From NCBI GenBank assembly GCA_014879945.1, contig JACSRE010000188.1, forward strand, positions 1-64,000: a stretch of DNA of 64,000 bases, written 5' to 3'. The notes under the pieces were generated by a model. The model had not been told where the DNA came from. It saw nothing but the letters and a program-made list of their open reading frames with translations, and did no database searches. This stretch comes from Myxococcus sp. GTDB taxonomy: Bacteria; Myxococcota; Myxococcia; Myxococcales; Myxococcaceae. Positions 1 through 64,000 of this stretch are shown here, in pieces. Position numbers and translations under genes: made by a program. The first letter of the stretch is position 1, and the number at the start of each line of letters is the position of its first letter.

Positions 1-427
1 GGGGGCGCGGCGCCGAGGGCGGCGGCTTGAGCGGCGGCACGGGGGTGCCGGCCAGCTGGGTGAGCTTGAGCACCAGCTCGCCCGACGCGGGGGTGCCCTC
101 TTTGGCCCCCACCGGGTCGTCGAGCAGATCAGACACCGCGTCGCACGCGTGCAGCAGCAGATCGGTCGCGGTGCGCGCGTCGACCTTCTGGTCGCCCCAG
201 GCCTTGAGCAGATCTTCCGAGGCGTGCGCGACCTGCCCGATGGCGGGCAGGCCCAGCATGCGCGCCTCGCCCTTCATGGTGTGCAGCTCGCGCGCGACGT
301 TCTCGGCCGCGCGGGCCCCGTCGGGCTTCTCCAGCTCGAGCACCCCGAGCTGAATCGCCTGCAGACGATCCTGCGTCACCTCGACGAACTTCGTCAGCAG
401 TGACTTCTTGAGGGCCTCGGTATCCAA
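1..427 (-). CDS. frzE: FrzE hybrid histidine kinase (CheA-CheY type), N-terminal part
   Basis: This is the N-terminal 142 codons of a CheA-type kinase that runs off the left edge. It holds an Hpt domain with the motif ELHTMKGEAR, and the phospho-acceptor histidine falls at residue 49, the position known for Myxococcus FrzE. The chosen start is TTG at 427-425, because the resulting N-terminus (DTEALKKSLL after Met) matches the FrzE family; an ATT codon lies just before it and no ATG or GTG is in frame nearby. No clear Shine-Dalgarno is visible. It starts 16 bases after frzCD and is probably translated from the same mRNA. A Pro-rich linker begins at the window edge. The kinase and receiver domains are not visible. 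Confidence 0.9.
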   Translation of the reverse strand, partial: MDTEALKKSLLTKFVEVTQDRLQAIQLGVLELEKPDGARAAENVARELHTMKGEARMLGLPAIGQVAHASEDLLKAWGDQKVDARTATDLLLHACDAVSDLLDDPVGAKEGTPASGELVLKLTQLAGTPVPPLKPPPSAPRP

Positions 428-443
428 AATGGGTGGCGGCGGG

Positions 444-1673
444 TCAGTCGGCCTTGAACCGCTTGATGAGCTCCGAGAGCCGGCCCGCCAGCTGGGTCAG
501 CTCGGCGGCGGCGCCGGTGGCCTGCTTCGAGGCCTGGGTCGTCTGCCGGGTGACCTCTTCGATCTCGCCCATCGACGCGACGACCTGCTCGGTGGCGGTG
601 CGCTGCTGCTGGGTGGCCAGGTTGATGACGCGCGCGGCGTCGCTGGTCTCTTGCACGCCCGCGAGAATGCCCTCGACGGCGCTGGCCGCGACCGAGCCGA
701 GGCGCTCGCCGGCCTCGGTGGCCTGGCGAGAGGCGTCGGCGGCGGCGGCGGCGGCGGCGGTGGCCTCGCGGATCTCGGTGATGAGGTTCTTGATCTCCTT
801 GGTCGACTCCAGGACGTTCTCAGCCAGGCGGCGCATCTCGGCGGCGACGATGCTGAAGCCCTTGCCCGCCTCGCCGGCGCGGCTGCCCTCGAGCGCGGCG
901 TTGAGCGCGAGCAGGTCGGAGCGATCGGCGATCTCGTCGATCACCTCGACGACGGTGCCGATGCGCTCCACGCGCCGCAGCAGCTTGGTGATCGACTCGC
1001 TCACCGCCACGCCGTCGGCGCGGATCTGCTGCATGGCCTGAATGAACTCGGCGATCGCGCCGCGGCCCGACCGCGCCGAGTTGAGGGTCTCTTCGGCGAC
1101 CCGCGCCACCGCGCCGGCGTTCTCGGCGATCTGCGCCGACGCGTGCTTGAGCTCCTCCATCGTCGCGGTGGTCTCGTGAATCGCCGCCGCCTGCTCGGTG
1201 GACGACGACTCGTGCTGGGTCGACGCCGCCAGCACCTCGTTGGCCGACGACGACAGGCGCAGCGCCGCCTCGTTGATCTCGCGCACGAAGGTGCGGAGGG
1301 TGTCGATCACCTTCGAGAAGCCGTCGAGCAGCGGCGCGAGCACGGCGTCGTCGGTGCGCGCCTGGAACGTGGCGAGCTCACCCTGGCGGACGAGCGCGTT
1401 GAGGCCCTCGATGGCCTCTTCGACGATGATCTGGGTGCGCTCCTTGCGCTGCTCCGAGTCGGCGACGCGGTGCTGCACGCGCTCCATCAGCGCGTTGACG
1501 AGGCGGCCGGCTTCGGCGCCTTCGCCTGAGAGCTTGCCCACGTCGACGCGCAGATCGAACCGGCCGCCGGTGAGCTCCTCGAGCGTGGACAACAACGACG
1601 CCAGCTCGGCGCGGGGCGCGCTGGTCGCGCTCTTCTTCGACTTCTTCGGCGCGGCGGTGGAAGGGTCAGGCAT
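444..1673 (-). CDS. frzCD: FrzCD cytoplasmic methyl-accepting chemotaxis receptor
   Basis: A 409-residue chemoreceptor with no membrane segment or signal peptide, as in FrzCD of Myxococcus, which senses cytoplasmic input and controls cell-reversal frequency. The N-terminal 60-70 residues are Lys/Ser/Ala-rich and divergent. From about residue 150 on there is a long coiled-coil signalling domain, including the hairpin tip with motif EVIDEIADRSDLLALNAALE and methylation-type Glu/Gln-rich helices. The C-terminus ends in ELIKRFKAD. The ATG at 1673 is preferred over a longer frame reaching 1805, because that extension is low-complexity and overlaps frzB almost entirely. The start overlaps the end of frzB by 8 bases. 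Family identity is very strong by pattern. Confidence 0.94.
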   Translation of the reverse strand: MPDPSTAAPKKSKKSATSAPRAELASLLSTLEELTGGRFDLRVDVGKLSGEGAEAGRLVNALMERVQHRVADSEQRKERTQIIVEEAIEGLNALVRQGELATFQARTDDAVLAPLLDGFSKVIDTLRTFVREINEAALRLSSSANEVLAASTQHESSSTEQAAAIHETTATMEELKHASAQIAENAGAVARVAEETLNSARSGRGAIAEFIQAMQQIRADGVAVSESITKLLRRVERIGTVVEVIDEIADRSDLLALNAALEGSRAGEAGKGFSIVAAEMRRLAENVLESTKEIKNLITEIREATAAAAAAADASRQATEAGERLGSVAASAVEGILAGVQETSDAARVINLATQQQRTATEQVVASMGEIEEVTRQTTQASKQATGAAAELTQLAGRLSELIKRFKAD

Positions 1674-2040
1674 GAGAGACCTCGGGACGGAAGGGGTTGG
1701 TGGCGTGGAGATCGACGAGGAGCACCGGCTGATCGCGGTCGAGCCACGCGCCGATGATGAAGGGAGAAGCCCCCGCTGCGGGGGGGAGCCGCCGCAGCTC
1801 GTCACGGGGGATGGACTGAACGCCGAGCACGCCGTCGATGGCGAGCGCCACCTCGACGTGCCCTGAGGTCATGAAGATGAGGGCCCGCCTGCCCTCTGTC
1901 GGCTTGCCCAGGGGGGCGCCGACGCTCTCGGTCTCGTCATGCCGGCCGATGCGCCGCACCTGCGTCATGTCGGCACCGTAGCGGGTCCCCGCGATGTCGA
2001 AGAGCACGATCTCGACCACCTCGACGACGGGCTCGCTCAT
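1666..2040 (-). CDS. frzB: FrzB CheW-like coupling protein
   Basis: A short (124-residue) CheW-like protein: a single SH3-like adaptor fold with conserved beta-strands around FDIAGTRYGADMTQVRRI and a C-terminal segment QPVLLVDLHA. In the Frz pathway FrzB is the second, accessory coupling protein between FrzCD and FrzE. The ATG at 2040 overlaps the frzA stop (ATGA), and its own stop overlaps the frzCD start, so frzA-frzB-frzCD are translationally coupled. It is shorter than typical CheW (about 150-170 residues), as known for FrzB. Confidence 0.88.
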   Translation of the reverse strand: MSEPVVEVVEIVLFDIAGTRYGADMTQVRRIGRHDETESVGAPLGKPTEGRRALIFMTSGHVEVALAIDGVLGVQSIPRDELRRLPPAAGASPFIIGAWLDRDQPVLLVDLHATNPFRPEVSHA

Positions 2041-2549
2041 CGCCGAACCACCGCGGCGCGCGCCGCCTGGAGCACCTTCGCCAGATCGAGCAGGCTGACG
2101 GTGCCCAGCTCGCGGTGCTGCACCAGGCCGCTGAGGAACTCGGCCGCCGCGCCGCCGCTCGACGGCGCCGGCAGCTTGTCGGCCACGAAGATGCGGCGCA
2201 GGCCGATCACCTGGTCGGCCAGGAAGGCCACCAGCAGGCCGTTCGCCTCGCCCACGAAGAGCCGGCCCCCCGGCACGGGCTTCGACTCTCCCTGCTGGAG
2301 GAACCGCAGCAGATCGATCACCGGCATCACCTGCCCGCGGTTCCCCACCACGCCGAGCAGGAACGACGGCGTGCGTGGCAGCGGCGTCATCGGGGCCAGG
2401 CGAGAGACCTCGCGCACCAGCTTCGACGGCACCGCGAGCGTCAGCGCGCCGAGCTTGAAGACGAAGAACTCCTCGTCGGGGCGCGCGGCCTGAGCGCGAC
2501 CCTTCTCGGGGGCCTCGGCGAGCGCGAGCTGGAGGGGGGTCGGTGGCAC
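2037..2549 (-). CDS. frzA: FrzA CheW-like coupling protein
   Basis: A 170-residue CheW homologue linking the FrzCD receptor to the FrzE kinase. Typical CheW features are the segment EEFFVFKLGALTLAVP, the loop region LLGVVGNRGQVMPVIDL and GLLVAFLADQVIGLRRI. The first 25 residues are an Ala/Glu-rich extension. GTG at 2549 is the likely start. No Shine-Dalgarno is evident, but a TA-type hexamer lies 10 bases upstream. It is first gene of the frzA-B-CD-E operon and is divergent from frzZ, with only 66 bases between the two starts, so the promoters lie back to back. Confidence 0.9.
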   Translation of the reverse strand: MPPTPLQLALAEAPEKGRAQAARPDEEFFVFKLGALTLAVPSKLVREVSRLAPMTPLPRTPSFLLGVVGNRGQVMPVIDLLRFLQQGESKPVPGGRLFVGEANGLLVAFLADQVIGLRRIFVADKLPAPSSGGAAAEFLSGLVQHRELGTVSLLDLAKVLQAARAAVVRR

Positions 2550-2559
2550 GAAGGCGCTC

Positions 2560-2565
2560 AGTATC
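2560..2565 (-). promoter_or_regulatory. possible -10 element of frzA (start-proximal)
   Basis: GATACT on the minus strand lies 10 bases before the frzA GTG, in a leader with no Shine-Dalgarno. This spacing would place the transcript start at or next to the start codon. It is inferred from position only; no convincing -35 hexamer is seen. Confidence 0.3.
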
Positions 2566-2615
2566 GAAATGGCTGGAGGAGCGGGTCAAGAACTCTGCTA
2601 CAAGCTTTTCTCGGC

Positions 2616-3350
2616 ATGGCAGCTCGCGTTCTGGTCATTGACGACAGCCCGATGACGGTTCAGCTCATCTGTGAGGCGCTGACGGCTGCGGGCATCGGCG
2701 TCGACAGCGCGATGGACCTGGCGACCCTCGACGCGCGGCTCGACGCCAACACCTACGAGCTGGTGCTGGTCGACGTGAACATGCCCGAGATGTACGGCGA
2801 CGACGTGGTCGAGTTCCTCCGCAGCCAGCGCAAGCTGACCGCGCGGCTGCTCCTCTACTCGGACCTCGCCGAAGACGAGCTGCTCGAGAAGACCCGGAAC
2901 TCGGGCGCCGACGGGTACGTCGCCAAGTCGCAGGGCCTCGAGGCGGCGGTCGAGACCATTCGTGATGCCCTCGACGGCCCGACGATTCAGAAGCACCGCG
3001 TGCTGGTGGTCGACGACAGCGAGCCCACCGTGCGGCTGCTCAAGGCCGAGCTCGAGGCCAAGGGCCACGAGGTGATGACCGCCAACGGCGCCGACGCGGC
3101 CACGAAGATCATCTTGAAGAAGAAGACGCGGCCCGACCTGGTGCTGCTCGACGTCAACATGCCGGGCGTCAACGGCGAAGAGCTCTGCCGCTTCATCAAG
3201 AACAACTCGCTCTTCTCGGGCATTCAGGTGGTGTTCTGCAGCGCCGCCGAGGACGCCGAGCTGCAGCGCCTGGTGAAGTCGTGCGGCGCCGACGGCTACG
3301 TGCGCAAGAGCCAGCTGATCGCCAAAGAGATCCTCGACCTGCTCACCTGA
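2616..3350 (+). CDS. frzZ: FrzZ dual-receiver response regulator
   Basis: Two CheY-like receiver domains in tandem and no output domain: REC1 about residues 3-118 and REC2 about 127-244. Both keep the acidic pocket, the phospho-acceptor Asp (D53 in VLVDVNMPEM and D179 in VLLDVNMPGV) and the conserved Lys in GADGYVAKS and GADGYVRKS. In Myxococcus FrzZ is the phosphorylation output of FrzE and acts on the polarity machinery. The linker between domains here is short (about ten residues), without the long Ala/Pro stretch reported for Myxococcus FrzZ. ATG at 2616 is chosen because the first REC strand starts right after it. Divergent from frzA. Confidence 0.92.
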   Translation: MAARVLVIDDSPMTVQLICEALTAAGIGVDSAMDLATLDARLDANTYELVLVDVNMPEMYGDDVVEFLRSQRKLTARLLLYSDLAEDELLEKTRNSGADGYVAKSQGLEAAVETIRDALDGPTIQKHRVLVVDDSEPTVRLLKAELEAKGHEVMTANGADAATKIILKKKTRPDLVLLDVNMPGVNGEELCRFIKNNSLFSGIQVVFCSAAEDAELQRLVKSCGADGYVRKSQLIAKEILDLLT

Positions 3351-3389
3351 CGTCGCAGTCATCGCAGCCACGGCGCAGTCGGGAGGCCC

Positions 3390-3785
3390 ATGAACGTCGA
3401 GGTCTTCGTGCTCGGTCGGGAGCAGCTGCCGCGCCGTGAAGGCGGGTGGACGCTGAGCGTGGGCCCGGTGCGCGTGCTCGAGGGCGTCGATGTCGAGCGC
3501 CTCCGCGAGCTCCCCGCGTTGGCGCCGCTGCTGACCGCGCTGACCTTCACCTCGCCCGACGAGCGGGCCTGCCTGGCGATGGCGCGAGAGGCGGCGCAGC
3601 TGGTGCGCGGCCAGGTGGTGACGAACGCCGGCCTGGTGCTGCACGACTTCGAGCACGATCCCCAGGCGCCGCTGAGCGCCGCCACCGTCGAGTCACGCTG
3701 GCGCGAGGTGCTCGAGGAGCCCCCTCGTGAGGTGGAGGCCATGCCCTCGGCCCCAGGCGACCAGAACGACTGGTCCAGGCTCTGA
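3390..3785 (+). CDS. hypothetical protein
   Basis: A 131-residue protein with no family I recognise. It has a good Shine-Dalgarno (GGGAGG, 6 bases before ATG) and strong GC3 bias, so it is probably real. It has no signal peptide, membrane segment or Cys clusters. The N-terminal half looks alpha/beta (VEVFVLGREQL, WTLSVGPVRV) and the middle helical. It lies 39 bases after frzZ on the same strand and may be co-transcribed with it, but no functional link to Frz can be read from sequence. The following 204 bases (3786-3989) hold short imperfect inverted repeats (for example 3791-3812) but no gene. Confidence 0.6.
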   Translation: MNVEVFVLGREQLPRREGGWTLSVGPVRVLEGVDVERLRELPALAPLLTALTFTSPDERACLAMAREAAQLVRGQVVTNAGLVLHDFEHDPQAPLSAATVESRWREVLEEPPREVEAMPSAPGDQNDWSRL

Positions 3786-3989
3786 GGTGGAGTGGAGCGT
3801 CGGTGCTCCGCTTCCCCACTGTCAGCCCCGAAGCTGTCGATCTCACTCGTCTTTCGACGAAAGGCCGTCTCGCGGTGGAGCATCGACGGTCCACTTGCGC
3901 GGCGGCGCAGGCCAAAAAACCTGAGGAAAATCAGGAAGGTGTCGATGTGTGCTCGTGTGGCCCGGCTCTTGGATAGGGATTGAGCGCAC

Positions 3990-4451
3990 ATGGCGATCGG
4001 AGCACTTCAGGCGAGCAGGGCCGTCAAGACCGGTGGCGGTCTGCGCGTGCCGGCCGCCGGGGCGCCGGTGGTCAAGGCGGTTGATGCCTTCGAGCGGGTG
4101 AAGTCGGTGACGGTGCCGGCGCTGCGCCGCGGCGCGACGGGCTCGGCGGTGAAGGCGATGCAGCTGAAGCTGGTCGCCAGGGGGCTGCTGTCCCGCTCCG
4201 ACTTCCTCAACGGCACCGGGGTGTTCGGGCCCCGCACCGAGACGGCCGTGAAGCGCCTGCAGGTGGAGCACGGCCTGCCGGTGACCGGCGTGCTCGACGC
4301 GCGCACCAACGCGGCGCTCAACAGCGAGCGGGCGCCCGCGAAGCCAGAGATCTCAGAGGTGAAGACCGACGTCTTCGAGAAGCCGGCCACGCTCTTCTCG
4401 GCGGCGCAGACGGTCACCGACGCCGACGACGAGGCCACGGTGGGCGTCTAG
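3990..4451 (+). CDS. peptidoglycan-binding (PG_binding_1) domain protein
   Basis: A 153-residue protein with one PG_binding_1 fold at about residues 45-110: LRRGATGSAVKAMQLKL, then FGPRTETAVKRLQVEHGLPVTG and LDARTNAAL, which is the canonical three-helix repeat signature. No signal peptide is visible, so export would need another route, or the domain acts as a general ligand-binding module. The rest is Ala/Val/Lys-rich and probably disordered. A 204-base upstream region and a strong terminator downstream suggest a single-gene unit. No enzyme domain is attached. Confidence 0.75.
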   Translation: MAIGALQASRAVKTGGGLRVPAAGAPVVKAVDAFERVKSVTVPALRRGATGSAVKAMQLKLVARGLLSRSDFLNGTGVFGPRTETAVKRLQVEHGLPVTGVLDARTNAALNSERAPAKPEISEVKTDVFEKPATLFSAAQTVTDADDEATVGV

Positions 4452-4495
4452 GCGCACACTTCAAGTTTGGTGAGGCTGGCATTGGGCCGGCTTCC

Positions 4496-4533
4496 ACGGG
4501 GCTCCGGCTTTTCCCCTTTGGTCGGAGCCCCGT
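4496..4533. terminator. bidirectional intrinsic terminator
   Basis: A perfect 11-bp inverted repeat (arms 4496-4506 and 4523-4533, starting ACGGGGCTCCG) with a 16-base T-rich loop, followed by TCATTTT on the plus strand. It lies between the stop of the peptidoglycan-binding protein and the stop of the converging radical SAM gene, so it likely serves both. Confidence 0.8.
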
Positions 4534-5847
4534 TCATTTTCGCGCCGGCGTCTTCGGCGTGGCGCGCCGCTCGCCCATGCCGCGGGCGAAGTTGCCGACC
4601 GTCACCCACGGCGCCTCCTTCTTGAAGAGGCGAATGAGGTTGGCGACGCCGATGGGCGCTCCGCCCGCGCCGCGGCCCCTGGCGACCTCGATGTACTGGA
4701 GCGGGTCGATGGCCAGCGGCCGCGTCTGGATCTGGTCGATCTTGTACTTCTTCACCAGCTTGACGAGCGCCTCGGCTTCTCCTGCGCGATCGGTGACGCC
4801 GGGGAAGAGGAGCAGGTTGAGCGCCACGTACGCGCCGCGCTTTCGCGAGAGGGCGATCGACGCCTCGACGTCGGCCCACGAGTAGCGGTTGGGCTTGTAG
4901 TAGGCGGCGTAGAGATCGCTGACCGCCGAGTTGAGCGACACCCGCACCGCGTCGAGCCCCGCGTCGTAGAGCGCGTCGAGCCCCCTGGTGAGGCTGCCGT
5001 TGGTGTTGATGTTGATCGACCCGCGCTGCGTGGTGGCGCGCACCATGCGAATGGCCTCGGCGATGAACTTCCACCGGGTGAGGGGCTCGCCCTCGCAGCC
5101 CTGCCCGAAGCTCACCATGGTGCGGCCCGGCGCGTGCTCGAGGTGCCAGATGGCGACGTCGGCGAGGTCCTTCGCCGAGGGGCCGTCCTCCATGCGATCG
5201 TGCGACGAAGGCGGGCCGTCTTCGGGCTGCTCCGAGATGCAGCCGATGCACGCGGCGTTGCACATCACCGACGCGGGCAGGGCGCCTTCGTCGCGCGCGA
5301 AGAAGACGTTCTGGCTGGTGAAGCAGCGGTAGACGAGCGCGCAGGTCTTCAGCTGGGTCAGCACCTTGTTGCCGGGAAAGCGCGCCAGGTGCTCCTTCAC
5401 CAGCAACTTCACCTCGGGGGTCGAGTAGCTCGAGGGGGTCCAGTGCTTGCGGCGATCGGTGTGCAGCGCCCAGACGACCGGGCCCGCGTCGCTCCAGGCC
5501 GCGGCGGTGTAGGCCCACTGGGGCAGAATGGGCCCCTCGCCGGTGGCGACCTCGCCCGGCAGGTAGGTGCGGGTGAAGCCCGGCGGCAGCGTGGCGCCGA
5601 CCGCGTGCGGGACGAAGCGCTTGCCGTCCACCACGAACTCGCGCACCAGCACCGGCTCGAGCGTGTCGGGGTCGAAGCCCACCGGGAGCCGGCCGGGCAG
5701 GTGGGCCAGCTTCGCGCCCTCGGGCAACGCAATGGGGCGCTCCCTGGGCGGCAGCACCGCCTCATCGGAGCGCAGGCTGGCCAGCAGCCACGGGTGCTCG
5801 AAGACTTGGCCCCTGGGATCGGCGAGCAGCAACTTCAACGAACGCAT
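4534..5847 (-). CDS. radical SAM protein
   Basis: A 437-residue enzyme with a CX3CX2C cluster (C196, C200, C203 in CNAACIGC) that binds a 4Fe-4S cluster and S-adenosylmethionine. It is followed by the strand [11 protein letters not shown] and by [15 protein letters not shown] and LNLLLFPGV, which form the radical SAM barrel. The first 190 residues are an unusual extension with no motif I know, containing C169 and C175 that could bind a second cluster. Reaction and substrate cannot be told. It is monocistronic, divergent from rpmE, and ends directly at a terminator. Confidence 0.85.
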
Positions 5848-5987
5848 GGGTCCGCCTGTATGCGCTGGGGGGCTGCAAGTCGACCGGCGGGCTGGTGTTG
5901 CGCTGGAGGGCGACTGGGGTTAGAGCCTGCGTCCCCCGCCAGCCCTCCGGGAATTCGCCCGGTGTAAGGCGGTCGTCAAAGGAAGCT

Positions 5988-6206
5988 ATGAAGCCCGATC
6001 TGCACCCCATCTATCCTCCCGCGCGCATCAACTGCGCCTGTGGCAACAGCATCGAGACCCGCTCCACGCGCGGCTCGTTCAGCGTCGAAATCTGCTCGAA
6101 CTGCCACCCGTTCTTCACCGGCAAGTACAAGCTGATGGACACCCAGGGGCGCATCGACCGCTTCAAGAAGAAGTACGACGGCGTCAAGAAGGGCGGCGCG
6201 AAGTAA
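5988..6206 (+). CDS. rpmE: 50S ribosomal protein L31 (bL31), zinc-binding type
   Basis: A 72-residue bL31. It has the zinc-ribbon cysteines (C16, C18, C36, C39) of the C+ form, followed by the conserved [13 protein letters not shown]. The shorter start at ATG 5988 is chosen because it follows AAGGAAG at good spacing and gives the normal family length; the frame is open further upstream but that part is not L31-like. It is followed by a strong terminator, so it is probably transcribed alone. Confidence 0.95.
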
Positions 6207-6230
6207 CTCGCGCTCGTCGTCGTGTCGATC

Positions 6231-6268
6231 AACGCCGCTCCGACCACCACGCGTCGGGGCGGCGTTTT
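6231..6268 (+). terminator. intrinsic terminator of rpmE
   Basis: Arms 6233-6244 (CGCCGCTCCGAC) and 6253-6264 pair over 12 bp with one G-T wobble. The loop is 8 bases and a TTTT tail follows at 6265-6268. It ends rpmE transcription and argues against the longer start (GTG 6222) for the next gene, which would put this hairpin inside the coding region. Confidence 0.82.
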
Positions 6269-6293
6269 CACGAGCAGTGCCAGGAGCCCGTTC

Positions 6294-7388
6294 ATGAGCG
6301 CCCAGTCAGCCACGCCCAGCCGCCCCTACATCGGAGGCCAGGCCGTCATCGAAGGGGTGATGATGCGGGGCCCGAAGAGCTTCGTGGTGTCGGTGCGCCG
6401 CCCCGACGGGCAGATCGCCATTCGTGAGCAGGCGTGGAACGTGCTCTTCCCGAAGCTCTCGTTCCTGCGCTGGCCGGTGTTCCGCGGCGCGGTGGTGCTG
6501 GCCGAGTCGCTCCACAACGGGTACTCGGCGCTCACCTTCTCGTCGGAGCACGGGCTGCCGCCCGAAGAGGGTGGGGCGGCCGCGAAGCCCGGCCCGATCG
6601 CGACGCTGACGTTCCTGGTGCAGGCCATCGCGGCCGGGGCCGACGGCGCGCCGGGGGCACCCGGGCCCCACGCCCCGAAGAAGGACCGCGGCGCCGACGC
6701 GATGTTGGCCATCGCCACCGTCTTCATGCTCGGCTTCTTCATCGGCCTGCCGCACCTGTTGACCTGGGGCGTGGGCCAGGCGCTCGGGCCGGCGTTCGAC
6801 TCGACGAGCGTCGCCTTTCACGCCATCGACGGCGTGTTCCGCGTCGCCATCCTCGTCGGGTACCTCGCGCTCATCTCACGCACGAAGGACGCGAAGCGGC
6901 TGTTCGAGTACCACGGCGCCGAGCACAAGGCGATCTGGGCCTACGAGTCGCAGCAAGCGCTCACCGTCGAGAACGCCAGGCCCTTCACCACGCGCCACCC
7001 GCGCTGCGGCACCAGCTTCTTGTTCATCGTCGTGGGCGTCGCGGTGCTCCTGCACGTCTTGCTGCTGCCCCTGCTGCCGAGGCTTCACGCGAACGACGCC
7101 ATCAACCAGCTGCTGATGGTGCTCATCAAGGTGCCGATGGCCTTCCCCATCGCGGGCCTGGCCTTCGAGCTCCAGCGCCTCTCGGCGCGCGACAACTGCC
7201 CCGCCGTCATCTCGTGGATGACGAAGCCGGGCATCTGGCTGCAGGGCATCACCACCCAGCCGCCCGACGACGCCCAGCAGGAGATCGCCCTGCTCTCGCT
7301 CGACCGCGCGCTGGCCCGCGAGGTGGGAGCGCCGAAGACGGCCGAGGGCGTCACCATCTACGGTGACTTCGCCAGGGCCGCGGCGTGA
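6294..7388 (+). CDS. DUF1385 / YqhQ-family membrane protein
   Basis: A 364-residue inner-membrane protein of the DUF1385 family. Signature segments are YIGGQAVIEGVMMRGP near the N-terminus, LRWPVFRGAVVL, FEYHGAEHKAIWAYE, RHPRCGTSFLFIV and AFPIAGLAFELQRL. There are about four to five hydrophobic spans (around residues 140-160, 185-210, 245-265 and 280-300). The family often lies near rpmE and prfA in bacteria, and the same linkage is seen here. Biochemical role is unknown. ATG 6294 has an AGGAG and is preferred over GTG 6222. Confidence 0.88.
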   Translation: MSAQSATPSRPYIGGQAVIEGVMMRGPKSFVVSVRRPDGQIAIREQAWNVLFPKLSFLRWPVFRGAVVLAESLHNGYSALTFSSEHGLPPEEGGAAAKPGPIATLTFLVQAIAAGADGAPGAPGPHAPKKDRGADAMLAIATVFMLGFFIGLPHLLTWGVGQALGPAFDSTSVAFHAIDGVFRVAILVGYLALISRTKDAKRLFEYHGAEHKAIWAYESQQALTVENARPFTTRHPRCGTSFLFIVVGVAVLLHVLLLPLLPRLHANDAINQLLMVLIKVPMAFPIAGLAFELQRLSARDNCPAVISWMTKPGIWLQGITTQPPDDAQQEIALLSLDRALAREVGAPKTAEGVTIYGDFARAAA

Positions 7389-7439
7389 TCGTGCGATCAG
7401 AAAATTGACGGCGATCGAACCTCGCGTACCGTCTCGATC
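7387..7439. other. cluster of four GATC sites upstream of the methyltransferase gene
   Basis: GATC occurs at 7387, 7395, 7413 and 7436, that is four times in 53 bases across the putative promoter of the DNA methyltransferase gene. If the enzyme methylates GATC, these would be natural sites for self-regulation. GATC is not rare in this genome, so chance is possible. Confidence 0.4.
7405..7432 (+). promoter_or_regulatory. sigma-70-type promoter of the methyltransferase gene
   Basis: TTGACG (7405-7410) and TACCGT (7427-7432) are separated by 16 bases. This is the best -35/-10 pair in the 96-base gap before the gene and leaves a leader of about 45 bases that includes the ribosome-binding site GGAGG. 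One GATC site lies in the spacer. Confidence 0.5.
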
Positions 7440-7484
7440 AGACCTGTAGCGCCTGGGTCTCACATCGAAATCACCGGAGGCGAG

Positions 7485-8297
7485 ATGTCCGTCGCATCAC
7501 TGTCCAACGCGCGTTTGCGCGATGAAGTCGATCTGTCTTCACACGTCCACGCGCGGGGGCGTGACTACGTGCTCTACCAGGGCGACTCGACGGCCCTGAT
7601 GGGCGGCTTCGAAGACGCGACCTTCGACATGGTGTTCGCCGACCCGCCGTACTTCCTCTCGAACGGCGGCACCACGTGCCAGTCGGGCAAGCGGGTGAAG
7701 GTGGACAAGGGCGGCTGGGACGCGAGCAAGGGCGTCGAGCACGATCACGACTTCACCTCGAAGTGGCTGGAGCAGTGCCGCCGGGTGCTCAAGCCGTCGG
7801 GCACCATCTGGGTGTCGGGCACGCAGCACGTGATCTTCAACGTCGGCTTCGCGATGCAGAAGCTCGGCTTCAAGATCCTCAACATGGTGACGTGGTTCAA
7901 GCCGAACGCCTCGCCGAACCTGGCCTGCCGCACCTTCACGCACTCGACCGAGCTGCTGATCTGGGCCGCCCCGGTGAACAAGGGCAAGCTGCTCCACACC
8001 TTCAACTACAAGCAGATGAAGGCCGACAACGGCGGCAAGCAGATGCGCGACGTGTGGACGATGACGACGCCTAAGCCCTCAGAGAAGGTGCACGGCCGTC
8101 ACCCGACCCAGAAGCCGCGGGCGCTGCTCGAGCGCATCGTCGACGCCTGCACCGAAGACGACGCGCTGGTGCTCGACCCCTTTTGCGGCAGCGGCACCAC
8201 CGGCGTCGCGGCCAGGGTGAAGGGCCGCCGCTTCGTGGGCATCGACATGGACCCGCAGTACCTCGAGCTGACCAGGCGCCGCCTCGACGCGGAGTGA
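7485..8297 (+). CDS. orphan beta-class DNA amino-methyltransferase (DpnA/MboI-B-like)
   Basis: A 270-residue N6-adenine or N4-cytosine methyltransferase. Motif order is DPPY (residues 53-56) early and FCGSGTT (233-239, SAM binding) late, which defines the beta class. The stretch after DPPY (FLSNGGTTC, then KVDKGGWD) closely resembles DpnA/M.MboI-B-type enzymes that act on GATC, so GATC is the inferred target. HPTQKP precedes the SAM motif as usual. No restriction gene is next to it, so it looks solitary and may have an epigenetic or repair role. It has its own promoter region with four GATC sites and a GGAGG ribosome-binding site. Specificity is inference. Confidence 0.88.
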   Translation: MSVASLSNARLRDEVDLSSHVHARGRDYVLYQGDSTALMGGFEDATFDMVFADPPYFLSNGGTTCQSGKRVKVDKGGWDASKGVEHDHDFTSKWLEQCRRVLKPSGTIWVSGTQHVIFNVGFAMQKLGFKILNMVTWFKPNASPNLACRTFTHSTELLIWAAPVNKGKLLHTFNYKQMKADNGGKQMRDVWTMTTPKPSEKVHGRHPTQKPRALLERIVDACTEDDALVLDPFCGSGTTGVAARVKGRRFVGIDMDPQYLELTRRRLDAE

Positions 8298-8355
8298 CGC
8301 AGGGCGCTGCCGCGCGCGGCTTTCGCTGTACGGAGCCGCGGCGGGTGAGCGAGGC

Positions 8356-9927
8356 TCAGGCCTCGTCGTCGTGCACGGCCTCTTCGTCGGCGGCCGCCGC
8401 GTTGAGCTCGGCGGTGCGGCGGCGCATGAACTCCACCAGGGTGCGAACCGCGAACCCGGTGCCGCCCTTCGAGAGGTAGCCCTTCTCTTTGTTGACGTTG
8501 CTGGGGCCCGCGATGTCGAGGTGCACCCACGGCGTCTCGCCGACGAACTCCTTGAGGAAGTGCGCGGCCGTGATGGAGCCGCCCATGCGATCGCCGGCAT
8601 TCTTCATGTCGGCGACCTCGCTCTTGAGCACGTCCTTCAGGGTGTCGGTGAGCGGCAGGCGCCAGATGTCTTCACCCGCCGAGCGCGCCGACTCGAGCAC
8701 GTTCCACATCAGCTGGTCGTCGTCACCGAACGCGCCGGCGACCCAGGGGCCCAGCGCGACGATGCAGGCGCCGGTGAGGGTCGCCAGATCGATGATCGCC
8801 GCCGGCTTCAGCTCGTTGGCGTACGAGAGCACGTCGCCGAGCACGAGGCGGCCCTCGGCGTCGGTGTTGGTGATCTCGACCGTCTTGCCCAGGCGCGAGA
8901 CGAGCACGTCGCCCAGGCGGTAGGCGTTGCCCGAGGGCATGTTCTCGCAGGCGCCCATGAAGCCGTGCACCGGGAACGAGGGCTTGAGCCTGGCGATCAC
9001 CTTCATCGCGCCCAGCACCGCCGCCGAGCCCGCCATGTCGGTCTTCATGTCGAGCATGCCTTCGCTGGGCTTGAGCGAGAGGCCGCCCGAGTCGAAGGTG
9101 ATCGCCTTGCCCACCAGCGCCACCGGCGCCCGCTTGGCCGCCACCGGGTCGTCGGGCGTGTAGGTGAGGTGGATCAGCTTCGGCTCCTCGACGCTGCCGC
9201 GCGCGACGCCCAGGAACAGGCCCATCTTGAGCTCGGCGATCTTCTTGCGGTCGAAGATCTGCAGCGAGAGCCCGGCCTCTTTGGCCATGGCCTTCGCCTC
9301 GTCCGCGAGGATCGACGGCGTCATGGTGCCGGCCGGCTCGTTGACGAGATCGCGCGCGAAGTTGGCGGCTTCGGCGATGGCCCTGGCCAGCGACACCGTG
9401 CCGTCCATCGACTTGTCCTTCTTCACGCCGTCAGGCAGCAGCAGCTGCACCTTCTCGACGCGCGCCGCGCTCTTCTCGTCTTTGTTGGTGGTGCGCCACT
9501 TGTCGTACTTGTACGCGCCGAGCACCGAGCCCTCGACGACGGCCTGCAGCGACGCGTCGAGCTCGCGCACGCCCGGCACCTGAATGACCGCGGTCTTCGA
9601 CTTGAGCCGGTTGGCCGCCTTGATGCCGCGGCCGATGGCCATGCGCAGCACCTCGGGGTTGAACTTCGCGCGGGTGCCGAGCCCGAGGAGGATGACGCGG
9701 CCGACGCCGAGCTTGCCGTGCGTCTGGATCACGCACGTCTGGTCGGCCTTGCCCTTGAACCCCTCCTGCTGGGCCAGCTTCGCGAGCAGCCCGCGCAGCT
9801 TCTTGTCGCTCTTCACCCACGCCGAAGGAGGGTTCTTCTTCTCGGTGAGATCAGTGTCGAACAGGGGGAGGACGAGAACGTCGGCCTTCGCCGCAGAGGC
9901 GTGGCCGGTGCCGAACGAGAAGTTCAT
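8356..9927 (-). CDS. pepA: leucyl aminopeptidase (M17 family)
   Basis: A 523-residue cytosolic metallo-aminopeptidase releasing N-terminal residues from peptides. The N-terminal macro-like domain covers about 1-180 and the catalytic domain 190-500. Metal and catalytic residues lie in VGKAITFDSGGLSLKP (K274, D279), the following DMKTDMAG (D297) and NTDAEGRL (354-361; D356, E358, R360). The C-terminal 20 residues are an acidic tail not needed for the fold. The Shine-Dalgarno is AAGGAG. It faces the methyltransferase gene tail to tail; PepA homologues in some bacteria also bind DNA, but nothing here shows that. Confidence 0.96.
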   Translation of the reverse strand: MNFSFGTGHASAAKADVLVLPLFDTDLTEKKNPPSAWVKSDKKLRGLLAKLAQQEGFKGKADQTCVIQTHGKLGVGRVILLGLGTRAKFNPEVLRMAIGRGIKAANRLKSKTAVIQVPGVRELDASLQAVVEGSVLGAYKYDKWRTTNKDEKSAARVEKVQLLLPDGVKKDKSMDGTVSLARAIAEAANFARDLVNEPAGTMTPSILADEAKAMAKEAGLSLQIFDRKKIAELKMGLFLGVARGSVEEPKLIHLTYTPDDPVAAKRAPVALVGKAITFDSGGLSLKPSEGMLDMKTDMAGSAAVLGAMKVIARLKPSFPVHGFMGACENMPSGNAYRLGDVLVSRLGKTVEITNTDAEGRLVLGDVLSYANELKPAAIIDLATLTGACIVALGPWVAGAFGDDDQLMWNVLESARSAGEDIWRLPLTDTLKDVLKSEVADMKNAGDRMGGSITAAHFLKEFVGETPWVHLDIAGPSNVNKEKGYLSKGGTGFAVRTLVEFMRRRTAELNAAAADEEAVHDDEA

Positions 9928-10001
9928 GAGGCTTGAGGCTCCTTCGAGGGGGAAAACGCGCCGGACCTTAGCGAAGGGCTATGGCCTGGCCACAGGAAAG
10001 G

Positions 10002-10007
10002 TACAGT
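10002..10007 (+). promoter_or_regulatory. possible start-proximal -10 element
   Basis: TACAGT lies 9 bases before ATG 10017 with no Shine-Dalgarno between them. The position fits a leaderless transcript and supports ATG 10017 over the in-frame ATG at 9981. Confidence 0.35.
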
Positions 10008-10016
10008 GCGCGCGCA

Positions 10017-10907
10017 ATGCCCGCGTTTCTGACGTACCTGACGGCGGTCGAGCGGCTCTCCGCCCACGTCAACTCGCTGCCGCAGGAGTTCAGCAAGGCG
10101 CTGGGAGAAGACCTCGAGTACGCGCGCTTCGGCGCCGCGCTGGTGGAGCTGCCGTGGTTCGGCGGCTGGAAGCTGGGCCTCGACGCCTGGCTCGGCCACG
10201 GCAAGCCGCCGGCCTTCACCCGGCTGATGCGGGAGCGCGCCCCGGTGGCGTTCGGGCTCAAGGCCGCCGAGCTGGTCTCCAACGGGGCGCTGGTGGGCAC
10301 CGAGGCCGGGTTGGCCTTCGTCGCGGGCTACTTCACCCAGGTGTGCGTCGCGCGCGCGCTCGAGCCGCTGGTCTCGTCGTTGATCCGCTCGCACTCGAAG
10401 CAGGGTGAGTCGGCGTCGGCGGCGCGGCACCGCATCGAGTGGGCCCAGTCGCTGGCCTTGATGCAGGACCTGCACGGCAGCCCGCTGGTGGGCACGCCCG
10501 CCATTCGCACCAAGCTGCAGATCCGCAAGGCCAGCGGCGCCCGGAGCGTGGGGCGGGGCCTCTACGAGCTGATGCGGGTGTCGTCGCAAGAGGCGTTCGG
10601 CGAGGCGCCGAAGAAGCCCGAGGTCGACAGCTGGGTGCGCGGCGCCTTCTTGTACTCGCTGGCGCTCAGCACTCCGCTGGGCAAGCTGAAGGCGAGCCTC
10701 GGCGGCGCGCTCTCACAGCGAGAGCTCTACCGCGGCCCGGGCATCGACGTCTTCGCCTCGGTGGACAAGGGGCTCGACGTGACGCGCGACGTGCTCTCGG
10801 TGCTGGGGAGCATGATTCGCCGCAACAACTTCGGCTCCCGCTCGCGCTTCAAGTTGTTCGAGGTGTGCCCAGAGGGCTCGCCCGAGCAGGTGATGAAGGC
10901 CGCCTGA
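10017..10907 (+). CDS. hypothetical protein, possibly a degenerate zinc-dependent phospholipase C-like fold
   Basis: A 296-residue, mostly alpha-helical protein without signal peptide. Segments such as FGAALVELPWFGGWKLG and GLAFVAGYFTQVCVARALEP recall the zinc-dependent phospholipase C family (a small Gly-Ala/PD-like strand, then a helix G-Y-x-x-H and a D..HP motif). Here the expected His/Asp metal ligands are replaced (YFTQ instead of YxxH), so an inactive relative is the most that can be said. The C-terminal half is Arg-rich. ATG 10017 is preferred; ATG 9981 is in frame and remains possible. Function unknown. Confidence 0.6.
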   Translation: MPAFLTYLTAVERLSAHVNSLPQEFSKALGEDLEYARFGAALVELPWFGGWKLGLDAWLGHGKPPAFTRLMRERAPVAFGLKAAELVSNGALVGTEAGLAFVAGYFTQVCVARALEPLVSSLIRSHSKQGESASAARHRIEWAQSLALMQDLHGSPLVGTPAIRTKLQIRKASGARSVGRGLYELMRVSSQEAFGEAPKKPEVDSWVRGAFLYSLALSTPLGKLKASLGGALSQRELYRGPGIDVFASVDKGLDVTRDVLSVLGSMIRRNNFGSRSRFKLFEVCPEGSPEQVMKAA

Positions 10908-10974
10908 CGCGGCGCAACGGACTGTCCCAGCCGGTTTGGTGGCGCGTGACGTTCGCGGCCCGCAGGTAAGCGTC

Positions 10975-11382
10975 ATGAACACCAAGACCGAGACGCCGTC
11001 GCGTGGGCTTCACCTCGCCTTGTGGGTCGCGCAGGTGCTGTTGGCGCTCGCCTTCCTGGGGGCTGGCTGGATGAAGGCCTTCTCGCCGATGGAGGAGCTG
11101 GTGAAGAACATGGACTGGGCGCGCGCGATGCCCGAGGCGCTGGTGCGCTTCATCGGCATCTCGGAGCTCCTCGGCGGGGGCGGGCTGGTGTTGCCGGCCG
11201 CGACGCGGATCAAGCCTGGCCTCACGGCGCTGGCCGCGGTGGTGATGGTGCTCGCTGCGATCTTCCACGTGACGCGGGGCGAGATCGTGCCCGCGGTGGT
11301 CGTGAACGCGGTGATGGGTGGCATGGCGGCGTTCATCGCCTGGGGCCGAGGCAAGGCCGCTCCGATTCAGCCACGGCGCTGA
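10975..11382 (+). CDS. DoxX-family membrane protein
   Basis: A 135-residue protein with four hydrophobic helices (about 15-33, 58-76, 82-98 and 104-122). The first carries the DoxX-type pattern ALAFLGAGWMKAFSP, and GISELLGGGGLVLPA follows. The family includes quinone- or thiosulfate-linked oxidoreductase subunits and many uncharacterised four-helix proteins, so no exact role can be given. Start chosen at ATG 10975 behind a weak AGG. Convergent with the lactonase-like gene, 10 bases apart. Confidence 0.8.
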   Translation: MNTKTETPSRGLHLALWVAQVLLALAFLGAGWMKAFSPMEELVKNMDWARAMPEALVRFIGISELLGGGGLVLPAATRIKPGLTALAAVVMVLAAIFHVTRGEIVPAVVVNAVMGGMAAFIAWGRGKAAPIQPRR

Positions 11383-11392
11383 GCGCGGTGCC

Positions 11393-12718
11393 TCAGGGGA
11401 GCAGCGTCATGCCGACGAAGGCGGGCGCGTTGACCATGGCCCGTTGCCCGAGGGGCGTGAGGACGCCGGTGGTGGGGTTGATGCCGAGCGCGTGCACCGT
11501 GCCGGAGCCCTGGTTGCCGACCAACATCAACTGCCCGCTGGGGTCGATATCGAAGTGGCGGGGCTGGTTGCCGCCTGTGGGCGCGTGGCCCACCAAAGCG
11601 AGCGCGCCGGTCTGTTGATCGATCGAGAAGCCGACGATCGAGTTGTGGCCGCGGTTGGAGCCGAAGACGAAGCGCCCGTTGGGGTGCACCTGCACCTCGG
11701 CGCTTGTGTTCGCGCCCGTAAAGCCCGCGGGGAGCGTCGACTTCGTGTCCACCGGCGTGAGGCGCCCATCGGCCCCCACGCGCAGCGACGTCAGGGTGTC
11801 GTCGAGCTCGTTGATGAGGAACGCCCACTGGCCGCCGGGGTGGAGCGCGAGGTGTCGCGGCCCGGCGCCCGCCGCGGTCGCCACCGTGGCTGGGGCGAGC
11901 GGGCTGAGCGTTCCTGCGTCGGCGTCGAAGCGGTACTGCGCGACGTAGTTGGCGGCCTTGCAGGGGACGTAGGCGACGTGGCCGGTGGCGTCGGCGAGGA
12001 TCTGGTGGGCCTGGCCTCCCGAGGCCTGCACGTCGGAGGCGGGCCCGAGGCCACCGTCGCCCGGCCGCACCGGCAGCACCGCCACGTTGCCGCCGGTGTA
12101 GTTGGCCACCATCACCCAGCGCCCAGACGGATCGACGGAGACGTGGGCGGGGCCCGCGCCCTGTGAGCTGACGCGGTTGAGCAGCGTGAGCCCCGCGTCC
12201 GCGCCGAGGGCGAAGGCGGCCACCTGGCCCGGGTTGCCTTCGTTCACGGCGTAGAGCCGGCTGCGCGGCACGTCGAAGGCGAGGAAGCTCGGGTTGGCGC
12301 CTGCCGCCGTCGGGCCGAGCGCTGTCATGGCGCCGGTGGCGACGTTGACGCCCCAGGCCGTGATGGTGCCGTTGCCGCTCCCCACGAAGGCGACGAGCCG
12401 GGAGCCGACCGGCGCACCCCCGGCGGCGCCGCCGGCTGCGTTCCCGCCCGCTGCGTTCCCGCCCGCTGCGTTCCCGCCCGCTGCGTTGCCGCCCGCTGCG
12501 TTGCCGCCCGCCGCGTTGCCGCCCGCTATGTTGCCGCCCGCTGCGTTGCCGCCCGCCGCGTTGCCGCCCGCTGCGTTGCCTCCCGCTGCGTTGCCTCCCG
12601 CTGCGTTGCCGCCGGCTGCGTTCCCGCCCGCCGCACTGCCACCGGCGCCGCCGTCGTCGACGCTGGGGACCGTGCCGCAGGAGCAAACGAGGAGGAGCGC
12701 GACGAGGGGAGTTCTCAC
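11393..12718 (-). CDS. lactonase-family beta-propeller lipoprotein with NAAGG repeats
   Basis: About 441 residues. From GTG 12718 the N-terminus MRTPLVALLLVCSCGT is a lipoprotein signal (a GTG at 12736 is also in frame). A low-complexity linker of 14 pentapeptide units (mostly NAAGG, once SAAGG, once NIAGG) follows. The rest is a seven-bladed propeller of the lactonase family (PF10282) with repeating blades such as GPAHVSVDPSGRWVMVANY, GPRHLALHPGGQWAFLINE and QPRHFDIDPSGQLMLVGNQ. 6-phosphogluconolactonase belongs here, but a surface lipoprotein is more likely a binding or sugar-lactone enzyme of unknown substrate. The repeat probably acts as a flexible tether. Confidence 0.82.
   Translation of the reverse strand: MRTPLVALLLVCSCGTVPSVDDGGAGGSAAGGNAAGGNAAGGNAAGGNAAGGNAAGGNAAGGNIAGGNAAGGNAAGGNAAGGNAAGGNAAGGNAAGGAAGGAPVGSRLVAFVGSGNGTITAWGVNVATGAMTALGPTAAGANPSFLAFDVPRSRLYAVNEGNPGQVAAFALGADAGLTLLNRVSSQGAGPAHVSVDPSGRWVMVANYTGGNVAVLPVRPGDGGLGPASDVQASGGQAHQILADATGHVAYVPCKAANYVAQYRFDADAGTLSPLAPATVATAAGAGPRHLALHPGGQWAFLINELDDTLTSLRVGADGRLTPVDTKSTLPAGFTGANTSAEVQVHPNGRFVFGSNRGHNSIVGFSIDQQTGALALVGHAPTGGNQPRHFDIDPSGQLMLVGNQGSGTVHALGINPTTGVLTPLGQRAMVNAPAFVGMTLLP
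12435..12644. repeat. 15-bp tandem repeat, 14 units, in frame
   Basis: Fourteen direct copies of a 15-bp unit (for example GCTGCGTTGCCGCCC) with few substitutions: G/C at position 9, T/C at position 3 of the unit, one copy GCTATG. Each unit encodes one pentapeptide of the lipoprotein linker. The near-identity in DNA, not only in protein, points to recent expansion by slippage; unit number should vary between strains without shifting the frame. Confidence 0.92.
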
Positions 12719-12786
12719 GCGGCCATGATGGCACACCGGCGCGCGGCGTCCTCGGCGAGCCGCTCCTGATCGTCGATGGCGCCGGG

Positions 12787-14130
12787 TCAGGGCACGACGA
12801 TGTCGCGGGTCGCGTCGGTCGTTCCGACCGCGATGGTGGCGTGGCCCGGAGTGGACGAGAACGGGTTGATCACCCAGGCGAGGGCGTCGGTGATCGGGTT
12901 GGCGCCGTTCGCGTTCGAGAAGACCCGCAAGGTCACGCTCTGGTTCGCCTTGAACGACGAGCCCGAGTAGCTCGCGCGCGCGTCCATCGTCATGGCGTCG
13001 CGGGTGAAGAGCACCGGCATCAGCACCGCCTGAATGCCGTCCTGGAGCGAGGTGATGCGGGCGGCGACGATGCCGAACCCGAAGCCCATCGGCGCGTTGG
13101 CGGAGCGGATGGTGACGTCACCGCTCAGCGTCACGGGCCCGAACGCGAAGTCCTGCACCGTCTCTTTGTCAGCCTCGATCAGCACCGGGCGCAGCGGGTT
13201 GGCGAGCAGGTTGATGGCGATGCCCCCACCGCCGAAGCCGATGAGCGACGGCACCGGCAGCACCCGGCCTGGCTGCAGATCGGTCACCACGTACGGGTAC
13301 TCGCTCTGCATCGGGGTGGTGAAGATGCGGTACCCGTTCTGCAACTGCTGCAGCAGCACCTGCGGGTCCAGGCCACCCGAGAGCGCGTCAGAGGGGAGCA
13401 CCGACATCGAGAGGTTCTGCAGGGGCGGCGGGCGCGGGAGAATGATGGTGCCGCGCAGCGTGCCCAGGCCCGTGCCCGACGCGCCGACGAACACCTTCAC
13501 GCCCTCGGCGCTCGCCTTGAACGGGTCCATCAGGTCGAGCGCGACGTTCACCGTGTCGCCGCCGAAGTCGATGAAGGGGGTGAGGTTTCCGTCGCCGTTG
13601 CGGTCGCAGTACGCGGTGAGGCGGTGGGTGCCGCCCATCAGGCCCGAGTACGAGAAGGGCAGGGTGCCGGCCATCATCGGCGCCTTGCCGAGCTTCTGGA
13701 TGTTGCCGTTGCGGCCGATGCCGATCTCTTTGTCGGCGCAGAAGGCCCCGAAGACGACGGTGCCGGTGATGGAGCCGACCGGCCCGCCCGCGCGAATCCA
13801 CGTCCCCTCGAAGAGCTCGCTGTCCTTGCCGTCGTTGCTGGCGAAGAGCTTCAGCGACGTCGTCTTGTCGAGGGTGATCTCGGCGGGCGCGGCCTTCTCC
13901 TGGCGGCCACGAGAGGTGGTGCGCGGGTCCGCGCCGTCACTGCTCCAGAAGATGGTCGAGGCCTGATCGGCGGTGACGGTCAACGTCACCGAGCCGTTGA
14001 ACGGGCCGGGGAGCGGCGCGACGGTGATGGTCGGCGGGGGCACCACGGCGTTGGGCACCGGCTCGAGCGGAAAGGGCCCCTGCGGACCGCAGCCGACCAA
14101 CACCAGCACGGCGAGAGAGAGCGTTCGCAT
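12787..14130 (-). CDS. secreted lipoprotein with chitobiase-like C-terminal-type domain
   Basis: A 447-residue lipoprotein: MRTLSLAVLVLVGC is a clear signal with lipobox LVGC. Residues about 35-120 match the small Ig-like CHB_HEX_C_1 domain (strand pattern STIFWSSDGADP, then TTSLKLFASNDG). The rest (120-447) is beta-rich with segments like GSITGTVVFG, THRLTAYCDRNGDGN and GTLRGTIILP, suggesting further Ig-like or carboxypeptidase-regulatory-like folds with a possible Ca-binding loop DRNGDGN. No enzyme motif. The chosen ATG follows GGGGCAGG; an upstream extension to 14244 is not signal-like. It is likely a surface-exposed binding protein. Confidence 0.72.
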   Translation of the reverse strand: MRTLSLAVLVLVGCGPQGPFPLEPVPNAVVPPPTITVAPLPGPFNGSVTLTVTADQASTIFWSSDGADPRTTSRGRQEKAAPAEITLDKTTSLKLFASNDGKDSELFEGTWIRAGGPVGSITGTVVFGAFCADKEIGIGRNGNIQKLGKAPMMAGTLPFSYSGLMGGTHRLTAYCDRNGDGNLTPFIDFGGDTVNVALDLMDPFKASAEGVKVFVGASGTGLGTLRGTIILPRPPPLQNLSMSVLPSDALSGGLDPQVLLQQLQNGYRIFTTPMQSEYPYVVTDLQPGRVLPVPSLIGFGGGGIAINLLANPLRPVLIEADKETVQDFAFGPVTLSGDVTIRSANAPMGFGFGIVAARITSLQDGIQAVLMPVLFTRDAMTMDARASYSGSSFKANQSVTLRVFSNANGANPITDALAWVINPFSSTPGHATIAVGTTDATRDIVVP

Positions 14131-14158
14131 GACCTGCCCCTTTGACTGCATCGGCCCG

Positions 14159-14593
14159 TTAGCGCCGCACGTCGTACTCCACTTTGCGCACCGCGTCCTG
14201 TTGGCCAGTGGCCACCTCCCCGGGCATCGAGAAGGTGATCTCACAGGCCGCGGAGTCTCCGACGGCGTCGACGTCGGCGAGGTCGATTAGGGGGCACTGC
14301 TTGAGGGTGACGGCCACCCGCACGTCGGCGCCCAGCTCGTCGGCCGCCTTGATCACCGCCACCTGGCACCGGCCCAGGAACGCCCCGTCTCGTGAGTGGA
14401 ACACCCTCCAATGGCTGGTGACGACCTGCGCGTCGGGGTTGGTGAAGCGCACGCCGTTGCAGTGCGCCTCGACGGCCTTCACCGCGCGTGCGAAGGCGGT
14501 CTCGGCCTCTCGGGTGCGGAACACCGCCCCCTGCACGCTGTAGGCGCAGCCGCTGGCCGTCAGCAGCAGGGCGATGGCGCAGGGGCGGGTCAC
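14159..14593 (-). CDS. small lipoprotein of unknown function
   Basis: A 144-residue protein. From GTG 14593 it begins with a short lipoprotein signal (TRPCAIALLLTASGC, lipobox ASGC at the end). The mature part has pairs of cysteines (ALKAVEAHCNG region, FLGRCQV, LKQCPLI, SAACEITF) that could form disulfides in the periplasm. GTG overlaps the stop of the ScfR-like regulator (GTGA), so the two are translationally coupled. No family recognised. Confidence 0.7.
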   Translation of the reverse strand: MTRPCAIALLLTASGCAYSVQGAVFRTREAETAFARAVKAVEAHCNGVRFTNPDAQVVTSHWRVFHSRDGAFLGRCQVAVIKAADELGADVRVAVTLKQCPLIDLADVDAVGDSAACEITFSMPGEVATGQQDAVRKVEYDVRR

Positions 14594-16065
14594 GAGGGCT
14601 TCGGCTCGCGGTCGCTCGTCACCAGCGGCGAGAAGAAGCAGTCCTTCTTGGTGTACTCGTCGAACGAGAAGGCGAACCGGTAGCTCGCCGCCGCGCGCTG
14701 GTTGCAGTCGGTGCGCTCGCAGAAGCGGCAGCTGATGCCGGTGGGCACCGCGTCGCGCTTGAGCTCGGCGATCGGCAGCCCGTACGCGAGGAAGCGCGCG
14801 TTCTCGGCGTGCGTGCCCAGGCCGATGGAGTACGCGGTGCCCCGCTCGATGCTCCCCTCGACGGGCTGCAGCTGCACCTTCGCGAAGTCGAAGTACGTCG
14901 CGCCGTCGGGCATCTGCGAGTACTGCCGGGTGATCTGCGAGGGCTTGAGGAAGGCCAGGTGCACGGCCCACTTCGCGCACGAGCCCATCGACGCGAACTT
15001 CAGGCCCGTGCCCGAGTACCGCTTCGAGATGTTGCCGGCGATGTCGCAGCGCAAGAAGTGAAAGGGCAGGCCCCTTCGCTTGGGGTCGCTGAGGTTGCAG
15101 ACCCGGTGCGCGACCGTCTCGTAGGTGACGTTGAAGATGTTGGTGAGCAGCTCGATGTCGTACCGCGTGCGCTCGACCTCCTTGAAGAAGTCGCCGTAGG
15201 GCAGCATGAGCGCGCCCGCGAAGTAGTTGGCGAGGTTCACCTTGATGAGCCGGGGGGTCTCGAGGTGCCGCGTGCGCTGGCCGATGACGCGCTCGATGAG
15301 CCGCGTCTTGTCGAGCGCCAGCAGGCCGAGGGTGGCGCCGAGCTGGAACTTGAGCGGCTGCTCGGTGAGGTTCGGCGACAGCTTCAGCTGCTTCCTCTCG
15401 AGGTCGAGCCTGCGCACCACCGAGCTGCCCTCGGGTGACTCTTCGAAGCTGACCGCGTAGCCGAAGCGCTCCTCGATCATGCGGATCATCTGGGTCGAGA
15501 CCAGCTGGCGATCGAGCGCGTAGTCGTGGCGCAGCGCCTCGGCCTCGGCCTCGAGCTCGGGGAAGTAGTTGTGCTGGGCCTCGAGGAAGTCGGTGACCTC
15601 GTCGAACGGCGAGTAGTCCAGGCGGCCGTCGGGGCCCGCCGGCGGGGGCCGCTCCTGGCTCGAGAGCTGCGTCATCACGTTCTCGAGCTGCATGCGCGTG
15701 TTCTTGTAGAGGTTGAACAGCGCGGCCACGGTGCCGGCCAGCTTGGGCTCCGCCGAGAGCGACTGCAGCGACTCCTGATCGAGGTTCAGCGTCTTGAGCA
15801 GCGGCTCGTCGAGCAGGCTGGCCAGCGCCTGATCGACGCGGCCGTCGCCGAGCTGCGCCATGAACTCCTCGGGGTCGACCTGGAAGAAGCGCAGCGCCTT
15901 CCACAAGAGGGGGAAGGGGGTGACGCGCTTCCCCTTCTCGATCAGGTTCAGGTACGCGGGGCTGACGCCGAGCGCTCGCGCCGCGTCAGCCTGCTTGATG
16001 CCCTTCGAGAGCCGCAGCGCGCGTAGCCGATGGCCGACGTTGGCGTTGAGCGCGTTCTCGTTCAT
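14590..16065 (-). CDS. ScfR/RamB-type transcriptional regulator (XRE-IrrE-DUF2083)
   Basis: A 491-residue regulator. The N-terminal helix-turn-helix spans about residues 10-65 (LRLSKGIKQADAARALGVSP, then YLNLIEKGKR). The middle part, about 160-300, is IrrE/ImmA-like (PF06114 type), but the zinc-peptidase HExxH is not seen; instead LANYFAGALMLPYGDF is the family core. The C-terminal part matches DUF2083 with CRFCERTDCNQRAA. RamB, MccR-like and other short-chain fatty acyl-CoA regulators of acetate/propionate metabolism have this architecture. Its targets here are unknown; no glyoxylate or methylcitrate gene is nearby. It lies 19 bases after the FKBP gene. Confidence 0.85.
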   Translation of the reverse strand: MNENALNANVGHRLRALRLSKGIKQADAARALGVSPAYLNLIEKGKRVTPFPLLWKALRFFQVDPEEFMAQLGDGRVDQALASLLDEPLLKTLNLDQESLQSLSAEPKLAGTVAALFNLYKNTRMQLENVMTQLSSQERPPPAGPDGRLDYSPFDEVTDFLEAQHNYFPELEAEAEALRHDYALDRQLVSTQMIRMIEERFGYAVSFEESPEGSSVVRRLDLERKQLKLSPNLTEQPLKFQLGATLGLLALDKTRLIERVIGQRTRHLETPRLIKVNLANYFAGALMLPYGDFFKEVERTRYDIELLTNIFNVTYETVAHRVCNLSDPKRRGLPFHFLRCDIAGNISKRYSGTGLKFASMGSCAKWAVHLAFLKPSQITRQYSQMPDGATYFDFAKVQLQPVEGSIERGTAYSIGLGTHAENARFLAYGLPIAELKRDAVPTGISCRFCERTDCNQRAAASYRFAFSFDEYTKKDCFFSPLVTSDREPKPS

Positions 16066-16084
16066 GGCCGCGGCCGCGGGGCGA

Positions 16085-16408
16085 TCAGCCGACCGAGAGG
16101 AGCTCGACCTCGAACACCAGCGTCGAGTTCGGAGGGATGACCGGCGGGAAGCCGCGGCTGCCGTAGCCGAGCTCGGGAGGGATGGTGAGCTTCCGCAGCC
16201 CGCCGATCTTCATGCCCGCGACGCCCTGGTCCCACCCCTGAATCACCATGCCGGCGCCCAACGAGAACGTGAAGCCCTGGCCGCGATCGCGGCTCGAGTC
16301 GAACTTCGAGCCGTCGGTCAGGGTGCCGACGTAGTGCACGGTGACGCTCTTGCCAGCGACGGCCTCGGCGCCGGTGCCGACCTTCAGGTCTTCGATCTTC
16401 AGCGACAT
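16085..16408 (-). CDS. FKBP-type peptidyl-prolyl cis-trans isomerase
   Basis: A 107-residue minimal FKBP domain accelerating proline isomerisation during folding. Conserved segments are [52 protein letters not shown] and [10 protein letters not shown], which include the aromatic pocket (Y, F, W). It has no signal peptide and is probably cytoplasmic. AGAGCAAGC precedes the ATG. Confidence 0.95.
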
Positions 16409-16463
16409 GCTTGCTCTCCGGTGGTGCTGCGTGAGGCCCGGCAGCCTAGTCGCTGAGCGCGCG

Positions 16464-17585
16464 TCAGGCGGGCGATTCGACGATGCCCCGGGCCAGCATG
16501 GCCAGGCCCCTGACGTCTTCGATGGCCTCGCCCAGGTACGGCGTCGCGACCGCGAACGAGCTCGACGGCACCTCGCGCTTGAGCTGCTCGAGCAGCTCGC
16601 GGTCGCGCTCGACGCGCTTGAGCTCGACCGAGGCCAGCAGGGTCAGCTTGTCCACCGCCTCCCGCAGGCCCGGCACGTGCGCGTGGCCCGACAGCTCGAG
16701 GTGCTGGGGCGACACCAGGCCGTCGGTGCGCACCCAGGAGCGGTTGAGCACGAAGCCCGCGAACGGCAGCCCCATGGCCTTGATGCGATCGCGGAAGTAG
16801 CGCGCGTCTTCGAGCGCGGCCTGATCGGGGCTGGTCACCAGCAGGAACGAGGCGTCGCTCGACTTGAGCAGCTTGCGCACGCCCTCGGCGTGGGCGCGCA
16901 TGGGCCCGAACATGCCCGCGAAGGCCGCGAGGAACTCCTGCAGCTCGGCGAAGAACTCGGCCCCGAATACCCGGCTGAAGACGGTGCCGATCAGCTCCTG
17001 CGCCTTCTTGAACAGGCCCGTCGCGGTGCTGGGCAGGAAGATGTTGATGATGCGCTCGTCGAGGAAGCGGGCCAGCTTCCCCGGCGCCTCGAGGAAGTCG
17101 AGGGCGTTGCGCGCGGGCGGCGTGTCGAGCACCACGAGATCGTACCTGTCGCTGGTGGACAGATCGTAGAGCGCCTCGGCCGCGGTGTACTCCTGCATGC
17201 CGGCCACCAGCTCGCTGAGGTGCCTGAACAGCCGGCTCTGCAGCACGCGCTCGGCCTGCGCGGCCGTGGGGGCCATGCGCCGCACCAGCCCCTCGAAGAC
17301 CACGTCGGGGTTCAACATCCACGCGTCGAGCGTGCCGGTGGTGACGCCCGCCTCGGCGAGCGTCTCTTTCGACAGCGGCGTCGGGTGCCGCATCTGCTCT
17401 CGAATGCCGAGGGCCTGCGCGAGCCGCTTGGCCGGGTCGATGGTCAGCACCAGCACCCGCCGACCCGCGCGCGCGCCCGCCAGCGCCAGCGCCGCCGAGG
17501 TGGTCGTCTTGCCGACGCCGCCCGCGCCACAGGCGACGATCACCTTCTTCGTCGTCACCAGGGTGTGCAGCTCGCGGCCCGTCAT
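16464..17585 (-). CDS. ArsA-family ATPase (first copy)
   Basis: A 373-residue SIMIBI-class ATPase with the deviant Walker [10 protein letters not shown] (residues 20-28), the A'/switch segment [14 protein letters not shown] and Walker B-like [16 protein letters not shown]. Classical arsenite pumps and Get3 share the fold, but the metal-binding Cys residues of ArsA are absent and no arsB is nearby, so arsenite export is unlikely. A second ArsA-like gene lies 2 kb away on the same strand. Paired ArsA-like proteins occur in mycobacteria (Rv3679/Rv3680) and form a complex; a similar heterodimer is possible here. Confidence 0.85.
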
Positions 17586-17594
17586 CGTGAAGTG

Positions 17595-17600
17595 ATGTTA
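17595..17600 (-). promoter_or_regulatory. possible start-proximal -10 element of the first ArsA-like gene
   Basis: TAACAT on the minus strand lies 9 bases before ATG 17585, with no Shine-Dalgarno between. It fits a leaderless start. No good -35 is seen. Confidence 0.35.
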
Positions 17601-17668
17601 ACGATCTCGCGGGCGCGTTGCGATCGTGATCGGGCCCCCGTACACACCTGCGCGGGAGGCGGAACGAA

Positions 17669-18538
17669 ATGGCCACGATGGCGGGCAAGCGGGTGTTGGT
17701 GACCGGGGCGACCTCGGGCGTCGGGCTCGAGACGGCGAGGGCGCTGGCGCGGGCGGGGGCCGAGGTGATCGTGGTCGGCCGCAACCCCGAGAAGACGAAG
17801 GCGGTGGTCGCCGACTTGAAGGCCACCACGGGCAACCACACCGTCTCGTTCCTGCTGGCCGATCTGTCGTCGATGGCGCAGGTGCGAAAGCTGGCGGCCG
17901 ACTTCCTGGCGCAGTTCGACCGCCTCGACGTGCTGGTGAACAACGCCGGGCTCGTCAACCCGACGCGAGAGGTCACCGCCGAGGGGTACGAGGTGACCTT
18001 CGCCACCAACCACCTCGCGTACTTCCTGCTCACGAACCTGCTGCTGCCTGCGCTCCAGAAGGCCGCGCCGTCGCGGGTGGTGTGCGTCTCCAGCGAGGCC
18101 CACCGCCAGGCGAAGCTCGACTTCGACGATCTGATGACCGAGCGATACAGCGCCTTCAAGGCGTACGGCCGCTCCAAGCTGGCCAACATCCTCTTCGTGC
18201 GCGAGCTCGCGAGGCGGCTGGCTGGCACCGGCGTCACCGCGAACGCCGTTCACCCGGGCGTGGTGGCGTCGAACTTCGTCGCGGGCAAGCCGGGCCTGTG
18301 GGGCGCGCTCGGCCGGATGATCGGCGTGTTCATGATCTCGAACGAAGAGGGCGCCAAGACGAGCGTCTACCTGGCCACCGCGAGCGAGGTGGAGGGCGTC
18401 ACCGGCAAGTACTTCGCCAAGGGCCGCGAGAAGACGCCCTCGAAGGCCGCGCAAGACGACGAGGCGGCCCGGCGGCTGTGGGAAGCCAGCGAGCAGCTCA
18501 CCGGGTGGAGCGCGTCCACCTCACAGGAGCGGCAGTAG
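17669..18538 (+). CDS. short-chain dehydrogenase/reductase (retinol-dehydrogenase-like)
   Basis: A 289-residue classical SDR. It has the NAD(P)-binding motif VTGATSGVGLE, NNAG in DVLVNNAGLV, the catalytic Ser in VVCVSSEAHRQ and the YxxxK pair in AYGRSKLAN, followed by VHPGVVASNF. The pattern is that of the retinol dehydrogenase/WW-oxidoreductase subgroup; substrate unknown. A GGGAGG lies 11 bases before ATG. Its 3' end overlaps the end of the second ArsA-like gene by 18 bases (convergent). Confidence 0.9.
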   Translation: MATMAGKRVLVTGATSGVGLETARALARAGAEVIVVGRNPEKTKAVVADLKATTGNHTVSFLLADLSSMAQVRKLAADFLAQFDRLDVLVNNAGLVNPTREVTAEGYEVTFATNHLAYFLLTNLLLPALQKAAPSRVVCVSSEAHRQAKLDFDDLMTERYSAFKAYGRSKLANILFVRELARRLAGTGVTANAVHPGVVASNFVAGKPGLWGALGRMIGVFMISNEEGAKTSVYLATASEVEGVTGKYFAKGREKTPSKAAQDDEAARRLWEASEQLTGWSASTSQERQ

Positions 18539-19429
18539 GTTCTTCGTCGCCACGCTGCCCGCGCCCTCGACCTCGGCCAGCACCACCGAGTCGGCGGGGG
18601 CGCGCTCCTTGAGCAGCTCGAGCGCGGACTCGGCGCGCTCGATGCGGCGCAGCTCCCGCGAGCCCAGCACCGGCGCGGTGCGTTCGCCCAGCAGCGTCAC
18701 CAGCGCCGCGTGCTCCACCGCCGAGAACGGGTTCTTCGGCACCCGGTTCACCACGATGGTCGTCACCGGCAGGCGGTGCTTGAGCAGGCCCTGCTGCAGC
18801 TCGAGCGCCTCGGTGATCGGCAGCGTCTCGGGCAGCGTCACCACGATGGTGCCGGTGATGCGCGGGTCGGTCAGCACCGCCAGGCCCTCTTCGGCGACGC
18901 GTCGAATGGGCCCCCCGGGGATCACCCGGATCAAGAACTCGGGGATCTGCGCGAGCGCGAGCGCGTGGCCCGTCGCCGGCGAGTCGAGCAGCACGATCTC
19001 GAAGGCGTGACCACCCGCAGGGTTGGGCCGACGCATCAGATCGAGCATGCGGTACATCACGCCCATGTCGCTGAACCCCGGCGCCGCCGAGAGGAACTTC
19101 TTGAGCGCCTGTGAGCGCATCGCGGTGTCGGCGAGCAGCTTGATGGGCAGGCTGTCTCGCAGGAAGCGGTGGTGCCCCGAGGTCGGCGTCACCAGGGCCA
19201 CCCAGAGGTTGGGCTGCATCAGCGCGGGCTCTTCGTCGGGCCTGGCGCACCCCAGCGCGAGCGCCAGCTGCGAGGGCGTGTCGGCCGAGGGCACGATCTC
19301 GGCGGCGAGCACCCGGCGGCCCTGGCTGGCGTAGTGCTGCGCGAGGGCAGCCGTCACCGTCGTCTTGCCGACGCCGCCCTTGCCCGTGACGATGATGAGG
19401 CGCCGTTGCGCCAGCCGCGACAGTGACAT
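18521..19429 (-). CDS. ArsA-family ATPase (second copy)
   Basis: A 302-residue SIMIBI ATPase with Walker A GKGGVGKTT (16-24) and the switch/Walker B segment FEIVLLDSPATGHALALAQ. It is shorter than the first copy and has a different switch I region (AAEIVPSADTPSQLAL), as expected of the non-identical partner in paired ArsA-like proteins. No membrane partner is adjacent. It is separated from the first copy by an SDR gene on the opposite strand, and its stop overlaps the end of that gene. Confidence 0.85.
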   Translation of the reverse strand: MSLSRLAQRRLIIVTGKGGVGKTTVTAALAQHYASQGRRVLAAEIVPSADTPSQLALALGCARPDEEPALMQPNLWVALVTPTSGHHRFLRDSLPIKLLADTAMRSQALKKFLSAAPGFSDMGVMYRMLDLMRRPNPAGGHAFEIVLLDSPATGHALALAQIPEFLIRVIPGGPIRRVAEEGLAVLTDPRITGTIVVTLPETLPITEALELQQGLLKHRLPVTTIVVNRVPKNPFSAVEHAALVTLLGERTAPVLGSRELRRIERAESALELLKERAPADSVVLAEVEGAGSVATKNLLPLL

Positions 19430-19509
19430 CGAGGCGCTCGTCTATTCGCAAGTGGTCGCAGGTGCCACGTGCATTGAACGACCGGCCCCGCTGTGGCAGC
19501 ACCTCGTGC

Positions 19510-20160
19510 ATGAACGTGCTGCTGTGTCGTCACGGCGAGACGCCGTGGAATCGTGAGGGGCGCTACCAGGGTCACACCGACATTCCCCTCGCCGAGAGCG
19601 GCGAAGGCCAGGCCCGCGCGCTGGGGCGACGGCTCGCCGAGGTGAAGGTCGATCGCGCCGTCGCCTCGCCGCTGGTGCGCGCCCGGAAGACCGCCGAGCT
19701 GATCCTCGGGAGCGCGCGCGCGTCGATGCTCACCTTCGACGACGGCCTCAAGGAGATCTCGCACGGCGGGTGGGAGGGCAAGCTGGTGACCGAGATCGCC
19801 GCCTCGCACCCCGAGCTGCTCGACGCGTGGAAGCACCGGCCGACCGCGAGCCTGCCGGCGGGGCCCGACGCCGAGTCGCTCCAGGTGGTGCTCGACCGCG
19901 CGTGGGTCGCGCTGGGCAAGGCGACCGCGGGCCTGGGCGCGAACGACACGGTGCTGGTGGTGGCGCACGACGCCGTCAACCGGGTGCTCCTGTGCCGCGT
20001 GCTGGGCCTGCCGCTCGAGCGCGTCTGGTCGTTCCGCCAGGCGCCAGCGACGCTCAACGTGCTGTCAGGCGAGACGCTCGAGGCGCTCCAGGTGGTGCGG
20101 CTCAACGACGCCGACCACGTCGCGCCGCTGTTTCAAGAAGCCGTTCACAAGGCCGTCTGA
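19510..20160 (+). CDS. histidine phosphatase (phosphoglycerate mutase-like), candidate phosphoserine phosphatase
   Basis: A 216-residue histidine phosphatase. RHGETPWN (R7, H8) gives the phospho-accepting histidine, and the second catalytic residues are E82 and H153 (VVAHDAVNRVL). The family covers cofactor-dependent phosphoglycerate mutases, alpha-ribazole phosphatase and metal-independent phosphoserine phosphatase. serC starts only 9 bases later on the same strand; this suggests the last step of serine synthesis, as for the histidine-type enzyme known from Hydrogenobacter. This is context-based inference. The ATG has no clear Shine-Dalgarno. Confidence 0.85.
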   Translation: MNVLLCRHGETPWNREGRYQGHTDIPLAESGEGQARALGRRLAEVKVDRAVASPLVRARKTAELILGSARASMLTFDDGLKEISHGGWEGKLVTEIAASHPELLDAWKHRPTASLPAGPDAESLQVVLDRAWVALGKATAGLGANDTVLVVAHDAVNRVLLCRVLGLPLERVWSFRQAPATLNVLSGETLEALQVVRLNDADHVAPLFQEAVHKAV

Positions 20161-20169
20161 GGGAGCCCC

Positions 20170-21258
20170 ATGCGCGTCATCAACTTCAACGCCGGCCCCG
20201 CCGGACTCCCCCTCGCGGCGCTCGAGCGCGCCCGCGACGAGCTGCTCGACTTTCAAGGCTCGGGCATGTCGATCATGGAGCACTCGCACCGCGGTAAGGA
20301 CTACGAGGCGGTGCACCACGAGGCGCAGGCGCTCCTCACCAGGCTGCTCGGCATTCCCGACACCCACACGGTGGTGTTCTCGACCGGCGGCGCCGCGATG
20401 CAGTTCGCGCTGGTGCCGACGAACTTCCTGAAGCCGGGCGCCGTCGCCGACTACGTGATCACCGGCGGCTGGGCCGAGAAGGCGCTCGATGAGGCGAAGC
20501 TGGTCGGGCAGGCCCGCGTCGCCGCGACGACGCGCAACGCCGATGGCACCTTCACCCGCGTGCCGACCCAGGCCGAGGTGCGGTTCGACGCCAGCGCGGC
20601 CTACGCGCACACCACCTCGAACAACACGCTCTTCGGCACCCAGTTTCACACCTTCCTCGACACCGGCGCGGTGCCGCACGTCTGCGACATGAGCTCCGAC
20701 TTCCTGTGGAGGCCGACCGACGTCTCGAAGTTCGACCTCATCTACGCCGGCGCCCAGAAGAACCTCGGGCCCTCGGGCGTGGTGGTGTTGGTGGCGAAGA
20801 AGGCGTTCCTCGAGAGCGCGCGCAAGGACATTCCGCGGGTGTTCCGGTACCAGACGCACGCCGAGGCCGACTCGCTCTACAACACGCCGCCGACGCTCGC
20901 GATCTACCTGGTGCGCAACGTGCTGGCGTGGATGGAGGGGCAGGGCGGGCTGCCGGCGATGGAGAAGCGCAACCGCGCGAAGGCCGACGCCCTCTACGGC
21001 TGCCTCGACGCGCTCAGCGGGTTCTACCGGGCGCCCGTCGAGAAGGCCTCGCGCTCGACCATGAATGTGGTCTTCCGCCTCCCGTCCGACGAGCTCGACG
21101 CGCAGTTCGTCGCCGACGCGAAGAAGGCCGGCATGGTGGGGCTCAAGGGCCACCGCTTGACCGGCGGTATTCGTGCGTCGACGTACAACGCGGTGTCAGA
21201 GGCCGACGTGAACGCTTTGGTGGACTTCATGAAGTCGTTCGCGAAGGCAAAGGGTTAA
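20170..21258 (+). CDS. serC: phosphoserine aminotransferase
   Basis: A 362-residue PLP enzyme converting 3-phosphohydroxypyruvate and glutamate to phosphoserine. [10 protein letters not shown] near the start, [12 protein letters not shown], the cofactor-binding [13 protein letters not shown] and the Schiff-base lysine K197 in [13 protein letters not shown] are diagnostic. The C-terminal [17 protein letters not shown] binds substrate phosphate. It has a GGGAG ribosome-binding site and is probably co-transcribed with the preceding histidine phosphatase gene. Length is typical of the family. Confidence 0.97.
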
Positions 21259-21295
21259 GAAGGCTCTTCAACGCAGGCTCTTCAAAGGAGACGTC

Positions 21296-21838
21296 ATGAA
21301 GCGATTGATCCTGGTGTCCGGTCTCATCGGGCTGACGGCGATGGCGGGTGAGCTCAAAGGCGTGAAGATGCCCGACGAAGTCACGGTGGACGGCAAGACG
21401 CTCAAGCTCAACGGCATGGGCCTGCGCGTGAAGTTCATCATCAGCGTCTACGTGGCCGGGCTGTACGTCGAGAACCCCACGAAGGACCCCGCGGCGATCC
21501 TCAAGGCCGACGAGGCGCGCCGGGTCGATCTCAGGATGCTCCGCGACCTCGACGCGAAGGCGACCGTCGACGCGATTCGCGCCGGCTTCGACGCGAACTC
21601 CAAGGCGCAGATGGGCGCGCTCAAGGAGCGGCTCGACACCTTCTGCGGGCAGATTCCCGACCTCAAGGACGGCCAGGTGCTGACCATCACCTACGTCCCG
21701 GGCAAGGGCACCTCGATCGTCGGCGCCGGCGCCGCGACCGTCATCCCCGGCAAGGACTTCGCCGACGCCCTCTTCGCGGTGTGGCTGGGCAAGTCTCCCG
21801 CCGACGAGGGCCTCAAGAAGGGCATGCTGGGCACGTAA
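21296..21838 (+). CDS. secreted chalcone isomerase-like protein
   Basis: A 180-residue protein with a signal peptide (MKRLILVSGLIGLTAMA, cleavage near residue 17). The core LNGMGLRVKFIISVYVAGLYV is the hallmark of the bacterial chalcone-isomerase-like family (PF16036), and the C-terminal FADALFAVWLGKSPADEGLKKGMLG also matches. Bacterial members lack proven isomerase activity and are thought to bind fatty acids or act in the periplasm. Strong AAGGAG ribosome-binding site. Confidence 0.87.
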   Translation: MKRLILVSGLIGLTAMAGELKGVKMPDEVTVDGKTLKLNGMGLRVKFIISVYVAGLYVENPTKDPAAILKADEARRVDLRMLRDLDAKATVDAIRAGFDANSKAQMGALKERLDTFCGQIPDLKDGQVLTITYVPGKGTSIVGAGAATVIPGKDFADALFAVWLGKSPADEGLKKGMLGT

Positions 21839-21864
21839 TTGTCTGAAATGCCGGGTGTCTCGAG

Positions 21865-21896
21865 CGCCGTGTGTCGATCTCAGATCGGCCACGGCG
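21865..21896 (+). terminator. terminator-like hairpin
   Basis: Outer arms 21865-21871 (CGCCGTG) and 21890-21896 pair, and an inner stem CGATC/GATCG (21875-21879, 21883-21887) continues it with small bulges. It lies 26 bases after the chalcone-isomerase-like stop. The tail TTCGTGCGTT is poor in T, so termination may be partial. Confidence 0.45.
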
Positions 21897-21942
21897 TTCG
21901 TGCGTTGAAGGGCTCACACCCCTTCCGCAGGAGTCACACCCC

Positions 21943-23061
21943 ATGAAGCGAACTGCACTGCTGGCCGCGTTCTGCGCCGCGCTGATGGCGGCGCCCGGCC
22001 TGGCCGCCGAAGACTCGAAGGCCGACCCGAAGATCCAGATCGCGATCCTCATCGACACCTCGAGCTCGATGGACGGCCTCATCAACCAGACCCGCGAGCA
22101 GCTGTGGAAGATCGTGAACACCTTCGCGACGGCGAAGCGTGACGGCAAGCGCGCGCGGCTCGAGCTGGCGCTCTACCAGTACGGCAACGACAGCCTGAAG
22201 GCCGACAACCACTACGTGAAGAAGATGTCGGATCTCACGGCCAACCTCGACAAGGTCTCGGAGCAGCTGTTCGCGCTGCGCACCAACGGCGGCGAGGAGT
22301 ACTGCGGCGCCGTCATTCAGCACGCCATGAAGGAGCTCGAGTGGAGCGGCAACCCCGCCGACCTGAAGCTCATCTACATCGCCGGCAACGAGCCCTTCGA
22401 TCAGGGCCCCATCGGGTACCGCGAGGTGGTCAAGGCGGCCATCGCCCGGGGCATCGTGGTGAACACCATTCACGCCGGCGACCAGGCCACCGGGGTCGCG
22501 CAGCACTGGCAAGACGCGGCGAAGCTCGCTGACGGCGCGTTCCTCACCATCGACCAGAACCGGGCCATCGTGCGCGTCGACGCGCCGCAGGACGCCGAGC
22601 TCGCGAAGCTGAACGAGGCGCTGAACAAGACGTACCTCGGCTACGGCCCACAGGGCGGTGAGGCGGTGGCCCGTCAGGCCGTGCAGGACAAGAACGCCAG
22701 CGGCATGTCGGCCGGCTCGCTCGCCACCCGCGCCGCGGCGAAGGCCTCGGCCGCCTACAACAACGCCGAGTGGGACCTGGTTGACGCGAAGAAAGAGGGC
22801 AAGAAGGTGGCTGATCTGCCCGCCGCTGCCCTGCCCGCGCCGATGCAGGCGATGAAGCCGGCCGAGCGCGAGGCCTTCGTCGAAGAGAAGTCGAAGGAGC
22901 GGGCCGAGCTGCAGGCGAAGATCGCGAAGCTGGCGAAGGATCGCGACGCGTTCGTCGCCGCCGAGACGAAGAAGAAGGCCTCGGCCGGCGGCAAGGCGAT
23001 GGATGAGGCGGTGATCGAGTCGGCCCGCGCCAAGGCCGAGGCCGCCCACTACGAGTTCTGA
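21943..23061 (+). CDS. secreted vWA-domain protein
   Basis: A 372-residue exported protein. The signal peptide is about residues 1-21 (ending PGLAAED). The von Willebrand A domain runs about 28-215 and has the MIDAS start IAILIDTSSSMDGL (DxSxS), with TNGGEEYCG and GNEPFDQG in place of the usual later metal ligands. The C-terminal 150 residues are helical and Lys/Ala/Glu-rich, probably a coiled coil. ATG 21943 follows GCAGGAG; a longer frame from 21871 lacks a signal peptide and includes the hairpin. Likely a periplasmic metal-dependent adhesion or scaffold protein. Confidence 0.82.
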   Translation: MKRTALLAAFCAALMAAPGLAAEDSKADPKIQIAILIDTSSSMDGLINQTREQLWKIVNTFATAKRDGKRARLELALYQYGNDSLKADNHYVKKMSDLTANLDKVSEQLFALRTNGGEEYCGAVIQHAMKELEWSGNPADLKLIYIAGNEPFDQGPIGYREVVKAAIARGIVVNTIHAGDQATGVAQHWQDAAKLADGAFLTIDQNRAIVRVDAPQDAELAKLNEALNKTYLGYGPQGGEAVARQAVQDKNASGMSAGSLATRAAAKASAAYNNAEWDLVDAKKEGKKVADLPAAALPAPMQAMKPAEREAFVEEKSKERAELQAKIAKLAKDRDAFVAAETKKKASAGGKAMDEAVIESARAKAEAAHYEF

Positions 23062-23082
23062 GACGCGTGAGCCCGAGCGTTG

Positions 23083-23113
23083 AGGGGACTCCGGCCAGGC
23101 GCTGGGGTCCCCT
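23083..23113 (+). terminator. terminator-like hairpin
   Basis: Arms 23083-23092 (AGGGGACTCC) and 23104-23113 pair over 10 bp with one wobble and an 11-base loop. It lies 21 bases after the vWA gene. The downstream tail (TCGCGTTT) is weakly T-rich. Confidence 0.5.
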
Positions 23114-23137
23114 TCGCGTTTGCGGTAGAGCAGCCCC

Positions 23138-24169
23138 GTGCCGTCGTTGCTGGGTCCGCCCCGTCAGTCCCCTCGAGAGCCATGGCGCTGGGCGCTCCTG
23201 CCCCTGTCTTTGGCAGGGCACGGAGTGGGCGCGGCCCTGCTGGTGGCGCTGACCTCGCTGACCGCGGCGCCCCGGCCGCCCAAACCGCCCGAGCGCCGGC
23301 CCGTCACCATGCGGCGGCTCGACTCGCGGCAGTGGGCCGCCAACCGCGGTGCGCGCGCGGCGCCCAGGCCCGAGCGCCCGGCGCCGCCTGACCCCCAGGG
23401 GCAGGTGGTCGACGTCGCGCCCGGCAACGATCGCGCTCCGGTCGAGTCGAAGTACGTGGCCGAGACCAACAACCAGGTGAAGAACGAGACCCGCGCGCGC
23501 GAGCAGAGCCGCACCTGGAGCCGCGCGACGCCCCGCACCCAGGAGAACCCCGAGCTGCAGCCCTCGGCGAAGGGCGCCGTCGCCGAGTCGAGCGCGCCCC
23601 CGGCCTCGGCCGTCAGCCTCACCCAGAGCCTGCTGGGGCGCCGCACGCTCCCCAGCCTGCTCCCCGAGCTCTCCAGCGGCACGGGGTCCTCCGAGCCCTC
23701 GACCGAGCCCGTCGGCACCGAGTCGGGCAGCGAGGCGTCGGGCTCCGACACCACCGAAGGCGGCGGCGCGCCCAACGACGCGCTCGACGTGCCCGAGGGG
23801 GACGGCACCTTCCTCAACACCCGGGAGTGGAAGTACGCCGCGTTCTTCAACCGGGTGAAGCAGGCGGTCAGCGCCAAGTGGGATCCGAACGGCCGGCTCC
23901 GCCGCCGCAACGAGGGCCTCGGCAGCGCGACCCGCATCACCGTGATGCACGTGTCGCTGCGCCCCGATGGCAGCCTGGCCGATCTCTACGTCGGGCAGAG
24001 CAGCGGGGTCGACGTGCTCGACGCCGAGGCGATGAGCGCCTTCGAGAAGGCCGCGCCGTTCGGGAACCCGCCGGCCGGGCTGGTGAAGGACGGCTTCGTG
24101 CGGTTCACCTTCGGCTTCCACGTCACGAACGAAGGGCTGGCGGCGCCCTCGCCGTTCAGGTTCCGCTGA
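23138..24169 (+). CDS. TonB-like energy transducer family protein
   Basis: A 343-residue protein starting at GTG, with one N-terminal membrane span (ALLPLSLAGHGVGAALLVAL, about 19-38). A long Pro/Ser/Glu-rich periplasmic linker follows (about 45-225). The C-terminal TonB-type domain (about 228-335) has FNRVKQAVSAKWDP, ITVMHVSLRPDGSLADLYV and LDAEAMSAFEKAAPFGNPP. No exbB/exbD lies nearby. Myxobacteria have many such TonB-like paralogues. It has no Shine-Dalgarno; a TAGAG-type element is 6 bases upstream. The gene end overlaps the convergent JAMM-motif gene by 14 bases. Confidence 0.82.
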   Translation: MPSLLGPPRQSPREPWRWALLPLSLAGHGVGAALLVALTSLTAAPRPPKPPERRPVTMRRLDSRQWAANRGARAAPRPERPAPPDPQGQVVDVAPGNDRAPVESKYVAETNNQVKNETRAREQSRTWSRATPRTQENPELQPSAKGAVAESSAPPASAVSLTQSLLGRRTLPSLLPELSSGTGSSEPSTEPVGTESGSEASGSDTTEGGGAPNDALDVPEGDGTFLNTREWKYAAFFNRVKQAVSAKWDPNGRLRRRNEGLGSATRITVMHVSLRPDGSLADLYVGQSSGVDVLDAEAMSAFEKAAPFGNPPAGLVKDGFVRFTFGFHVTNEGLAAPSPFRFR

Positions 24170-24515
24170 GGGGCATTCCCGAGGCCAGCCGCAGCACCGT
24201 CGCCCACCACGGCAGCGCCGCGGCCGTCTCGTCCTTCCCCGCGCGCCGCACCAGCAGGCCCTTCGGCGACAGCACCGCCCACGCGAGCTGCTTGCCCAGC
24301 GCGGGCTCGACCGCCGCCATGGTTGACTCGTCTTCGTCGCTGAACGCGTGGGGCCCCAGGGGGTGGCTGTGCACCACCAGCTCGAGCTCGTCGCGGTGCC
24401 TCCACAGCGCCTCCCAACGCGCGCGCGAGTCGGGCAGAGCCAGGGCCGTCTCGCCGGCGTCGCTCCACACGATCGCGTCGCCGCGGCCGATCAACAGGAA
24501 GACCTCTCGGCTCAT
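24156..24515 (-). CDS. JAMM/MPN-motif protein (putative metallo-isopeptidase)
   Basis: A 119-residue protein with the zinc motif HxHx7SxxD (H49, H51, S59, D62 in HSHPLGPHAFSDED), as in JAB1/MPN+ isopeptidases and their prokaryotic relatives. A glutamate near the N-terminus (E4 in REVFLLIG) could complete the active site, though the spacing is short. Relatives cut isopeptide bonds to ubiquitin-like proteins or release cysteine from carrier proteins; no ubiquitin-like, E1 or E2 gene is seen here. The ATG overlaps the stop of the upstream gene (ATGA), so it is coupled to a coiled-coil protein and a vWA protein. Substrate unknown. Confidence 0.75.
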   Translation of the reverse strand: MSREVFLLIGRGDAIVWSDAGETALALPDSRARWEALWRHRDELELVVHSHPLGPHAFSDEDESTMAAVEPALGKQLAWAVLSPKGLLVRRAGKDETAAALPWWATVLRLASGMPLSGT

Positions 24516-25531
24516 GGCCACCTCAAGATCACCAGCGCGCCCGTCTCCATCGCCTCGTGGATCACGCCGATCAACGACTCGAGCGTGACCAGATCGTCTC
24601 GCGGCGGGTGGCCCAGGCAGATGCCCGAGTCGATCACCTGCAGCGTGGCGCCGTCGACGATCGAGATGAAGCGCTCGCCCTGGTAGCGGAACACCACCTC
24701 GAGCTGATCGCCGCGCAGCCGACGCAGCGTCTCGAGCTGGGCGCCGGCGGCGGCCAGGGCCTCTTCGGCGCGCTCCTCGATGGGCGCCTGGGGCCGGTTG
24801 CGTCGCCCCATGGCGTGCACGGCGCCGATCGCCTGCCGTTCGCGGAGCGCGTCGACCTGCGCGGCGACGTCGGCCGCGAGCAGCGCCTGCTGGCGGCGGC
24901 GGGCGAGCTCGTCCAGCTCCCGTCGCGCCAGCGCGCGCTCCGCCTCGAGCGCGCGGAGCACCTCGCGCGCCCTCTCGACGCCGCCCTCGGCGATCGGCCC
25001 CAGCGCCAGCCGCACCTCATGTGGCGCGAAGCGCACGTTCACCTCTCGGGCGACGCGCTCGAGCAGCGCCAGGCCGTACGCGGCGCGCAACGGCGCCGGC
25101 ACCCCCTTCACCGCCTGCAACGACCTGCGGTCACCGAGCGCCTCACGCGCCGCGCCCTCGGCTTCGGTCTCGAACTCCAGCCCCTCGAACAACAAGACGG
25201 TCGGGCTCCAGCGCCGCGCGACGATGGGGCTGAAGGCGGGCGGCTCCTCCTCAGGCAGCAGCTGCACCGGCTCCAGCGCGCCGCCCTCGCGGAAGAGCCG
25301 GTCGCCGCGCAGCCACCCGCGCACCTTCGGCAGCGCCTCGAGCGAAGGGGCGTCGGCCGGCGCCTGCACCCGCGCCCTTCGGCCCATCACCTCGAAGCGA
25401 AACCAGCCCGGCTTCTCGGGGGCGTCGCCGTCGAGCCGAAGCCGGCGGTCCTTCGCGTCGACCTCACGCCCGCCGAGCCAGGGCAGGGTGAGCGTCTCGG
25501 TCTTCGCGAGGAACCGCCGGTAGTCGACCAT
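24512..25531 (-). CDS. uncharacterised coiled-coil protein of the vWA-JAMM operon
   Basis: A 339-residue protein of unknown family. The N-terminal 150 residues look beta-rich (for example LTLPWLGGREVDAKDRRLRL). About 190-285 is a long coiled coil rich in Arg/Glu/Ala/Leu, and the C-terminal 55 residues form strands LEVVFRYQGERFISIVDG and TLQVIDSGICLGHPP. No catalytic motif, signal peptide or membrane span. It lies 4 bases after the vWA gene and overlaps the JAMM gene, so the three products are probably made together and may form a complex. Confidence 0.65.
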   Translation of the reverse strand: MVDYRRFLAKTETLTLPWLGGREVDAKDRRLRLDGDAPEKPGWFRFEVMGRRARVQAPADAPSLEALPKVRGWLRGDRLFREGGALEPVQLLPEEEPPAFSPIVARRWSPTVLLFEGLEFETEAEGAAREALGDRRSLQAVKGVPAPLRAAYGLALLERVAREVNVRFAPHEVRLALGPIAEGGVERAREVLRALEAERALARRELDELARRRQQALLAADVAAQVDALRERQAIGAVHAMGRRNRPQAPIEERAEEALAAAGAQLETLRRLRGDQLEVVFRYQGERFISIVDGATLQVIDSGICLGHPPRDDLVTLESLIGVIHEAMETGALVILRWP

Positions 25532-25535
25532 GGGG

Positions 25536-27305
25536 TCAGGCCTTCAGCTCGAGCAGGGGCGTGCGCATCACCCGCTCGACCCAGCCCTGCTGCGGGGCCG
25601 CGCCCAGCGCCACCGGCGCGTCGAGGAGCGCCTTGAGCACGCGCGTCACCTGGTACGGGTCGTCGAAGGAGCTGACGTTCACCTCGCTGAAGGGCACCTT
25701 GAGCTGGCCGGCCGCCGAGCGCACGGTGTTGCCGCGCGCGCCGTGGCCCGCCACCGACACCATCATCGCCATGGCGGCTGGCGCGTAGCCGAAGTCACGG
25801 AAGGCGCGCGCGAGCTGATCGCCTGCCTCGCCCGCCTCGTCGCCGACGACGATCACCACCAGCCGGGCCTCGGCAGGGAACCGCACGCCGCTCCCGTGGA
25901 GCGCTCGCAACGCCGCGGCGTGCACGGTGCCCCCGCTCGCCCTGATCGACCCCAGCATGTGCTTCACCGCGGCGCTGTTGGCGGCCTTGGGCACCAGCAC
26001 CGTGCCGGTGGTGTCGAAGGTGGCGATGTGCACCTTCTCGAGTGGGAAGCCGGCGAGGATCTTCGTCAGCGCCTCCTTGGACTGCTCGATGGCGCCCTCC
26101 ATCGAGCCCGACTTGTCGATCAGGAACATCACCCGCACGTCGACGTCCTTCGTCGCTTCGGTGACCGCCTTCTTCGCGGCGACGTCAGCCGCCTCGACGA
26201 GCTTCTCCTTGAGCGCCTGCGACCGGACGTTCTTCGCCACGTTCAGCGAGCGCTGATCGGTCGCCTCGGCGATGGCCTTTTCCCACCGCGCGCGGATCTC
26301 GGCGTCGGCCATCAGCCCGAGCGACTCGAGCGTCGGCGTGAGGATGCGGAGGTCGCGGTCGGAGAGCGACGGCACCAGCGCCGCCATGATCGCCGGCGTG
26401 AGGCCCACGTCCTTCGGGAGGCGGCCCACCACCTCTTTGTACGAGAGCCGCTGCGTCTCGATCGCCTCGCAGATCTCGACCTCGCTGAGGCCGTCGAAGC
26501 GGTCCTTCTTCTCGAGCTTGAGCGCGCCCAGGCCGACCGAGCGGTGCCCACCCGCGGCCTGCTTCTGCTTCCACCCCAGCACCTCGAAGAAGCGCTGCGA
26601 CTTCGGCTTGTAGCCAGCCTTGCGCGCGATGGCCTTGATGGTCTCTTTGAAGCCGGCCTTCACCAGCCCCTCGAGCAGCTGGGGGTTCGACTCGCGGTAC
26701 TCGAGCCACTTCTGCGCGGCGCGCTTCCAGCGCCCCAGCGGCGCCTTCTTCGAGGCCGGGTCACCGAAGCCGGCCCTGCGGTTGAGCTTCGCGATCTCGT
26801 CGGTCTCGAGCAGCTCGGCGACGCGCAGCACCGCCTTGGGCGTCATCATGCGCTGCGACTTCTTCTCGTAGAACAGGAGCATCGCCTCGCCGATGCGGCG
26901 GAAGTCGTCGTCCACGAAGGCCACCGAGCCGTCGTCGTCCTTCACCGGCTGGCCCGAGCGGGTCTGCACCAGCATCAGCGCCGAGGCGGCCACCTTCAGA
27001 TCGCGCCAGTCGGTCTCCTTGAGCGCGTAGCTGGCGAAGTGGGCGAACAGATCGTGGTTGAGCGCGTAGATCTCGAGCAGGCGCGTGTAGAGGCGCTCGG
27101 CGGCGGTCACGTGGAGGCCGGGGCGCACCTCCTTCGCGCCGCGAGGCAGCGGCGCGCCGCGGCTGGGCTTCATCTGCCAGGTGCCGGCGACCTCGATGCC
27201 GGGGCGGTTGTGCCAGAGGTGCGCCGAGCTCGAGAGGATGAGGTCGAGCAGCTTCTCGGCGGGGCCCATCTGGGCCTCGGGCAGCGGGTTTCGGGCGTTG
27301 GCCAT
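25536..27305 (-). CDS. alpha-helical/vWA protein with Ro60-like architecture
   Basis: A 589-residue cytoplasmic protein. Residues 1 to about 385 are helical and HEAT-like (segments LYTRLLEIYALNHDLFAHFA, GRWKRAAQKWLEYRES and VGLTPAIMAALVPSLSDRDL). A vWA domain covers about 390-570 with MIDAS residues in FLIDKSGSM, the Thr in IATFDTTGTVLV and Asp in VVGDEAGEAG. A helical ring followed by vWA recalls the TROVE protein Ro60/Rsr, which binds Y RNA and misfolded RNA, but the TROVE signature is not obvious, so this is only an analogy. AGAGGA precedes the ATG. It is first of a three-gene operon and divergent from selD. Confidence 0.75.
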   Translation of the reverse strand: MANARNPLPEAQMGPAEKLLDLILSSSAHLWHNRPGIEVAGTWQMKPSRGAPLPRGAKEVRPGLHVTAAERLYTRLLEIYALNHDLFAHFASYALKETDWRDLKVAASALMLVQTRSGQPVKDDDGSVAFVDDDFRRIGEAMLLFYEKKSQRMMTPKAVLRVAELLETDEIAKLNRRAGFGDPASKKAPLGRWKRAAQKWLEYRESNPQLLEGLVKAGFKETIKAIARKAGYKPKSQRFFEVLGWKQKQAAGGHRSVGLGALKLEKKDRFDGLSEVEICEAIETQRLSYKEVVGRLPKDVGLTPAIMAALVPSLSDRDLRILTPTLESLGLMADAEIRARWEKAIAEATDQRSLNVAKNVRSQALKEKLVEAADVAAKKAVTEATKDVDVRVMFLIDKSGSMEGAIEQSKEALTKILAGFPLEKVHIATFDTTGTVLVPKAANSAAVKHMLGSIRASGGTVHAAALRALHGSGVRFPAEARLVVIVVGDEAGEAGDQLARAFRDFGYAPAAMAMMVSVAGHGARGNTVRSAAGQLKVPFSEVNVSSFDDPYQVTRVLKALLDAPVALGAAPQQGWVERVMRTPLLELKA

Positions 27306-27421
27306 GGGTGCATCCTCTTTCGTTCGGGGATGAACTCCATGACTTTCGACGGCGCGGTCACTGACGGCCAGCGTCCTGGCGTGCTGCGCGCCGCGGCTCC
27401 CGACGCTAAGGAGCGGTCACC

Positions 27422-28465
27422 ATGAACGCTCCGATTCCGAAGCTGACCCAGCTCTCGAACTGCGCTGGCTGCGCCGCCAAGCTTCGCCCCGACGTGCTGC
27501 ACCAGGTGTTGCGAGGCATCTCGAACACGAAGGTCAAAGACGCGCTGGTGGGCTTCGAGACGAGCGACGACGCGGCGGTGTACCGGCTGCGGCCCGATCT
27601 CGCGATCGTCGAGACGGTCGACTTCTTCCCGCCGGTGCTCGACGACCCGTTCGCGTACGGACAGATCGCGGCGGCCAACGCGATGAGTGACATCTGGGCG
27701 ATGGGCGCGAAGCCGATCTTCGCCCTCAACATCGTCGCGTTCCCGAAGGAGCTGCCGATCGAGATCCTCCACCAGATCCTCGCCGGCGGCGCGTCGAAGG
27801 CGAAGGAGGCGGGCATCCCCATTCTCGGCGGTCACTCCATCCAGTCGCCGGAGCCGAAGTACGGGCTCGCCGTCACCGGCACGATTCACCCGAAGAAGAT
27901 CCTCACCAACGCCGGCGGCAAGGCGGGTGACGTGCTGATCCTCACCAAGCCGATCGGCACCGGCATCGCCACCACGGCGCTCAAGCGGGGCCTGGCGTCG
28001 AAGGCGTTGATCGCGCGCGTCACCGAGCAGATGGCGGCGCTCAACATGAAGGCCGGAGAGGTCTTCGCGAGCGGCAAGTTCAAGGTGAACGCGCTGACTG
28101 ACGTGACGGGCTTCGGACTCCTGGGGCACGCGCTCGAGGTGGCTCGCGGCGCGAAGCTGCGCGGGGTCATCGAGCTCGAGCGGGTGCCGCTGTTGCCTGA
28201 GATCGCGGCCCTGGCAGAGCAGGGCGTGGTGCCCGGTGGCACGAAGACCAACCTCGAGCATGCGGCGAAGGGCGTTCGTTTCCCCGAAGGGTTGCCCGAG
28301 GCCATCAAGCATGTGCTGGCTGATGCCCAGACCAACGGCGGGCTCCTGGCCTGCGTGCCCGAGAAAGACGTGGCGAAGGCGCTCAGGCTGCTCGCGGCGA
28401 AGAAGGTCGAGGCCTGGCCGATCGGTTGGCTCGAGAAGGGCAAGCCGGGGCTGACGATCGCCTGA
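27422..28465 (+). CDS. selD: selenide, water dikinase (selenophosphate synthetase)
   Basis: A 347-residue ATP-dependent enzyme making selenophosphate for selenocysteine or 2-selenouridine synthesis. The N-terminus aligns with E. coli SelD without gaps: the essential C17 and K20 are present (NCAGCAAKL), while the non-essential C19 is Ala. ATP and metal sites are in SDDAAVY, DFFPPVLDDPFAYGQIAAAN and ILGGHSIQSPEPKYG, and TDVTGFGLLGHALE is diagnostic. AAGGAG ribosome-binding site. No selA, selB or tRNA-Sec is seen in the window. Confidence 0.96.
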   Translation: MNAPIPKLTQLSNCAGCAAKLRPDVLHQVLRGISNTKVKDALVGFETSDDAAVYRLRPDLAIVETVDFFPPVLDDPFAYGQIAAANAMSDIWAMGAKPIFALNIVAFPKELPIEILHQILAGGASKAKEAGIPILGGHSIQSPEPKYGLAVTGTIHPKKILTNAGGKAGDVLILTKPIGTGIATTALKRGLASKALIARVTEQMAALNMKAGEVFASGKFKVNALTDVTGFGLLGHALEVARGAKLRGVIELERVPLLPEIAALAEQGVVPGGTKTNLEHAAKGVRFPEGLPEAIKHVLADAQTNGGLLACVPEKDVAKALRLLAAKKVEAWPIGWLEKGKPGLTIA

Positions 28466-28478
28466 GCCTGCTTATCCA
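28451..28478 (+). promoter_or_regulatory. possible promoter of the thioredoxin gene
   Basis: CTGACG (28451-28456) and TATCCA (28473-28478) are spaced by 16 bases; ATG 28486 follows 7 bases after the second box, with no Shine-Dalgarno. This would give a leaderless mRNA initiated within the end of selD. Confidence 0.4.
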
Positions 28479-28485
28479 TAGACCC

Positions 28486-28908
28486 ATGTTCCGATGCTCC
28501 TCGTGTGGTGCGTTCAACCGCGTCCCCTCCGGTCACTCCGGAGTGGCGACCTGCGGCCGCTGCAAGAAGGACCTCGATGTCTCGGGTGCCCCCCAGGAGG
28601 TCGATGCCGACGGCTACACGCGGGCAGTCGCCTCGTCGCCGGTGCCGGTGCTGGTCGATTTCTGGGCGCCGTGGTGTGGGCCCTGCCGCATGGCCGCGCC
28701 GATCCTCGACGCGGTTGGCCGTCAGCAGGCCGGCAAGCTGGTGGTGCTCAAGGTGAACACCGACGAACACCCGCAGCCGTCTGCGCAGCTGGGGATTCGC
28801 GGCATCCCCACCTTCGTCGTCTTCAAGGGCGGCCGGGAAGCCGCGCGCCAGTCGGGGGTGCTCCCGGCGCCGGCGATGACGCAGTGGGTGCAGGCGCACA
28901 CCGCCTGA
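28486..28908 (+). CDS. trxC: thioredoxin 2 (TrxC-like, zinc ribbon at N-terminus)
   Basis: A 140-residue protein. The N-terminal zinc ribbon has two CxxC pairs (C4/C7 and C23/C26), as in TrxC. The thioredoxin fold follows, with active site WCGPC (63-67) and the cis-Pro loop GIRGIPTFVVFKGG. TrxC-type proteins are often linked to oxidative stress. The start at 28486 puts the zinc ribbon at the very N-terminus; the longer frame from 28426 overlaps selD. Confidence 0.92.
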   Translation: MFRCSSCGAFNRVPSGHSGVATCGRCKKDLDVSGAPQEVDADGYTRAVASSPVPVLVDFWAPWCGPCRMAAPILDAVGRQQAGKLVVLKVNTDEHPQPSAQLGIRGIPTFVVFKGGREAARQSGVLPAPAMTQWVQAHTA

Positions 28909-28954
28909 GGCCCCCGACTGGAGCACCCGCCAAAGGCACGCCATACTCGCCGTC

Positions 28955-29743
28955 GTGAGAGCGCTGCTCCTGTCTGGGCTGGTCGCCACCGCGTCGCTGG
29001 CGGGCCCCCTCATCGTGATCGACCCGGGCCACGGCGGCGGGCAAGAGGGCGCGGCGTCGCCAGGCGGCCTGCTCGAGAAGAACCTGGCGCTGAACATCTC
29101 GAAGAAGCTGAAGGCGAAGCTCGAGGCCGAGCTCGAGGCGAAGGTGAAGCTGACCCGCGACGGCGACCAGCGGCTCCACCTCGACGAGCGCGTCATGTTC
29201 GCCAACCGGCAGCGGCCCGATCTCTTCGTCTCGATTCACGCCAACTCGATGCCGACGGCAAGCCAGCGCCGCGTCAACGAGGGCATCGAGACGTACTTCC
29301 TCTCGGCCTCGGCGAGCGGCGAAGACGCGAAGAAGGTGGCCGCGCGAGAGAACGCCGAGGGCCGGCAGCAGGCGAAGGCGCCGTCGTCCGACACGCTCGC
29401 CTTCATCCTCGCCGATCTCCAGAAGGCCGAGACACACCACGACTCGTCGCGGCTCGCCTACTCGGTGCATGAGTCGCTGATCGCGGGCACGGGCGCGCAG
29501 GATCGAGGCGTGCAGCAGGCCCCGTTCTACGTGCTGATGGGGCTCGAAGCGCCTGCGGTGCTGATCGAGGTGGGCTTCGTCTCGCACCCGCGGGAAGGCG
29601 CTCGGCTGGCCGACGCGAAGTACCAGCAGCAGGTCGCCGAGAGCATCGCCGAGGGCATCAAGGCGTTCCTCGCGCAGGTCGGCGCCCGTGAGAGCAAGCG
29701 GAGCGAGGGCGTGGTGCCCGCGCCAGCCGGGGGCAGCAGGTAG
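28955..29743 (+). CDS. N-acetylmuramoyl-L-alanine amidase (Amidase_3)
   Basis: A 262-residue periplasmic zinc amidase cutting the bond between muramic acid and the stem peptide of peptidoglycan, usually during cell separation or remodelling. The signal peptide is about 1-17. Zinc ligands and catalytic Glu are H26 (VIDPGHGG), E41 (LLEKNLAL), H95 (FVSIHANS) and E205 (VLIEVGFVS). No AMIN or SPOR domain is attached, so septal targeting is not evident. A GTG start with no Shine-Dalgarno; CATACT lies 7 bases upstream. A Lys/Ser/Gly tail ends the protein. Confidence 0.93.
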   Translation: MRALLLSGLVATASLAGPLIVIDPGHGGGQEGAASPGGLLEKNLALNISKKLKAKLEAELEAKVKLTRDGDQRLHLDERVMFANRQRPDLFVSIHANSMPTASQRRVNEGIETYFLSASASGEDAKKVAARENAEGRQQAKAPSSDTLAFILADLQKAETHHDSSRLAYSVHESLIAGTGAQDRGVQQAPFYVLMGLEAPAVLIEVGFVSHPREGARLADAKYQQQVAESIAEGIKAFLAQVGARESKRSEGVVPAPAGGSR

Positions 29744-29780
29744 CGTTCGCATCGGCGCGTCGCTTCGGGGCCGAAGCTCG

Positions 29781-29786
29781 TATAGA
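29781..29786 (+). promoter_or_regulatory. possible start-proximal -10 element of rph
   Basis: TATAGA lies 8 bases before ATG 29795 with no Shine-Dalgarno. A small inverted repeat (GCTTCG/CGAAGC) sits just upstream and may end the amidase transcript. Fits a leaderless rph-rdgB mRNA. Confidence 0.42.
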
Positions 29787-29794
29787 GCGCGCCC

Positions 29795-30508
29795 ATGCGC
29801 TCCTACAGCCGCGGCCCTCTCGACACTCGCCCCGTCATCCTCACGCCTGGCATCAACAAGCACGCCGAAGGCAGCTGCCAGGTCGAGTTCGGCGACACCA
29901 GGGTGCTCGTCACCTGCTCGGTTGAAGAGCGCGTTCCGCCGCACATGATGGGCACCGGCGCCGGCTGGGTGACGGCGGAGTACGGAATGCTGCCCCGCTC
30001 GACGCACGACCGCAGCCCCCGTGAGGCGGCCAAGGGCAAGCAGGGCGGCCGCACGCTCGAGATCCAGCGCCTCATCGGCCGCTCGCTGCGCGCGTGTGTC
30101 GAGCCCAAGACGCTCGGCGTGCGCACCTTCACCCTCGACTGCGACGTGATTCAGGCCGACGGTGGCACCCGCACCGCGTCGATCACCGGCGCCTACGTCG
30201 CGCTGGTGCTCGCCATGCGCAAGCTCCACGCCTCGGGCAAGCTCTCGAAGCTGCCGCCCGTCGTCCCCGTGGCCGCCATCAGCGTCGGCATCGTCAAGGG
30301 CACCGTCTCGGTCGATCTCGACTACGTGGAAGACAGCACCGCCGAGGTCGATCTGAACATCGTCGGCCTCGAGGGCGGCAAGCTCGTCGAGGTGCAGGGC
30401 ACCGCCGAGAACGGCTCCTTCGACCGCGCGAAGCTCGACGCCATGCTCGACGCCGGCACCGCCGCCATCAACCAGCTGATCGAGGCGCAGCGCCGCGTGC
30501 TGGGATGA
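29795..30508 (+). CDS. rph: ribonuclease PH
   Basis: A 237-residue phosphorolytic 3'-exonuclease trimming tRNA 3' ends. Conserved segments are [46 protein letters not shown] and, for phosphate binding, [15 protein letters not shown], plus [20 protein letters not shown]. Full length. Its stop overlaps the rdgB start (ATGA); the rph-rdgB pairing is common in bacteria. Confidence 0.97.
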
Positions 30509-31086
30509 AGGGGCTCGTCTTCGCCACCTCGAACAGGGGCAAGCTCGTCGAGCTCCAGGGGCTGGTCGGCGCAGCGCTGCCCATTCAGTCGCTCGCCGAC
30601 TTCCCCTCGATCGGTGAGATCGACGAGACCGCCGACACCTTCGAGGGCAACGCCGAGCTCAAGGCCCGCGCCGTCGCGAGGGCGACCGGGCGGTGGGCGC
30701 TCGCGGACGACTCGGGGCTGGTCGTCGACGCGCTCCAGGGCCGGCCCGGCGTGCGCTCGGCGCGCTATGCCCCGACCGATCGGGAGCGCATCGAGAAGCT
30801 CCTGGCCGAGCTCGACGGGGTCGCGACCGAGCAGCGCACCGCGCGCTTCGTCTGTTCCTTGTGCCTGTGCAGCCCCGCGCAAGAGGTGCGGTTCACCCGG
30901 GGCACCTGTGAAGGCCGCATCGGCCGGGCCCCCCGGGGCGCGCACGGCTTCGGGTACGATCCGATCTTCGAGCTCTCCGATGGCCACACCCTGGCCGAGC
31001 TGACGCACGAAGAGAAGTCGGGCCTCTCGCACCGCGGTCAGGCGTTTCGGTTGATGGTGCCGCACCTTCAGGCGCTGCTCGGTTAA
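30505..31086 (+). CDS. rdgB: XTP/dITP pyrophosphatase (RdgB/HAM1)
   Basis: A 193-residue nucleotide-pool cleaning enzyme hydrolysing ITP, dITP and XTP to monophosphates. Motifs are [12 protein letters not shown] at the N-terminus, [14 protein letters not shown], the catalytic [11 protein letters not shown] and [14 protein letters not shown]. It is coupled to rph by a 4-base overlap and converges with rnhB, sharing 4 bases at the stops. Unusually Cys-rich in the middle (VCSLCLCSP). Confidence 0.95.
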
Positions 31087-31916
31087 CGCGCCTTCGAGGC
31101 GGCGACCGAGAACAGCTCCTGCTGCGTCGGGTCGAGCCCGAGCACGCGGCGCACCGGGGCGTAGCTGCGGCGATGAAAGGGCAGGGCGCCGTGCCGCTGA
31201 AGCGCCGCGAGGTGCTCGGGCGTCGGGTAGCCCTTGTGCCCCTCGAAGCCGTACTCCGGGTGCTGCTTGCCCAGCTCGTTCATGTGCCGATCGCGCGTCG
31301 TCTTGGCGAGGATCGCGCCGGCGGCGATCGACAGGCTCTGCGCGTCGCCCTTGACGATGCCCTGCTGTGGCTGCGGCACCCCGGGCACCCGGCGGGCGTC
31401 GACCAGCAGGTAGTCGGGCACGATCGCCAGGCCCTCGACGGCGCGGCGCATCGCCAGCAGGCCCGCCTGGTAGATGTTGATGGTGTCGATCTCTTCGTGG
31501 CTCGCCCAGCCGGTCGCCCACGCGATCGCGTCGCGCTTCACCGCCTCGGCCAGCTCCTCACGGGTCGACTCCTCGAGGATCTTCTTGGAGTCGTCGAGCC
31601 CGCGCAGCTTGTAGCCGAGGGGGAGGATCGCCGCGCCCGCCACCACGGGCCCGGCGCAGGGGCCCGCGCCAGCCTCGTCGACGCCCGCGATCAGCTTGAA
31701 GCCCTGGGCCCACAGCTCGTTCTCGAACTTCAGCATGTGCCGCAGGCGCTGCCCTTCGGCGCGGTTCCCGGCCTGGCGTGCCTTGATGGCCTTCGCCAGC
31801 GCCAGCGCGCCGGCGCGCCCGTCGGCCTCGAGCGACGACACCAGCGACGAGGGCACCTGGGCCCCCTCGCGGAGGTACTTCGCTCGGAGCTCGGCCAACG
31901 ACGGCTTCCTGGCCAT
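31083..31916 (-). CDS. rnhB: ribonuclease HII
   Basis: A 277-residue enzyme cutting RNA in RNA-DNA hybrids and at single ribonucleotides. Catalytic acidic residues are in AGVDEAGAGPCAGPVVAGA (D and E), LRGLDDSKKI and YLLVDARRV. The N-terminal 75 residues are an extra Ala/Lys/Arg-rich helical extension compared with minimal RNase HII (about 200 residues). The tail KGYPTPEHLAAL is typical. Single gene, convergent with rdgB. Confidence 0.95.
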   Translation of the reverse strand: MARKPSLAELRAKYLREGAQVPSSLVSSLEADGRAGALALAKAIKARQAGNRAEGQRLRHMLKFENELWAQGFKLIAGVDEAGAGPCAGPVVAGAAILPLGYKLRGLDDSKKILEESTREELAEAVKRDAIAWATGWASHEEIDTINIYQAGLLAMRRAVEGLAIVPDYLLVDARRVPGVPQPQQGIVKGDAQSLSIAAGAILAKTTRDRHMNELGKQHPEYGFEGHKGYPTPEHLAALQRHGALPFHRRSYAPVRRVLGLDPTQQELFSVAASKAR

Positions 31917-31946
31917 GCGAGAGGCCTCGCGAGACGGGCGGTGGAG

Positions 31947-32342
31947 TCAGCGCTGCAGCTGCAGGCGAAGATCGCGCGGCTCGACGATGGAGCCCGCGCA
32001 CTCGCTCGGCGTGAAGGTGAAGCGCCCGGGGCGGGTCGACAACCCGTTGAGGGTCGCCGTCACCGTGACGGGGCCGTCGCCGACCACCTTGCCGTCCACC
32101 AGCGCGATGCCGCGGGCGTCGGTCTTGCCGGTCGACTTCTTCGACATGTCGGTGTCGTTGATGGCCGTGACGTCGGCGCCCACCGCCGCCATGCCCGACA
32201 GGTCGGTCACCTGAACCGGCCAGGCCGTCGAGAAGGTGTCGCAGTTGACGCGAATGCGGCCACCATCGGGGTCGACGTTGCCAGGGTCGAAGCAGCCCAG
32301 CAGCGCGACGGACACGGCCAGCAGGATCAGGGCAAGACGCAT
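31947..32342 (-). CDS. small lipoprotein with an Ig-like/regulatory-like domain
   Basis: A 131-residue lipoprotein: MRLALILLAVSVALLGC ends in lipobox LLGC. The mature part has the pattern of a carboxypeptidase-regulatory-like fold (AVGADVTAINDTD, then STGKTDARGIALVDGK, and GPVTVTATLNGLS). Function unknown. A TAGGT element lies about 9 bases before the ATG on the minus strand. Divergent from the helicase gene. Confidence 0.72.
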   Translation of the reverse strand: MRLALILLAVSVALLGCFDPGNVDPDGGRIRVNCDTFSTAWPVQVTDLSGMAAVGADVTAINDTDMSKKSTGKTDARGIALVDGKVVGDGPVTVTATLNGLSTRPGRFTFTPSECAGSIVEPRDLRLQLQR

Positions 32343-32454
32343 GGAGGCGGCACCTACACCCGCCCCGAACGAGGGGCAACGGTTGTGCGCCGTCGTCCAT
32401 CGAGCAGTAGCACCGCCAGCCAAGCCCTGTTACGCGGACCCTTCGCCCTTCGTC

Positions 32455-35697
<3,243 letters not shown>

Positions 35698-35700
35698 CGG

Positions 35701-37368
35701 TCAGATGCTCAGGCGCAGCAGCACGCCCGCCTGGGCCACCGGCGCCGCGAAGCTCGCCGCGCCGGGAACCTGGCTCGCCAGCTCGCTGGGCAACTGGAAG
35801 CGCAGCTCGCCGCCCTTCTGGCCGTAGAAGAGCGCGCCGAAGACCTGCACGTTCAGGTACGTCAGCACGCGGAACGTGACGTCGAGCCGCGCCAGCCCCG
35901 AGACGTCGTTGAGGTTGAGCAGGTTGGTGGCGCTCACGCTGATCCACGGGAACTCGGGAATGCCCGGCGCCGACGCGATCAGCGCCAGGTAGTGCCGGCC
36001 TGCGTACAGGGGGATCTGCTGCACCGGGTCGGGCTTGAGCCCGTAGACGCCCTGCGCGATGAAGAGCCCGGCCTGGTACTCGATGGGGTTCGCGTAGCCG
36101 GCGGGGTTGTAGAAGTACTCCGCGGCGAGCACGCCGAAGTTCTTGTCGGTGTAGTTGAACTGCCACGAGAGCCCGCCCGAGACCTGCGCGTACACCCCGG
36201 TGCCCCGGCCGATGTTCACGTCGAACTTCGACAGCTCGTCGGCGTAGGCCGAGATGAAGTCTTCTCCGAAGGCGTTGCGGAGGCCCGCCGTCTGCGCCGC
36301 GTCGAGGAACGACTGGAACTTCGTGTCGGCCGGCGCGCGGGTGATGACAAAGTCCTGCCCGGAGCGGATCGCCACCTCGCCGTACACGTCGAAGGGCCCG
36401 ATCGGGAGCGAGACGTCGGCGGCGTAGCGAGGGCGCCGGCCGTTCTGCCACACGGCGCCCAGGCCCAGCTCCGCCTGCCACACCACGAACTCCGCCCGTA
36501 GCGCGCCGCCCACGTTGCCCAGGGTCAGCTGGGTGTTGCCGGCTCCGATGTTGTCGAACAGCGCGTACCCGTAGAAGTTCCACCCCAGCTTCTCGACGGG
36601 CACGTGCACCTTCACCATGTTGACGCCGAGGCGGACGTCGAAGGGGTTGAACGGATCGCGGGGCTGCGAGTTGAGGAAGTCGGTCGGGTACCAGACGCGC
36701 GCGGTGCCCCAGCGCACCTTCTGGCGGCCGACGGTGAGGTACACGGTGCGCGCGATGTCGAAGCGCAGCCACAGCTGATCGAGCGCCACCGTCGGGTTCT
36801 GCGCCGTCGCCCCGGTGAGCCCGATCGAGCTGACCCCGGGCAGCGACAACATGCCCATGTTCATCATGTCGCTCATCGTCGGCGTGGTGGACGTGGTGGT
36901 GGTCGTCGTCGCCGCGGCCGGGCGCGACGGATCGTACTGGAGCCGCGCGACGCCGTAGGCCCGCAGCCGGTCGGTCGGCCGGCCGTCCATGTACGCCTCG
37001 AACAGCATCGGCAGGCTCACCGGCTCCTTCGCGGCGGCCTTGCCCTCCTGAAAGAGGATCTGACCGAACATGTTCAGGTTCGCGCCCAGCTTGAGCGGGT
37101 CTGACTTGATCTCGCCGGTGTCGAACTTGCTGACGCTGGTGCCCATGAGGGCGGTGACGTCGCGGTCCGCGCCGCCGTCGGGGGTGAGCGAGATCTGCGT
37201 CGGCGAGTCAGAGCCGCCGCCGAACAGCTCGTCCTCGAAGCCCCGCCCGGCGTCGGGGGCCGCTGGCTCTGGGCCGCCGAAGAGGTCGGCCTCGTTCGGG
37301 CGGTCTTGCCCAAGGGAAGACAGCGGCGCCAGGCAGCACGCCAGCACCGCGACTCGAAGCGATCTCAT
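35701..37368 (-). CDS. outer-membrane beta-barrel-type protein
   Basis: A 555-residue secreted protein. The signal peptide is about 1-20 (LACCLAPLSSLGQ). An acidic Asp/Gly-rich stretch follows (25-75), then a long series of alternating-hydrophobic strands (FEAYMDGRPTDRLRAYGVAR, YLTVGRQKVRWGTARVW, WNFYGYALFDNI, FDVYGEVAIRSGQDF) ending in GVLLRLSI, as in outer-membrane barrels. GRQ and RWG..R.WYPTDFLN recall DUF1302/alginate-export-like porins. A Thr run (TTTTTTSTTPT, about residue 157) is odd and probably a surface loop. It is last of the ABC-LolA-like operon and could be the outer-membrane end of that system. Confidence 0.78.
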   Translation of the reverse strand: MRSLRVAVLACCLAPLSSLGQDRPNEADLFGGPEPAAPDAGRGFEDELFGGGSDSPTQISLTPDGGADRDVTALMGTSVSKFDTGEIKSDPLKLGANLNMFGQILFQEGKAAAKEPVSLPMLFEAYMDGRPTDRLRAYGVARLQYDPSRPAAATTTTTTSTTPTMSDMMNMGMLSLPGVSSIGLTGATAQNPTVALDQLWLRFDIARTVYLTVGRQKVRWGTARVWYPTDFLNSQPRDPFNPFDVRLGVNMVKVHVPVEKLGWNFYGYALFDNIGAGNTQLTLGNVGGALRAEFVVWQAELGLGAVWQNGRRPRYAADVSLPIGPFDVYGEVAIRSGQDFVITRAPADTKFQSFLDAAQTAGLRNAFGEDFISAYADELSKFDVNIGRGTGVYAQVSGGLSWQFNYTDKNFGVLAAEYFYNPAGYANPIEYQAGLFIAQGVYGLKPDPVQQIPLYAGRHYLALIASAPGIPEFPWISVSATNLLNLNDVSGLARLDVTFRVLTYLNVQVFGALFYGQKGGELRFQLPSELASQVPGAASFAAPVAQAGVLLRLSI

Positions 37369-37376
37369 GGTGGTCT

Positions 37377-38153
37377 CTAGCGGCTCTTCGACTCGAGCCA
37401 GGCCTTGGTGAACATGTTCTGATCGAGCGACTGCAGGTCGACGGTCTTGAAGAGCACGAGCGTCGAGTTCGACTTCTCGATCTCGTCGAAGATGCGGATC
37501 TCGCCGGGGAACCACAGCTCGGCCTTCTTCGACTCCGAGAAGAGCTTCTGCCACTTCGGGTAGTACGAGGTGCGGGCCAGCTTCCCCGAGAGGGCGAACT
37601 CCTGTCGCTTGAGGATGTTGTGGGTGGCCTTGTCGATCCACAGCTTGAGCACCGGGTAGGCGACGTCGATGCCGGGCTTCACCTTGAGGTCGAGCACCAG
37701 CGTCTCGAACTTGCCGAGCTTCTCTTCACCGACGAACGAGGGGTCGAACTCGTCGGCCAGGCGCGACTCGTCGAAGTCGGACCGCCGGGTGTTGGTGCCG
37801 CCGATGCGCTCGCGCTCGGTGGTGCGGTCCCACTTCCCGGTGCCGGGGTCGTAGGTCCACAGGTTCTTGTCGAGCCGCAGCACGCCCTTGCCCTCTTCGC
37901 TCTTGGGCTTGGCGAACAGCAGCATCAGCTTGTCGTCGGCGTCGCGGCGGTAGACGACCATCTCGCGCACGACGTCGGCTTTGTCCTTCTCCTTCTGCTC
38001 CAGGTACAGCAGCGCCTTGTAGTCGCCGCCGTTGCGCTGCCGGTCGTCGATCTCGTTGAGCAGCTTGAGGAGCTCGCTCTTGTCCATCGCCAGCGCGGGG
38101 CGCGCGGCGGCGAGGGCGAGCAGGGTGATGACGGCGAGGAAGAAGGAACGCAT
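37377..38153 (-). CDS. LolA-like outer-membrane lipoprotein-sorting protein
   Basis: A 258-residue periplasmic protein with a signal peptide (about 1-22, ending RPALAMDK). The core matches the LolA-like family PF17131: VYRRDADDKLMLLFAKP, KGVLRLDKNLWTYDPGTGKW, SDFDESRLADEFDPSF and PVLKLWIDKATHNILKRQEF. Such proteins form an open half-barrel that carries lipids or lipoproteins. It sits directly after two FtsX-type permeases (3-base gap) and before the outer-membrane protein, fitting a relay from inner membrane to outer membrane. Confidence 0.87.
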   Translation of the reverse strand: MRSFFLAVITLLALAAARPALAMDKSELLKLLNEIDDRQRNGGDYKALLYLEQKEKDKADVVREMVVYRRDADDKLMLLFAKPKSEEGKGVLRLDKNLWTYDPGTGKWDRTTERERIGGTNTRRSDFDESRLADEFDPSFVGEEKLGKFETLVLDLKVKPGIDVAYPVLKLWIDKATHNILKRQEFALSGKLARTSYYPKWQKLFSESKKAELWFPGEIRIFDEIEKSNSTLVLFKTVDLQSLDQNMFTKAWLESKSR

Positions 38154-38156
38154 CGG

Positions 38157-39470
38157 TTACCCCACGTGAGACATGGCGGAGATCGGCTTGAGCCGGGCCG
38201 CGAGGAAAGAGGGAATGAGCGAGATCAGCGTGATCACGCCGGTGATGAAGAGCACGGCGAAGACGATCCACCCGGCGGTCGGCGCGACGATGAGCTTCTC
38301 GCTCATCAGCACCAGCTGGGCGCCCTTGGGCAACTTGATGGCCGCGTTGTTCAGCACCACCGAGAGCACGCCGCCGACGACCACGCCCGCGGTCGTTCCC
38401 ATCAGCCCCAGCAGGAACCCCTCGGTCACGAACATCGCCAGCACCGAGCGGCGCTGCATGCCGACCGCGCGCAGGGTGCCGATCTCGCGGGTGCGCTCAC
38501 GAATCGAGATCCACATCACGTTCATGATGCCGACGCCGATGATCACCGTGAGCACGAAGATGACGGTGGTCGCCGCCACGGTAAGGATGGTGACGAACCA
38601 CTGCACGAAGCTCGTCTCGTCTTCCCAGTTGGTGATGTCGAGCTTCTGGCCCGTCCACGACTCGCGGTTGACGCCGTCGAACTTGGCGAAGAACGGGCGC
38701 GGGTCGTTGTCGAGCAGCTCGAACCCCTCGGCCGCGAAGGACTTGCGCAGCAGCTCCTGCACCGCGCGGACCTTCGAGAGATCTTTGATGTAGATCTGCA
38801 GCGCGCCGGTCGTCTCGTCGTTGAGCTGGTACAGCTGCCGCAGCCCCTGGTCGCTCATGTAGGTGTTCCAGCTCGAGAGCATGCCGATGTTGGCGGCGAT
38901 GGCGACGACGGTGACGTCGATGGTGTTGTTGGTGCCCTTGAAGGTGGGGGCCGAGAAGGTGAGGCGGTCGCCGACCTTCACGTCGAGCTTGCGGGCCTGC
39001 TCCTCGAACAGCAGCAGCCCGTCGGGCCGCTTGAGGCCCTCGAGCGAGCCGCTCTTGAGCTGCACCACCTTCACGAAGCCCGGCTCGTTGACGATGTCGA
39101 TGCCGCCGATGCCGACCTGCATCGAGCCCGAGTCGCTGATCAGCTTGGCCCAGCCGCGCCCACGTTGAACGACGTAGTCGAGGTCCTTGACGTCGCGCTG
39201 AACGATGTCGCGCAGCTTCTGGTACTGGGTGACGACCGGCGCCGACGAGCTCGCGGTCGACTTGTAGAAGCCCGCGACGTTGACGTGGCCGCTCATCAGC
39301 GTGGTGGCCGAGACCAGCAGGGTGGTCTTCATGCCGACGTAGATGCCGGCCAGCGAGACCAGCAGCGCCGTCACCACCGCGATGGCGGCGCCGAGCAGCG
39401 AGGTGCGAACGCGGTGCTGGAACAGGCTGCGGATCGCGATCAGCCACAGCATGGGGTCGAAGATCGTCAT
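38157..39470 (-). CDS. ABC transporter permease, FtsX/LolC-E type
   Basis: A 437-residue permease with one membrane span at the N-terminus (about 20-45), a large periplasmic domain (about 50-300) and three C-terminal spans carrying the FtsX signature (GIMNVMWISIRERTREIGTLRAVGMQ). This is the MacB/LolCE topology for transporters that pull substrate from the periplasmic leaflet rather than across the membrane. It lies 2 bases after the first permease gene; the two would pair around one ATPase dimer. Confidence 0.9.
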   Translation of the reverse strand: MTIFDPMLWLIAIRSLFQHRVRTSLLGAAIAVVTALLVSLAGIYVGMKTTLLVSATTLMSGHVNVAGFYKSTASSSAPVVTQYQKLRDIVQRDVKDLDYVVQRGRGWAKLISDSGSMQVGIGGIDIVNEPGFVKVVQLKSGSLEGLKRPDGLLLFEEQARKLDVKVGDRLTFSAPTFKGTNNTIDVTVVAIAANIGMLSSWNTYMSDQGLRQLYQLNDETTGALQIYIKDLSKVRAVQELLRKSFAAEGFELLDNDPRPFFAKFDGVNRESWTGQKLDITNWEDETSFVQWFVTILTVAATTVIFVLTVIIGVGIMNVMWISIRERTREIGTLRAVGMQRRSVLAMFVTEGFLLGLMGTTAGVVVGGVLSVVLNNAAIKLPKGAQLVLMSEKLIVAPTAGWIVFAVLFITGVITLISLIPSFLAARLKPISAMSHVG

Positions 39471-39472
39471 GG

Positions 39473-41596
39473 CTACTCGTCCGCCTGCATCGCCCGCAGC
39501 GGAGAGATGCGGGTCGCGATCAGGGCCGGGAACAGGGTGGAGAAGAGGGTCACCGCGAGGATGATGACGAGCGCGATCGCCAGGTTGCCGGACGAGACGT
39601 CGGGCAGCAGCCTCGGGCCCGAGAAGAAGAAGTAGGCCACGTCGTTCGGCGCCGGAATGCCCCGCTGGTGCAGCCACGCCATCACCCCGGTGCCCAGCAG
39701 AATGCCCACGCCGCCGAAGAGCACCCCCAGCACCACCGACTCGGTCAGCACCATGGTGAGCACGAGCGAGCGCTGGGCGCCGATGGCCCGCATGGTGCCG
39801 ATGGTCTGCGTGCGCTGGAGCGTCGCCATCATCATCGCGTTGTTGATGATCACCATCGCGATGCCGAAGATGAAGAGCACCGCGAGGATCAAGACGCCCC
39901 GGAAGAAGGTGATGATCTGGCCGAGAATGCCCGACGCCTGCTGCCACGACACCGCCTTGATCGAGAGGTTCTTCTCCTCGGACAGCCGGTTGATGGCCTC
40001 GATCGTCGCGGTCAGCTGGCTGGGGTCCTTCACCATCACCGCCGCGTTGAGCACGACGCCAGAGTTGATCTCGGAGTCGGTGTAGACGCGCTTGACCAGA
40101 TCGTCTTCGCGAAGCCGCCGGCCCACCCCGGTGAAGGTCTTGTCTTCGTCGATGATGCCCGCCGTGGCCTCGGCGACGATGGTGGCGCCCTCTCCGAACA
40201 GCTCGTCTTCGGCGTTGGCGCGCGTGACGGTCTGCGCGCCGGTGTCCTGCTGCAGCCGCTTGATCTCTTCGGCCTTGTCGACGGTGAGGTAGCCGTAGAG
40301 ATCGCGGAAGCTCATCAGGTCCATCAGGCTGGTGTTGCCGGCGAGCGGTGACTTCTCGAGGCCGGTGAACGAGAAGGTGCCGTACACCTTGACGTTCACC
40401 GCCTGAATGGCGCCGCCGCGGGTGAAGGCCTTGATGGTGAGCGTGTCTCCGATGCGCACCTTGTAGAGCTCGATCATCGGCGCGAGCTCTGCGTAGAAGA
40501 ACGCCGCGCGCGCCTCGAGGTTCTCGTCGGTGGTGTCGAAGAAGGTCGACAGCAGGGCGGTGAGGTCGGGGTCGGTGCTCTTCAAGAACGCCTGGAGTTT
40601 CGTCGTGGCCTCGGCCGTCTTGAGGTCGTCGAGCTGGAGCACGATGTCGCGGGTCTGGGTGCGGTTCTCCTTGACGAAGCGCTTGAGCTCGTCGTCGCTT
40701 GCGATGAGCCGGCCGTTGGCCGTCGCGTCGCGGAGCTTGTCGAGCCGCCGCGCGTTCTTCAGCTTCATCTGGTCTTCGTAGAAGAGCTTCGCGATGAGGA
40801 ACCCGCGCTGCCCCTTCGGCACCGGCGTGCCGTCGATCACCTGCATGCGGTCGAACGACTGCTGGAACTGATCGAGGTCGGTGCCGAGGTAGCGCAGGAA
40901 CATCAGCTGGGCGTCGGTGACCTGCGGGGCGATCTTGTTCTCGAGGAACTCGAGCGAGCCCCACGGGTCCTGGTCGAAGTCGTCCCAGAACGCGTCTTGC
41001 GAGACCTTCTCGAGCGACGCGACCACGTCGGGGTCGATGGCCTGGTCCTTCAAGATCGCGAGGGCCTTCTTCTGGTCGGCCTCGAGCACGCGGATGATCT
41101 GCCGAACGTGGCGCCGCGTCGCGCTGATGCGAGCGTCGAGCGCTTCGGGCGTCAGGCGCGCAAGCCGGGGGTCGTCGGCGCTGCCGGCGCGGGCCTTGAT
41201 GAGGTTACGGAGCTTCTCGAGCGTGACGTCGACGATGTTCCCGGCGGTGATGAGCGCGCCCGAGGAGCCCATCGGCACCACCTCTTTGACGTTCTCGAGC
41301 CCCTCGACGGCTTCTTTGATGCGGGGGAACTCGGTCACCGCCGCGAGCTCGGGGTCGCCGCCCATGCCGCCGAAGAGCGAGAGCTCGTCCTTCGACTTCG
41401 ACGAGTAGATCTGAATGTGCCCGGCCACCGAGCCGATCACCGAGCGCGCCATCGAGTCGTTGAGGCTGTCGAGCAGCCCGCCGACGACCACGAACAGCAG
41501 CGTCCCCGCGAGGATCAGGCCGCCGATGATCAGGTTGATCGGGCTGGCGAGCAGGTTTCGCCAGGCGATCTGGAGCAGCATGCCCAGGCGGCTCAT
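39473..41596 (-). CDS. ABC transporter permease, FtsX type, with enlarged periplasmic domain
   Basis: About 707 residues, much longer than the usual 400. Spans lie at about 18-42 and three near the C-terminus (about 568-600, 615-650, 670-695), with RTQTIGTMRAIGAQRSLVLTMVL as the FtsX signature. The periplasmic part (about 45-565) contains a long Lys/Asp/Glu-rich helical insert (about 110-370; for example ARISATRRHVRQIIRVLEAD) beyond the normal MacB-like core. The insert could form a coiled-coil arm reaching a partner such as the LolA-like protein. ATG 41596 overlaps the ATPase stop; GTG 41599 is also possible. Confidence 0.88.
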   Translation of the reverse strand: MSRLGMLLQIAWRNLLASPINLIIGGLILAGTLLFVVVGGLLDSLNDSMARSVIGSVAGHIQIYSSKSKDELSLFGGMGGDPELAAVTEFPRIKEAVEGLENVKEVVPMGSSGALITAGNIVDVTLEKLRNLIKARAGSADDPRLARLTPEALDARISATRRHVRQIIRVLEADQKKALAILKDQAIDPDVVASLEKVSQDAFWDDFDQDPWGSLEFLENKIAPQVTDAQLMFLRYLGTDLDQFQQSFDRMQVIDGTPVPKGQRGFLIAKLFYEDQMKLKNARRLDKLRDATANGRLIASDDELKRFVKENRTQTRDIVLQLDDLKTAEATTKLQAFLKSTDPDLTALLSTFFDTTDENLEARAAFFYAELAPMIELYKVRIGDTLTIKAFTRGGAIQAVNVKVYGTFSFTGLEKSPLAGNTSLMDLMSFRDLYGYLTVDKAEEIKRLQQDTGAQTVTRANAEDELFGEGATIVAEATAGIIDEDKTFTGVGRRLREDDLVKRVYTDSEINSGVVLNAAVMVKDPSQLTATIEAINRLSEEKNLSIKAVSWQQASGILGQIITFFRGVLILAVLFIFGIAMVIINNAMMMATLQRTQTIGTMRAIGAQRSLVLTMVLTESVVLGVLFGGVGILLGTGVMAWLHQRGIPAPNDVAYFFFSGPRLLPDVSSGNLAIALVIILAVTLFSTLFPALIATRISPLRAMQADE

Positions 41597-42345
41597 CACG
41601 CCCTCGCTTCGGCCGTCGGCGCTTCACCCAGCGACAGCGCGTGGGCGACGGCGTCTTTGGCGCTCTCGCGGGCCAACACCTTGCCGTCGGCCAGCCGGAT
41701 GACCGCGTTGGCGTGCTGCATCACCTTGTGATCGTGCGTCGAGAAGATGAACGTCGTGCCCTTCTTCACGTTGAGCTCTTTCATGAGGTCGATGATCTGG
41801 TTGCCAGTCTCGGAGTCGAGGTTGGCGGTGGGCTCGTCGGCCAGCACCAACAACGGCTCGGTCACCAGCGCGCGCGCGACCGCCACGCGCTGCCGCTGGC
41901 CACCCGAGAGCTCGCTCGGCCGGTGCCTGGCGTGGGTGTGCAGGCCGACCTGCTCGAGCAGGCTCATCACCCGCTCCTTGCGCGCCTTCGCCCCCAGCTT
42001 GCGCTGCAGCAGGAGCGGGAACTCGACGTTCTGGAAGACGTTGAGCACCGCGACGAGGTTGAACGACTGAAAGATGAAGCCGATGGTGTTGAGCCGCAGA
42101 TCGGTCAGCTCCCGCTCGGTCAGCCTGGCCGTGTCGCGGCCCGCCACCTGGACGACGCCCCGGGTCGCCGTGTCCACGCAGCCGATGAGGTTGAGGAGCG
42201 TCGTCTTCCCGGAGCCCGACGGCCCGGCGATCGAGAGGAACTCGCCCTTCTGCACGTCGAGGTTCACCCCGCGCAGCGCCTGGACCACCGTGGTCCCGAG
42301 CTCGTACTCCTTCACCACGTCGCGGATGGAAACGATCGAGTTCAT
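41596..42345 (-). CDS. ABC transporter ATP-binding protein (LolD/MacB type)
   Basis: A 249-residue ATPase with Walker A GPSGSGKTTL (41-50), the Q-loop in IGFIFQSFNLVAVLNV, signature LSGGQRQRVAVARAL, Walker B LLVLADEPTANLD and switch His in FSTHDH. The Q-loop and NLD endings are typical of the LolD/MacB/FtsE group. The first gene of a five-gene operon with two FtsX-type permeases, a LolA-like carrier and an outer-membrane protein. It is divergent from the T3S locus. The short start at 42345 matches the family. Confidence 0.94.
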   Translation of the reverse strand: MNSIVSIRDVVKEYELGTTVVQALRGVNLDVQKGEFLSIAGPSGSGKTTLLNLIGCVDTATRGVVQVAGRDTARLTERELTDLRLNTIGFIFQSFNLVAVLNVFQNVEFPLLLQRKLGAKARKERVMSLLEQVGLHTHARHRPSELSGGQRQRVAVARALVTEPLLVLADEPTANLDSETGNQIIDLMKELNVKKGTTFIFSTHDHKVMQHANAVIRLADGKVLARESAKDAVAHALSLGEAPTAEARA

Positions 42346-42430
42346 GCGCCGTTCCGTAGCCCAGCCGCTGCGCCGCCGCATGAAGAAACCTGAAGACCCC
42401 CGCGAAGAAGAGCGAAGACCAAGACGCTCG

Positions 42431-42459
42431 TTGATGGGGCGCGCTGATTCCTCTAGCGT
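42431..42459 (+). promoter_or_regulatory. sigma-70-type promoter at the start of the T3S locus
   Basis: TTGATG (42431-42436) and TAGCGT (42454-42459) are spaced by exactly 17 bases. The ATG at 42486 follows with GGGAGGG as ribosome-binding site. Best promoter candidate in the 140-base divergent gap. Confidence 0.5.
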
Positions 42460-42485
42460 CGCTGCGCCTTGGGAGGGCGCACTGA

Positions 42486-43292
42486 ATGTCTCTTGATGAA
42501 GAGGCGATCGCCGAGAAGCTCGCTGAGCTGGAGCCCGCGTGGGCTGGCCGACCGAGCGTGTTCTCGGCCGAGATCGCGAAGAAAGACGTCGACGCGATCA
42601 CCGCGCGGCTCGACGACACCTTGCCCGCGGTGCGAGGCGACGCCGCCGAGGCCCTCGGCCAGCTCAAGGCGACGGCCGCGACCCCCAGGCTCAAGGCCAT
42701 GCTGCAGGACCCTAACGTGGGCGTGCGCCGCTCGGCGGCCATCGCGCTCGCCATGCTCGGCAACGAGGAGCTCGCAAAGGAGTTCGTGAAGAGCCTCGTC
42801 GACGGGAGCGCCAAGGTCGTCGCCGGCGCGGCCTCGGCCCTGGGGCTTTCGGGCTACAAGCCTGCGGTGCCGTACCTCTTGAAGGCCTACCGCACCGAGC
42901 ACCCGCGGGTGGCTGCCGCCATCGCCACCGCGCTCGGCCAGCTCGGCGATCGACAGGCGGTGCCCTGGCTGGTGGCCGCCATGAAGACCGGGCTCGCCCC
43001 CGTCGAGGCCGCCGCCGCGCTCGGTGAGCTCAACGATCCGTCGGCCACCAGGCCGCTGTGCGAGGCGCTGGCGCACGAGCTGCCCGCGCTGCGCGCCGCC
43101 GCCGCCCGCTCGCTCGGTCGCCTCGCACAGGCCGGGAGCGTCGACTTCGTGCTCAAGGACCAGGCCCTCGCCGCCCTCCACAAGCTCGTGTCCGACGCTG
43201 ACGAGCGGGTTCGCTTCTGTGCCGCGCTCGCCCTCGCCGGCTTCGGCGACCCCGTCGGCAAGACCCAGCTCAAGCAGCTCCTCGCTTCCTGA
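42486..43292 (+). CDS. HEAT-repeat protein at the edge of the T3S locus
   Basis: A 268-residue protein built of about seven HEAT-like helical pairs, such as LPAVRGDAAEALGQLKATAA, PNVGVRRSAAIALAMLGNEE and PRVAAAIATALGQLGDRQAV. Repeats of about 30 residues cover nearly the whole length. It has no enzyme motif and no export signal. HEAT arrays act as protein-binding scaffolds, so a role as assembly or regulatory factor of the secretion machine is possible from context only. GGGAGGG ribosome-binding site. Confidence 0.85.
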   Translation: MSLDEEAIAEKLAELEPAWAGRPSVFSAEIAKKDVDAITARLDDTLPAVRGDAAEALGQLKATAATPRLKAMLQDPNVGVRRSAAIALAMLGNEELAKEFVKSLVDGSAKVVAGAASALGLSGYKPAVPYLLKAYRTEHPRVAAAIATALGQLGDRQAVPWLVAAMKTGLAPVEAAAALGELNDPSATRPLCEALAHELPALRAAAARSLGRLAQAGSVDFVLKDQALAALHKLVSDADERVRFCAALALAGFGDPVGKTQLKQLLAS

Positions 43293-43318
43293 TTCCCTTC
43301 CTTGACCGGAGAACCACC

Positions 43319-43585
43319 ATGGCCGCCCGCCGCAACGAAGAGCCCACCCGCATTCCCATGCCGCAACCCGAGTACCCCGTGATCGCGACCTTCGTCGACG
43401 CGGCGCAGCAGGCCGACATCGACAACCTCTTCAGCGACGTGCGCGAGGGGCTCGCCGCCTTGAAGGGCCCCAAGGCCGAGCAGGCCAAAAAGGTCGCCAA
43501 GGCCCTCGAGCGCACCGAGGAGCTGATGTCGCACCTGCTCCAAGTGCGCGAAAAGATTGCCTCGGAGCGAAAGGGGAAGCGGTAA
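43319..43585 (+). CDS. small helical protein of the T3S locus
   Basis: An 88-residue protein behind a GGAG site. After a Pro-rich N-terminus (IPMPQPEYP) it is helical (AQQADIDNLFSDVREGLAALK, then a Lys/Glu-rich coiled coil). Family not recognised. Size, charge and position in the locus would fit a small chaperone or regulator, but nothing in sequence proves that. Confidence 0.6.
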   Translation: MAARRNEEPTRIPMPQPEYPVIATFVDAAQQADIDNLFSDVREGLAALKGPKAEQAKKVAKALERTEELMSHLLQVREKIASERKGKR

Positions 43586-43704
43586 GGGCGGGGGCCTCGC
43601 AACTCAGGCGGTGATTCGTCGAAAATGAGAACACAGGGCAGCGCTGGCAGGTGCTGGCGGATTCGAGACCCTGACACTTCACGCAGCTCCCAGGAGGTTT
43701 TCCC

Positions 43705-44238
43705 ATGGCTGTCAACCGCATCGACTCGACCCCCGCTCGCATCTCGACCAACTTCTCCGTGTCCAAGCAGTCGCAGGGCGTGGACTTCGGCCAGCGCATG
43801 CAGGCTGGCCTCGCCAACGCGGGCGGCGCGCTCGCCTCGGGCGTCGGCCTGCTCGGCAACGCCGTTCCCGGCGCCGGCATCGTCTCGGCCGCCATCTCGT
43901 CGGTCTCCAACCACATCGGCGGCCCCTCGTCGGGCGCCTACGCGTCGACCGGCATGGTGAACGTCAGCGGCGGCACGGGCATCAACACCACCGTCGGCGG
44001 CGGCGCGGGCGGCCCGATGGTCGGCGGCGCTGGCCCCAGCCCCAACTTCGGCGCGGGCGTCTCGTCGAACGACGTCGGCATGGGCAACCAGGCCATCTCG
44101 GGCATGAGCGGCGAGATGAGCAACATGCTCAAGCTGCAGTACCAGATGCAGCGCGAGAACATGACCTACACGTCGATCTCGAACGTGATGAAGGGCAAGC
44201 ACGACACCGTGAAGAACACCATCCAGAACGCGCGCTAA
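43705..44238 (+). CDS. putative T3S filament/needle-like subunit or exported protein
   Basis: A 177-residue protein. The N-terminal 130 residues are Gly/Ser/Ala-rich and of low complexity with no signal peptide. The last 40 residues are an amphipathic helix: LKLQYQMQRENMTYTSISN then VMKGKHDTVKNTIQNAR. The spacing of N, Y, SN, K, D, I and the final N-x-R resembles the C-terminal helix of needle proteins (SctF; PrgI ends in a similar I-x-x-N-x-R). It has one of the strongest ribosome-binding sites in the window (AGGAGGT) and its own terminator, pointing to high expression. It may be the needle, a filament subunit or a cargo. Confidence 0.6.
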   Translation: MAVNRIDSTPARISTNFSVSKQSQGVDFGQRMQAGLANAGGALASGVGLLGNAVPGAGIVSAAISSVSNHIGGPSSGAYASTGMVNVSGGTGINTTVGGGAGGPMVGGAGPSPNFGAGVSSNDVGMGNQAISGMSGEMSNMLKLQYQMQRENMTYTSISNVMKGKHDTVKNTIQNAR

Positions 44239-44266
44239 GCGACGTCTTCTGAGGCAGCACCCACCG

Positions 44267-44292
44267 AGGGCGACCGGCAACGGTCGCCCTTT
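44267..44292 (+). terminator. intrinsic terminator after the needle-like gene
   Basis: A perfect 10-bp stem (44267-44276, AGGGCGACCG, with 44281-44290) closed by a GCAA tetraloop. The T tract is short (TTT, then GTGC), so read-through into the TPR gene is possible. Confidence 0.7.
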
Positions 44293-44338
44293 GTGCTATT
44301 CAGGGCCCCGGTTTCTCAACCGAAAGGACAGCGCCCTC

Positions 44339-45031
44339 ATGGCCGAGACGAAGTCAGACATCGCCGGCAGCATCCTCCCCGTCAGCAAGCACCAGGCGAT
44401 GCTGATGCTGGAGTCGGTGTACCTGTGGATGGATCTGGGGAAGTTCGAGCACGCGCGCGAGCTCGCCAACGGCGCCGCGGCGCTCATGCCGAAGACCAAG
44501 CAGGTGCAGTTCGCCCTCGGCACCATCGAGTTCAACCAGCAGAAGTACGACAAGGCGCTCCAGGCCTTCCGCGCCGCCCAGCGGCTCGATCCGAAGAGCG
44601 CGCTGGCGCGGGCGCACTGCGCTGAAGCGCTCATCTTCATGGCGAAGACGGGCGAGGCGCTCAAGGAGCTCCAGAGCGCCCGTGATCTCGAGGACGACGG
44701 CGGTGTTCCCGAGTTCGCCTACCGGCTCACCGTGTTCGCGGGGATCGGTGAGGTCGAGCGCGCGCTCAAGGAGCCCAACGACAAGAAGCGCGCCGAGCGG
44801 TTCGACCTGGCCGTGCGGGCCTACCAGCTGGCCGCCAAGTTCGAGCCCGAGCGCGCCGAGCCCCGAGTTCGGCTCGGTGAGGTCTACGTGTTGACGGGCA
44901 AGAACACCGAAGCGAAGGCCGCGATCGACGCCGGGCTGAAGCTCGGCCCCTCGGACGAAGAGAAGGCCATGGCCGAGAAGCTGCTCGAGATCGCGAGCGG
45001 CAAGGTGAAGGAAGCACCGAAGAAGCGCTAG
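44339..45031 (+). CDS. TPR protein of the T3S locus
   Basis: A 230-residue protein with about five TPR-like helical pairs (AMLMLESVYLWMDLGKFEHA, VQFALGTIEFNQQKYDKALQ and AFRAAQRLDPKSALARAHCAE are typical). No signal peptide. TPR proteins in T3S loci act as class II chaperones (SycD/LcrH) or as SctG/PscG-type needle chaperones. It is the first gene after the needle-like protein, so a chaperone role for it is plausible. Start ATG 44339 follows AAAGGA. Confidence 0.78.
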   Translation: MAETKSDIAGSILPVSKHQAMLMLESVYLWMDLGKFEHARELANGAAALMPKTKQVQFALGTIEFNQQKYDKALQAFRAAQRLDPKSALARAHCAEALIFMAKTGEALKELQSARDLEDDGGVPEFAYRLTVFAGIGEVERALKEPNDKKRAERFDLAVRAYQLAAKFEPERAEPRVRLGEVYVLTGKNTEAKAAIDAGLKLGPSDEEKAMAEKLLEIASGKVKEAPKKR

Positions 45032-45053
45032 GCTTCTTCGAATCGAGGAGCAC

Positions 45054-45464
45054 ATGTCCGTTCGAGGTGTTGGTCGAGGTGGCAAGGCCGGTGGAGCAGG
45101 GCGAGCGGGCGCTGCCGGCGGCGCCAGTGGCCCCGCCAAGGCGGGCGGCGCGTTCGGCGGCAAGGTCGATCGCACCGAGTCGCTGGCGGCGCCATCTGGG
45201 CTGGTCGGCTCCTCGAACGTCGGCGCGACCGCCGCCACCAACCCCGTCGTCGCGCAGGCCCTCGACATCGCCCGCCAGATGAAGAGCGGGCAGATCAAGA
45301 GCCGCGACGAAGCCACCAAGAAGCTCGTCCAGGACATCTTGCGCGACAAGGTCCGCACGCAGTCCAAGCACCTCACCGAGAAGATCGTCGAGCAACTCAA
45401 AGACGATCCCCGCCTGGCCCAGACGCTCGAGCGCCTGTGGACCAAGGCAGAGCAAGAGGAGTAA
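45054..45464 (+). CDS. hypothetical protein of the T3S locus
   Basis: A 136-residue protein with a Gly/Ala/Lys-rich disordered N-terminus (about 1-55), followed by helices (NPVVAQALDIARQMKSGQIK, then EQLKDDPRLAQTLERLWTKA). No family recognised. Disordered N-terminus plus helical C-terminus is also the layout of many T3S substrates and small chaperones. GGAG before ATG; its 3' end carries the ribosome-binding site (AGAGGAG) for the sigma factor gene. Confidence 0.65.
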   Translation: MSVRGVGRGGKAGGAGRAGAAGGASGPAKAGGAFGGKVDRTESLAAPSGLVGSSNVGATAATNPVVAQALDIARQMKSGQIKSRDEATKKLVQDILRDKVRTQSKHLTEKIVEQLKDDPRLAQTLERLWTKAEQEE

Positions 45465-45470
45465 CCGCAC

Positions 45471-46349
45471 TTGCCTCTCGCGGAATCGAAGGCGCAGATC
45501 CTTGAGAAGTACGGCGCCTACGTCCGGTCGCTGGCTGCCCAGGTGCGCAAGCAGTTCAACTCCCAGTTCGAGATGGACGAGCTCGTCGCGTGGGGCCAGG
45601 TCGGGCTGCTCGAGGCCGCCGAGCGGTTCGATGCGCGGGTCGGCGCGAACTTTCTGACGTTCGCGCACTACCGCATCAAGGGCGCCATCTACGACGGCTT
45701 GCGCAAGATGGGCGTGCTCAAGGGCGGCGCGGCGGGTGGTGAGCGCGCCAACGCCTACCTGGGCAACCTCTCAGACCGCGAAGGGGGCGGGGGCGGGCTC
45801 GAAGACGAGGTCGAGCGCATCTCGAGCGCCGTCACCGGCCTGGCGATGGTGTTCGGCACCAGCCTGGACGGCGCCGACGCCATGCAGATGTCGGATGATG
45901 TGCTCCCTGCGGACGAGCGCATTCAGCTGGAGCAGATGCGCCGGCGGGTGCGCGGGGCCATCGAGAAGCTCCCGGAAAAAGAGCGAAAACTGCTCCAGGG
46001 TTACTACTTCCAGAACAAGACCCTGGAAGAGGCGGGCGCTGAGATCGGGCAGTCGAAGAGCTGGGCCAGCCGACTCCACGCGCGGGCAGTTGAACGGTTG
46101 AAGCAACTTCTCGAAGATGAAGACGATAACGAACCTGTAGACGACTTGAGGAGGCATCACCATGGCGGGTCCCCTGGCAGGAATCTCGGCGGCGCAAATC
46201 GCCCAGCAGAAGCTCCCTCAGCAGCAGGTCTCCCAGCAGGCCAAGGCGGGGCCAAGCTCGTTCGACAAGGCCATGAAGAGCCAGGGCGTCGACCAGGCTC
46301 AGAAGCCCCAGCAGGTGCAGGCCACCCAGCAGGTCCAGCACGCCGATAA
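45471..46349 (+). CDS. FliA/WhiG-type sigma factor with long out-of-frame overlap into sctI
   Basis: A sigma-70 family factor of the flagellar/WhiG class. Region 2 is FEMDELVAWGQVGLLEAAERF plus the following TFAHYRIKGAIYDGLRK, and region 4 is LLQGYYFQNKTLEEAGAEIG, then SKSWASRLHARAVERL (DNA-recognition helix), ending near residue 215. As read, the frame continues to 292 residues. The last 62 or so are Gly/Arg/Pro/His-rich and encoded over the 5' end of sctI in another frame; they are probably not functional, or reflect a frameshift (a TAG in the +1 frame at 46138-46140). TTG start follows AGAGGAG. It probably drives T3S genes; no FlgM-like anti-sigma is seen. Confidence 0.82.
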   Translation: MPLAESKAQILEKYGAYVRSLAAQVRKQFNSQFEMDELVAWGQVGLLEAAERFDARVGANFLTFAHYRIKGAIYDGLRKMGVLKGGAAGGERANAYLGNLSDREGGGGGLEDEVERISSAVTGLAMVFGTSLDGADAMQMSDDVLPADERIQLEQMRRRVRGAIEKLPEKERKLLQGYYFQNKTLEEAGAEIGQSKSWASRLHARAVERLKQLLEDEDDNEPVDDLRRHHHGGSPGRNLGGANRPAEAPSAAGLPAGQGGAKLVRQGHEEPGRRPGSEAPAGAGHPAGPARR

Positions 46350-46686
46350 GGCGCGGCAGGTCGAGCAGGCGGGCAAGATCGAGAAGTCCAGCCTCAACAA
46401 GGTCTCTGACAAGATGACCTCGAAGGGCATGGACCCGGTGGCCCAGAAGGCCGAGGTCAACAAGGGCACGGGCCTGCTCAAGGGCCTCGTCGCCAACATG
46501 GAGAAGGGCCAGGCCTCGATCGACAAGCTGATCAACGGCGGCCTCAACGGCGCGAACTTCTCGAACACCCAGATGCTCTCGATGCAGGCCGGCATGTACA
46601 AGTACACGCAGGAGCTCGAGCTGACCGGCAAGGTCGTCGAGAAGGCCACCAGCGGCCTGAAGGACACGCTCAAGACCCAGGTCTGA
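46162..46686 (+). CDS. sctI: SctI-type inner rod protein
   Basis: A 174-residue protein. The C-terminal third (FSNTQMLSMQAGMYKYTQEL, then ELTGKVVEKATSGLKDTLKT plus QV) fits the YscI/PrgJ inner-rod family, which links export gate and needle inside the basal body. The N-terminal 70 residues are Gln-rich (many QQ and QAQ). Length is longer than injectisome SctI (about 80-120 residues). It has a strong GAGGAGG ribosome-binding site and is followed by its own terminator. It overlaps the sigma factor frame by 188 bases. Confidence 0.82.
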   Translation: MAGPLAGISAAQIAQQKLPQQQVSQQAKAGPSSFDKAMKSQGVDQAQKPQQVQATQQVQHADKARQVEQAGKIEKSSLNKVSDKMTSKGMDPVAQKAEVNKGTGLLKGLVANMEKGQASIDKLINGGLNGANFSNTQMLSMQAGMYKYTQELELTGKVVEKATSGLKDTLKTQV

Positions 46687-46713
46687 CGGGCTCGACAGGC
46701 GCCGCCTCGTGAA

Positions 46714-46746
46714 GGGCAGTCACCAACACAGGTGGCTGCCCTTTTT
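46714..46746 (+). terminator. intrinsic terminator after sctI
   Basis: An 11-bp stem (46714-46724, GGGCAGTCACC, with 46731-46741; one G-T wobble), a 6-base loop and TTTTT at 46742-46746. It separates the sctI unit from the sctJ-sctU operon, which must then start at its own promoter. Confidence 0.85.
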
Positions 46747-46761
46747 CACTCTCACCCGTAG

Positions 46762-46767
46762 TAGGGT
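46762..46767 (+). promoter_or_regulatory. possible start-proximal -10 element of the sctJ operon
   Basis: TAGGGT lies 9 bases before ATG 46777. There is no Shine-Dalgarno, and the intrinsic terminator ends just 15 bases upstream, so a promoter is needed in this interval. It fits the leaderless pattern seen at other genes here. Confidence 0.45.
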
Positions 46768-46776
46768 CCGCGCCGC

Positions 46777-47580
46777 ATGCCCCGGCACTTCTTTCGCGTC
46801 GTCCTCGTTCTGGCTGCCCTTGGTTTGTCCGCATGCTCGGTCGAGCTGCAGCACGACCTCCCCGAAGACGACGCCAACGACATCTACGTCCTCCTCCAGT
46901 TCCACGGCATCAGCGCCGCGAAGATGAAGGAGGAGGGCGGCAACGAGCCCCGCTACATCATCAGCGTGCCCAAGCAGGACGTGGCCGCCGCGGCCCAGCT
47001 GCTCAAGGATCACTCGCTGCCGCGCCCCAAGGCCGACGGCCTGGCCATCTTCAAGAAGATGAAGGGCATGATCCCCACGCAGACCGAAGAGCGGGCCATG
47101 TTCATCGAGGCGCTCGCGGGCGAGGTGTCGAACACGCTCAACCGCATTCCAGGGGTGCTCGAGGCCCGCGCGATCGTGATGATCCCCGAGGTGAACGATC
47201 TGACGCAGCCCGAGAAGCGGCCCTCGCCCTCGGCCTCGGTCTTCATCAAGTTCACCCCCGAAGACGGCAAGCCGCCGGTCACGCCGGCCGAGGTGCAGGA
47301 GTTCGTCGCCAACTCGGTCAGCGAGATGAAGAAAGAGAACGTGAAGGTGCTGATGATCGAGGCCAAGGCGGCCTCGTCAGCCGACGTCGAGCCCGAGAAG
47401 CGCATGCAGTCGGTGCTCGGGCTGCGCATGGAGAAGGCCAGCGGCGACTCGTTCAAGGTGATGGTGGCGGTCAACGCGCTGCTCTTCCTCGCGCTGGCCG
47501 GCGTGGCGGCGTTCCTCGTCATTCGGAAACCGGGCGGGAGCGGCAATGGCCGCCCGTCGCGCAAGACGCAGGAAGGCTGA
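46777..47580 (+). CDS. sctJ: SctJ inner-membrane ring lipoprotein (YscJ/PrgK/FliF-N)
   Basis: A 267-residue lipoprotein: signal MPRHFFRVVLVLAALGLSAC with acylated C20. The first ring-building motif contains DLPEDDANDIYVLLQFHGI, and the second is VSNTLNRIPGVLEARAIVMI. A single C-terminal span (MVAVNALLFLALAGVAAFLV, about 228-247) and a short cytosolic tail follow. Size and topology are those of injectisome SctJ; flagellar FliF is about twice as long with a FliG-binding tail, which this lacks. It begins the sctJ to sctU operon. Confidence 0.93.
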   Translation: MPRHFFRVVLVLAALGLSACSVELQHDLPEDDANDIYVLLQFHGISAAKMKEEGGNEPRYIISVPKQDVAAAAQLLKDHSLPRPKADGLAIFKKMKGMIPTQTEERAMFIEALAGEVSNTLNRIPGVLEARAIVMIPEVNDLTQPEKRPSPSASVFIKFTPEDGKPPVTPAEVQEFVANSVSEMKKENVKVLMIEAKAASSADVEPEKRMQSVLGLRMEKASGDSFKVMVAVNALLFLALAGVAAFLVIRKPGGSGNGRPSRKTQEG

Positions 47581-47605
47581 CCGGGGCCGGTCGGGCGGGT
47601 GACGA

Positions 47606-49075
47606 GTGGAACAGTTCTTCGCGTCACTCTCGAAGCGGCAGACGATGCTGCTGCTGACGTCGCTGGCGTTCGGCGGCTCCGACGCGATCGGCTCGTTCGA
47701 GCACTTGGCGCCTGAAGAAGAGGAGCTGCTCAAGCACCGGGCGCAGAGCCTCCTGCAGATCCCCCGCGACAAGCGCATTCCGCTCGTCATTCAAGAGATC
47801 AAGCGCATCGTCACCATGCGGCGGCGGCAGCTGGCCAACGCCGACCCCAGGCGGCTGGCGGCGCTGCTGTCGAAGGAGCGCAGCTCGATGGTCGAGGTGG
47901 TGCTGCGGGCGCTCCCGTCGGAGCTGGCCGACGCCTGCCGCGCTGAGCTCGGCCCGCGCCCGACCGTCAAGCTCGGGCGCGACGTGCGCCCCGACATTCT
48001 CTCGATCGTTCGTTGGAAGCTCGAGGAGGGCCTCAAGCAGGGCGCGCCGCAGGTCGGCATGTTCCGCTTCACCGATCTGCTGATGATGCCGCAGCGAGAG
48101 GTGATCTCGATCTGCGACCGCATGGGCGCCCGCGTCCTCGCGACGGCCGTCGCGGGCCTGAGCGACGGCGATCGCGAGGAGTTCTTCGGAAAGCTCCCGC
48201 CCGATCAGCGCGCGTTGGCGGCGAAGGCGGCCGAGGCGGGCAGGGCGCGCAGGCTGTCGGAGGCCGACGCCAGGACGGTGCTCGAGATCCACGGCGCGCT
48301 CGAGAACCCCTCGACGGGCATGCGCTCGGCCGGCGCGCAGCGGGTGATGCGGGCCGCGGTGGCCCAGGCGCCGGAGTTCGCGCAGCGCCTCGTCGAGCGG
48401 CACCTCAGCGGTGATCTCGGGAAGGTCCTCCAGCGGTGGCTGCGGGAAGAGAAGAACAAGCCCGTCAAAGGAGACGGCGGCAGGCTCGACATCGTCGAGC
48501 AGATCGAGCGCCTCGCGCAGAAGGGGGTCATCGATCGCCCGCTGCGGTTGCCGCCGCCCATGCGGCCGCCCGAGGCGATGGGGCCGCCGGTGCTGCAGCC
48601 CGTGCAGCCCTCGGCCGCGCCGCCCTCGCGGCGGAGCTCGTCGGGCAACCTCCCGCCCGTGCGCGGCGCGTCCCCGCCTCCGCCGGAGCCGGCACCGCCG
48701 GCCAGACCCGAGGGCCGGCCGGCCCGTCGCCCCGAGGGCCAGGGCGCGGGGGCGCCTCGTCGTGACCCCATCGCCGAGCGCAACGCCCGCCGCGCCGGGG
48801 TCGCCTCGTCGCGGCCTCCCCCGGCGTCGGGCGCGAACCTGCCGGTGAGCCGCAACGCGAACGACCCCTCGGCGTCAGGGGTGCGCCGCATCATGCGCGA
48901 CGGGAAGCCCCTGGCCAGAGATCCCGCGGCGCCGGCCCAGCCGGCCAGGCCGCCACGTCGCGCGATGACCTCCCCGGCCGTGCAGGAGGTGCCCAAACGC
49001 CGAGAGCGCGCACCAGACGGCAGCCCGCTCCCCAAGGGGTCGTCGGGGCGTGGACCGCGCGGAGGATCGGGCTAG
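47606..49075 (+). CDS. FliG-like protein in the SctK position
   Basis: A 489-residue protein. Residues about 60-155 resemble the FliG middle domain (LAALLSKERSSMVEVVLRALPSE). Residues 158-235 resemble the FliG C-terminal ARM part: MFRFTDLLMMPQREVISICD, then LATAVAGLSDGDREEFFGKL and RLSEADARTVLEIHGAL. The charged torque helix of FliG is not recognisable. Residues 300-489 form a Pro/Arg/Ala-rich disordered tail absent from FliG. In injectisomes the gene between sctJ and sctL encodes SctK, the adaptor between ring and sorting platform; a FliG-like protein would play the same structural part. Assignment is by pattern, not by a computed alignment. Confidence 0.7.
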   Translation: MEQFFASLSKRQTMLLLTSLAFGGSDAIGSFEHLAPEEEELLKHRAQSLLQIPRDKRIPLVIQEIKRIVTMRRRQLANADPRRLAALLSKERSSMVEVVLRALPSELADACRAELGPRPTVKLGRDVRPDILSIVRWKLEEGLKQGAPQVGMFRFTDLLMMPQREVISICDRMGARVLATAVAGLSDGDREEFFGKLPPDQRALAAKAAEAGRARRLSEADARTVLEIHGALENPSTGMRSAGAQRVMRAAVAQAPEFAQRLVERHLSGDLGKVLQRWLREEKNKPVKGDGGRLDIVEQIERLAQKGVIDRPLRLPPPMRPPEAMGPPVLQPVQPSAAPPSRRSSSGNLPPVRGASPPPPEPAPPARPEGRPARRPEGQGAGAPRRDPIAERNARRAGVASSRPPPASGANLPVSRNANDPSASGVRRIMRDGKPLARDPAAPAQPARPPRRAMTSPAVQEVPKRRERAPDGSPLPKGSSGRGPRGGSG

Positions 49076-49078
49076 ACT
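49073..49078 (+). promoter_or_regulatory. possible start-proximal -10 element of sctL
   Basis: TAGACT lies 8 bases before ATG 49087; its first three bases are also the stop codon of the preceding gene. No Shine-Dalgarno is present. It could give an internal leaderless transcript, or be chance. Confidence 0.28.
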
Positions 49079-49086
49079 CGCCCTGA

Positions 49087-49782
49087 ATGGAAGACGAACG
49101 TCGGCCACCCTCCCGCGTGTTGGGGAAGGTCATCAAGAGCGACAGCGGCGAGCACGGGCCCGTGTCGGAGAAGCCCCTCTTGCCTCCGCCCCGCCGCGGA
49201 GGTGTCGTCAACGCCGAGGAGTTCGAGGCGATGACAGCGGCCAAGCAGATCATCGCCGACGCCCAGCGCAAGGCCGAGGAGATCAAGACCGAGGCGCTCC
49301 GCTTCAAGGAAGAGGTCTTCTCGAAGGCCCGAGACGAGGCCAAGGCCGACGTTCAGGCCCGCGCCGCCGAGGAGCTGGCGCGCGCCAAGATGCAGGCCGG
49401 CGCGATCGTCGCCGACGCCGAGAAAGACGTGCTGGAGCTGGCCCTCAAGATGTCGGCGAAGATCATCGGCCGCGACCTCGAGCGCGACCCTGCGGTGGTG
49501 CTCGAGATCTGCGCCACGGCCATCGAGGCCGCGCGCGGGTCGAAGGCCATGGTGCTCAAGGTGCACCCCGAAGACGGCAAGGTGCTGCGCGAGAAGCGGC
49601 CCCGGCTGATGGAGCTCATCGGGCGCGCGGTGGACATCGCGATTCGCGACGACGCCGAGGTGGAGCGCGGCGGCTGCGTGATCCAGACCGAGTACGGCGT
49701 GATCGACGGTCAGATCCGCACCCAGTTCGAGATGCTCAAGAACGTGCTGATGCCCGATGGCCAGAAGAAGGAATCGAAATAG
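49087..49782 (+). CDS. sctL: SctL stator / ATPase regulator (YscL/FliH family)
   Basis: A 231-residue cytosolic protein. The N-terminal part is disordered and Pro-rich. A long Glu/Lys/Ala coiled coil (AAKQIIADAQRKAEEIKTEA and on, about 50-110) leads to the C-terminal domain of the FliH/YscL/V-ATPase E-type (AMVLKVHPEDGKVLREKRPR, VERGGCVIQTEYGVIDGQI). In the machine it ties the SctN ATPase to the cytosolic platform. Placed between the FliG-like gene and sctN, 2 bases before the latter. Confidence 0.92.
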   Translation: MEDERRPPSRVLGKVIKSDSGEHGPVSEKPLLPPPRRGGVVNAEEFEAMTAAKQIIADAQRKAEEIKTEALRFKEEVFSKARDEAKADVQARAAEELARAKMQAGAIVADAEKDVLELALKMSAKIIGRDLERDPAVVLEICATAIEAARGSKAMVLKVHPEDGKVLREKRPRLMELIGRAVDIAIRDDAEVERGGCVIQTEYGVIDGQIRTQFEMLKNVLMPDGQKKESK

Positions 49783-49784
49783 GC

Positions 49785-51107
49785 ATGGCCATCGACCTGA
49801 GGCGGTACCACGAGCTCCTCAAGACGGCGCAGACCGTTCGGGTGCGGGGGCGGGTCACCGAGCTGACCGGCCTCGTCATCAAGGCCGCGGTGCCGAACGT
49901 CCGCGTCGGAGAGGTGTGCATCATCAAGCGGGGGCACCAGTCGGTGCGCGCCGAGGTGGTGGGCTTTCAGGGTGAGCAGGTCATGCTGATGCCGCTGGGC
50001 GAGCTGTCGGGCATCGGCCCCGACAGCGAGGTGATCCCCACGGGGCGCCCGCTCACCATTCGCGCCGGCGACGGCCTGCTGGGCCGCGTGCTCAGCGGGC
50101 TGGGGGAGCCGATCGACGGCAAGCCGCTCCCCACCGACGGCATGCAGGACTGGGCGGTGGACCGCGACTGCCCCGACCCGTTCAAGCGCATGCGCATCAC
50201 CCGGCCGCTGGCCCTGGGCGTGCGCTGCATCGACGGGCTGCTCACGGTGGGCGAGGGCCAGCGCATCGGCCTCTTCGCCGGCTCCGGCGTCGGCAAGTCC
50301 ACCCTGATGGGGCAGATCGCGCGCAACACCACCGCTGAGCTCTCGGTCATCGCGCTGATCGGCGAGCGTGGTCGCGAGGTGCTCGAGTTCATCGAAGACG
50401 CGCTCGGTGAAGAGGGCATGAAGCGGTCGGTGGTGGTCTGCGCGACCTCTGACCAGCCGTCGCTGGTGCGTCTGCGCGCGGGCTACGTCGCCACCTCGAT
50501 CGCCGAATACTTCCGGGAGCGCGGCGGGAACGTGCTCTTCATGCTCGACACGGTGACGCGACTTGCGCGCGCCCAACGCGAGATCGGCCTGGCCATCGGT
50601 GAGCCGCCCGCGCGCCAGGGCTACCCTCCGAGCGTCTTCTCGATGCTCCCGCGCATGCTCGAGCGCACCGGCAACAGCGAGAAGGGCCGCTGCACGGCCA
50701 TCTACACCTGCCTCGTCGCCGGCGGTGACATGGAAGAGCCCATCGCCGACGAGGTGCGCGGTATTCTCGACGGTCACTTCATCTTGAACCGCGCCATCGG
50801 CGAGCGGAACCAGTGGCCCGCGATGGACGTGCTGGCCTCGCTCTCGCGTGTGATGAGCCAGATCGCCACGCCGGAGCACAAGAAGGCGGCCGGCCTGCTG
50901 CGCCAGACCCTCTCGACCTACGAGAAGCAGCGCGACCTCATCTTGCTCGGCGCCTACCAGTACGGCACCGACCCCCGCACCGACTACGCCATCGACAAGT
51001 ACGACCAGATCATCGGCTACCTGAAGCAGGACACCCACGACAACACGCCGTTCGACGAGACGGTGCAGCGGCTGGTCGACATGTTCGCTGACGCGCCCAC
51101 CACCTGA
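49785..51107 (+). CDS. sctN: SctN T3S ATPase (FliI/YscN)
   Basis: A 440-residue hexameric ATPase of the F1-beta/Rho family that unfolds and feeds substrates. Walker A is GSGVGKST (about 166-173), followed by VIALIGERGREVLEF, and Walker B lies in NVLFMLDTVTRLARAQREI. GYPPSVFSMLPRMLERTG is the family fingerprint. N-terminal beta-barrel 1-80 and C-terminal domain with LLGAYQYGTDPRTDYAID. Length is normal for both flagellar and injectisome enzymes. Confidence 0.97.
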   Translation: MAIDLRRYHELLKTAQTVRVRGRVTELTGLVIKAAVPNVRVGEVCIIKRGHQSVRAEVVGFQGEQVMLMPLGELSGIGPDSEVIPTGRPLTIRAGDGLLGRVLSGLGEPIDGKPLPTDGMQDWAVDRDCPDPFKRMRITRPLALGVRCIDGLLTVGEGQRIGLFAGSGVGKSTLMGQIARNTTAELSVIALIGERGREVLEFIEDALGEEGMKRSVVVCATSDQPSLVRLRAGYVATSIAEYFRERGGNVLFMLDTVTRLARAQREIGLAIGEPPARQGYPPSVFSMLPRMLERTGNSEKGRCTAIYTCLVAGGDMEEPIADEVRGILDGHFILNRAIGERNQWPAMDVLASLSRVMSQIATPEHKKAAGLLRQTLSTYEKQRDLILLGAYQYGTDPRTDYAIDKYDQIIGYLKQDTHDNTPFDETVQRLVDMFADAPTT

Positions 51108-51120
51108 GCCGCAGGGGTGC

Positions 51121-51126
51121 TAGGCT
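51121..51126 (+). promoter_or_regulatory. possible start-proximal -10 element of sctO
   Basis: TAGGCT lies 12 bases before ATG 51139 in the 31-base gap after sctN, with no Shine-Dalgarno. Same core (CTAGNCT) as the elements before sctL, the FlhB-CTD-like gene and sctV. Confidence 0.35.
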
Positions 51127-51138
51127 TTTGCACGCCTT

Positions 51139-51642
51139 ATGCCTCCGTACCGACTCCAGGTCCTGCTCGACATCCGCACCAAGGCGGAAGATGAGGCCAA
51201 AGAGGCCTTCTCGGCGTCCGTCAAGGCGCTCGAGGCCGAGAAGAAGAAGCTCGTCGGCATGCAGAAAGATCTCGACGACCGGAAGGTCGGGCGCAAGGCC
51301 AAGGTCGCGGCCTTCCTGGAAGAGGTCACCAAGAAGGGCGGCGGCATCAGCGGGTTTCAGCAGATGAACCGCTTCGAGCAGCGCCTCAAGGACGAAGAGG
51401 CCCAGCTCTCGCTCGAGATCGAGCGACAGAAAGAGGCGGTCACCGAGGCCGAGAAGCTCGTCGAGCAGCGCCGGCAGGAGATGGCCGAGGCGGCCACCGA
51501 GCGGAAGGCCATCGAGAAGCACAAAGAGACCTGGGCCAAGCAGGTGCGCTTCGAGCGGCAGCAGAAGGAAGAGATGAACCAGGAAGAGATCGGCGGCGTG
51601 CTCCACCTGGCCCGGCGCCGCGCCGCGGAGAAGAAGTCATGA
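51139..51642 (+). CDS. sctO: SctO central stalk protein (FliJ/YscO-like)
   Basis: A 167-residue, almost fully helical protein. Two long Glu/Lys/Arg-rich helices (RLQVLLDIRTKAEDEAKEAF and QRLKDEEAQLSLEIERQKEA) form an antiparallel coiled coil as in FliJ/YscO, which sits in the centre of the ATPase ring and contacts SctV. The N-terminal YRLQVLLDIR matches the FliJ pattern. Position after sctN and coupling to the next gene (ATGA overlap) support the assignment. Confidence 0.85.
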   Translation: MPPYRLQVLLDIRTKAEDEAKEAFSASVKALEAEKKKLVGMQKDLDDRKVGRKAKVAAFLEEVTKKGGGISGFQQMNRFEQRLKDEEAQLSLEIERQKEAVTEAEKLVEQRRQEMAEAATERKAIEKHKETWAKQVRFERQQKEEMNQEEIGGVLHLARRRAAEKKS

Positions 51643-52640
51643 GCCGCGTCGACGACGACCGCCAGGCAGCCCGCGCCGCCGAGCGCCAGATGGAGGCCCG
51701 GCGCAACGAGGAGCTCCAGAAGGGCAAGAAGGCCAGCGAGGCCACCACCTTCAAGAAGCTCGTCGGCCAGCAGCAGGCCCAGGGGCAGGCGCAGCAGAAG
51801 CACGCGACCCAGAAGCAGGCCGACCTGGGCAAGAGCGCCATCGCGTCGCTGCTCGAGGGCTCCGAGGCGCACGCCAAAGAAGAGACCAGGGGCGCCCGCG
51901 AAGGCCAGCAGACCTTCACCTCGCGGCTCAAGGGCTCGCACGCCACCGAGACGCAGCACAAGGCCACGCGCAACGAGGGCGAGCACCAGCAGGCCGTCGG
52001 CGAGGGAGGGCGGCAGGTCGATCAGCAGGGCGCCAGGGCCGCGCAGACCGACAAGGGGAACACCGCCCGCGCGCTCGAGGGCCGAAAGGCCGACGCCGCG
52101 CAGGGCCGAGCCGCCCTGGAAGAGGCGCACGAGTCGTCGGAGCTGTCGTCGACCGGCGCCGCGGCCGGGGCCGGTGGCGCACGCGGAGAGAAGGGCGACC
52201 TCAAGGCCGACGCCGACAAGGGTGGCGGTGGGCAGGGCGGCTCGGGTCAGAAAGACGGCAAAGACTCGCCCGCCATGCAGCCGGGCTTCCGCTTCAACCC
52301 CGCCCTCATGGCGCCGGTGCCGGTCGCCAAGCAGAAGGACGTCTCGGGCTCCGAGCGCCTGCGTCAGGTCGCCAACGAGCTGGCGCAGAAGATCGTCGAG
52401 CGGGTGCGCATCGGCACCAACGCCGCCGGCAAGGTCGAGTTTCAGATCGATCTGCGCAGCGACGTGCTCAAAGGCCTGAGCGTGAAGGTCTCGAGCCACA
52501 ACGGGAAGATCAAGGCGGTCTTCCAGGGCTCCGATCGCGACGTGCTCAAGCTGATCGAAGAGCAGAAAGAGGCGCTCACCAAGGCGCTCTCGGCGCGCGG
52601 CCTCTCGCTCGAGGACTTCAAGATCGAAGGCCGGCCGTGA
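51639..52640 (+). CDS. sctP: SctP needle-length/substrate-switch protein (YscP/FliK-like)
   Basis: A 333-residue protein. A hydrophilic Gln/Lys/Ala/Gly-rich N-terminal two thirds (likely the disordered ruler) precedes a globular C-terminal domain (about 245-330) of the Flg_hook type (VERVRIGTNAAGKVEFQIDL, LKGLSVKVSSHNGKIKAVFQ). FliK and YscP measure hook or needle length and trigger the substrate switch through FlhB/SctU. Start and stop both overlap neighbours (ATGA and GTGA). Confidence 0.8.
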   Translation: MSRVDDDRQAARAAERQMEARRNEELQKGKKASEATTFKKLVGQQQAQGQAQQKHATQKQADLGKSAIASLLEGSEAHAKEETRGAREGQQTFTSRLKGSHATETQHKATRNEGEHQQAVGEGGRQVDQQGARAAQTDKGNTARALEGRKADAAQGRAALEEAHESSELSSTGAAAGAGGARGEKGDLKADADKGGGGQGGSGQKDGKDSPAMQPGFRFNPALMAPVPVAKQKDVSGSERLRQVANELAQKIVERVRIGTNAAGKVEFQIDLRSDVLKGLSVKVSSHNGKIKAVFQGSDRDVLKLIEEQKEALTKALSARGLSLEDFKIEGRP

Positions 52641-54034
52641 GCGACAAGAGCGAGCGCACGATGATGATCGACGTCTCGAAGATCCGGCCCAAGGCGCCGG
52701 CTTCGGGCACGCAGACCGGTCGGCGCCCCGCCGCTTCGCCCCAGCCGGCTCGGGAGTGGAAGCCCTTCACCTTCGCCAACCTCGAGCGGGTCTCGAAGAC
52801 GCACAGCCGCCTGGTGCGCAACCTCGAGTGGATGCTGCCGAACGTGCGCTCGACGGGCGAGGTGAGCGAGTCGGTCAAGAAGCGCCTGAGCGACATGCTG
52901 GACGAGAAGATCTCGCTCCAGGCCGAGTACGTGCACTTCATTCACCCCTCGAAGCTCAAGCGCTACGTCGGCAACCCGACGTTCCTGGGCGTGCTGGCGC
53001 CGATTCCCAACAAGGCGCGCGGCCTGCTCGAGGTCGAGATCGGCCTGGCCCACTGGGCCATCGACACGCTGCTGGGAGGCACCGGCGAAGCGGTCGGCCT
53101 CCGGCCCCTCACCGACATCGAAGAAGGGGTGATGACCTTCGTGGTGCTCGAGACGCTCAAGGCGCTCGCGCCGAGCCTCGACAGCTCGCTCCCGAAGCTG
53201 CGCCTCGAGACCATCGCCCCCTCACTCGAAGAGGCGATGTCGGCGCTGAGCGAAGACGAGACGCTGGCGGTGGTGCAGCTCAAGGCGATCTTCGGCGGCC
53301 ACACCGGCTACGTGCGCCTGTTCGTGCCCGAGAGCGTGCTGGCGGTGGCCGAGCCGGCGCCCGACGCGCTGGTGCGCCGCCAACGCCGCGCCGTCGACGC
53401 GGTGGAGCACGCGTCGCGGTTGTCGAACGTGAAGGTCTGGCTCCGCGCCGTGATCGGCCAGGTCGAGATCTCGGCGGGCGACCTCGCCGAGCTGCGGGAG
53501 CGCGACGTGGTGCTCGTCGACGGCCTGTCGGCCCGGCCCGACGAAGGGCAGGGCGGCACCGCGCAGCTGAAGCTCGGGCTGGCGCGCACGGGCTACCTCG
53601 CGGCCGACATCGCGCTCGAGTCCGATCGGTTCCTCGCGACGGTGACGGCGATTCAGATCGGCGAGCCGCCACCGCCGGGCGCGCCCATCGAAGGTGAAGA
53701 GCCAGCGTCAGAGGGTGACGCGCGGCAAGACGAACAGATGGCGCTGGGCGATGGCCCAGATGAGTCCACCAACCCGGGAGCGCAGATGGACGAAGGTCAG
53801 GCGGAGGGGGCAGATCTGCTGAACGACGTGCCGTTGCAGATCGCAGTCGAGATCGGGCGCCTCCCGATCACCGCCGAAGAAGTGGTGAGCATCAAGGTCG
53901 GGCACGTCTTCGATCTCAACCGACAGGTGGGCGAGCCGCTCGACCTCTCGGTGAACGGCAAGATCGTCGCGCGCGGTGAGCTGGTCGAGATCGAAGGCAA
54001 CCTCGGCATTCGCATCGTCTCGCTCGCGGGCTGA
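52637..54034 (+). CDS. sctQ: SctQ C-ring protein, FliM-like plus two SpoA domains
   Basis: A 465-residue protein. Residues about 40-230 look FliM-like, including LLEVEIGLAHWAIDTLLGGT and RPLTDIEEGVMTFVVLETL. Two SpoA/FliN-type domains follow, about 280-345 (VEISAGDLAELRERDVVLV) and 395-462 (PLQIAVEIGRLPITAEEVVS, then GKIVARGELVEIEGNLGIRI). An acidic Asp/Glu/Gln linker (345-395) separates the SpoA domains. It is longer than injectisome SctQ (about 300-350) and resembles a fusion of FliM and FliN. A probable internal start at 53786 would release the last SpoA domain. GTG start overlaps sctP. Confidence 0.9.
   Translation: MSDKSERTMMIDVSKIRPKAPASGTQTGRRPAASPQPAREWKPFTFANLERVSKTHSRLVRNLEWMLPNVRSTGEVSESVKKRLSDMLDEKISLQAEYVHFIHPSKLKRYVGNPTFLGVLAPIPNKARGLLEVEIGLAHWAIDTLLGGTGEAVGLRPLTDIEEGVMTFVVLETLKALAPSLDSSLPKLRLETIAPSLEEAMSALSEDETLAVVQLKAIFGGHTGYVRLFVPESVLAVAEPAPDALVRRQRRAVDAVEHASRLSNVKVWLRAVIGQVEISAGDLAELRERDVVLVDGLSARPDEGQGGTAQLKLGLARTGYLAADIALESDRFLATVTAIQIGEPPPPGAPIEGEEPASEGDARQDEQMALGDGPDESTNPGAQMDEGQAEGADLLNDVPLQIAVEIGRLPITAEEVVSIKVGHVFDLNRQVGEPLDLSVNGKIVARGELVEIEGNLGIRIVSLAG
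53776..53788 (+). promoter_or_regulatory. internal ribosome-binding site and ATG in sctQ
   Basis: GGGAG (53776-53780), 5 bases of spacing and an in-frame ATG (53786-53788) lie in the acidic linker just before the last SpoA domain. Translation from here would give an 82-residue FliN-like product. In Yersinia, Salmonella and others sctQ yields such a short form by internal initiation and it is needed for the platform. Confidence 0.5.
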
Positions 54035-54035
54035 C

Positions 54036-54581
54036 ATGGGGCGCTGGCTGTTGCTGAGCGTGCTGCTCCAATCGGCCCTCGCGGGCGCCGAGGTGGACGC
54101 AGGGCTTGATGGTGGCGCCGCGACCGCGCAGGTGGTGGCCGAGCCCGGCCCGTCGCTGGCCGAGCCCGAGATTCCCCCGTCGGAGCCGCCGGAGCTGCTG
54201 CGTGACAGCGAGCTCGGGCTGGGCTGGGCGTTGGTGCGCACCCTCGTGGTGTTGGCGATGGTGGTGGTGCTCGCGTGGTTCAGCCTGAACGTGGTGCTTC
54301 GGCGCGTGATGGGCCTGGGGCCCGCGGCCGGCCGGCGGGGCATCGTCAACGTGGTGGAGCGGGTGCCGCTCGACCAGAAGCGCACGCTGTACGTGGTGCG
54401 GGCGGGCGACGAGGTGCTGCTGCTCGGAGGCAGCGACCTCTCGGTCACCTTCCTCACCAAGCTCGACGCCGGCGTGCTGGAACAGAGCGCCGCGAAGCCC
54501 GCCGGGCAGGTCGCCTTGAGCCCGTTCTTGCAGAGACTGCTGGGGAGGAAGGATGCTCCGCCGCCTCCTCCGGCCACCTGA
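54036..54581 (+). CDS. FliO-like membrane protein
   Basis: A 181-residue protein. The N-terminal stretch LLLSVLLQSALAGAEV is a signal sequence or first span, followed by an acidic Pro-rich segment. One clear membrane span is at about 68-90 (LVRTLVVLAMVVVLAWFSLN). The C-terminal cytosolic domain has the FliO core VVERVPLDQKRTLYVVRAGD, then VLLLGGSDLSVTFLTKLD. FliO is a flagella-specific assembly factor for FliP and is normally missing from injectisomes. The gene lies between sctQ and sctR, the place of fliO between fliN and fliP in flagellar operons. Confidence 0.82.
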   Translation: MGRWLLLSVLLQSALAGAEVDAGLDGGAATAQVVAEPGPSLAEPEIPPSEPPELLRDSELGLGWALVRTLVVLAMVVVLAWFSLNVVLRRVMGLGPAAGRRGIVNVVERVPLDQKRTLYVVRAGDEVLLLGGSDLSVTFLTKLDAGVLEQSAAKPAGQVALSPFLQRLLGRKDAPPPPPAT

Positions 54582-54600
54582 TCGACTGGACCCCTCGCAC

Positions 54601-55389
54601 ATGACGCGCCGCCTGTCTTACTGGTTCCTGTTCGCCTCGGTGCTGCTCGCGCCGGCCCTGGCGTTCGCGAAGAAGGGCGCGGCGAGCGGCGACGTGGGCA
54701 TCATGAGCGGAGGCGAGACGTCGTTCGCCAATCGCCCGCTGGTGCTGATGATCGCCCTCGGCGCGCTCGGCTTCGCGCCGTTCGTGTTGTTGATGGTGAC
54801 GAGCTTCGTGAAGATCTCGGTCGTGCTGTCGGTGGTGCGCTCGGCGCTGGGCACCCAGCAGATTCCCCCGACGCAGGTGATCACCGGCCTGGCGATCATC
54901 CTCACCGTCTACATCATGGCGCCGGTCGGCCAGGAGATGTTCAAGGCCGCCGACGACGGAGAGGTCGCCGAGGGGCGCAGCGTGCTGGACGCCAAGAACG
55001 TCGACACCCTGTTGGGCGCCGCGAACCGCAGCAAGGAGCCGCTGCGGAACTTCCTCATCAAGAAGGTCACCACGAAGGACCGAACGCTCTTCTACGGCCT
55101 GGCGCTCAAGCTGCGGAAGCCCGAAGACCGGCTGTCGATCACGAACAACGACTTCTTGATCCTCGTTCCGGCGTTCGTCGTCTCGGAGCTCAAAGAGGCG
55201 TTTCAGATCGGCTTCCTCTTGTTCGTTCCCTTCCTCGTGATCGACATGGTGGTCGCGAACATCTTGCTCGCGCTCGGCATGCAGATGCTGTCACCGACGA
55301 CGATCTCGATGCCGTTCAAGTTATTGCTCTTCGTGCTCGTCGACGGCTGGTACCTGATCGCGAAGGGTCTCGTCGTCGGCTACCTCTAG
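54601..55389 (+). CDS. sctR: SctR export-gate protein (FliP/YscR), with signal peptide
   Basis: A 262-residue core export-gate subunit. The N-terminus LSYWFLFASVLLAPALAFA looks like a cleavable signal peptide, which is typical of flagellar FliP but not of injectisome SctR. Conserved segments are PFVLLMVTSFVKISVVLSVV, SALGTQQIPPTQVITGLAI and FLLFVPFLVIDMVVANILLA, then MQMLSPTTISMPFKLLLFV. Another in-frame ATG at 54553 has a GGGAGG but would bury the signal peptide; ATG 54601 is preferred with reservation. Confidence 0.93.
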   Translation: MTRRLSYWFLFASVLLAPALAFAKKGAASGDVGIMSGGETSFANRPLVLMIALGALGFAPFVLLMVTSFVKISVVLSVVRSALGTQQIPPTQVITGLAIILTVYIMAPVGQEMFKAADDGEVAEGRSVLDAKNVDTLLGAANRSKEPLRNFLIKKVTTKDRTLFYGLALKLRKPEDRLSITNNDFLILVPAFVVSELKEAFQIGFLLFVPFLVIDMVVANILLALGMQMLSPTTISMPFKLLLFVLVDGWYLIAKGLVVGYL

Positions 55390-55400
55390 AGGGTCTCGCA

Positions 55401-55667
55401 ATGCACCAACTCACCTACGTCACGCAGCAGGCGCTGATCCTCGTGCTGGTCGCCTCGGGCCCGCCCATCATCATGAGCCTGATCGTGGGCTTCGCGGTCT
55501 CGGTCTTCCAGGCCGCCACCCAGATTCAGGAGCAGACGCTGTCGTTCGCGCCCAAGCTGGTCATCGTCTTCGGCGTGCTGGGCCTCGCCGGCCCGTGGAT
55601 CGGGTCTCAGCTGCTGCGCTTCACCTTCAACATCTACGACCGCTTCCCCGCGCTGATCGCGCACTGA
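55401..55667 (+). CDS. sctS: SctS export-gate protein (FliQ/YscS)
   Basis: An 88-residue protein with two membrane hairpin helices (ALILVLVASGPPIIMSLIVG and APKLVIVFGVLGLAGPWIG) joined by the family motif FQAATQIQEQTLSF. Forms part of the SctRST gate helix. Eleven bases after sctR and six before sctT. Confidence 0.95.
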   Translation: MHQLTYVTQQALILVLVASGPPIIMSLIVGFAVSVFQAATQIQEQTLSFAPKLVIVFGVLGLAGPWIGSQLLRFTFNIYDRFPALIAH

Positions 55668-55673
55668 CGACTC

Positions 55674-56504
55674 ATGGATCTGCCGGGCCTTCTCACCGAA
55701 GTCCGCAACCAGCTGGGCATCCAGACCGACCTCACGCAGGTCATGCTGGCCTTTGCCCTGTTGATGGGGCGCGTGCTCCCGGTGGTGATGCTGACCCCGT
55801 TCCTGGGCGGCGAGAGCGTGCCGTCTGAGGTGAAGCTGGGGCTCGGGGTGATGCTGGGGCTGGTGCTCTACCCGCTGTTGATCGCCCAGACCCGCGACGT
55901 GCCGGTCTCGCCGCTCATCTTCATCGCGCTGATGCTCAAGGAGCTCTTCATCGGGCTCTCGCTGACGATGGTGGTGAACATCATCTTCGACGCGGCGAAC
56001 GTGGCGGGCGGGCTCATCGACGTGATGTCGGGCACCAACCAGGCCCAGCTCTTCGTGCCCCAGCTCGGCCAGCAGGTGACGCTGTTCGCGAACCTCAACC
56101 TGCAGCTGACCACCGTGACGTTCCTGACCTTGAACGGCCACCACCTGGTCATCGAGGCCTTCGCCGACAGCCTGGCGTTGATTCGCCTCGATCAGGTGCC
56201 CCAGTTCAGCTCGGGCTTCTGGCCGTTCTTCGACACCGTCATTCGCATCTCGGGCGACATGTTGCGCATCGCGCTGGCCATCGCCTCGCCGGTGCTGCTG
56301 GCCACCTTCCTCACCGACCTCGCGCTCGGCATGATCAACCGCGTCGCGCCCCAGGTACAGGTGTTCTTCGTGGCCATGCAGATCAAGCCCGCCGTCACCA
56401 TCATGATCATGCTGACGGCCATGCACCTCATCTTGAGCCGCTCGGTCGAGGAGTTCGGGGTGATGTTCCGCTGGTTGAAGCTCGCCATTTCACTCCTCGC
56501 GTGA
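55674..56504 (+). CDS. sctT: SctT export-gate protein (FliR/YscT)
   Basis: A 276-residue protein with about six to seven membrane spans. Family segments are FALLMGRVLPVVMLTPFLGG, LGLVLYPLLIAQ, LMLKELFIGLSLTMVVNIIF and FLTLNGHHLVIEAF, with LALGMINRVAPQVQVFFV near the C-terminus. It completes the SctRST gate. ATG 55674 comes 6 bases after the sctS stop. Confidence 0.95.
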   Translation: MDLPGLLTEVRNQLGIQTDLTQVMLAFALLMGRVLPVVMLTPFLGGESVPSEVKLGLGVMLGLVLYPLLIAQTRDVPVSPLIFIALMLKELFIGLSLTMVVNIIFDAANVAGGLIDVMSGTNQAQLFVPQLGQQVTLFANLNLQLTTVTFLTLNGHHLVIEAFADSLALIRLDQVPQFSSGFWPFFDTVIRISGDMLRIALAIASPVLLATFLTDLALGMINRVAPQVQVFFVAMQIKPAVTIMIMLTAMHLILSRSVEEFGVMFRWLKLAISLLA

Positions 56505-56516
56505 CGGAGCGCCGCC

Positions 56517-57596
56517 ATGTCCGAGGGAGGTGACAAGACCGAGGAGCCGTCTCAAAAGAAGCTCGACGACGCACGCAAGGAAGGCAGCGTGTGGAAGTCG
56601 AAGGACCTGTCGGGCGTCTTCGCCTTCGCCATCGCGATGGGGGTGGTGAAGTCGACGTGGAGCACGGTCGAAGAGCGCATCACCATGCTCTTCCACTTCG
56701 TCTTCGATCACATCGCGCACCCGGTCGCGCTGAACATGGCGATCGCCCAGCTGCTCGCGCTGGCCCTCAGCACGCTGCTCTTGCTGTGCATTCCCATCGC
56801 GTTCTCGGCGGCCATCGCCGGCGGGCTGGTCGAGTTCCTCCAGGTCGGGCCGCTGCTGGCGATCAACGCGCTGATGCCGAAGCTCGACAAGCTCAACCCC
56901 ATCAGCGGGCTGAAGAACCTGATCGGCAAGAAGCAGATCATCGAGCTGGTGAAGTCCATGGCCAAGCTGGGCGTCACCGGCTGGGTCGTCTACGGCGTGG
57001 TGCGCGACGCCATGGCGCTGGTGGTGGCCACCATCTCGGGCGACGTCGCGATGACCATGACCGTGCTGGGGGAGCTGGTCTCGCGCGTCGTCACCAAGGT
57101 CACGATGCTCTTCATCGGCTTCGCGATCTTCGACGTCTGGTGGCAGCACAAGTCGTACATGAAGGACCAGATGATGTCGAAGGACGACGTCAAGAAGGAG
57201 TACAAGCAGAGCGAAGGCGACCCGCACCACAAGGCGCACCGCAAGCAGATGCACCAGGAGATCATGGAGGGCGCCCAGATGGAGGCCGTGCAGGGCGCCG
57301 ACGTGATCGTCACCAACCCAGACCACGTCGCGGTGGCCCTCAAGTACGATCGCGATCGCGACGGCGCGCCCCGGGTGCTGGCCAAGGGGCTCGACTTCAA
57401 GGCCGAGAAGATCAAGGCCATCGCGCGCGAGTCAGAGGTGCCCATGCTCCGCAACGTGCCGCTGGCGCACGCGCTGCTGCGCACCGAGGTCGGCCAGGAG
57501 GTGCCCGAGGAGCTCTACGACGCGGTCGCCGAGGTGCTGAACTTCGTCTACCAGCTCAAGAACCCGGCCCCCGCGCCGGCGCGCGCTTCGTCGTAG
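56517..57596 (+). CDS. sctU: SctU substrate-switch protein (FlhB/YscU) with NPDH in place of NPTH
   Basis: A 359-residue protein: four membrane spans in residues 25-210, a linker, and the cytosolic switch domain from about 225. The self-cleavage site is normally NPTH; here it reads NPDH (267-270), followed by the usual VAVALKYDRDRDGAPRVLAK. Cleavage occurs between Asn and Pro and helps the switch in substrate class; a change of Thr to Asp may alter it. The C-terminal EVGQEVPEELYDAVAEVL is typical. A free copy of the switch domain is encoded just downstream. Confidence 0.95.
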   Translation: MSEGGDKTEEPSQKKLDDARKEGSVWKSKDLSGVFAFAIAMGVVKSTWSTVEERITMLFHFVFDHIAHPVALNMAIAQLLALALSTLLLLCIPIAFSAAIAGGLVEFLQVGPLLAINALMPKLDKLNPISGLKNLIGKKQIIELVKSMAKLGVTGWVVYGVVRDAMALVVATISGDVAMTMTVLGELVSRVVTKVTMLFIGFAIFDVWWQHKSYMKDQMMSKDDVKKEYKQSEGDPHHKAHRKQMHQEIMEGAQMEAVQGADVIVTNPDHVAVALKYDRDRDGAPRVLAKGLDFKAEKIKAIARESEVPMLRNVPLAHALLRTEVGQEVPEELYDAVAEVLNFVYQLKNPAPAPARASS

Positions 57597-57610
57597 GCCC
57601 TGGCCGGTGC

Positions 57611-57616
57611 TAGCCT
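57611..57616 (+). promoter_or_regulatory. possible start-proximal -10 element
   Basis: TAGCCT lies 6 bases before GTG 57623, with no Shine-Dalgarno. Same CTAGNCT core as the element before sctV. Confidence 0.35.
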
Positions 57617-57622
57617 CGCCGC

Positions 57623-57895
57623 GTGGCTGAAGACCCCGAGATGGCGATCGCCCTGAAGTACGACCGCGAGAAGGACGGCGCGCCGCGCGTCATCGCCAAG
57701 GGCATGCGGCTCAAGGCCGAGAAGATCAAGGAGCTCGCCAGGGCGGCCGGCGTGCCCTTCATGAAGAACACCACCCTGGCGGCGGCGCTCTATCGCGTCG
57801 ACGTCGGCCAGGAGGTGCCCGAAGAGCTCTATGACGCGGTCGCCGAGGTCTTGAACTTCGTGTACGCGCTGCAGCAGGAACAGAAGAAGAAGTGA
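57623..57895 (+). CDS. stand-alone FlhB/SctU C-terminal domain protein
   Basis: A 90-residue protein nearly collinear with the switch domain of the preceding SctU after its cleavage site (AIALKYDREKDGAPRVIAKG and VDVGQEVPEELYDAVAEVLN). The N-P-x-H site and membrane part are absent; the N-terminus is MAEDPEMAIALKYD. Similar small proteins (FhlB/YlqH) occur in flagellar bacteria and can partly replace the FlhB C-terminal part. Probably a local duplication of the sctU 3' end. It starts at GTG without a Shine-Dalgarno. Confidence 0.88.
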   Translation: MAEDPEMAIALKYDREKDGAPRVIAKGMRLKAEKIKELARAAGVPFMKNTTLAAALYRVDVGQEVPEELYDAVAEVLNFVYALQQEQKKK

Positions 57896-57915
57896 CTCTC
57901 GCAGGAGCCTGAACG

Positions 57916-58389
57916 ATGGCGAAGGTCGGACAACAGCCCAAAGCACCGCTGTGGCCATGGGGCGGGCCGCGCAGCGTCCGCGACAAGCTCGTCGACAAGA
58001 CGCAGGTCACCACCAAGGCCAAGAAGAAGGGCGACCCGAAGAACCCCGCCCTGGCCTCGGCCGCGCTGCTCGACTTCATCGCGCCCGCGCACTCCGCCGA
58101 GGAGCTGCGCCTGCCGATGCCGCCGATGCCCATGGGGCACGGCGGCGATCTCGAGGGCTTCCTCGACCGCCCATACGTCTCCACCGTCGCCGAGCGCATG
58201 AGCGAGTACCGCCAGTCGGAGCTCGAGCGGGGCATGACGGCCGTACGCGCCGCGCCCGAGCGCGTGGAGCGGCTCCGCTCGCTCCTCCAGCGCGAGGCGC
58301 AGATGCTCAACCTGGTCGGCACCGTGGGCGAGGCGATGAGCGAGGTCGAGCGCCGCCGTCGCGAAGAGCAGGCCGAAGAGGCGTTCTGA
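57916..58389 (+). CDS. hypothetical protein of the T3S locus
   Basis: A 157-residue protein. Pro/Lys-rich N-terminus, a middle segment with many Met and Pro (LRLPMPPMPMGHGGD), and a helical Arg/Glu-rich C-terminal half (AAPERVERLRSLLQREAQML) suggest a partly disordered protein with a coiled coil. Family not recognised. It directly precedes a SycD-like chaperone gene (1-base gap), so it may be a chaperone partner or an export-control protein. Confidence 0.62.
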   Translation: MAKVGQQPKAPLWPWGGPRSVRDKLVDKTQVTTKAKKKGDPKNPALASAALLDFIAPAHSAEELRLPMPPMPMGHGGDLEGFLDRPYVSTVAERMSEYRQSELERGMTAVRAAPERVERLRSLLQREAQMLNLVGTVGEAMSEVERRRREEQAEEAF

Positions 58390-58390
58390 G

Positions 58391-58846
58391 ATGGCCGACA
58401 ACGACGCCGCCCTCGCCAGCCGCCTGCAGAAGTGGGCCGACGGGAAGGCCACCCTCAAGGACGTGCGCGGCTACAGCGACGAGGAGCTCTACTCCATCGC
58501 GCGCATGGGCTATTTCTTCTTCTACCAGGGCAAGCTCGAAGAAGCGCGAACCCTGTTCCAGGGGCTGTATGCGGTCAATCCGCTCGACCCCTATTTTGCA
58601 AAGGCGCTTGGCGTTGTGGAGATGGCCGCCGGAAACGCGGCCGGCGCGATGGCCGCCTATGATGTCTGTCTGAAGCTTTCTCCACAGGATTCAGCGGCTT
58701 ACGTTGGTCGCGCCGAGGTGAAGGTGGCCCAGGGCCAGCGCTCGGCAGCGGTCGAAGATCTTCGCCGCGCGGCCCAGTTCGTCCGCCCTGAAGACCCACT
58801 CAAGGAGAAGATCGGGGCACTTCTGCAGCGGCTTTCCAGAAAGTAA
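58391..58846 (+). CDS. SycD/LcrH-like TPR chaperone
   Basis: A 151-residue protein with three TPRs matching class II T3S chaperones: YSIARMGYFFFYQGKLEEAR, then FQGLYAVNPLDPYFAKALGV and AYDVCLKLSPQDSAAYVGRA. SycD/LcrH proteins keep hydrophobic translocators soluble before export. The next gene encodes a hydrophobic, amphipathic protein and is the obvious client. Size is right for the family (about 150-170). Confidence 0.85.
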   Translation: MADNDAALASRLQKWADGKATLKDVRGYSDEELYSIARMGYFFFYQGKLEEARTLFQGLYAVNPLDPYFAKALGVVEMAAGNAAGAMAAYDVCLKLSPQDSAAYVGRAEVKVAQGQRSAAVEDLRRAAQFVRPEDPLKEKIGALLQRLSRK

Positions 58847-58932
58847 GACGAAGACGCAACTCAGATTGGGTGGTCGAGATAATCTTCACATCAGCGCCGG
58901 GGAATACACCTCGGCCTACTCGGAGAAACACC

Positions 58933-59574
58933 ATGGCCATGCTCAGCCGCATCACCTCCTTCGTTAAGCCCTTCGTCAGCAACGTCATCAAGTCGGTTGC
59001 CCCCGGCGCCATCGACGCGCTCAAGGGCATCGCCGGCAAGGGCATCGACAGCCTCTTCCAGGCGGGCGCCAAGGGCCTCCAGGGTCTGCTCGGCAACATT
59101 CCTTTCCTCGGGCCCCTCGCTTCCAACCTGGTCGGCAAGTACGCCCCCGGTCTGGCTGACGTCGCCAAGAACTTCCTCAACGGCAACCTCGACAAGCTCC
59201 TCGGCCAGATCGTCGGCCAGCCCACCTCGCGTCCTGTTCCCGGCGCTCCGGCCGGCACCACGGTGACCCCGCCGTCCATCGCCACCCCGGGCCGCACCGA
59301 GTCGATCATCGCCAACACCCCGGCGCCCGCGCCTTCCTTCAGCGGCGCGGCCTCGACCGGCGTCGGCTCCGGCGCCACTCCGAGCGGCGGCTTCCCCTCG
59401 TACCCGACGCCCCCGAAGGACCCGAAGGACCTGGCGGCGCAGAACAAGTTCCAGGAAGACATGTTCAACTTCCAGCAGGCCTCGCAGAACCTGAACATGT
59501 ACTGGCAGATGATGCAGAACACCCTGAAGTCGATGGGCGACACGCTCCGCAACTCGATCGGCGCTCTCCGCTAA
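58933..59574 (+). CDS. putative T3S translocator or filament subunit
   Basis: A 213-residue protein. The N-terminal 95 residues are amphipathic and hydrophobic (IDSLFQAGAKGLQGLLGNIP, FLGPLASNLVGKYAPGLADV), as in membrane-active translocators. A Pro/Ser/Gly-rich linker (97-165) follows, then a C-terminal amphipathic helix (FQQASQNLNMYWQMMQNTLK, SMGDTLRNSIGALR) whose pattern resembles both the 43705-44238 product and needle proteins. It follows a SycD-like chaperone gene and has its own strong terminator. It could be a translocator, tip or needle-type subunit. The start at 58933 has no strong Shine-Dalgarno. Confidence 0.6.
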   Translation: MAMLSRITSFVKPFVSNVIKSVAPGAIDALKGIAGKGIDSLFQAGAKGLQGLLGNIPFLGPLASNLVGKYAPGLADVAKNFLNGNLDKLLGQIVGQPTSRPVPGAPAGTTVTPPSIATPGRTESIIANTPAPAPSFSGAASTGVGSGATPSGGFPSYPTPPKDPKDLAAQNKFQEDMFNFQQASQNLNMYWQMMQNTLKSMGDTLRNSIGALR

Positions 59575-59602
59575 TGACAGCGAGCTAGACCTCGCTAGAA
59601 TG

Positions 59603-59637
59603 AACTGGGGACTTCTTCGGAGGTCCCCAGTTTTTTT
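59603..59637 (+). terminator. very strong intrinsic terminator
   Basis: A 13-bp stem (59603-59615 with 59620-59632, one G-T wobble) closed by a C(TTCG)G tetraloop and followed by seven T (59631-59637). This is the clearest terminator in the window and ends the putative translocator gene. Confidence 0.93.
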
Positions 59638-59671
59638 GTTTTCACCCAACGAACGTGGCCTGAGGGGAACA

Positions 59672-60304
59672 ATGAGCAACGACAAGAAGGAACCGCCGAA
59701 GCCGATCGCGCCTGACGTGCCGGTGACGGCGACGGGCCAGGTGATCAGTGGCGAGGTCACCAAGGACTACGAGAAGATCCTCTACACCCCTGAGCGTCAG
59801 AAGATGCTCCAGAAGGGTGAGCTGACCCTGAAGGACTACCACGCCATCAGCGGCCCCGAGATGCTGCAGATGGCGCTGATCGGGTTCCGCATGTACGAGA
59901 ACGGCAAGTACAGCGAGGCCGAGACGATCTTCAACGGCCTCATCGCGCTCGATCCGCGCGAGGCGTACTACTACACGGCGCTCGGCGCGGTGTACCTGGC
60001 CCAGGACGAGTTCGAGCGCGCCAAGCACAACTTCGACACCGCGCTCGCGTTCAACCCCAAGGAGCTCGCCGCCTACGTCAACCGCGGCGAGGTCCACCTG
60101 CGCATGGGCAACGTCATGGAGGCCGCCACCGACTTCAAGTCGGCCGTCGATCTCGACCCCTCCGGCAAGGACCCCCTCGTGATTCGCGCGCGGGTGCTTG
60201 CGGCTGCTGCGCTCGAGCTCATCGAGAACGCCCAGAACGAGGGCAAGGAGCCGGCCAAGAGCGCCGAGCCCGCGAAGAAGCCTGCGCCCGCGAAGAAGAA
60301 GTGA
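59672..60304 (+). CDS. SycD-like TPR protein with Lys/Pro tail
   Basis: A 210-residue protein. A 60-residue N-terminal extension precedes three TPRs (MLQMALIGFRMYENGKYSEA, then YYYTALGAVYLAQDEFERAK and AYVNRGEVHLRMGNVMEAAT), and a Lys/Ala/Pro tail follows. The TPR block matches the SycD/LcrH arrangement. Its stop overlaps the start of the next TPR gene (GTGA), so the two are coupled and may form a pair, as in heterodimeric chaperones. AGGGGA before ATG. Confidence 0.82.
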   Translation: MSNDKKEPPKPIAPDVPVTATGQVISGEVTKDYEKILYTPERQKMLQKGELTLKDYHAISGPEMLQMALIGFRMYENGKYSEAETIFNGLIALDPREAYYYTALGAVYLAQDEFERAKHNFDTALAFNPKELAAYVNRGEVHLRMGNVMEAATDFKSAVDLDPSGKDPLVIRARVLAAAALELIENAQNEGKEPAKSAEPAKKPAPAKKK

Positions 60305-60921
60305 CGCGCGCGGTGAAGGGGTCGTCTCGGAAGCACACGCCGGTGCCGGTCGTCTACTTCCCCAAGAAGGCGACGAGGACCGTCAGCCGAACCCAGACGA
60401 TCCCCGAGCTGTTCCTCGGTGACGAGATCAAGACCGAAGAGCTCGACACCTCCGAGCGCCGCTCCAAACGGCGCTCGAAGAGCGGCTCGGTGCCCCGCGT
60501 CACCCTGAGCGACGAGACGCCCGCTCCCCTGGCCGACACCGAGGCCGAGCAGGCGCGGGCCGACATGGCCGCCCTGGGGCATGAGCTCTTCTCGAGGGGC
60601 AAGATCGGTGAAGCCCGGGTGATCTTCGAGGGGCTCGCGGCCGACGCCGCCGACGCCTTCGTCTTCACCATGCTGGGCACCATTCACCTCGCGCAGAACG
60701 AGCTCGACAAGGCGCTGGCGCGCTTCGAAGAGGCCCTCAAGCTCGACCCGGAGGATCTGGCGGCGCTGGTGTACCGCGCCGAGATTCGGCTCCAGAAGAA
60801 GCGGGTGCGCCAGGCCATCGACGACCTCCAGAAGGCCATCGGCCTGGGCAGCGCGAGCGAGCCGTTCGTCGATCGCGCGCGCCGGCTGCTGCAGATGGCC
60901 AGGCGGGCAGTCAAGCGGTGA
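60301..60921 (+). CDS. SycD-like TPR protein with basic N-terminus
   Basis: A 206-residue protein. The first 85 residues are basic and Ser/Thr-rich (RRSKRRSKSGSV), then TPRs follow (LGHELFSRGKIGEARVIFEG, VFTMLGTIHLAQNELDKALA and YRAEIRLQKKRVRQAIDDLQ). It belongs to the same TPR group as the two preceding chaperone-like proteins, suggesting duplication within the locus. GTG start in a 4-base overlap with the previous gene. It is directly followed by sctV. Confidence 0.8.
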   Translation: MTRAVKGSSRKHTPVPVVYFPKKATRTVSRTQTIPELFLGDEIKTEELDTSERRSKRRSKSGSVPRVTLSDETPAPLADTEAEQARADMAALGHELFSRGKIGEARVIFEGLAADAADAFVFTMLGTIHLAQNELDKALARFEEALKLDPEDLAALVYRAEIRLQKKRVRQAIDDLQKAIGLGSASEPFVDRARRLLQMARRAVKR

Positions 60922-60946
60922 GCCTTCGTTCCCTGAGGGTTTGAGC

Positions 60947-60952
60947 TAGGCT
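60947..60952 (+). promoter_or_regulatory. possible start-proximal -10 element of sctV
   Basis: TAGGCT lies 8 bases before ATG 60961 with no Shine-Dalgarno in between. One of the clearest examples of the CTAGNCT pattern. Confidence 0.42.
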
Positions 60953-60960
60953 CCGCGCCG

Positions 60961-63090
60961 ATGGTCTCCGGCCCCAATAGCTTCCTCAGCAAGTACTCAG
61001 ACATCGTCCTCGCGATCATCGTGATCTCGATCATCGGCATGCTGATCGTGCCGCTGCCGACGCTCCTGCTCGACGTGCTGCTGACGGTGAACATCAGCCT
61101 GTCGGTCATCATCCTGCTGATGACCATCTACATCCCCGGGGCGCTGCAGTTCAGCGTGTTCCCCACGCTGCTGCTGCTCACCACGATGTACCGACTGTCG
61201 CTGACGGTCTCGACCACCCGGCTCATCCTCTCGACGGGTGACGCGGGCGAGGTCGTCTACGCCTTCGGCAACTTCGTGGCGCGCGGCAACTTCGTCGTCG
61301 GTGGCATCATCTTCGTGATTCTGGTGGTGGTGAACTTCATCGTCATCGCGAAGGGCTCCGAGCGCGTCTCGGAGGTCGCGGCCCGCTTCACCCTCGACGC
61401 CATGCCCGGCAAGCAGATGTCGATCGACGCCGACCTGCGCGCCGGGTCCATCGACATGGACGAGGGCAAGCGCAAGCGCCGCGACCTCGAGCGAGAGAGC
61501 CAGCTCTTCGGCGCCATGGACGGCGCCATGAAGTTCGTCAAAGGCGACGCCATCGCCGGCATCATCATCACCGTCATCAACGTCGTCGGCGGCCTCGCGA
61601 TCGGCGTGGCCCAGAAGGGCATGGCGGTCGGTGACGCGGCCAAGAAGTACTCGCTCCTGACCATCGGCGACGGCCTGGTCGGCATGATCCCCGCGATCCT
61701 CATCTCGACGGCGGCCGGCATCATCGTGACGCGCGTCGGCGGCGAAGAAGAGGGGGCCCACCTCGGTAAGGACATCGGCGGGCAGCTGGTCGCCTTCCCC
61801 CGCGCGATCGCCATCGCCGGCGGCATGTTGATCGGCCTGGGCCTCATTCCGGGTCTGCCCAAGGTGCCCTTCTTCATCATGGGCGCGCTGGCCGGCGGCG
61901 GCGCCTGGAAGCTGATGCAGAGCAACAAGAAGAAGGCCGAAGGCGGCGGTGACGGCGAGAGCGACGGCGAGCCCGGCGAAGACGGTGAGACGCCCGCGGC
62001 GGCCGAGCCCCAGCCCAAGGAGCCCATCAACCCCGACTCCGAGCTCTTCATCCCCGTGGTGACCCCGATCGTCATCGAGGTCTCCGACGCGCTGGTGCCC
62101 TTCGTGGACTCGCGGCAGGACGGCGGCAAGTTCCTCTACGAGCTGATTCCCTTCATGCGCGACGGGCTCTTCGTCGAGCTGGGCGTTCGCTTCCCCGGCG
62201 TTCGGGCGCGCGGTAACCCGGGGCTCCCGCCGGGCGCGTACCAGATTCAGATCAACGAGGTGCCGGTGGTGACGGGCCAGGCGACGCTCGGCCACATCCT
62301 GGTGAACGACACCGTCGATCGCCTGCGGCTGATGAACATCGACGGCTTCGAGGCGGTGAACCCCGCGACGCGGCAGCCGGCGGCGTGGGTGCCCGAGCAG
62401 AACAAAGAGATGCTCGAGTCGGCGGGCCTCACCACGTGGGACGTGCCGGGCTACATCATCCTGCACCTCGCCAGCGTGCTGCGCCGACAGGCGCGCGAGT
62501 TCCTGGGCGTTCAAGAAGTGCAGTCGATGCTCGATCAGCTCGAGAAGGCCTTCCCGGCGATCGTCAAAGAGGTCGTGCCCAAGGTCGTCACGGTGCTGAA
62601 GCTGACCGACGTGCTCGGGCGCCTCGTCGAGGAAGAGATCTCGATTCGAGACATGCGCGGCATCCTCCAGGCGATCGCGGAGCACGGGCAGACCGAAGCC
62701 GACAGCGTGATGCTGACCGAGCACGTGCGCTCGTCGCAGAAGCGCTACGTCTCGCACAAGTACGCGCGCGGCACGAACACGCTGATCGTCTACCTGCTCG
62801 ACCCGCAGATCGAAGACGCGATTCGCAGCTCGATCAAGCGCACCTCGGCGGGCACGCACCTCGCGCTGGAGCCCGACATCGCGCAAGAGATCGTGCAGGC
62901 CGTGAAGAACGAGTGCGGCCACCTGCCGCCGACGGCGCAGCGGCCCGTCATCCTCACCTCGATGGACATCAGGCGCTACGTGCGCAAGCTGCTCGAGTAC
63001 GAGTTCAACCCGCCGTTCTCGGTGGTCAGCTACCAGGAGCTGTCGCCTGAGCTGAACATCCAGCCGGTGGCGCGCATCAGCACCCGCTGA
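60961..63090 (+). CDS. sctV: SctV major export-gate protein (FlhA/YscV)
   Basis: A 709-residue protein with about eight membrane spans in residues 15-325. The family (FHIPEP) motif region is FTLDAMPGKQMSIDADLRAG. A cytosolic linker (about 325-360, Gly/Glu/Asp-rich) leads to the nonameric ring domain (360-709) with SELFIPVVTPIVIEVSDALV and VLADVLLTV-like early spans. The cytosolic ring receives chaperone-substrate complexes. It stands apart from the sctJ-sctU operon, after three TPR chaperone genes, and has its own promoter-like element. Confidence 0.96.
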   Translation: MVSGPNSFLSKYSDIVLAIIVISIIGMLIVPLPTLLLDVLLTVNISLSVIILLMTIYIPGALQFSVFPTLLLLTTMYRLSLTVSTTRLILSTGDAGEVVYAFGNFVARGNFVVGGIIFVILVVVNFIVIAKGSERVSEVAARFTLDAMPGKQMSIDADLRAGSIDMDEGKRKRRDLERESQLFGAMDGAMKFVKGDAIAGIIITVINVVGGLAIGVAQKGMAVGDAAKKYSLLTIGDGLVGMIPAILISTAAGIIVTRVGGEEEGAHLGKDIGGQLVAFPRAIAIAGGMLIGLGLIPGLPKVPFFIMGALAGGGAWKLMQSNKKKAEGGGDGESDGEPGEDGETPAAAEPQPKEPINPDSELFIPVVTPIVIEVSDALVPFVDSRQDGGKFLYELIPFMRDGLFVELGVRFPGVRARGNPGLPPGAYQIQINEVPVVTGQATLGHILVNDTVDRLRLMNIDGFEAVNPATRQPAAWVPEQNKEMLESAGLTTWDVPGYIILHLASVLRRQAREFLGVQEVQSMLDQLEKAFPAIVKEVVPKVVTVLKLTDVLGRLVEEEISIRDMRGILQAIAEHGQTEADSVMLTEHVRSSQKRYVSHKYARGTNTLIVYLLDPQIEDAIRSSIKRTSAGTHLALEPDIAQEIVQAVKNECGHLPPTAQRPVILTSMDIRRYVRKLLEYEFNPPFSVVSYQELSPELNIQPVARISTR

Positions 63091-63099
63091 GCCGCGTCG

Positions 63100-64000
63100 T
63101 CAGGCGACGAAGACGAGCACCACCAGCACGATCGCGATCAAGACGAAGAGGCCCACCGCGCCGAGCGCGATCAGCGTCTGCTTGTTCGAGAAGTCGATGA
63201 GCTTGCCGTTGCCGGCGGGCTCGTCGTCGTCGAGCGGCGGATCTTCCGAGGTGTTGGCGGGGTTCTCGAGGCCGTCTTCGAGGGGCGCGTCAGGGTCGCC
63301 TTCGGGAGGAGGCTCGGCGGGGCTCTCGTCGGGTGGAGGCTCTTCTGCAGGGGCCTCCGGCTCTGGCTCGGGCTCGGGCTCGGGGGCCTGGGGCTCCTCG
63401 GCCACGCTGACGGTGCCTTCGTCGTGCTCCTGCGACTCCGACGGCATCAGCACGGGCGTCTCGCGCACCTCGGAAGGGTCGAGGAAGAGCAGCTTGACGC
63501 CGCCGATCTCGAGCTCGTCGCGGTCCTTGAGCGTCACCTTCTTGGTGCGCTTCTTGTTCACCTTGATGCCGTTGCGGCTCTCGAGATCTTCGACGTGCGT
63601 GCCAGACCAGTCGCGGCGCACCCGGGCGTGGCGCCTCGAGACGAGGTCGTCGTTGAGCACGATGTCGGCCGAGTCGTCGCGCCCGAAGACGTACTCCTGC
63701 GCGTCGCCCATCTCGATGCGCTGCCCCTCTTTGGGCCCGTTCATCACGCGGAAGTAGGGCTGCTCGCCCCCGCTGCCGAGGCCCTTCATCACGTCCTTCA
63801 CCAGGTTCCGGCTGACGAACATGGTGTTGCCGGCGTTGCTCTCGGTGACGTCGGCGATGCGATCGAACACCACGTCGAACTGGGCGATGGCGATGGTGTC
63901 GCCGTTGCTGAGCAGCTGCTTCTCTTTCTTCTTCAGCTTGGCGCCGTTGAGCAGGGTGCCGAAGCTCGAGCCGAGATCTTCGAGGAAGAAGAGGGTGCCG
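63100..64000 (-). CDS. double-FHA, tail-anchored protein (5' part beyond window)
   Basis: Partial: 299 codons visible, the N-terminus lies past 64000. The first FHA domain is seen from its C-terminal half (LEDLGSSFGTLLNGAKL). A second full FHA domain covers the next 130 residues (YVFGRDDSADIVLNDDLVSR, then VEDLESRNGIKVNKKR). A 75-residue Glu/Pro/Asp-rich linker leads to a single C-terminal span (TLIALGAVGLFVLIAIVLVV) with almost nothing after it. FHA domains bind phospho-Thr. SctD also has a cytosolic FHA and one span but needs a large periplasmic part, absent here. Convergent with sctV, 9 bases apart. Confidence 0.85.
   Translation of the reverse strand, partial: GTLFFLEDLGSSFGTLLNGAKLKKKEKQLLSNGDTIAIAQFDVVFDRIADVTESNAGNTMFVSRNLVKDVMKGLGSGGEQPYFRVMNGPKEGQRIEMGDAQEYVFGRDDSADIVLNDDLVSRRHARVRRDWSGTHVEDLESRNGIKVNKKRTKKVTLKDRDELEIGGVKLLFLDPSEVRETPVLMPSESQEHDEGTVSVAEEPQAPEPEPEPEPEAPAEEPPPDESPAEPPPEGDPDAPLEDGLENPANTSEDPPLDDDEPAGNGKLIDFSNKQTLIALGAVGLFVLIAIVLVVLVFVA

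What the first reader, a model, noticed from the sequence alone, without database searches (positions are those of the whole stretch)
24156..27305. Uncharacterised vWA / coiled-coil / JAMM-motif operon
Three tightly packed genes (4-base gap, then ATGA overlap) encode a helical-ring-plus-vWA protein, a coiled-coil protein of no known family and a small protein with HxHx7SxxD. A Ro60-like helical/vWA layout beside a JAMM isopeptidase motif is not a system I know. It could be an RNA or protein quality-control complex or a ubiquitin-like conflict system without visible E1/E2.
Basis: partly seen in the sequence, partly recalled or inferred. Interest (0 to 1): 0.72.

Follow-up and report, generated by a model that had tools for sequence, protein, structure and literature searches.

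The report
Ro60-like RNA particle with ubiquitin-like tagging
Three neighbouring genes in a myxobacterium-type genome turn out to be part of a five-protein, one-RNA machine that joins a relative of the human Ro60 RNA-surveillance protein and its tRNA-shaped small RNA to a complete-looking bacterial version of the ubiquitin tagging pathway.

Summary
The three genes (vWA, B, JAB; minus strand 24156-27305) are a conserved module: order kept in 59 of 71 loci across Myxococcota, Virgisporangium and divergent MAGs; 6 of the other 12 are cut by contig ends. The vWA protein is a divergent TROVE/Ro60: best solved-structure matches over its whole length are TROVE and Ro60, and its helical half matches TROVE by profile (P 8e-5, 0 of 28 controls), although Pfam TROVE misses it. 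Gene B is not of 'no known family': its C-terminal domain looks E2-like, with an invariant Cys (63 of 63). JAMM residues are near-invariant. Relatives carry, next to JAB, a small protein ending in invariant PFG and an E1/ThiF protein; the window's genome has both on another contig. Upstream of vWA, or elsewhere in the genome, lies a circularly permuted tRNA-like RNA: a divergent YrlA-type Y RNA. RNA and proteins co-occur in 74 genomes, singly in 2, neither in 66. Best reading: a Ro60/Y-RNA particle coupled to ubiquitin-like conjugation. The coupling is inferred; Ubl and E2 folds are not proven.

The parts
25536..27305 (-). Divergent Ro60/TROVE-type protein: N-terminal helical (HEAT-like) half, residues about 1-385, and C-terminal vWA domain with intact MIDAS (D397, S399, S401, T432, D489)
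24512..25531 (-). E2-like protein B: N-terminal beta domains, long coiled coil (170-242), C-terminal domain 251-339 with helix-meander-Cys-helix order and invariant Cys305 in GICL
24156..24515 (-). JAB/JAMM metalloprotease (Prok-JAB), E4-H49-H51-S59-D62

Best explanation
The window holds three of the five proteins of a ribonucleoprotein-linked ubiquitin-like (Ubl) conjugation system. SHOWN by sequence: (1) the vWA protein is a divergent Ro60/TROVE protein; (2) genomes with it also carry tRNA-like Y RNAs whose two ends pair into a stem with an internal loop and whose module is a tRNA in permuted order; (3) the same genomes carry B (invariant Cys), an intact JAMM protease, an E1/ThiF protein with the MoeB-type cysteine, and a 78-84 aa protein ending PFG plus 0-17 residues. 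INFERRED mechanism: the Ro60-like ring binds the Y RNA stem; the tRNA module holds or mimics a translation-related client; JAB trims the small protein to ...PFG; E1 adenylates it and passes it to Cys305 of the E2-like protein B; B, docked on the Ro60/Y-RNA particle as a ligase scaffold, tags proteins on RNPs or tRNA-binding partners that the particle recognises as faulty or under attack; JAB removes the tag. Most likely role: RNA or translation quality control or stress response. Assignment of Ro60, Y RNA, E1 and JAB is strong, of E2 moderate, of the Ubl contextual; the coupling is inferred.
For: Gene order vWA-B-JAB in 59 of 71 loci; 19 have all five genes contiguous, 10 have the modifier-E1 pair further off. 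The same 75 of 147 class genomes carry the vWA protein (leaving out 4 weak hits), B and the PFG protein. RNA model R1 is strong in 74 of those 75 and in 1 of 67 others among 142 genomes, Fisher 1.7e-38. Ro60: Foldseek ranks 1-3 are TROVE/Ro60 (E 2.5e-8 to 4e-7), VIA Z about 14 over 372-422 residues, helical half vs TROVE P 8e-5, 0 of 28 controls reach. RNA: 97.8% of 1391 cells paired, 249 both-side changes, slid controls 30-50%; Rfam YrlA full length E 5e-7 to 2e-6. Catalytic residues: B Cys 63/63; JAB E 57/58, H 59/59, H 59/59, S 59/59, D 59/59; E1 Cys 30/30; PFG 33/33. E2: profile vs Prok-E2_B P 0.013 with Cys in register, 0 of 65 controls. E1: ThiF 3.7e-22, MoeB 4e-13 with Cys aligned.
Against: Pfam TROVE does not match and is absent from the whole genome. 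No Pfam or solved-structure sequence match makes B an E2 and the fold search of B did not return an E2. The PFG protein has no Pfam or PDB match and its profile does not match MoaD/ThiS (score 9.6; 25 of 28 controls score as high). YrlA scores (41-44 bits) are under Rfam's gathering score 69. 23 of 67 loci with 600 or more bases upstream have no R2 hit within 1.5 kb of vWA, and the window has none. The vWA model has only moderate confidence (pLDDT 72.5). No experiment.
Confidence: 0.68

Rival explanations
1. Sulfur-carrier pathway: the PFG protein is a thiocarboxylate carrier charged by the E1, used for tRNA thiolation or another sulfur transfer, with JAB as in CysO/Mec-type systems, and the Ro60/Y RNA part handles tRNA.
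For: E1 is a small single-domain ThiF/MoeB type; tRNA shapes abound; JAB partners of sulfur carriers exist (recalled).
Against: A conserved partner with an invariant Cys in an E2-like motif; no sulfurtransferase was recognised among the neighbours that were looked at; the modifier ends PFG, not GG, and does not match ThiS/MoaD.
Confidence: 0.12
2. Anti-phage or inter-bacterial conflict system: Y RNAs with varied anticodon arms act as baits for anticodon nucleases or other translation-targeting toxins, and cleavage or capture triggers Ubl tagging.
For: Patchy distribution (75 of 147 genomes, absent from same-genus G001); 17 different anticodon triplets in 27 units with a clean anticodon arm, 7 triplets in 9 loci at the same place upstream of vWA, only 16 of 27 with U33; E1 resembles E1-E2 defence models; Ubl cassettes occur in vWA conflict systems (PMC7159879, passages); a competitor role for the YrlA tRNA domain against an anticodon nuclease was suggested (PMC7790460, passages).
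Against: The three window proteins match no PADLOC model; the vWA protein is not on plasmids; linkage to defence islands was not tested; no effector toxin was recognised.
Confidence: 0.3
3. A Ro60/Y-RNA decay or repair particle (as Rsr/YrlA with PNPase or RtcB) that merely shares an operon with an independent Ubl pathway.
For: Known Ro60 RNPs work with nucleases (PMC7790460, passages); in the window's genome the two halves are unlinked.
Against: Near-perfect co-occurrence of RNA, vWA, B and PFG protein even when unlinked; tight spacing of vWA and B.
Confidence: 0.12
4. Chance neighbours with a spurious JAMM motif.
For: None found.
Against: Order, catalytic residues and co-occurrence.
Confidence: 0.01

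Closest known systems
Bacterial Ro60 (Rsr) with Y RNAs (YrlA/YrlB), e.g. Salmonella rsr-yrlBA-rtcBA (PMC7790460, passages read)
   Same: TROVE-plus-vWA type protein, linked Y RNA whose module is a permuted tRNA mimic closed by a stem of the two ends
   Different: Protein too divergent for Pfam TROVE; RNAs below Rfam YrlA gathering, in up to about eight tandem or dispersed copies, about half of the well-paired ones with a clean anticodon arm; Ubl-type genes instead of RtcB/RtcA
Prokaryotic Ubl operon type 6d: Ubl, JAB, E1, E2 and an alpha-helical protein (PMC1779556, passages read); Bil and CBASS type II pathways
   Same: Separate Ubl-like, E1, E2-like and JAB proteins
   Different: The partner is a Ro60-like protein with its own RNA; B has a coiled coil and N-terminal beta domains; E1 is a minimal ThiF domain; no PADLOC or NCBIfam equivalog match for vWA, B, JAB or the modifier
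FtsH-ternary vWA-MoxR conflict systems with a Ubl cassette (PMC7159879, passages read)
   Same: vWA protein with JAB, E1, E2 and Ubl genes in multicellular bacteria
   Different: Here the conserved neighbour clusters common to distant loci are only the five proteins, with no AAA+ ATPase; vWA is fused to a TROVE-like half, not a beta-propeller; Y RNA present
PRTRC system
   Same: JAB, ThiF and a small putative Ubl (recalled); E1 has a weak PRTRC_ThiF match 1.6e-8
   Different: Far below the model cut-off; no other PRTRC protein recognised

Membership tests
Ro60/TROVE | Pfam TROVE match (PF05731) | tested here: not met
   no match in P0001 or in the whole genome at E 1
Ro60/TROVE | helical ring plus vWA fold over the whole chain | tested here: met
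   Foldseek ranks 1-3 TROVE/Ro60; VIA Z about 14, 372-422 residues, rmsd 7-8; model pLDDT only 72.5
Ro60/TROVE | helical half related to TROVE by profile | tested here: met
   hhalign P 8e-5, 235 columns, 0 of 28 control alignments reach the score
Ro60/TROVE | MIDAS metal site in vWA | tested here: met
   D397, S399, S401, T432, D489 invariant in 28 rows
Ro60/TROVE | binds Y RNA | not testable with these tools
   only linkage and co-occurrence
YrlA-type Y RNA | Rfam RF02553 gathering score | tested here: not met
   best 41-44 bits against 69, E 5e-7 to 2e-6, several full length
YrlA-type Y RNA | tRNA-like module in permuted order, ends forming a stem with internal loop | tested here: met
   5 helices, 97.8% of cells paired, 249 both-side changes; own acceptor pairing 12.3 of 14 versus 5.5 for swaps
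E2/UBC | catalytic cysteine | tested here: met
   Cys305 63 of 63
E2/UBC | UBC fold | tested here: inconclusive
   helix, strand meander, Cys, helix order in the model; E2 not among fold hits, that region barely tested
E2/UBC | sequence-profile relation to a known E2 family | tested here: inconclusive
   no Pfam match; hhalign vs Prok-E2_B P 0.013, Cys in register, 0 of 65 controls
E2/UBC | HPN motif of eukaryotic E2s (recalled) | tested here: not met
   no HPN before GICL in 30 rows
E1/ThiF | ThiF domain and conserved Cys | tested here: met
   Pfam ThiF 3.7e-22; Cys 30 of 30, aligned with the MoeB TC.EaG motif
JAB/JAMM | Glu plus HxH-x7-S-x2-D | tested here: met
   57/58, 59/59, 59/59, 59/59, 59/59; Prok-JAB over cut-off
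Ubiquitin-like modifier | conserved C-terminal Gly for E1/JAB | tested here: met
   PFG 33 of 33, tails 0-17 residues in A4
Ubiquitin-like modifier | beta-grasp fold | tested here: inconclusive
Known defence systems (PADLOC) | model match | tested here: not met
   none for vWA, B, JAB, modifier; E1 matches E1-E2 models in part

The most novel reading that the evidence does not exclude
An RNA-scaffolded ubiquitin-like ligase: a Ro60-type ring displays Y RNAs that carry permuted tRNAs with varied anticodons (and, in relatives, a whole unpermuted tRNA and possibly a 23S rRNA fragment) as baits for enzymes that attack or handle translation RNAs, and a dedicated E1-E2-Ubl-JAB cascade tags whatever is captured.
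Probability: 0.35. Interest if true: 0.96.

Novelty: new variant of a known kind. Interest (0 to 1): 0.87.

Why it matters
Ro60 and Y RNAs are major human autoantigens whose cellular job is still debated (recalled), and bacterial ubiquitin-like pathways are only now being assigned functions. A bacterial system that ties the two together genetically, and is found in culturable myxobacteria, would make it directly testable what a Ro60/Y-RNA particle recognises and whether RNA can direct ubiquitin-like tagging. The link was not found in the held literature; a paper that may treat bacterial TROVE systems (PMC5062991) was not held, so it may have been noted there.

Tried and rejected
Pfam, NCBIfam, PADLOC and PHROGs scans of the three window proteins name only vWA-type families and Prok-JAB. 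Solved-structure sequence search of B and the modifier gave nothing credible, and of JAB none. Fold search of B returned only common beta-barrel arrangements for residues 63-135 at Z 8 or less and no E2. MoaD/ThiS comparison of the modifier failed; 10 of 17 candidate MoaD/ThiS reads were wrong frames or unusable and were dropped. Plasmids hold no match to the vWA protein. tRNA and Rfam scans of the window are empty. I first read the RNA as a tRNA with a long variable-arm insert; pairing tests showed the permuted order. L101, L102 and L105 do look like unpermuted tRNAs with the same element inserted; I did not resolve this second layout. Units in A7 (48 of 52 listed, out of 59 of 74 that passed) were chosen for acceptor pairing of 12 or more of 14, so helix 4 is partly selected; the other helices were not. 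Four weak vWA hits (G112, G061, G063, G037) were dropped before the 75-genome count. In the E2_B comparison 8 of 10 sequences were used.
Full report
What is there. The three ORFs lie on the minus strand at 27305-24156 in the order vWA, B, JAB, with a 4-base gap and an ATGA overlap. Pfam sees VWA_2 in the first (2.8e-9), Prok-JAB in the third (4.3e-7, over cut-off) and nothing credible in the second. Divergently upstream, 116 bases away, starts an ORF that looks like selD (27422; recalled from the sequence, not tested).

Conservation. A protein search of 147 genomes of the class finds the vWA protein in 79, of which 4 are weak vWA-only hits, leaving 75 with strong matches. A scan of a species-level genome collection gave loci L040-L117, including Polyangia, Virgisporangium (Actinomycetes) and MAGs labelled Planctomycetota and Schekmanbacteria, down to about 40% identity. 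Of 71 loci with the gene, 59 keep vWA-B-JAB in order; 6 more run off the contig after B begins; L050, L056, L094, L097, L105 and L108 differ. Thus the stated refuters are not met.

Two more proteins. Clustering of neighbouring ORFs found two further conserved neighbours: a protein of about 78-84 aa of the form MAILNITYNG...RIYLRPKVPFG plus a short tail, and an E1/ThiF protein of about 190 aa. In 19 of 71 loci all five genes are contiguous; in 10 the pair is present but not contiguous with the rest, in 9 of these about 3-6 kb downstream. The window's own genome has the pair at G000:C206:160473-161345. The PFG protein occurs in the same 75 of 147 class genomes as the vWA protein, and B in the same 75 (compared by handle). 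G001, of the same genus and 100% complete, lacks all three.

Catalytic residues. Over the wide set: B Cys305 63/63, JAB Glu 57/58 and H, H, S, D 59/59 each, E1 Cys 30/30, modifier PFG 33/33. The E1 profile finds MoeB (4e-13), ThiF, Uba4 and the protein Cap2 in the PDB, with its Cys aligned to the MoeB cysteine motif.

Gene B. The AlphaFold2 model (pLDDT 88.8) has N-terminal beta domains, a 73-residue helix and a C-terminal domain ordered helix 251-261, strands 265-271, 276-283, 286-293, 298-301, 304-306 around Cys305, helix 317-330. This is the order of a UBC fold with the active cysteine after strand 4 (recalled). A profile comparison with Prok-E2_B sequences from ten genomes (8 of 10 used) aligns GICL to the E2_B cysteine motif with P 0.013, above all 65 control alignments. 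Foldseek and VIA on the whole model do not list an E2. I call it E2-like with moderate confidence.

The vWA protein. TROVE (PF05731) matches nothing in the genome and only 5 of 195 genomes of the phylum. Yet Foldseek against the PDB ranks a TROVE domain and two Ro60 entries 1-3 across 536-579 alignment columns, VIA gives Z about 14 with 372-422 aligned residues for Ro60 chains (single vWA domains score as high, so the length matters), and the helical half alone matches five TROVE proteins by profile-profile comparison at P 8e-5, score 41.8 against a best control of 21.6 in 28. The helical half of a cyanobacterial relative (Kovacikia plasmid) scores similarly against TROVE.

The RNA. Rfam flagged tRNA-like hits just upstream of the vWA gene in L101 and L102 and a tRNA array in the cyanobacterial locus. 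A T-arm scan then showed a conserved element upstream of many vWA genes, and pairing tests showed that the 3' half of a tRNA (T arm, 3' acceptor strand) precedes the 5' half (5' acceptor strand, D arm, often an anticodon arm), joined by a short linker. Of 74 distinct units, 59 pair at 12 or more of 14; the mean is 12.3 against 5.5 when acceptor strands are swapped between units; 249 of 5316 swaps also reach 12. In 48 aligned units, five helices pair in 97.8% of 1391 cells with 249 both-side changes, against 30-50% when partners are slid. The two ends form GCGCCCG/CGGGCGC and GAGGCC/GGCUUC around an internal loop CCGAN/NUCACU, which resembles the Ro60-binding loop of vertebrate Y RNAs (recalled, not tested). 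Rfam's YrlA model matches, in several cases full length, at E 5e-7 to 2e-6 but below its gathering score. So these are divergent YrlA-type Y RNAs.

Linkage of RNA and proteins. Among 142 class genomes, strong matches of the RNA core (E under 1e-6) occur in 74 of 75 genomes with the proteins (not G004) and in 1 of 67 without (G089); Fisher 1.7e-38. These genomes are related, so the p-value overstates independence, and the model was built partly from loci of these genomes. Of 80 full-model hits in L040-L110, all lie on the vWA strand and 75 lie within 1.5 kb upstream of it, in 44 of 67 loci with enough sequence. The window's genome has strong copies at C65:21123-21273 and C329:43809-43939 and a weaker one at C362; none lies in the window.

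Anticodons. Of 59 well-paired units 27 have a clean five-pair anticodon stem with a seven-base loop, with 17 different triplets; the other 32 do not. Only 16 of 27 have U33, which speaks against ordinary decoding. At the same place upstream of vWA, nine loci have seven different triplets. L081 has about eight units, one of which encloses a whole unpermuted tRNA.

Interpretation. The safest statement is a conserved six-part system: Ro60-like protein, Y RNA, E2-like protein, JAB, E1 and a small modifier candidate. That the parts act together is supported by order and co-occurrence, including where they are unlinked; that the particle directs tagging is inference. Kaur et al. 2020 (PMC7159879, passages) report Ubl cassettes in vWA-MoxR FtsH systems, and Iyer et al. 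2006 (PMC1779556, passages) report Ubl-JAB-E1-E2 operons with an alpha-helical protein; the passages seen do not mention a TROVE protein or Y RNA in them. The Salmonella rsr-yrlBA-rtcBA paper (PMC7790460, passages) discusses YrlA as a possible competitor of an anticodon nuclease.

Limits. The modifier's fold is untested by structure and its profile does not match MoaD/ThiS. The E2 assignment rests on model order, a weak profile match and context. Names of many relatives are record labels and may be wrong (for example a record labelled Comamonas, L103, which looks like a Myxococcus).

Noticed in passing
L186 (NZ_CP083583.1, Kovacikia minuta plasmid pA) 107-4123: 33 tRNA genes by ARAGORN packed around a distant cousin of the system (modifier-like ORF, TROVE-like vWA, CCA-adding-enzyme-like nucleotidyltransferase, E2-like, E1; no JAB).
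   Followed up: partly
L186:7941-8015: A 23S rRNA fragment (LSU model 1081-1156) sits just before the E2-like gene and is preceded by GCGTGCCCTAATCTGTAGAGCCTACA, like the 5' end of the Y RNAs; the matching 3' end was not found. Could be a Y RNA with an rRNA cargo.
   Followed up: partly
L101:7642-7767, L102:2359-2494 and upstream of vWA in L105: The same RNA element appears inside an unpermuted tRNA (7-pair acceptor in normal order), upstream of vWA, unlike the permuted form elsewhere.
   Followed up: partly
L081:6787-7930: Array of about eight Y-RNA-like units upstream of vWA, one enclosing an ordinary tRNA (7096-7168).
   Followed up: partly
L166 (G019:C7), L169 (G116:C5), L056: vWA genes without B or JAB beside them but with the modifier (and E1 in L169, L056) about 3-5 kb downstream; L169 also shows many tRNA T-arm hits at 10.2-12.1 kb.
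   Followed up: no
L053, L055, L057, L059-L063 and other Myxococcaceae loci: A second, lower-scoring RNA unit lies about 0.9 kb upstream of the first.
   Followed up: no
window 21871-23061 +: A second, unrelated vWA-like ORF (secreted-looking by eye) lies about 1 kb beyond the JAB gene; weak vWA hits follow the operon in same-genus loci.
   Followed up: no

Follow-up and report, generated by a model that had tools for sequence, protein, structure and literature searches.

A T3SS* locus from a flagellated myxobacterium encodes a FliG homologue and putative needle-type (SctF-like) proteins

Results

Gene content of the locus

The window (the whole stretch of DNA analysed, positions 1-64000 of the 67130-nucleotide contig C151) derives from a 7.7-Mb Myxococcus sp. 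genome and has a GC content of 68.6%. It contains a T3SS* locus that starts at ~43705 and ends at C151:64167, and thus extends beyond the window end (Table 1). A preliminary description of this DNA placed the start at 42486, where a HEAT-repeat gene absent from related loci is found. Its assignment of sctI, J, L, N, O, P, Q, R, S, T, U and V to a single locus was confirmed using NCBIfam and Pfam models, with SctI recognised at family level only (orthologues match PF17001 weakly); all of these genes are on the + strand. In addition to the sct genes, the locus contains a FliG-like gene, fliO, a sigma factor, four TPR genes and several conserved unknowns. The reading frames are intact with high third-position GC. 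The sctI-J-FliG-L-N-O-P-Q-FliO-R-S-T-U block is kept in tens of named Myxococcaceae contigs, and the gene set is therefore more than a chance assembly. NCBIfam injectisome models outscore their flagellar counterparts for J, N, Q, R, U and V; with S the two kinds score about alike, and with T the FliR model is slightly ahead.

The short injectisome-type SctJ, the FliM-FliN-like SctQ and the FliO-like protein described previously are all supported by profile matches, and no flagellin, hook, rod or stator gene is present among the locus genes scanned. The proposed FliP-type signal peptide of SctR corresponds to a signal peptide-like N terminus recognised by eye (MTRRLSYWFLFASVLLAPALAFA). For the proposed FliA-type sigma factor, FliA/WhiG models give the highest scores, but these lie far under the cut-offs (TIGR02479 104 bits vs 190). 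The small protein encoded directly 5' of the sigma factor could be an export-coupled anti-sigma factor like FlgM. The earlier gene list lacked both SctF-like genes as well as the stand-alone SctU C-terminal domain, a FlhB2-like protein encoded directly 3' of sctU and kept across T3SS* loci.

No secretin is encoded in the T3SS* locus, with the secretins of this genome located only on other contigs, and the locus contains no SctD with a periplasmic domain. Hence, an ordinary needle complex should not be assumed. A gene of the FHA+TM type is found 3' of sctV in other T3SS* loci too (14 matches), the window copy being convergent with sctV. It probably belongs to the locus, and its product is a possible SctD stand-in that does without the periplasmic part.

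Table 1 Features of the T3SS* locus (window coordinates, unless preceded by the contig name).
Feature	Coordinates	Strand	Evidence
SctF-like (needle-type) protein 1, 177 aa	43705..44238	+	own-genome profile match E 5.6e-17; no individual Pfam/NCBIfam match
TPR protein adjoining SctF-like 1	44291..45031	+	Pfam TPR; kept in close relatives
small conserved protein directly 5' of sigma factor	45054..45464	+	kept in relatives; no convincing Pfam match
FliA/WhiG-like sigma factor	45471..46349	+	Sigma70 r2 + r4; 3' end overlaps sctI
sctI, inner rod	46162..46686	+	family profile; third-position GC high
sctJ, lipoprotein ring	46777..47580	+	TIGR02544 135.6 bits vs 42.7 for FliF
FliG homologue without torque charges, proline-rich tail	47606..49075	+	Pfam FliG_C E 2e-10; profile; fold
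sctL, ATPase stator	49087..49782	+	HrpE/YscL models E 5.6e-25
sctN, ATPase	49785..51107	+	TIGR02546 626 bits, over cut-off; FliI 590
sctO, stalk	51139..51642	+	PF16789 YscO-like E 4e-39
sctP/FliK-like length-control protein	51639..52640	+	PF02120 E 6e-6, under cut-off
sctQ, FliM- and FliN-like parts	52637..54034	+	TIGR02551 over cut-off; Pfam FliM, FliMN_C
fliO	54036..54581	+	PF04347 E 1e-11
sctR, signal-peptide-like N terminus	54553..55389	+	TIGR01102 over cut-off
sctS	55401..55667	+	TIGR01402/01403
sctT	55674..56504	+	FliR 148 vs SctT 132 bits, both under cut-off
sctU	56517..57596	+	TIGR01404 over cut-off
stand-alone SctU/FlhB C-terminal domain	57623..57895	+	Pfam Bac_export_2 E 6.7e-27
orfB, conserved	57916..58389	+	no Pfam match; in most T3SS* loci
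TPR protein B	58391..58846	+	Pfam TPR
SctF-like protein 2, 213 aa, hydrophobic N half	58933..59574	+	own-genome profile match E 8e-22 (in training set)
TPR protein C	59600..60304	+	Pfam TPR
TPR protein D	60301..60921	+	Pfam TPR
sctV, export gate	60961..63090	+	TIGR01399 807 bits, over cut-off; FlhA 683
two FHA domains + C-terminal TM	63100..64000, 5' end at C151:64167	-	Pfam FHA, Yop-YscD_cpl

The locus is orthologous to M. xanthus T3SS*

A SctR scan of GTDB genomes yielded 80 loci, nearly all from Myxococcota. One class shows ~65-90% SctR identity and has the gene set of the window; a second shows about 50% SctR identity, with no sctN found. A few remoter loci lie between or beyond the two. 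In M. xanthus, the corresponding clusters are T3SS* (MXAN_2434-2464, with sctQ = MXAN_2445) and T3SS(2) (MXAN_5643-5654; PMC10196010). The window gene count fits MXAN_2434-2464 when anchored at sctQ, and the orthologous sctI,J,L,N,Q,R,S,T,U,V set is present in the conserved order, as for T3SS*. Judged by gene content and order, the window locus is the orthologue of the "needleless" predation system T3SS* of M. xanthus, i.e. the "Myxo" NF-T3SS, and its host is a flagellated organism related to Archangium and Myxococcus. A T3SS(2) orthologue is present on contigs C231 and C1 of the same genome.

M. xanthus T3SS* is recruited to prey together with the Kil (Tad) machine and is needed for prey lysis (PMC12075869), a function of the orthologue that the preliminary description had missed, while T3SS(2) is not involved in prey killing (PMC10196010). 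The published T3SS* deletion spans 2438-2451 (PMC12075869), which, counted from sctQ, would exactly cover sctI through the small SctU paralogue. The two T3SS* systems share gene set and order, SctR identity being 65-90% across the class, and both are free of a secretin. They differ in that the host of the window locus is flagellated and the SctF-like proteins encoded there are extended by a long stretch at the N terminus; furthermore, neither FliG nor needle-like genes are recognised in the published descriptions of M. xanthus T3SS* consulted here. M. xanthus T3SS(2) is a sister system (see below) that also has FliO and a SctF-like gene, together with a short protein weakly resembling FliG_N, but no sctN was found in T3SS(2) loci. 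FliO was published for both M. xanthus systems in 2025 (PMC12248157).

A FliG homologue devoid of torque-generating charges

The protein encoded between sctJ and sctL, previously described as FliG-like, is a genuine FliG homologue. FliG_C is matched by all 30 aligned orthologues (E below 0.1; best 1e-11) and FliG_M by 5 of the 30 (E below 0.1). A search of the PDB with the orthologue profile placed FliG in all 13 of the best matches (E down to 1.2e-11), and hhalign against flagellar FliG covered 203 columns with 97.6% probability. The AlphaFold2 model (pLDDT 84) has FliG as the best 11 of 117 Foldseek matches, each with E above 0.02. The gene occupies the sctK/fliG position, matching that of E. 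coli fliG, which is flanked by fliF and fliH, and the homologue is also present in the more distant relatives L070 and L076. Its M. xanthus counterpart is predicted to be MXAN_2440. Comparison of 40 sequences reveals that the torque-helix lysine and aspartate pair, whose roles we take from E. coli FliG, is not conserved. The torque-generating charges have been lost, making it very unlikely that this homologue drives rotation.

Abby & Rocha, using a FliG profile, reported FliG to be absent from Myxo systems (PMC3459982). Contrary to that report, T3SS* has a FliG homologue, and this looks to be a new observation. A review enters SctK as "FliG (?)" (PMC4045390); among the Foldseek matches listed for our model, SctK is absent. 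A short protein is encoded between sctJ and sctQ of T3SS(2) (L083:7717-8196; L006:8680-9117, minus strand), and only the L083 copy matches FliG_N. This match is weak (Pfam E 0.0024; Foldseek E above 1), and a PDB profile search with the short protein returned no FliG. A FliG-SctK link is suggestive only. Proteins of about 260-560 aa with clear FliG_C domains (54-89 bits) are also found outside T3S loci, in genomes G016, G020, G024, G025, G036 and G085. As the ~500-aa FliG_C proteins of family f3 do not lie in T3S loci, the notion of a graded series of FliG proteins was dropped.

SctF-like genes in T3SS* and T3SS(2) loci

Most T3SS* loci encode, between TPR genes B and C, a protein with last ~75 residues resembling SctF. 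The window has one copy at that position (protein 2) and another beside the first TPR gene (protein 1), the C-terminal ~75 residues being the needle-like part in both. T3SS(2) loci have one SctF-like gene directly before sctI. Known needles are helix-turn-helix proteins of about 80 aa, and the SctF-like proteins of Myxococcus, Hyalangium and Archangium measure about 71-90 aa (71-74 aa in Myxococcus-type loci, 74 aa in M. xanthus). The two window proteins, at 177 and 213 aa, exceed the length of known needles. In M. xanthus AM003 the SctF-like gene is at L063:6954-7178 on the minus strand, and there is a second, partial copy. Some loci contain tandem arrays of short SctF-like genes with up to seven copies. 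In Archangium-type genomes, such arrays hold six to seven short genes that are nearly identical (L077:15119-17852; G043 contig 1, ~9.32 Mb).

Taken singly, the window proteins gave no significant match in Pfam/NCBIfam or needle searches, and both copies are recognised as SctF-like only at family level. Of 43 family members, 28 have a PF09392 match (E below 1; best 2.5e-8). One long-form orthologue exceeds the Pfam needle cut-off (30.1 vs 29.4 bits), while the alignment of a 71-aa form takes in positions 4-71 of the needle model, itself 71 positions long (E 6.5e-5, under cut-off). A family profile trained without any injectisome sequence was run against 177,635 PDB sequences. The 13 best matches are all needle proteins or constructs derived from them (PrgI, MxiH and others; E 6e-6 to 1e-3). 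The top chain carries the label of a needle co-chaperone complex but aligns as a needle C-terminus, and two matches are needle fusions; that these are needles is our own reading. The best match outside the training family among 26,224 ORFs is the annotated SctF of Nitratidesulfovibrio (3.6e-6). When the clade of the window and injectisomes were left out of training, protein 1 was recovered at 5e-12 and protein 2 at 1e-3, with no unrelated ORF listed before E about 5.

The SctF-like profile has three strong matches in the genome of the window, all at T3S loci, and one weak match elsewhere (E 0.003). Across the order of the host, 122 of 145 genomes are matched by the profile, with SctR found in 121/145. 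Three SctR-positive genomes (G008, G009, G143) appear to be flagellar only and have no SctF-like match, four SctF-like-positive genomes miss the SctR threshold, and most genomes of the remaining families have neither. We considered whether the SctF-like proteins are SctI paralogues and rejected this, as members match PF09392, PF17001 is not among the families listed, and SctI is a separate gene.

The presence of SctF-type genes in T3SS* loci, including that of M. xanthus, suggests the "needleless" label is probably wrong at the gene level. The SctF-like genes look to be new, contrary to PMC3459982, PMC10433427 and PMC12075869. Since both FliG and SctF-like genes are also present in M. xanthus-type loci, it is the published description of T3SS* that is at fault, not the membership of the window locus. 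Alternatively, T3SS* could be truly needleless, with the SctF-like proteins being exported cargo (e.g. membrane-active) that shares only a SctF-type C-terminal helix and is passed to Kil pilus tips. The long hydrophobic N half of window forms, the many copies in some loci, weak matches of three A4 members to the translocator family SseC, and a published model in which Kil tips act as vehicles (PMC12075869) are all in keeping with cargo. However, the Myxococcus-type forms are exactly needle-sized, with one spanning nearly the entire needle model, and the top PDB profile matches are needles only. We regard a truly needleless T3SS* as rather unlikely, though deserving of serious attention.

Phylogenetic position and the genome's own flagellum

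Six genes (N, R, S, T, U and V) from 39 taxa went into a maximum-likelihood tree (2101 sites, LG+F+G4, 1000 ultrafast bootstraps), which was read with flagella as the outgroup and included seven injectisomes only, all from plasmids and none from Chlamydiales. T3SS*, its distant relatives and T3SS(2) form one clade (UFBoot 98), sister to the seven injectisomes, which are themselves monophyletic (UFBoot 100). By this tree, the T3SS* export genes belong to the non-flagellar clade but branch outside every injectisome sampled. This reproduces the position of the "Myxo" group at the base of the non-flagellar branch obtained by Abby & Rocha in 2012 (PMC3459982), as the preliminary description had anticipated.

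Contig C206 encodes, separately from the locus, FlgC, FliE, FliF, FliG, FlgD, FlgE, MotA, MotB, FliL and FliM, and in addition flagellins and further export genes (by comparison and reading). A largely complete flagellar set is therefore present elsewhere in the genome, which the preliminary description had named as counting against its reading, but this does not overturn the tree placement. Given these hook, rod, stator and flagellin genes, the locus does not represent a stripped-down flagellum of this genome, and a decayed copy of the genome's own flagellum is rejected by the tree. T3SS* is an old, separate system alongside a flagellum.

The locus resembles both machineries. With injectisomes (Ysc, Hrp, rhizobial) it shares a short lipoprotein SctJ, SctI/SctF-type proteins, TPR genes and the export gate, whereas those systems have their own secretin, a SctD with a periplasmic part and SctK in place of FliG, and form a separate clade. 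The E. coli flagellar order fliFGHIJK-L-MNOPQR (F-G-H-I-J-K-MN-O-P-Q-R) parallels J-G-L-N-O-P-Q-FliO-R-S-T, with FliG and FliO homologues in both, but T3SS* lacks rod, hook, filament and stator genes, its SctJ is short and its FliG is without torque residues. It is possible to see here an evolutionary intermediate frozen between flagellum and injectisome, with FliG and FliO as ancestral retentions the main point. The sister position, the flagellar-like gene order, the FliP-type signal peptide and the occurrence of FliG in the remoter relatives fit such a reading. However, no extant lineage is itself an ancestor. Moreover, as this genome possesses a flagellum, FliG could have been reacquired from such a source, and the needle-like genes put T3SS* nearer to injectisomes than thought. 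As the principal account of the locus it is improbable, although compatible with the model proposed below and not exclusive of it. The intermediate character put forward in the preliminary description is supported as regards tree position and flagellum-type parts, but is not new: both Abby & Rocha 2012 (PMC3459982) and a 2023 review (PMC10433427) present the system as an intermediate, and the T3SS* system, its basal position and its FliO were likewise already known.

A degenerate injectisome relic devoid of function, as might be read from the missing secretin and translocon and from the word "degenerate" in an older annotation (in the passage of PMC10196010 citing Konovalova 2010), is scarcely credible given intact frames with high third-position GC, order and sequence kept across the family, and an M. 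xanthus orthologue required for prey lysis (PMC12075869).

Proposed model for T3SS*

By sequence, the locus encodes the full set for the inner-membrane type III export gate (SctRSTUV and FliO), a SctJ ring, a SctN/L/O ATPase complex and a SctQ sorting platform, as well as a FliG homologue in the place of injectisome SctK and two SctF-like proteins beside TPR genes. As the motor charges are gone and the locus encodes no stator, the FliG homologue would link SctJ to SctQ as a static scaffold or sorting platform. The TPR proteins would hold SctF-like subunits unassembled until export through the gate, that adjoining SctF-like protein 1 being a possible needle chaperone. Once exported, the subunits might assemble into a short rod or needle in the periplasm that lets lytic cargo out. 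As T3SS* itself has no secretin, it would probably borrow its outer-membrane exit from the Kil (Tad) machinery, and this genome has a Kil-like set of prepilin peptidase, secretin and FHA-T2SSE ATPase. By analogy with M. xanthus, where the prey-lysis phenotype comes from a deletion that does not separate FliG or needle genes, T3SS* may act at prey contact and lyse the prey. We consider this proposal as a whole (static FliG, TPR-chaperoned SctF-like subunits, Kil-lent exit and prey lysis) to have slightly better than even prospects. That T3SS* builds a real SctF needle on a static FliG-based C-ring and drives it into prey bacteria by way of a secretin borrowed from Kil/Tad is a more tentative and, in our view, doubtful extension.

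How the injectisome arose from the flagellum hinges on the gains and gaps of the basal group, published as being without FliG, needle and secretin, with delivery suggested to occur through another machine. FliG and SctF-type genes in this group alter the reconstruction of the ancestor, with FliG perhaps retained initially and a needle protein present at the base. The T3SS* FliG also bears on the open question of whether SctK is FliG. If needle, FliG C-ring and Kil exit all prove true, T3SS* would stand at the root of the injectisomes as an antibacterial member, its FliG taking the part played by SctK elsewhere. The SctF-like and FliG genes are concrete deletion targets for work on prey lysis in M. 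xanthus, which is a harmless bacterium of soil.

The T3SS* locus of M. xanthus AM003 was also found to encode a DUF1521 protein (L063:7398-8606; Pfam E 1.5e-14). This domain is known from the type III-secreted NopE1/NopE2 of Bradyrhizobium and from a Vibrio coralliilyticus protein (PMC6506597), making the DUF1521 protein a candidate T3SS* substrate.

Follow-up and report, generated by a model that had tools for sequence, protein, structure and literature searches.

The closest described systems to the one analysed here are the non-flagellar type III secretion systems (T3SSs) of Myxococcota, which have been characterised as lacking FliE and FliG (Abby and Rocha, 2012; PMC3459982) and are thought to have been the first group to branch among the non-flagellar T3SSs (PMC3459982). 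The review of the T3SS* of Myxococcus xanthus names SctD, J, I, Q, RSTUV, N and L, and neither SctK nor FliG (PMC10433427); prey lysis requires this system (PMC12075869). As regards SctK itself, its structure was termed a unique fold (PMC8211105), its flagellar counterpart is listed in one review as "FliG (?)" (PMC4045390), and a clear flagellar homologue of the Salmonella SctK protein was denied in a 2015 paper (PMC4443714). Rotor proteins without filament proteins have also been reported for non-motile species (11%; PMC12199754). A search of the open-access literature revealed no link between FliG and a Myxococcota secretion system.

Our profile searches and fold comparison establish that a homolog of FliG is encoded within a T3SS gene cluster of Myxococcus sp., in the window under study, i.e. 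the whole stretch of 64,000 nucleotides that was analysed. The open reading frame that the initial annotation had described between sctJ and sctL, at 47606-49075 of the forward strand, exists: it starts with GTG and encodes 489 amino acids; sctJ ends 25 bp upstream and sctL starts 11 bp downstream. The features of the window are:

46777..47580, + strand: sctJ, inner-membrane ring lipoprotein, adjoining the FliG-like gene (family models)
47606..49075, + strand: FliG-derived protein in the SctK slot, 489 aa
47606..47821, + strand: its N-terminal helical domain, residues 1-72, weakly FliG_N-like (Pfam FliG_N in 6 of 38 family members)
47831..48043, + strand: FliG_M-like domain, residues 76-146, with E91 as the counterpart of the invariant Glu in the EHPQR motif of FliG
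48059..48295, + strand: FliG_C-like lobe 1, residues 152-230, with the MFXF motif at its start and the torque charges replaced
48302..48541, + strand: FliG_C-like lobe 2, residues 233-312, which with lobe 1 matches PscK (SctK) in predicted fold
48542..49072, + strand: Pro/Arg/Ala-rich tail, residues 313-489, missing from homologs in other Myxococcota families
49087..49782, + strand: sctL, FliH homolog (family models)
49779..51107, + strand: sctN, FliI homolog, export ATPase (start assigned manually)
51139..51642, + strand: sctO, YscO-like, FliJ counterpart (family model)
51639..52640, + strand: sctP, FliK counterpart (Flg_hook slightly under the cut-off)
52637..54034, + strand: sctQ, FliM-FliN fusion including the FliM middle domain (family models)
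53075..53086, + strand: GGTG motif of SctQ, residues 147-150, counterpart of the FliG-binding GGxG of FliM
53976..54581, + strand: fliO homolog (family models)
54553..57596, + strand: sctR, sctS, sctT and sctU, export gate
60961..63090, + strand: sctV, FlhA homolog (family model)

Family models identify sctJ, sctL, sctO, sctQ, fliO, sctR, sctT, sctU and sctV in the window, and the SctI of the cluster is recognised weakly by Pfam (E 0.11). The set SctJ, I, Q, RSTUV, N and L of the Myxo non-flagellar T3SS and T3SS*, systems not known to have a secretin, needle or translocon, is present in its conserved order, and this gene content and order, rather than a named M. xanthus record, lead us to infer that the cluster is the same system as the T3SS* of M. 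xanthus. The order in the window (sctJ, the FliG-like gene, sctL-sctN-sctO-sctP-sctQ-fliO-sctR-sctS-sctT) matches that of E. coli K-12 (fliF-G-H-I-J-K-L-M-N-O-P-Q-R), fliL aside, and by this comparison the FliG-like gene has the place of fliG. In Yersinia-type injectisomes the same place is occupied by sctK. The FliG-like gene lies between sctJ and sctL in the window as well as at the loci with complete clusters, and nothing else fits this slot, which supports the placement of the protein in the initial annotation.

Several further genes of the neighbourhood deserve mention in their own right. A FliA/WhiG-type sigma factor (45471-46349), kept in several Myxococcota families, heads the secretion operon and overlaps sctI. 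A free second copy of the C-terminal domain of SctU/FlhB (57623-57895) follows directly after sctU, likewise in G120. At 63100-63873 of the reverse strand lies a tail-anchored protein with a YscD-type FHA domain, an acidic-Pro linker and a C-terminal membrane span, which is possibly the SctD counterpart. The same genome carries on contig C1 a second, divergent non-flagellar T3SS, from SctQ to SctV, in which a 146-aa protein of unknown kind precedes SctQ; this protein was considered as a FliG relative, and no similarity was found.

Taken singly, the window protein reveals its ancestry mainly through the C domain: Pfam FliG_C matches residues 152-222 with E 2.1e-10 (41.2 bits against a cut-off of 23.3), the NCBIfam FliG model gives a weak match far under its own cut-off, as expected because the protein is a divergent relative, and a PDB search with the single sequence returned weak FliG rows only. 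When an alignment of 38 secretion-system family members was compared by hhalign with one of 22 flagellar FliGs of Myxococcota, the two matched with E 1e-18 and 99% probability over the N, M and C domains; the family lacks the linker between N and M as well as about 40 residues corresponding to ARM_C, which should lie between the M domain and MFXF. Of the 17 rows that a search of PDB sequences with the family profile returned, the first 15 are FliG (best 7e-14). Thus the FliG likeness, which had been noticed in the middle of the protein, is real, but it is not confined to the middle. Pfam detects FliG_C in 37 of the 38 members, FliG_M in 20 (E of up to 1 being allowed, with 2e-8 as the best value; in the PDB search the profile matches FliG_M with 3e-8) and FliG_N in 6 (best 2.2e-4), and the N part, which hhalign aligns at low per-position confidence, is the weakest of the three domains. 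The residues that were kept are structural ones: the Glu of EHPQR, which is invariant while the remainder of that motif varies (Myxococcaceae have ER), the FxFxD of the MFXF motif (MFRFTDLL at residue 152), and a late Ala. The C-terminal half contains two lobes, which match FliG_C with E 2.6e-9 (lobe 1) and 1.7e-4 (lobe 2) and each other with 3.2e-4; when the columns of lobe 2 were shuffled 40 times, the best values obtained were 0.039 and 0.067. Since both lobes are FliG_C-like and resemble each other, an internal duplication likely made them, although the case for the second lobe is modest.

We consider it quite probable that the window protein is an ancient FliG paralog of the Myxococcota needleless T3SS, which serves as an adaptor between the inner-membrane ring (SctJ, perhaps together with the FHA protein) and the SctQ (FliM-FliN) pods and so does the job of SctK. 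Its position, its partners and the missing torque residues all point to such a static adaptor. The N-terminal domain would dock to the inner-membrane ring, the FliG_M-like domain would bind the GGxG region of SctQ, the two-lobed C-terminal half would be the part that injectisomes retain as SctK, and nothing in the secretion complex would rotate. In flagella, the GGxG motif of FliM binds FliG, and SctK binds the FHA domain of SctD and the N-domain of SctQ. A match to the SctQ profile was found in 20 of the 21 genomes examined, a few of these being flagellar FliM/FliN-type matches only. The GGTG of the window SctQ is the counterpart of GGDG in E. coli FliM, and about half of the SctQs have an exact GGxG, most others a close form. 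Several observations count against our explanation: the motif is degraded in several SctQs, mainly where sctJ and the FliG-like gene have split off; a FliF-type FliG-binding C-terminus was not seen on SctJ, the cytosolic tail of which is short; EHPQR survives only in part; two loci have no sctJ close to the gene; and the likeness to SctK is one of predicted fold, with a moderate Z, and does not extend to sequence. In other families, a conserved basic helix (RLxRLQxEIAKARRKP-like) follows the membrane span and ends the SctJ of L070, L073, L075, L076 and L078; it is a candidate docking site.

Of 195 Myxococcota genomes, 114 contain homologs of residues 1-310. Within the family of the window these are 49 to 94% identical to the window protein, and in most other Myxococcota families they measure 329-396 aa, with about 20-25% identity and without the Pro/Arg tail. 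The gene adjoins sctJ at 17 of the 19 distant loci examined, split-off pairs included (15 loci and two more where contig ends interrupt), and no sctJ was found near it at L071 and L084. Several families have the full order sctI-sctJ-FliG-like gene-sctL-sctN-sctO, and in others the pair of sctJ and the FliG-like gene stands apart from the remaining cluster (L068, L069, L074, L082). The long tail that had been noted is indeed rich in Pro, Arg and Ala (24, 16 and 14% of residues 313-489) and its dN/dS against close relatives is 0.15-0.56. It is no part of the proposed conversion of a rotor protein to an adaptor, because homologs in other families do without it; the tail is a lineage-specific extra of Myxococcaceae. 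One would argue that a tail so long, variable and lineage-specific, and a gene pair that in some families stands apart from the cluster, indicate a FliG-derived protein with another main job, namely, possibly by means of the tail, to regulate export or to position the complex where the prey is contacted. We regard this as improbable: other families have no such tail, and the partner motif of SctQ and the position in the operon favour the platform.

The predicted structures bring SctK into the comparison. In the AlphaFold model of residues 1-330 of the window protein (pLDDT 88), the first 12 rows of the VIA-align ranking are FliG chains (Z 10.2 to 6.3), followed by PscK (6uie; Z 6.0, 3.5 A, 117 residues, model residues 154-312). 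The row after PscK is HlyD (Z 5.7), which concerns the N-terminal helices; HlyD and similar helical chains were rejected as relatives of this domain. In the model of the C-terminal half of the distant member L073 (pLDDT 94.5), 14 FliG entries came first (Z 9.9 to 7.8, best 2.4 A over 93 residues), PscK came next (Z 7.3, 3.6 A over 130 of 187 residues), and no unrelated chain exceeded 4.7; PscK spans more of this model than FliG does. PscK is therefore the best non-FliG row for the C-terminal region in both models; its Z is moderate for an all-helical fold, where such values can be common, and the ranking depends on VIA-align as the second aligner, Foldseek having given no E < 0.001 for either model. 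We take the match seriously because the following row scores clearly lower, because of the coverage, and because the gene slot is shared. The initial annotation had set FliG and SctK as alternatives; FliG came first, but the predicted C-terminal half resembles both FliG_C and PscK, and profile searches and fold comparison agree on the proposed FliG ancestry.

Could the protein then be an ordinary SctK, which looks like FliG merely because both stack short helices? It fills the slot between sctJ and sctL, and its C-terminal half matches PscK over 130 residues. However, sequence profiles reach FliG and never SctK: hmmscan with the SctK families (YscK and others) gave no match in 38 and 26 members, and a sequence search with the PscK-matching C-terminal region did not find PscK (a YscK scan of Myxococcota was also empty, but it is uninformative, as the control genomes gave no match either). 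The FliG profile matches of 1e-14 to 1e-18 largely refute this explanation, and FliG_M followed by MFXF is kept in order, with the FliG_N- and FliG_M-like parts standing before the SctK-like part, so we hold it to be very improbable. A kinship of FliG and SctK is suggested instead. It is somewhat better than an even chance, in our judgement, that the SctK of injectisomes descends from FliG: in the T3SS lineage, ARM_C and the torque charges would have disappeared and a second lobe of the FliG_C type would have been added, Myxococcota would keep that state, and injectisomes would later have retained mainly the two-lobed C-terminal half.

The torque residues, numbered as in E. coli K-12 FliG and verified on its sequence, separate the family from the flagellar proteins. 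In the flagellar set of 23 FliGs, K264 and R281 are invariant, D288 and D289 are D/E, and R297 is R/K. In the secretion-system family, the K264 position is uncharged (A, V or others), that of R281 usually carries D, E or Q, and D288/D289 have mostly given way to uncharged or basic residues; at the R297 position distant members have D and Myxococcaceae have R, with Arg/Lys kept only in their lobe 1. The alignment of Myxococcaceae near D288/D289 moves by one position between runs, and the acidic pair is restored in neither. The pattern is also missing when the torque helix is placed in lobe 2, where some distant members have E at D288. The torque helix was reported earlier as not visible; its charges are gone, but the region itself is present. 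Such a retained FliG_C fold, with Arg/Lys at the R297 position of Myxococcaceae lobe 1, would suit a working rotor turned by a MotA-like stator, for example by gliding-motor proteins. We find this extremely improbable, considering that neither lobe keeps K264, R281 or the D288/D289 pair and that no stator gene was recognised among the scanned proteins of the cluster.

The FliG-like gene is probably old and has been maintained. Compared with four close relatives, the dN/dS of its core is 0.06-0.18, and with a fifth it is 0.32; the gene is conserved under purifying selection. No FliG_N match was found in 83 of the 114 host genomes; therefore, the FliG-like protein is kept there without a detectable flagellar FliG. 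The genome of the window does contain a true flagellar FliG, in a flagellar gene cluster. In the tree, flagellar FliGs, including that of E. coli, are split from the secretion ones at 100/99, and no tree was found that places the window protein among the flagellar FliGs of its own phylum; with its long branches and unplaced root, the tree does not show the secretion proteins, which fall into two groups, to be one clade. A relic recently captured from the flagellum and without a role in secretion, which the flagellar cluster of the same genome might suggest, is hardly believable, as the flagellar FliGs all lie on one side of this long-branched split, the gene is kept across families under purifying selection and most hosts have no flagellar FliG_N match.

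Compared with the reference, flagellar FliG (PF14842, PF14841, PF01706; A. aeolicus 3hjl, T. maritima 1lkv, H. pylori 3usw), the family has the same N-M-C domain order, MFXF, the invariant Glu of EHPQR, the C-domain fold (2.4 A, 93 residues) and a gene that follows the one for the ring and precedes the one for FliH. It differs in having no ARM_C and no N-M linker, in the extra FliG_C-like lobe, in the replaced torque charges, in a host that needs no flagellum and, in Myxococcaceae, in the Pro/Arg tail. With SctK (PscK of P. aeruginosa, PDB 6uie; YscK, MxiK, OrgA) the window protein shares the slot between sctJ and sctL and, according to the models, the fold of the C-terminal half (Z 7.3, 3.6 A, 130/187 residues), but no detectable sequence similarity, and nothing in the matched region of PscK corresponds to its FliG N- and M-like domains. 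A FliG-derived protein with an SctK-like half in this slot makes the question whether SctK is the counterpart of FliG a testable one, and the protein may be a link between the motor of the flagellum and the platform of the injectisome. The Myxo non-flagellar T3SS (PMC3459982) and the needleless T3SS* of M. xanthus (PMC10433427, PMC12075869) come from the same organism group and have the same gene set and order, but FliG is reported in none of these three descriptions; a FliG-derived protein is thus found in a group stated to have none (PMC3459982). Such secretion proteins may account for some of the non-motile species with rotor proteins but no filament proteins (PMC12199754). Finally, the FliF-FliG_M fusion of Chlamydia (PMC4768692) is likewise a domain of a rotor protein, one kept in a bacterium thought to be non-flagellated; in Chlamydia the FliG_M-like region is fused to FliF, whereas in the window it belongs to a free protein in the SctK slot.
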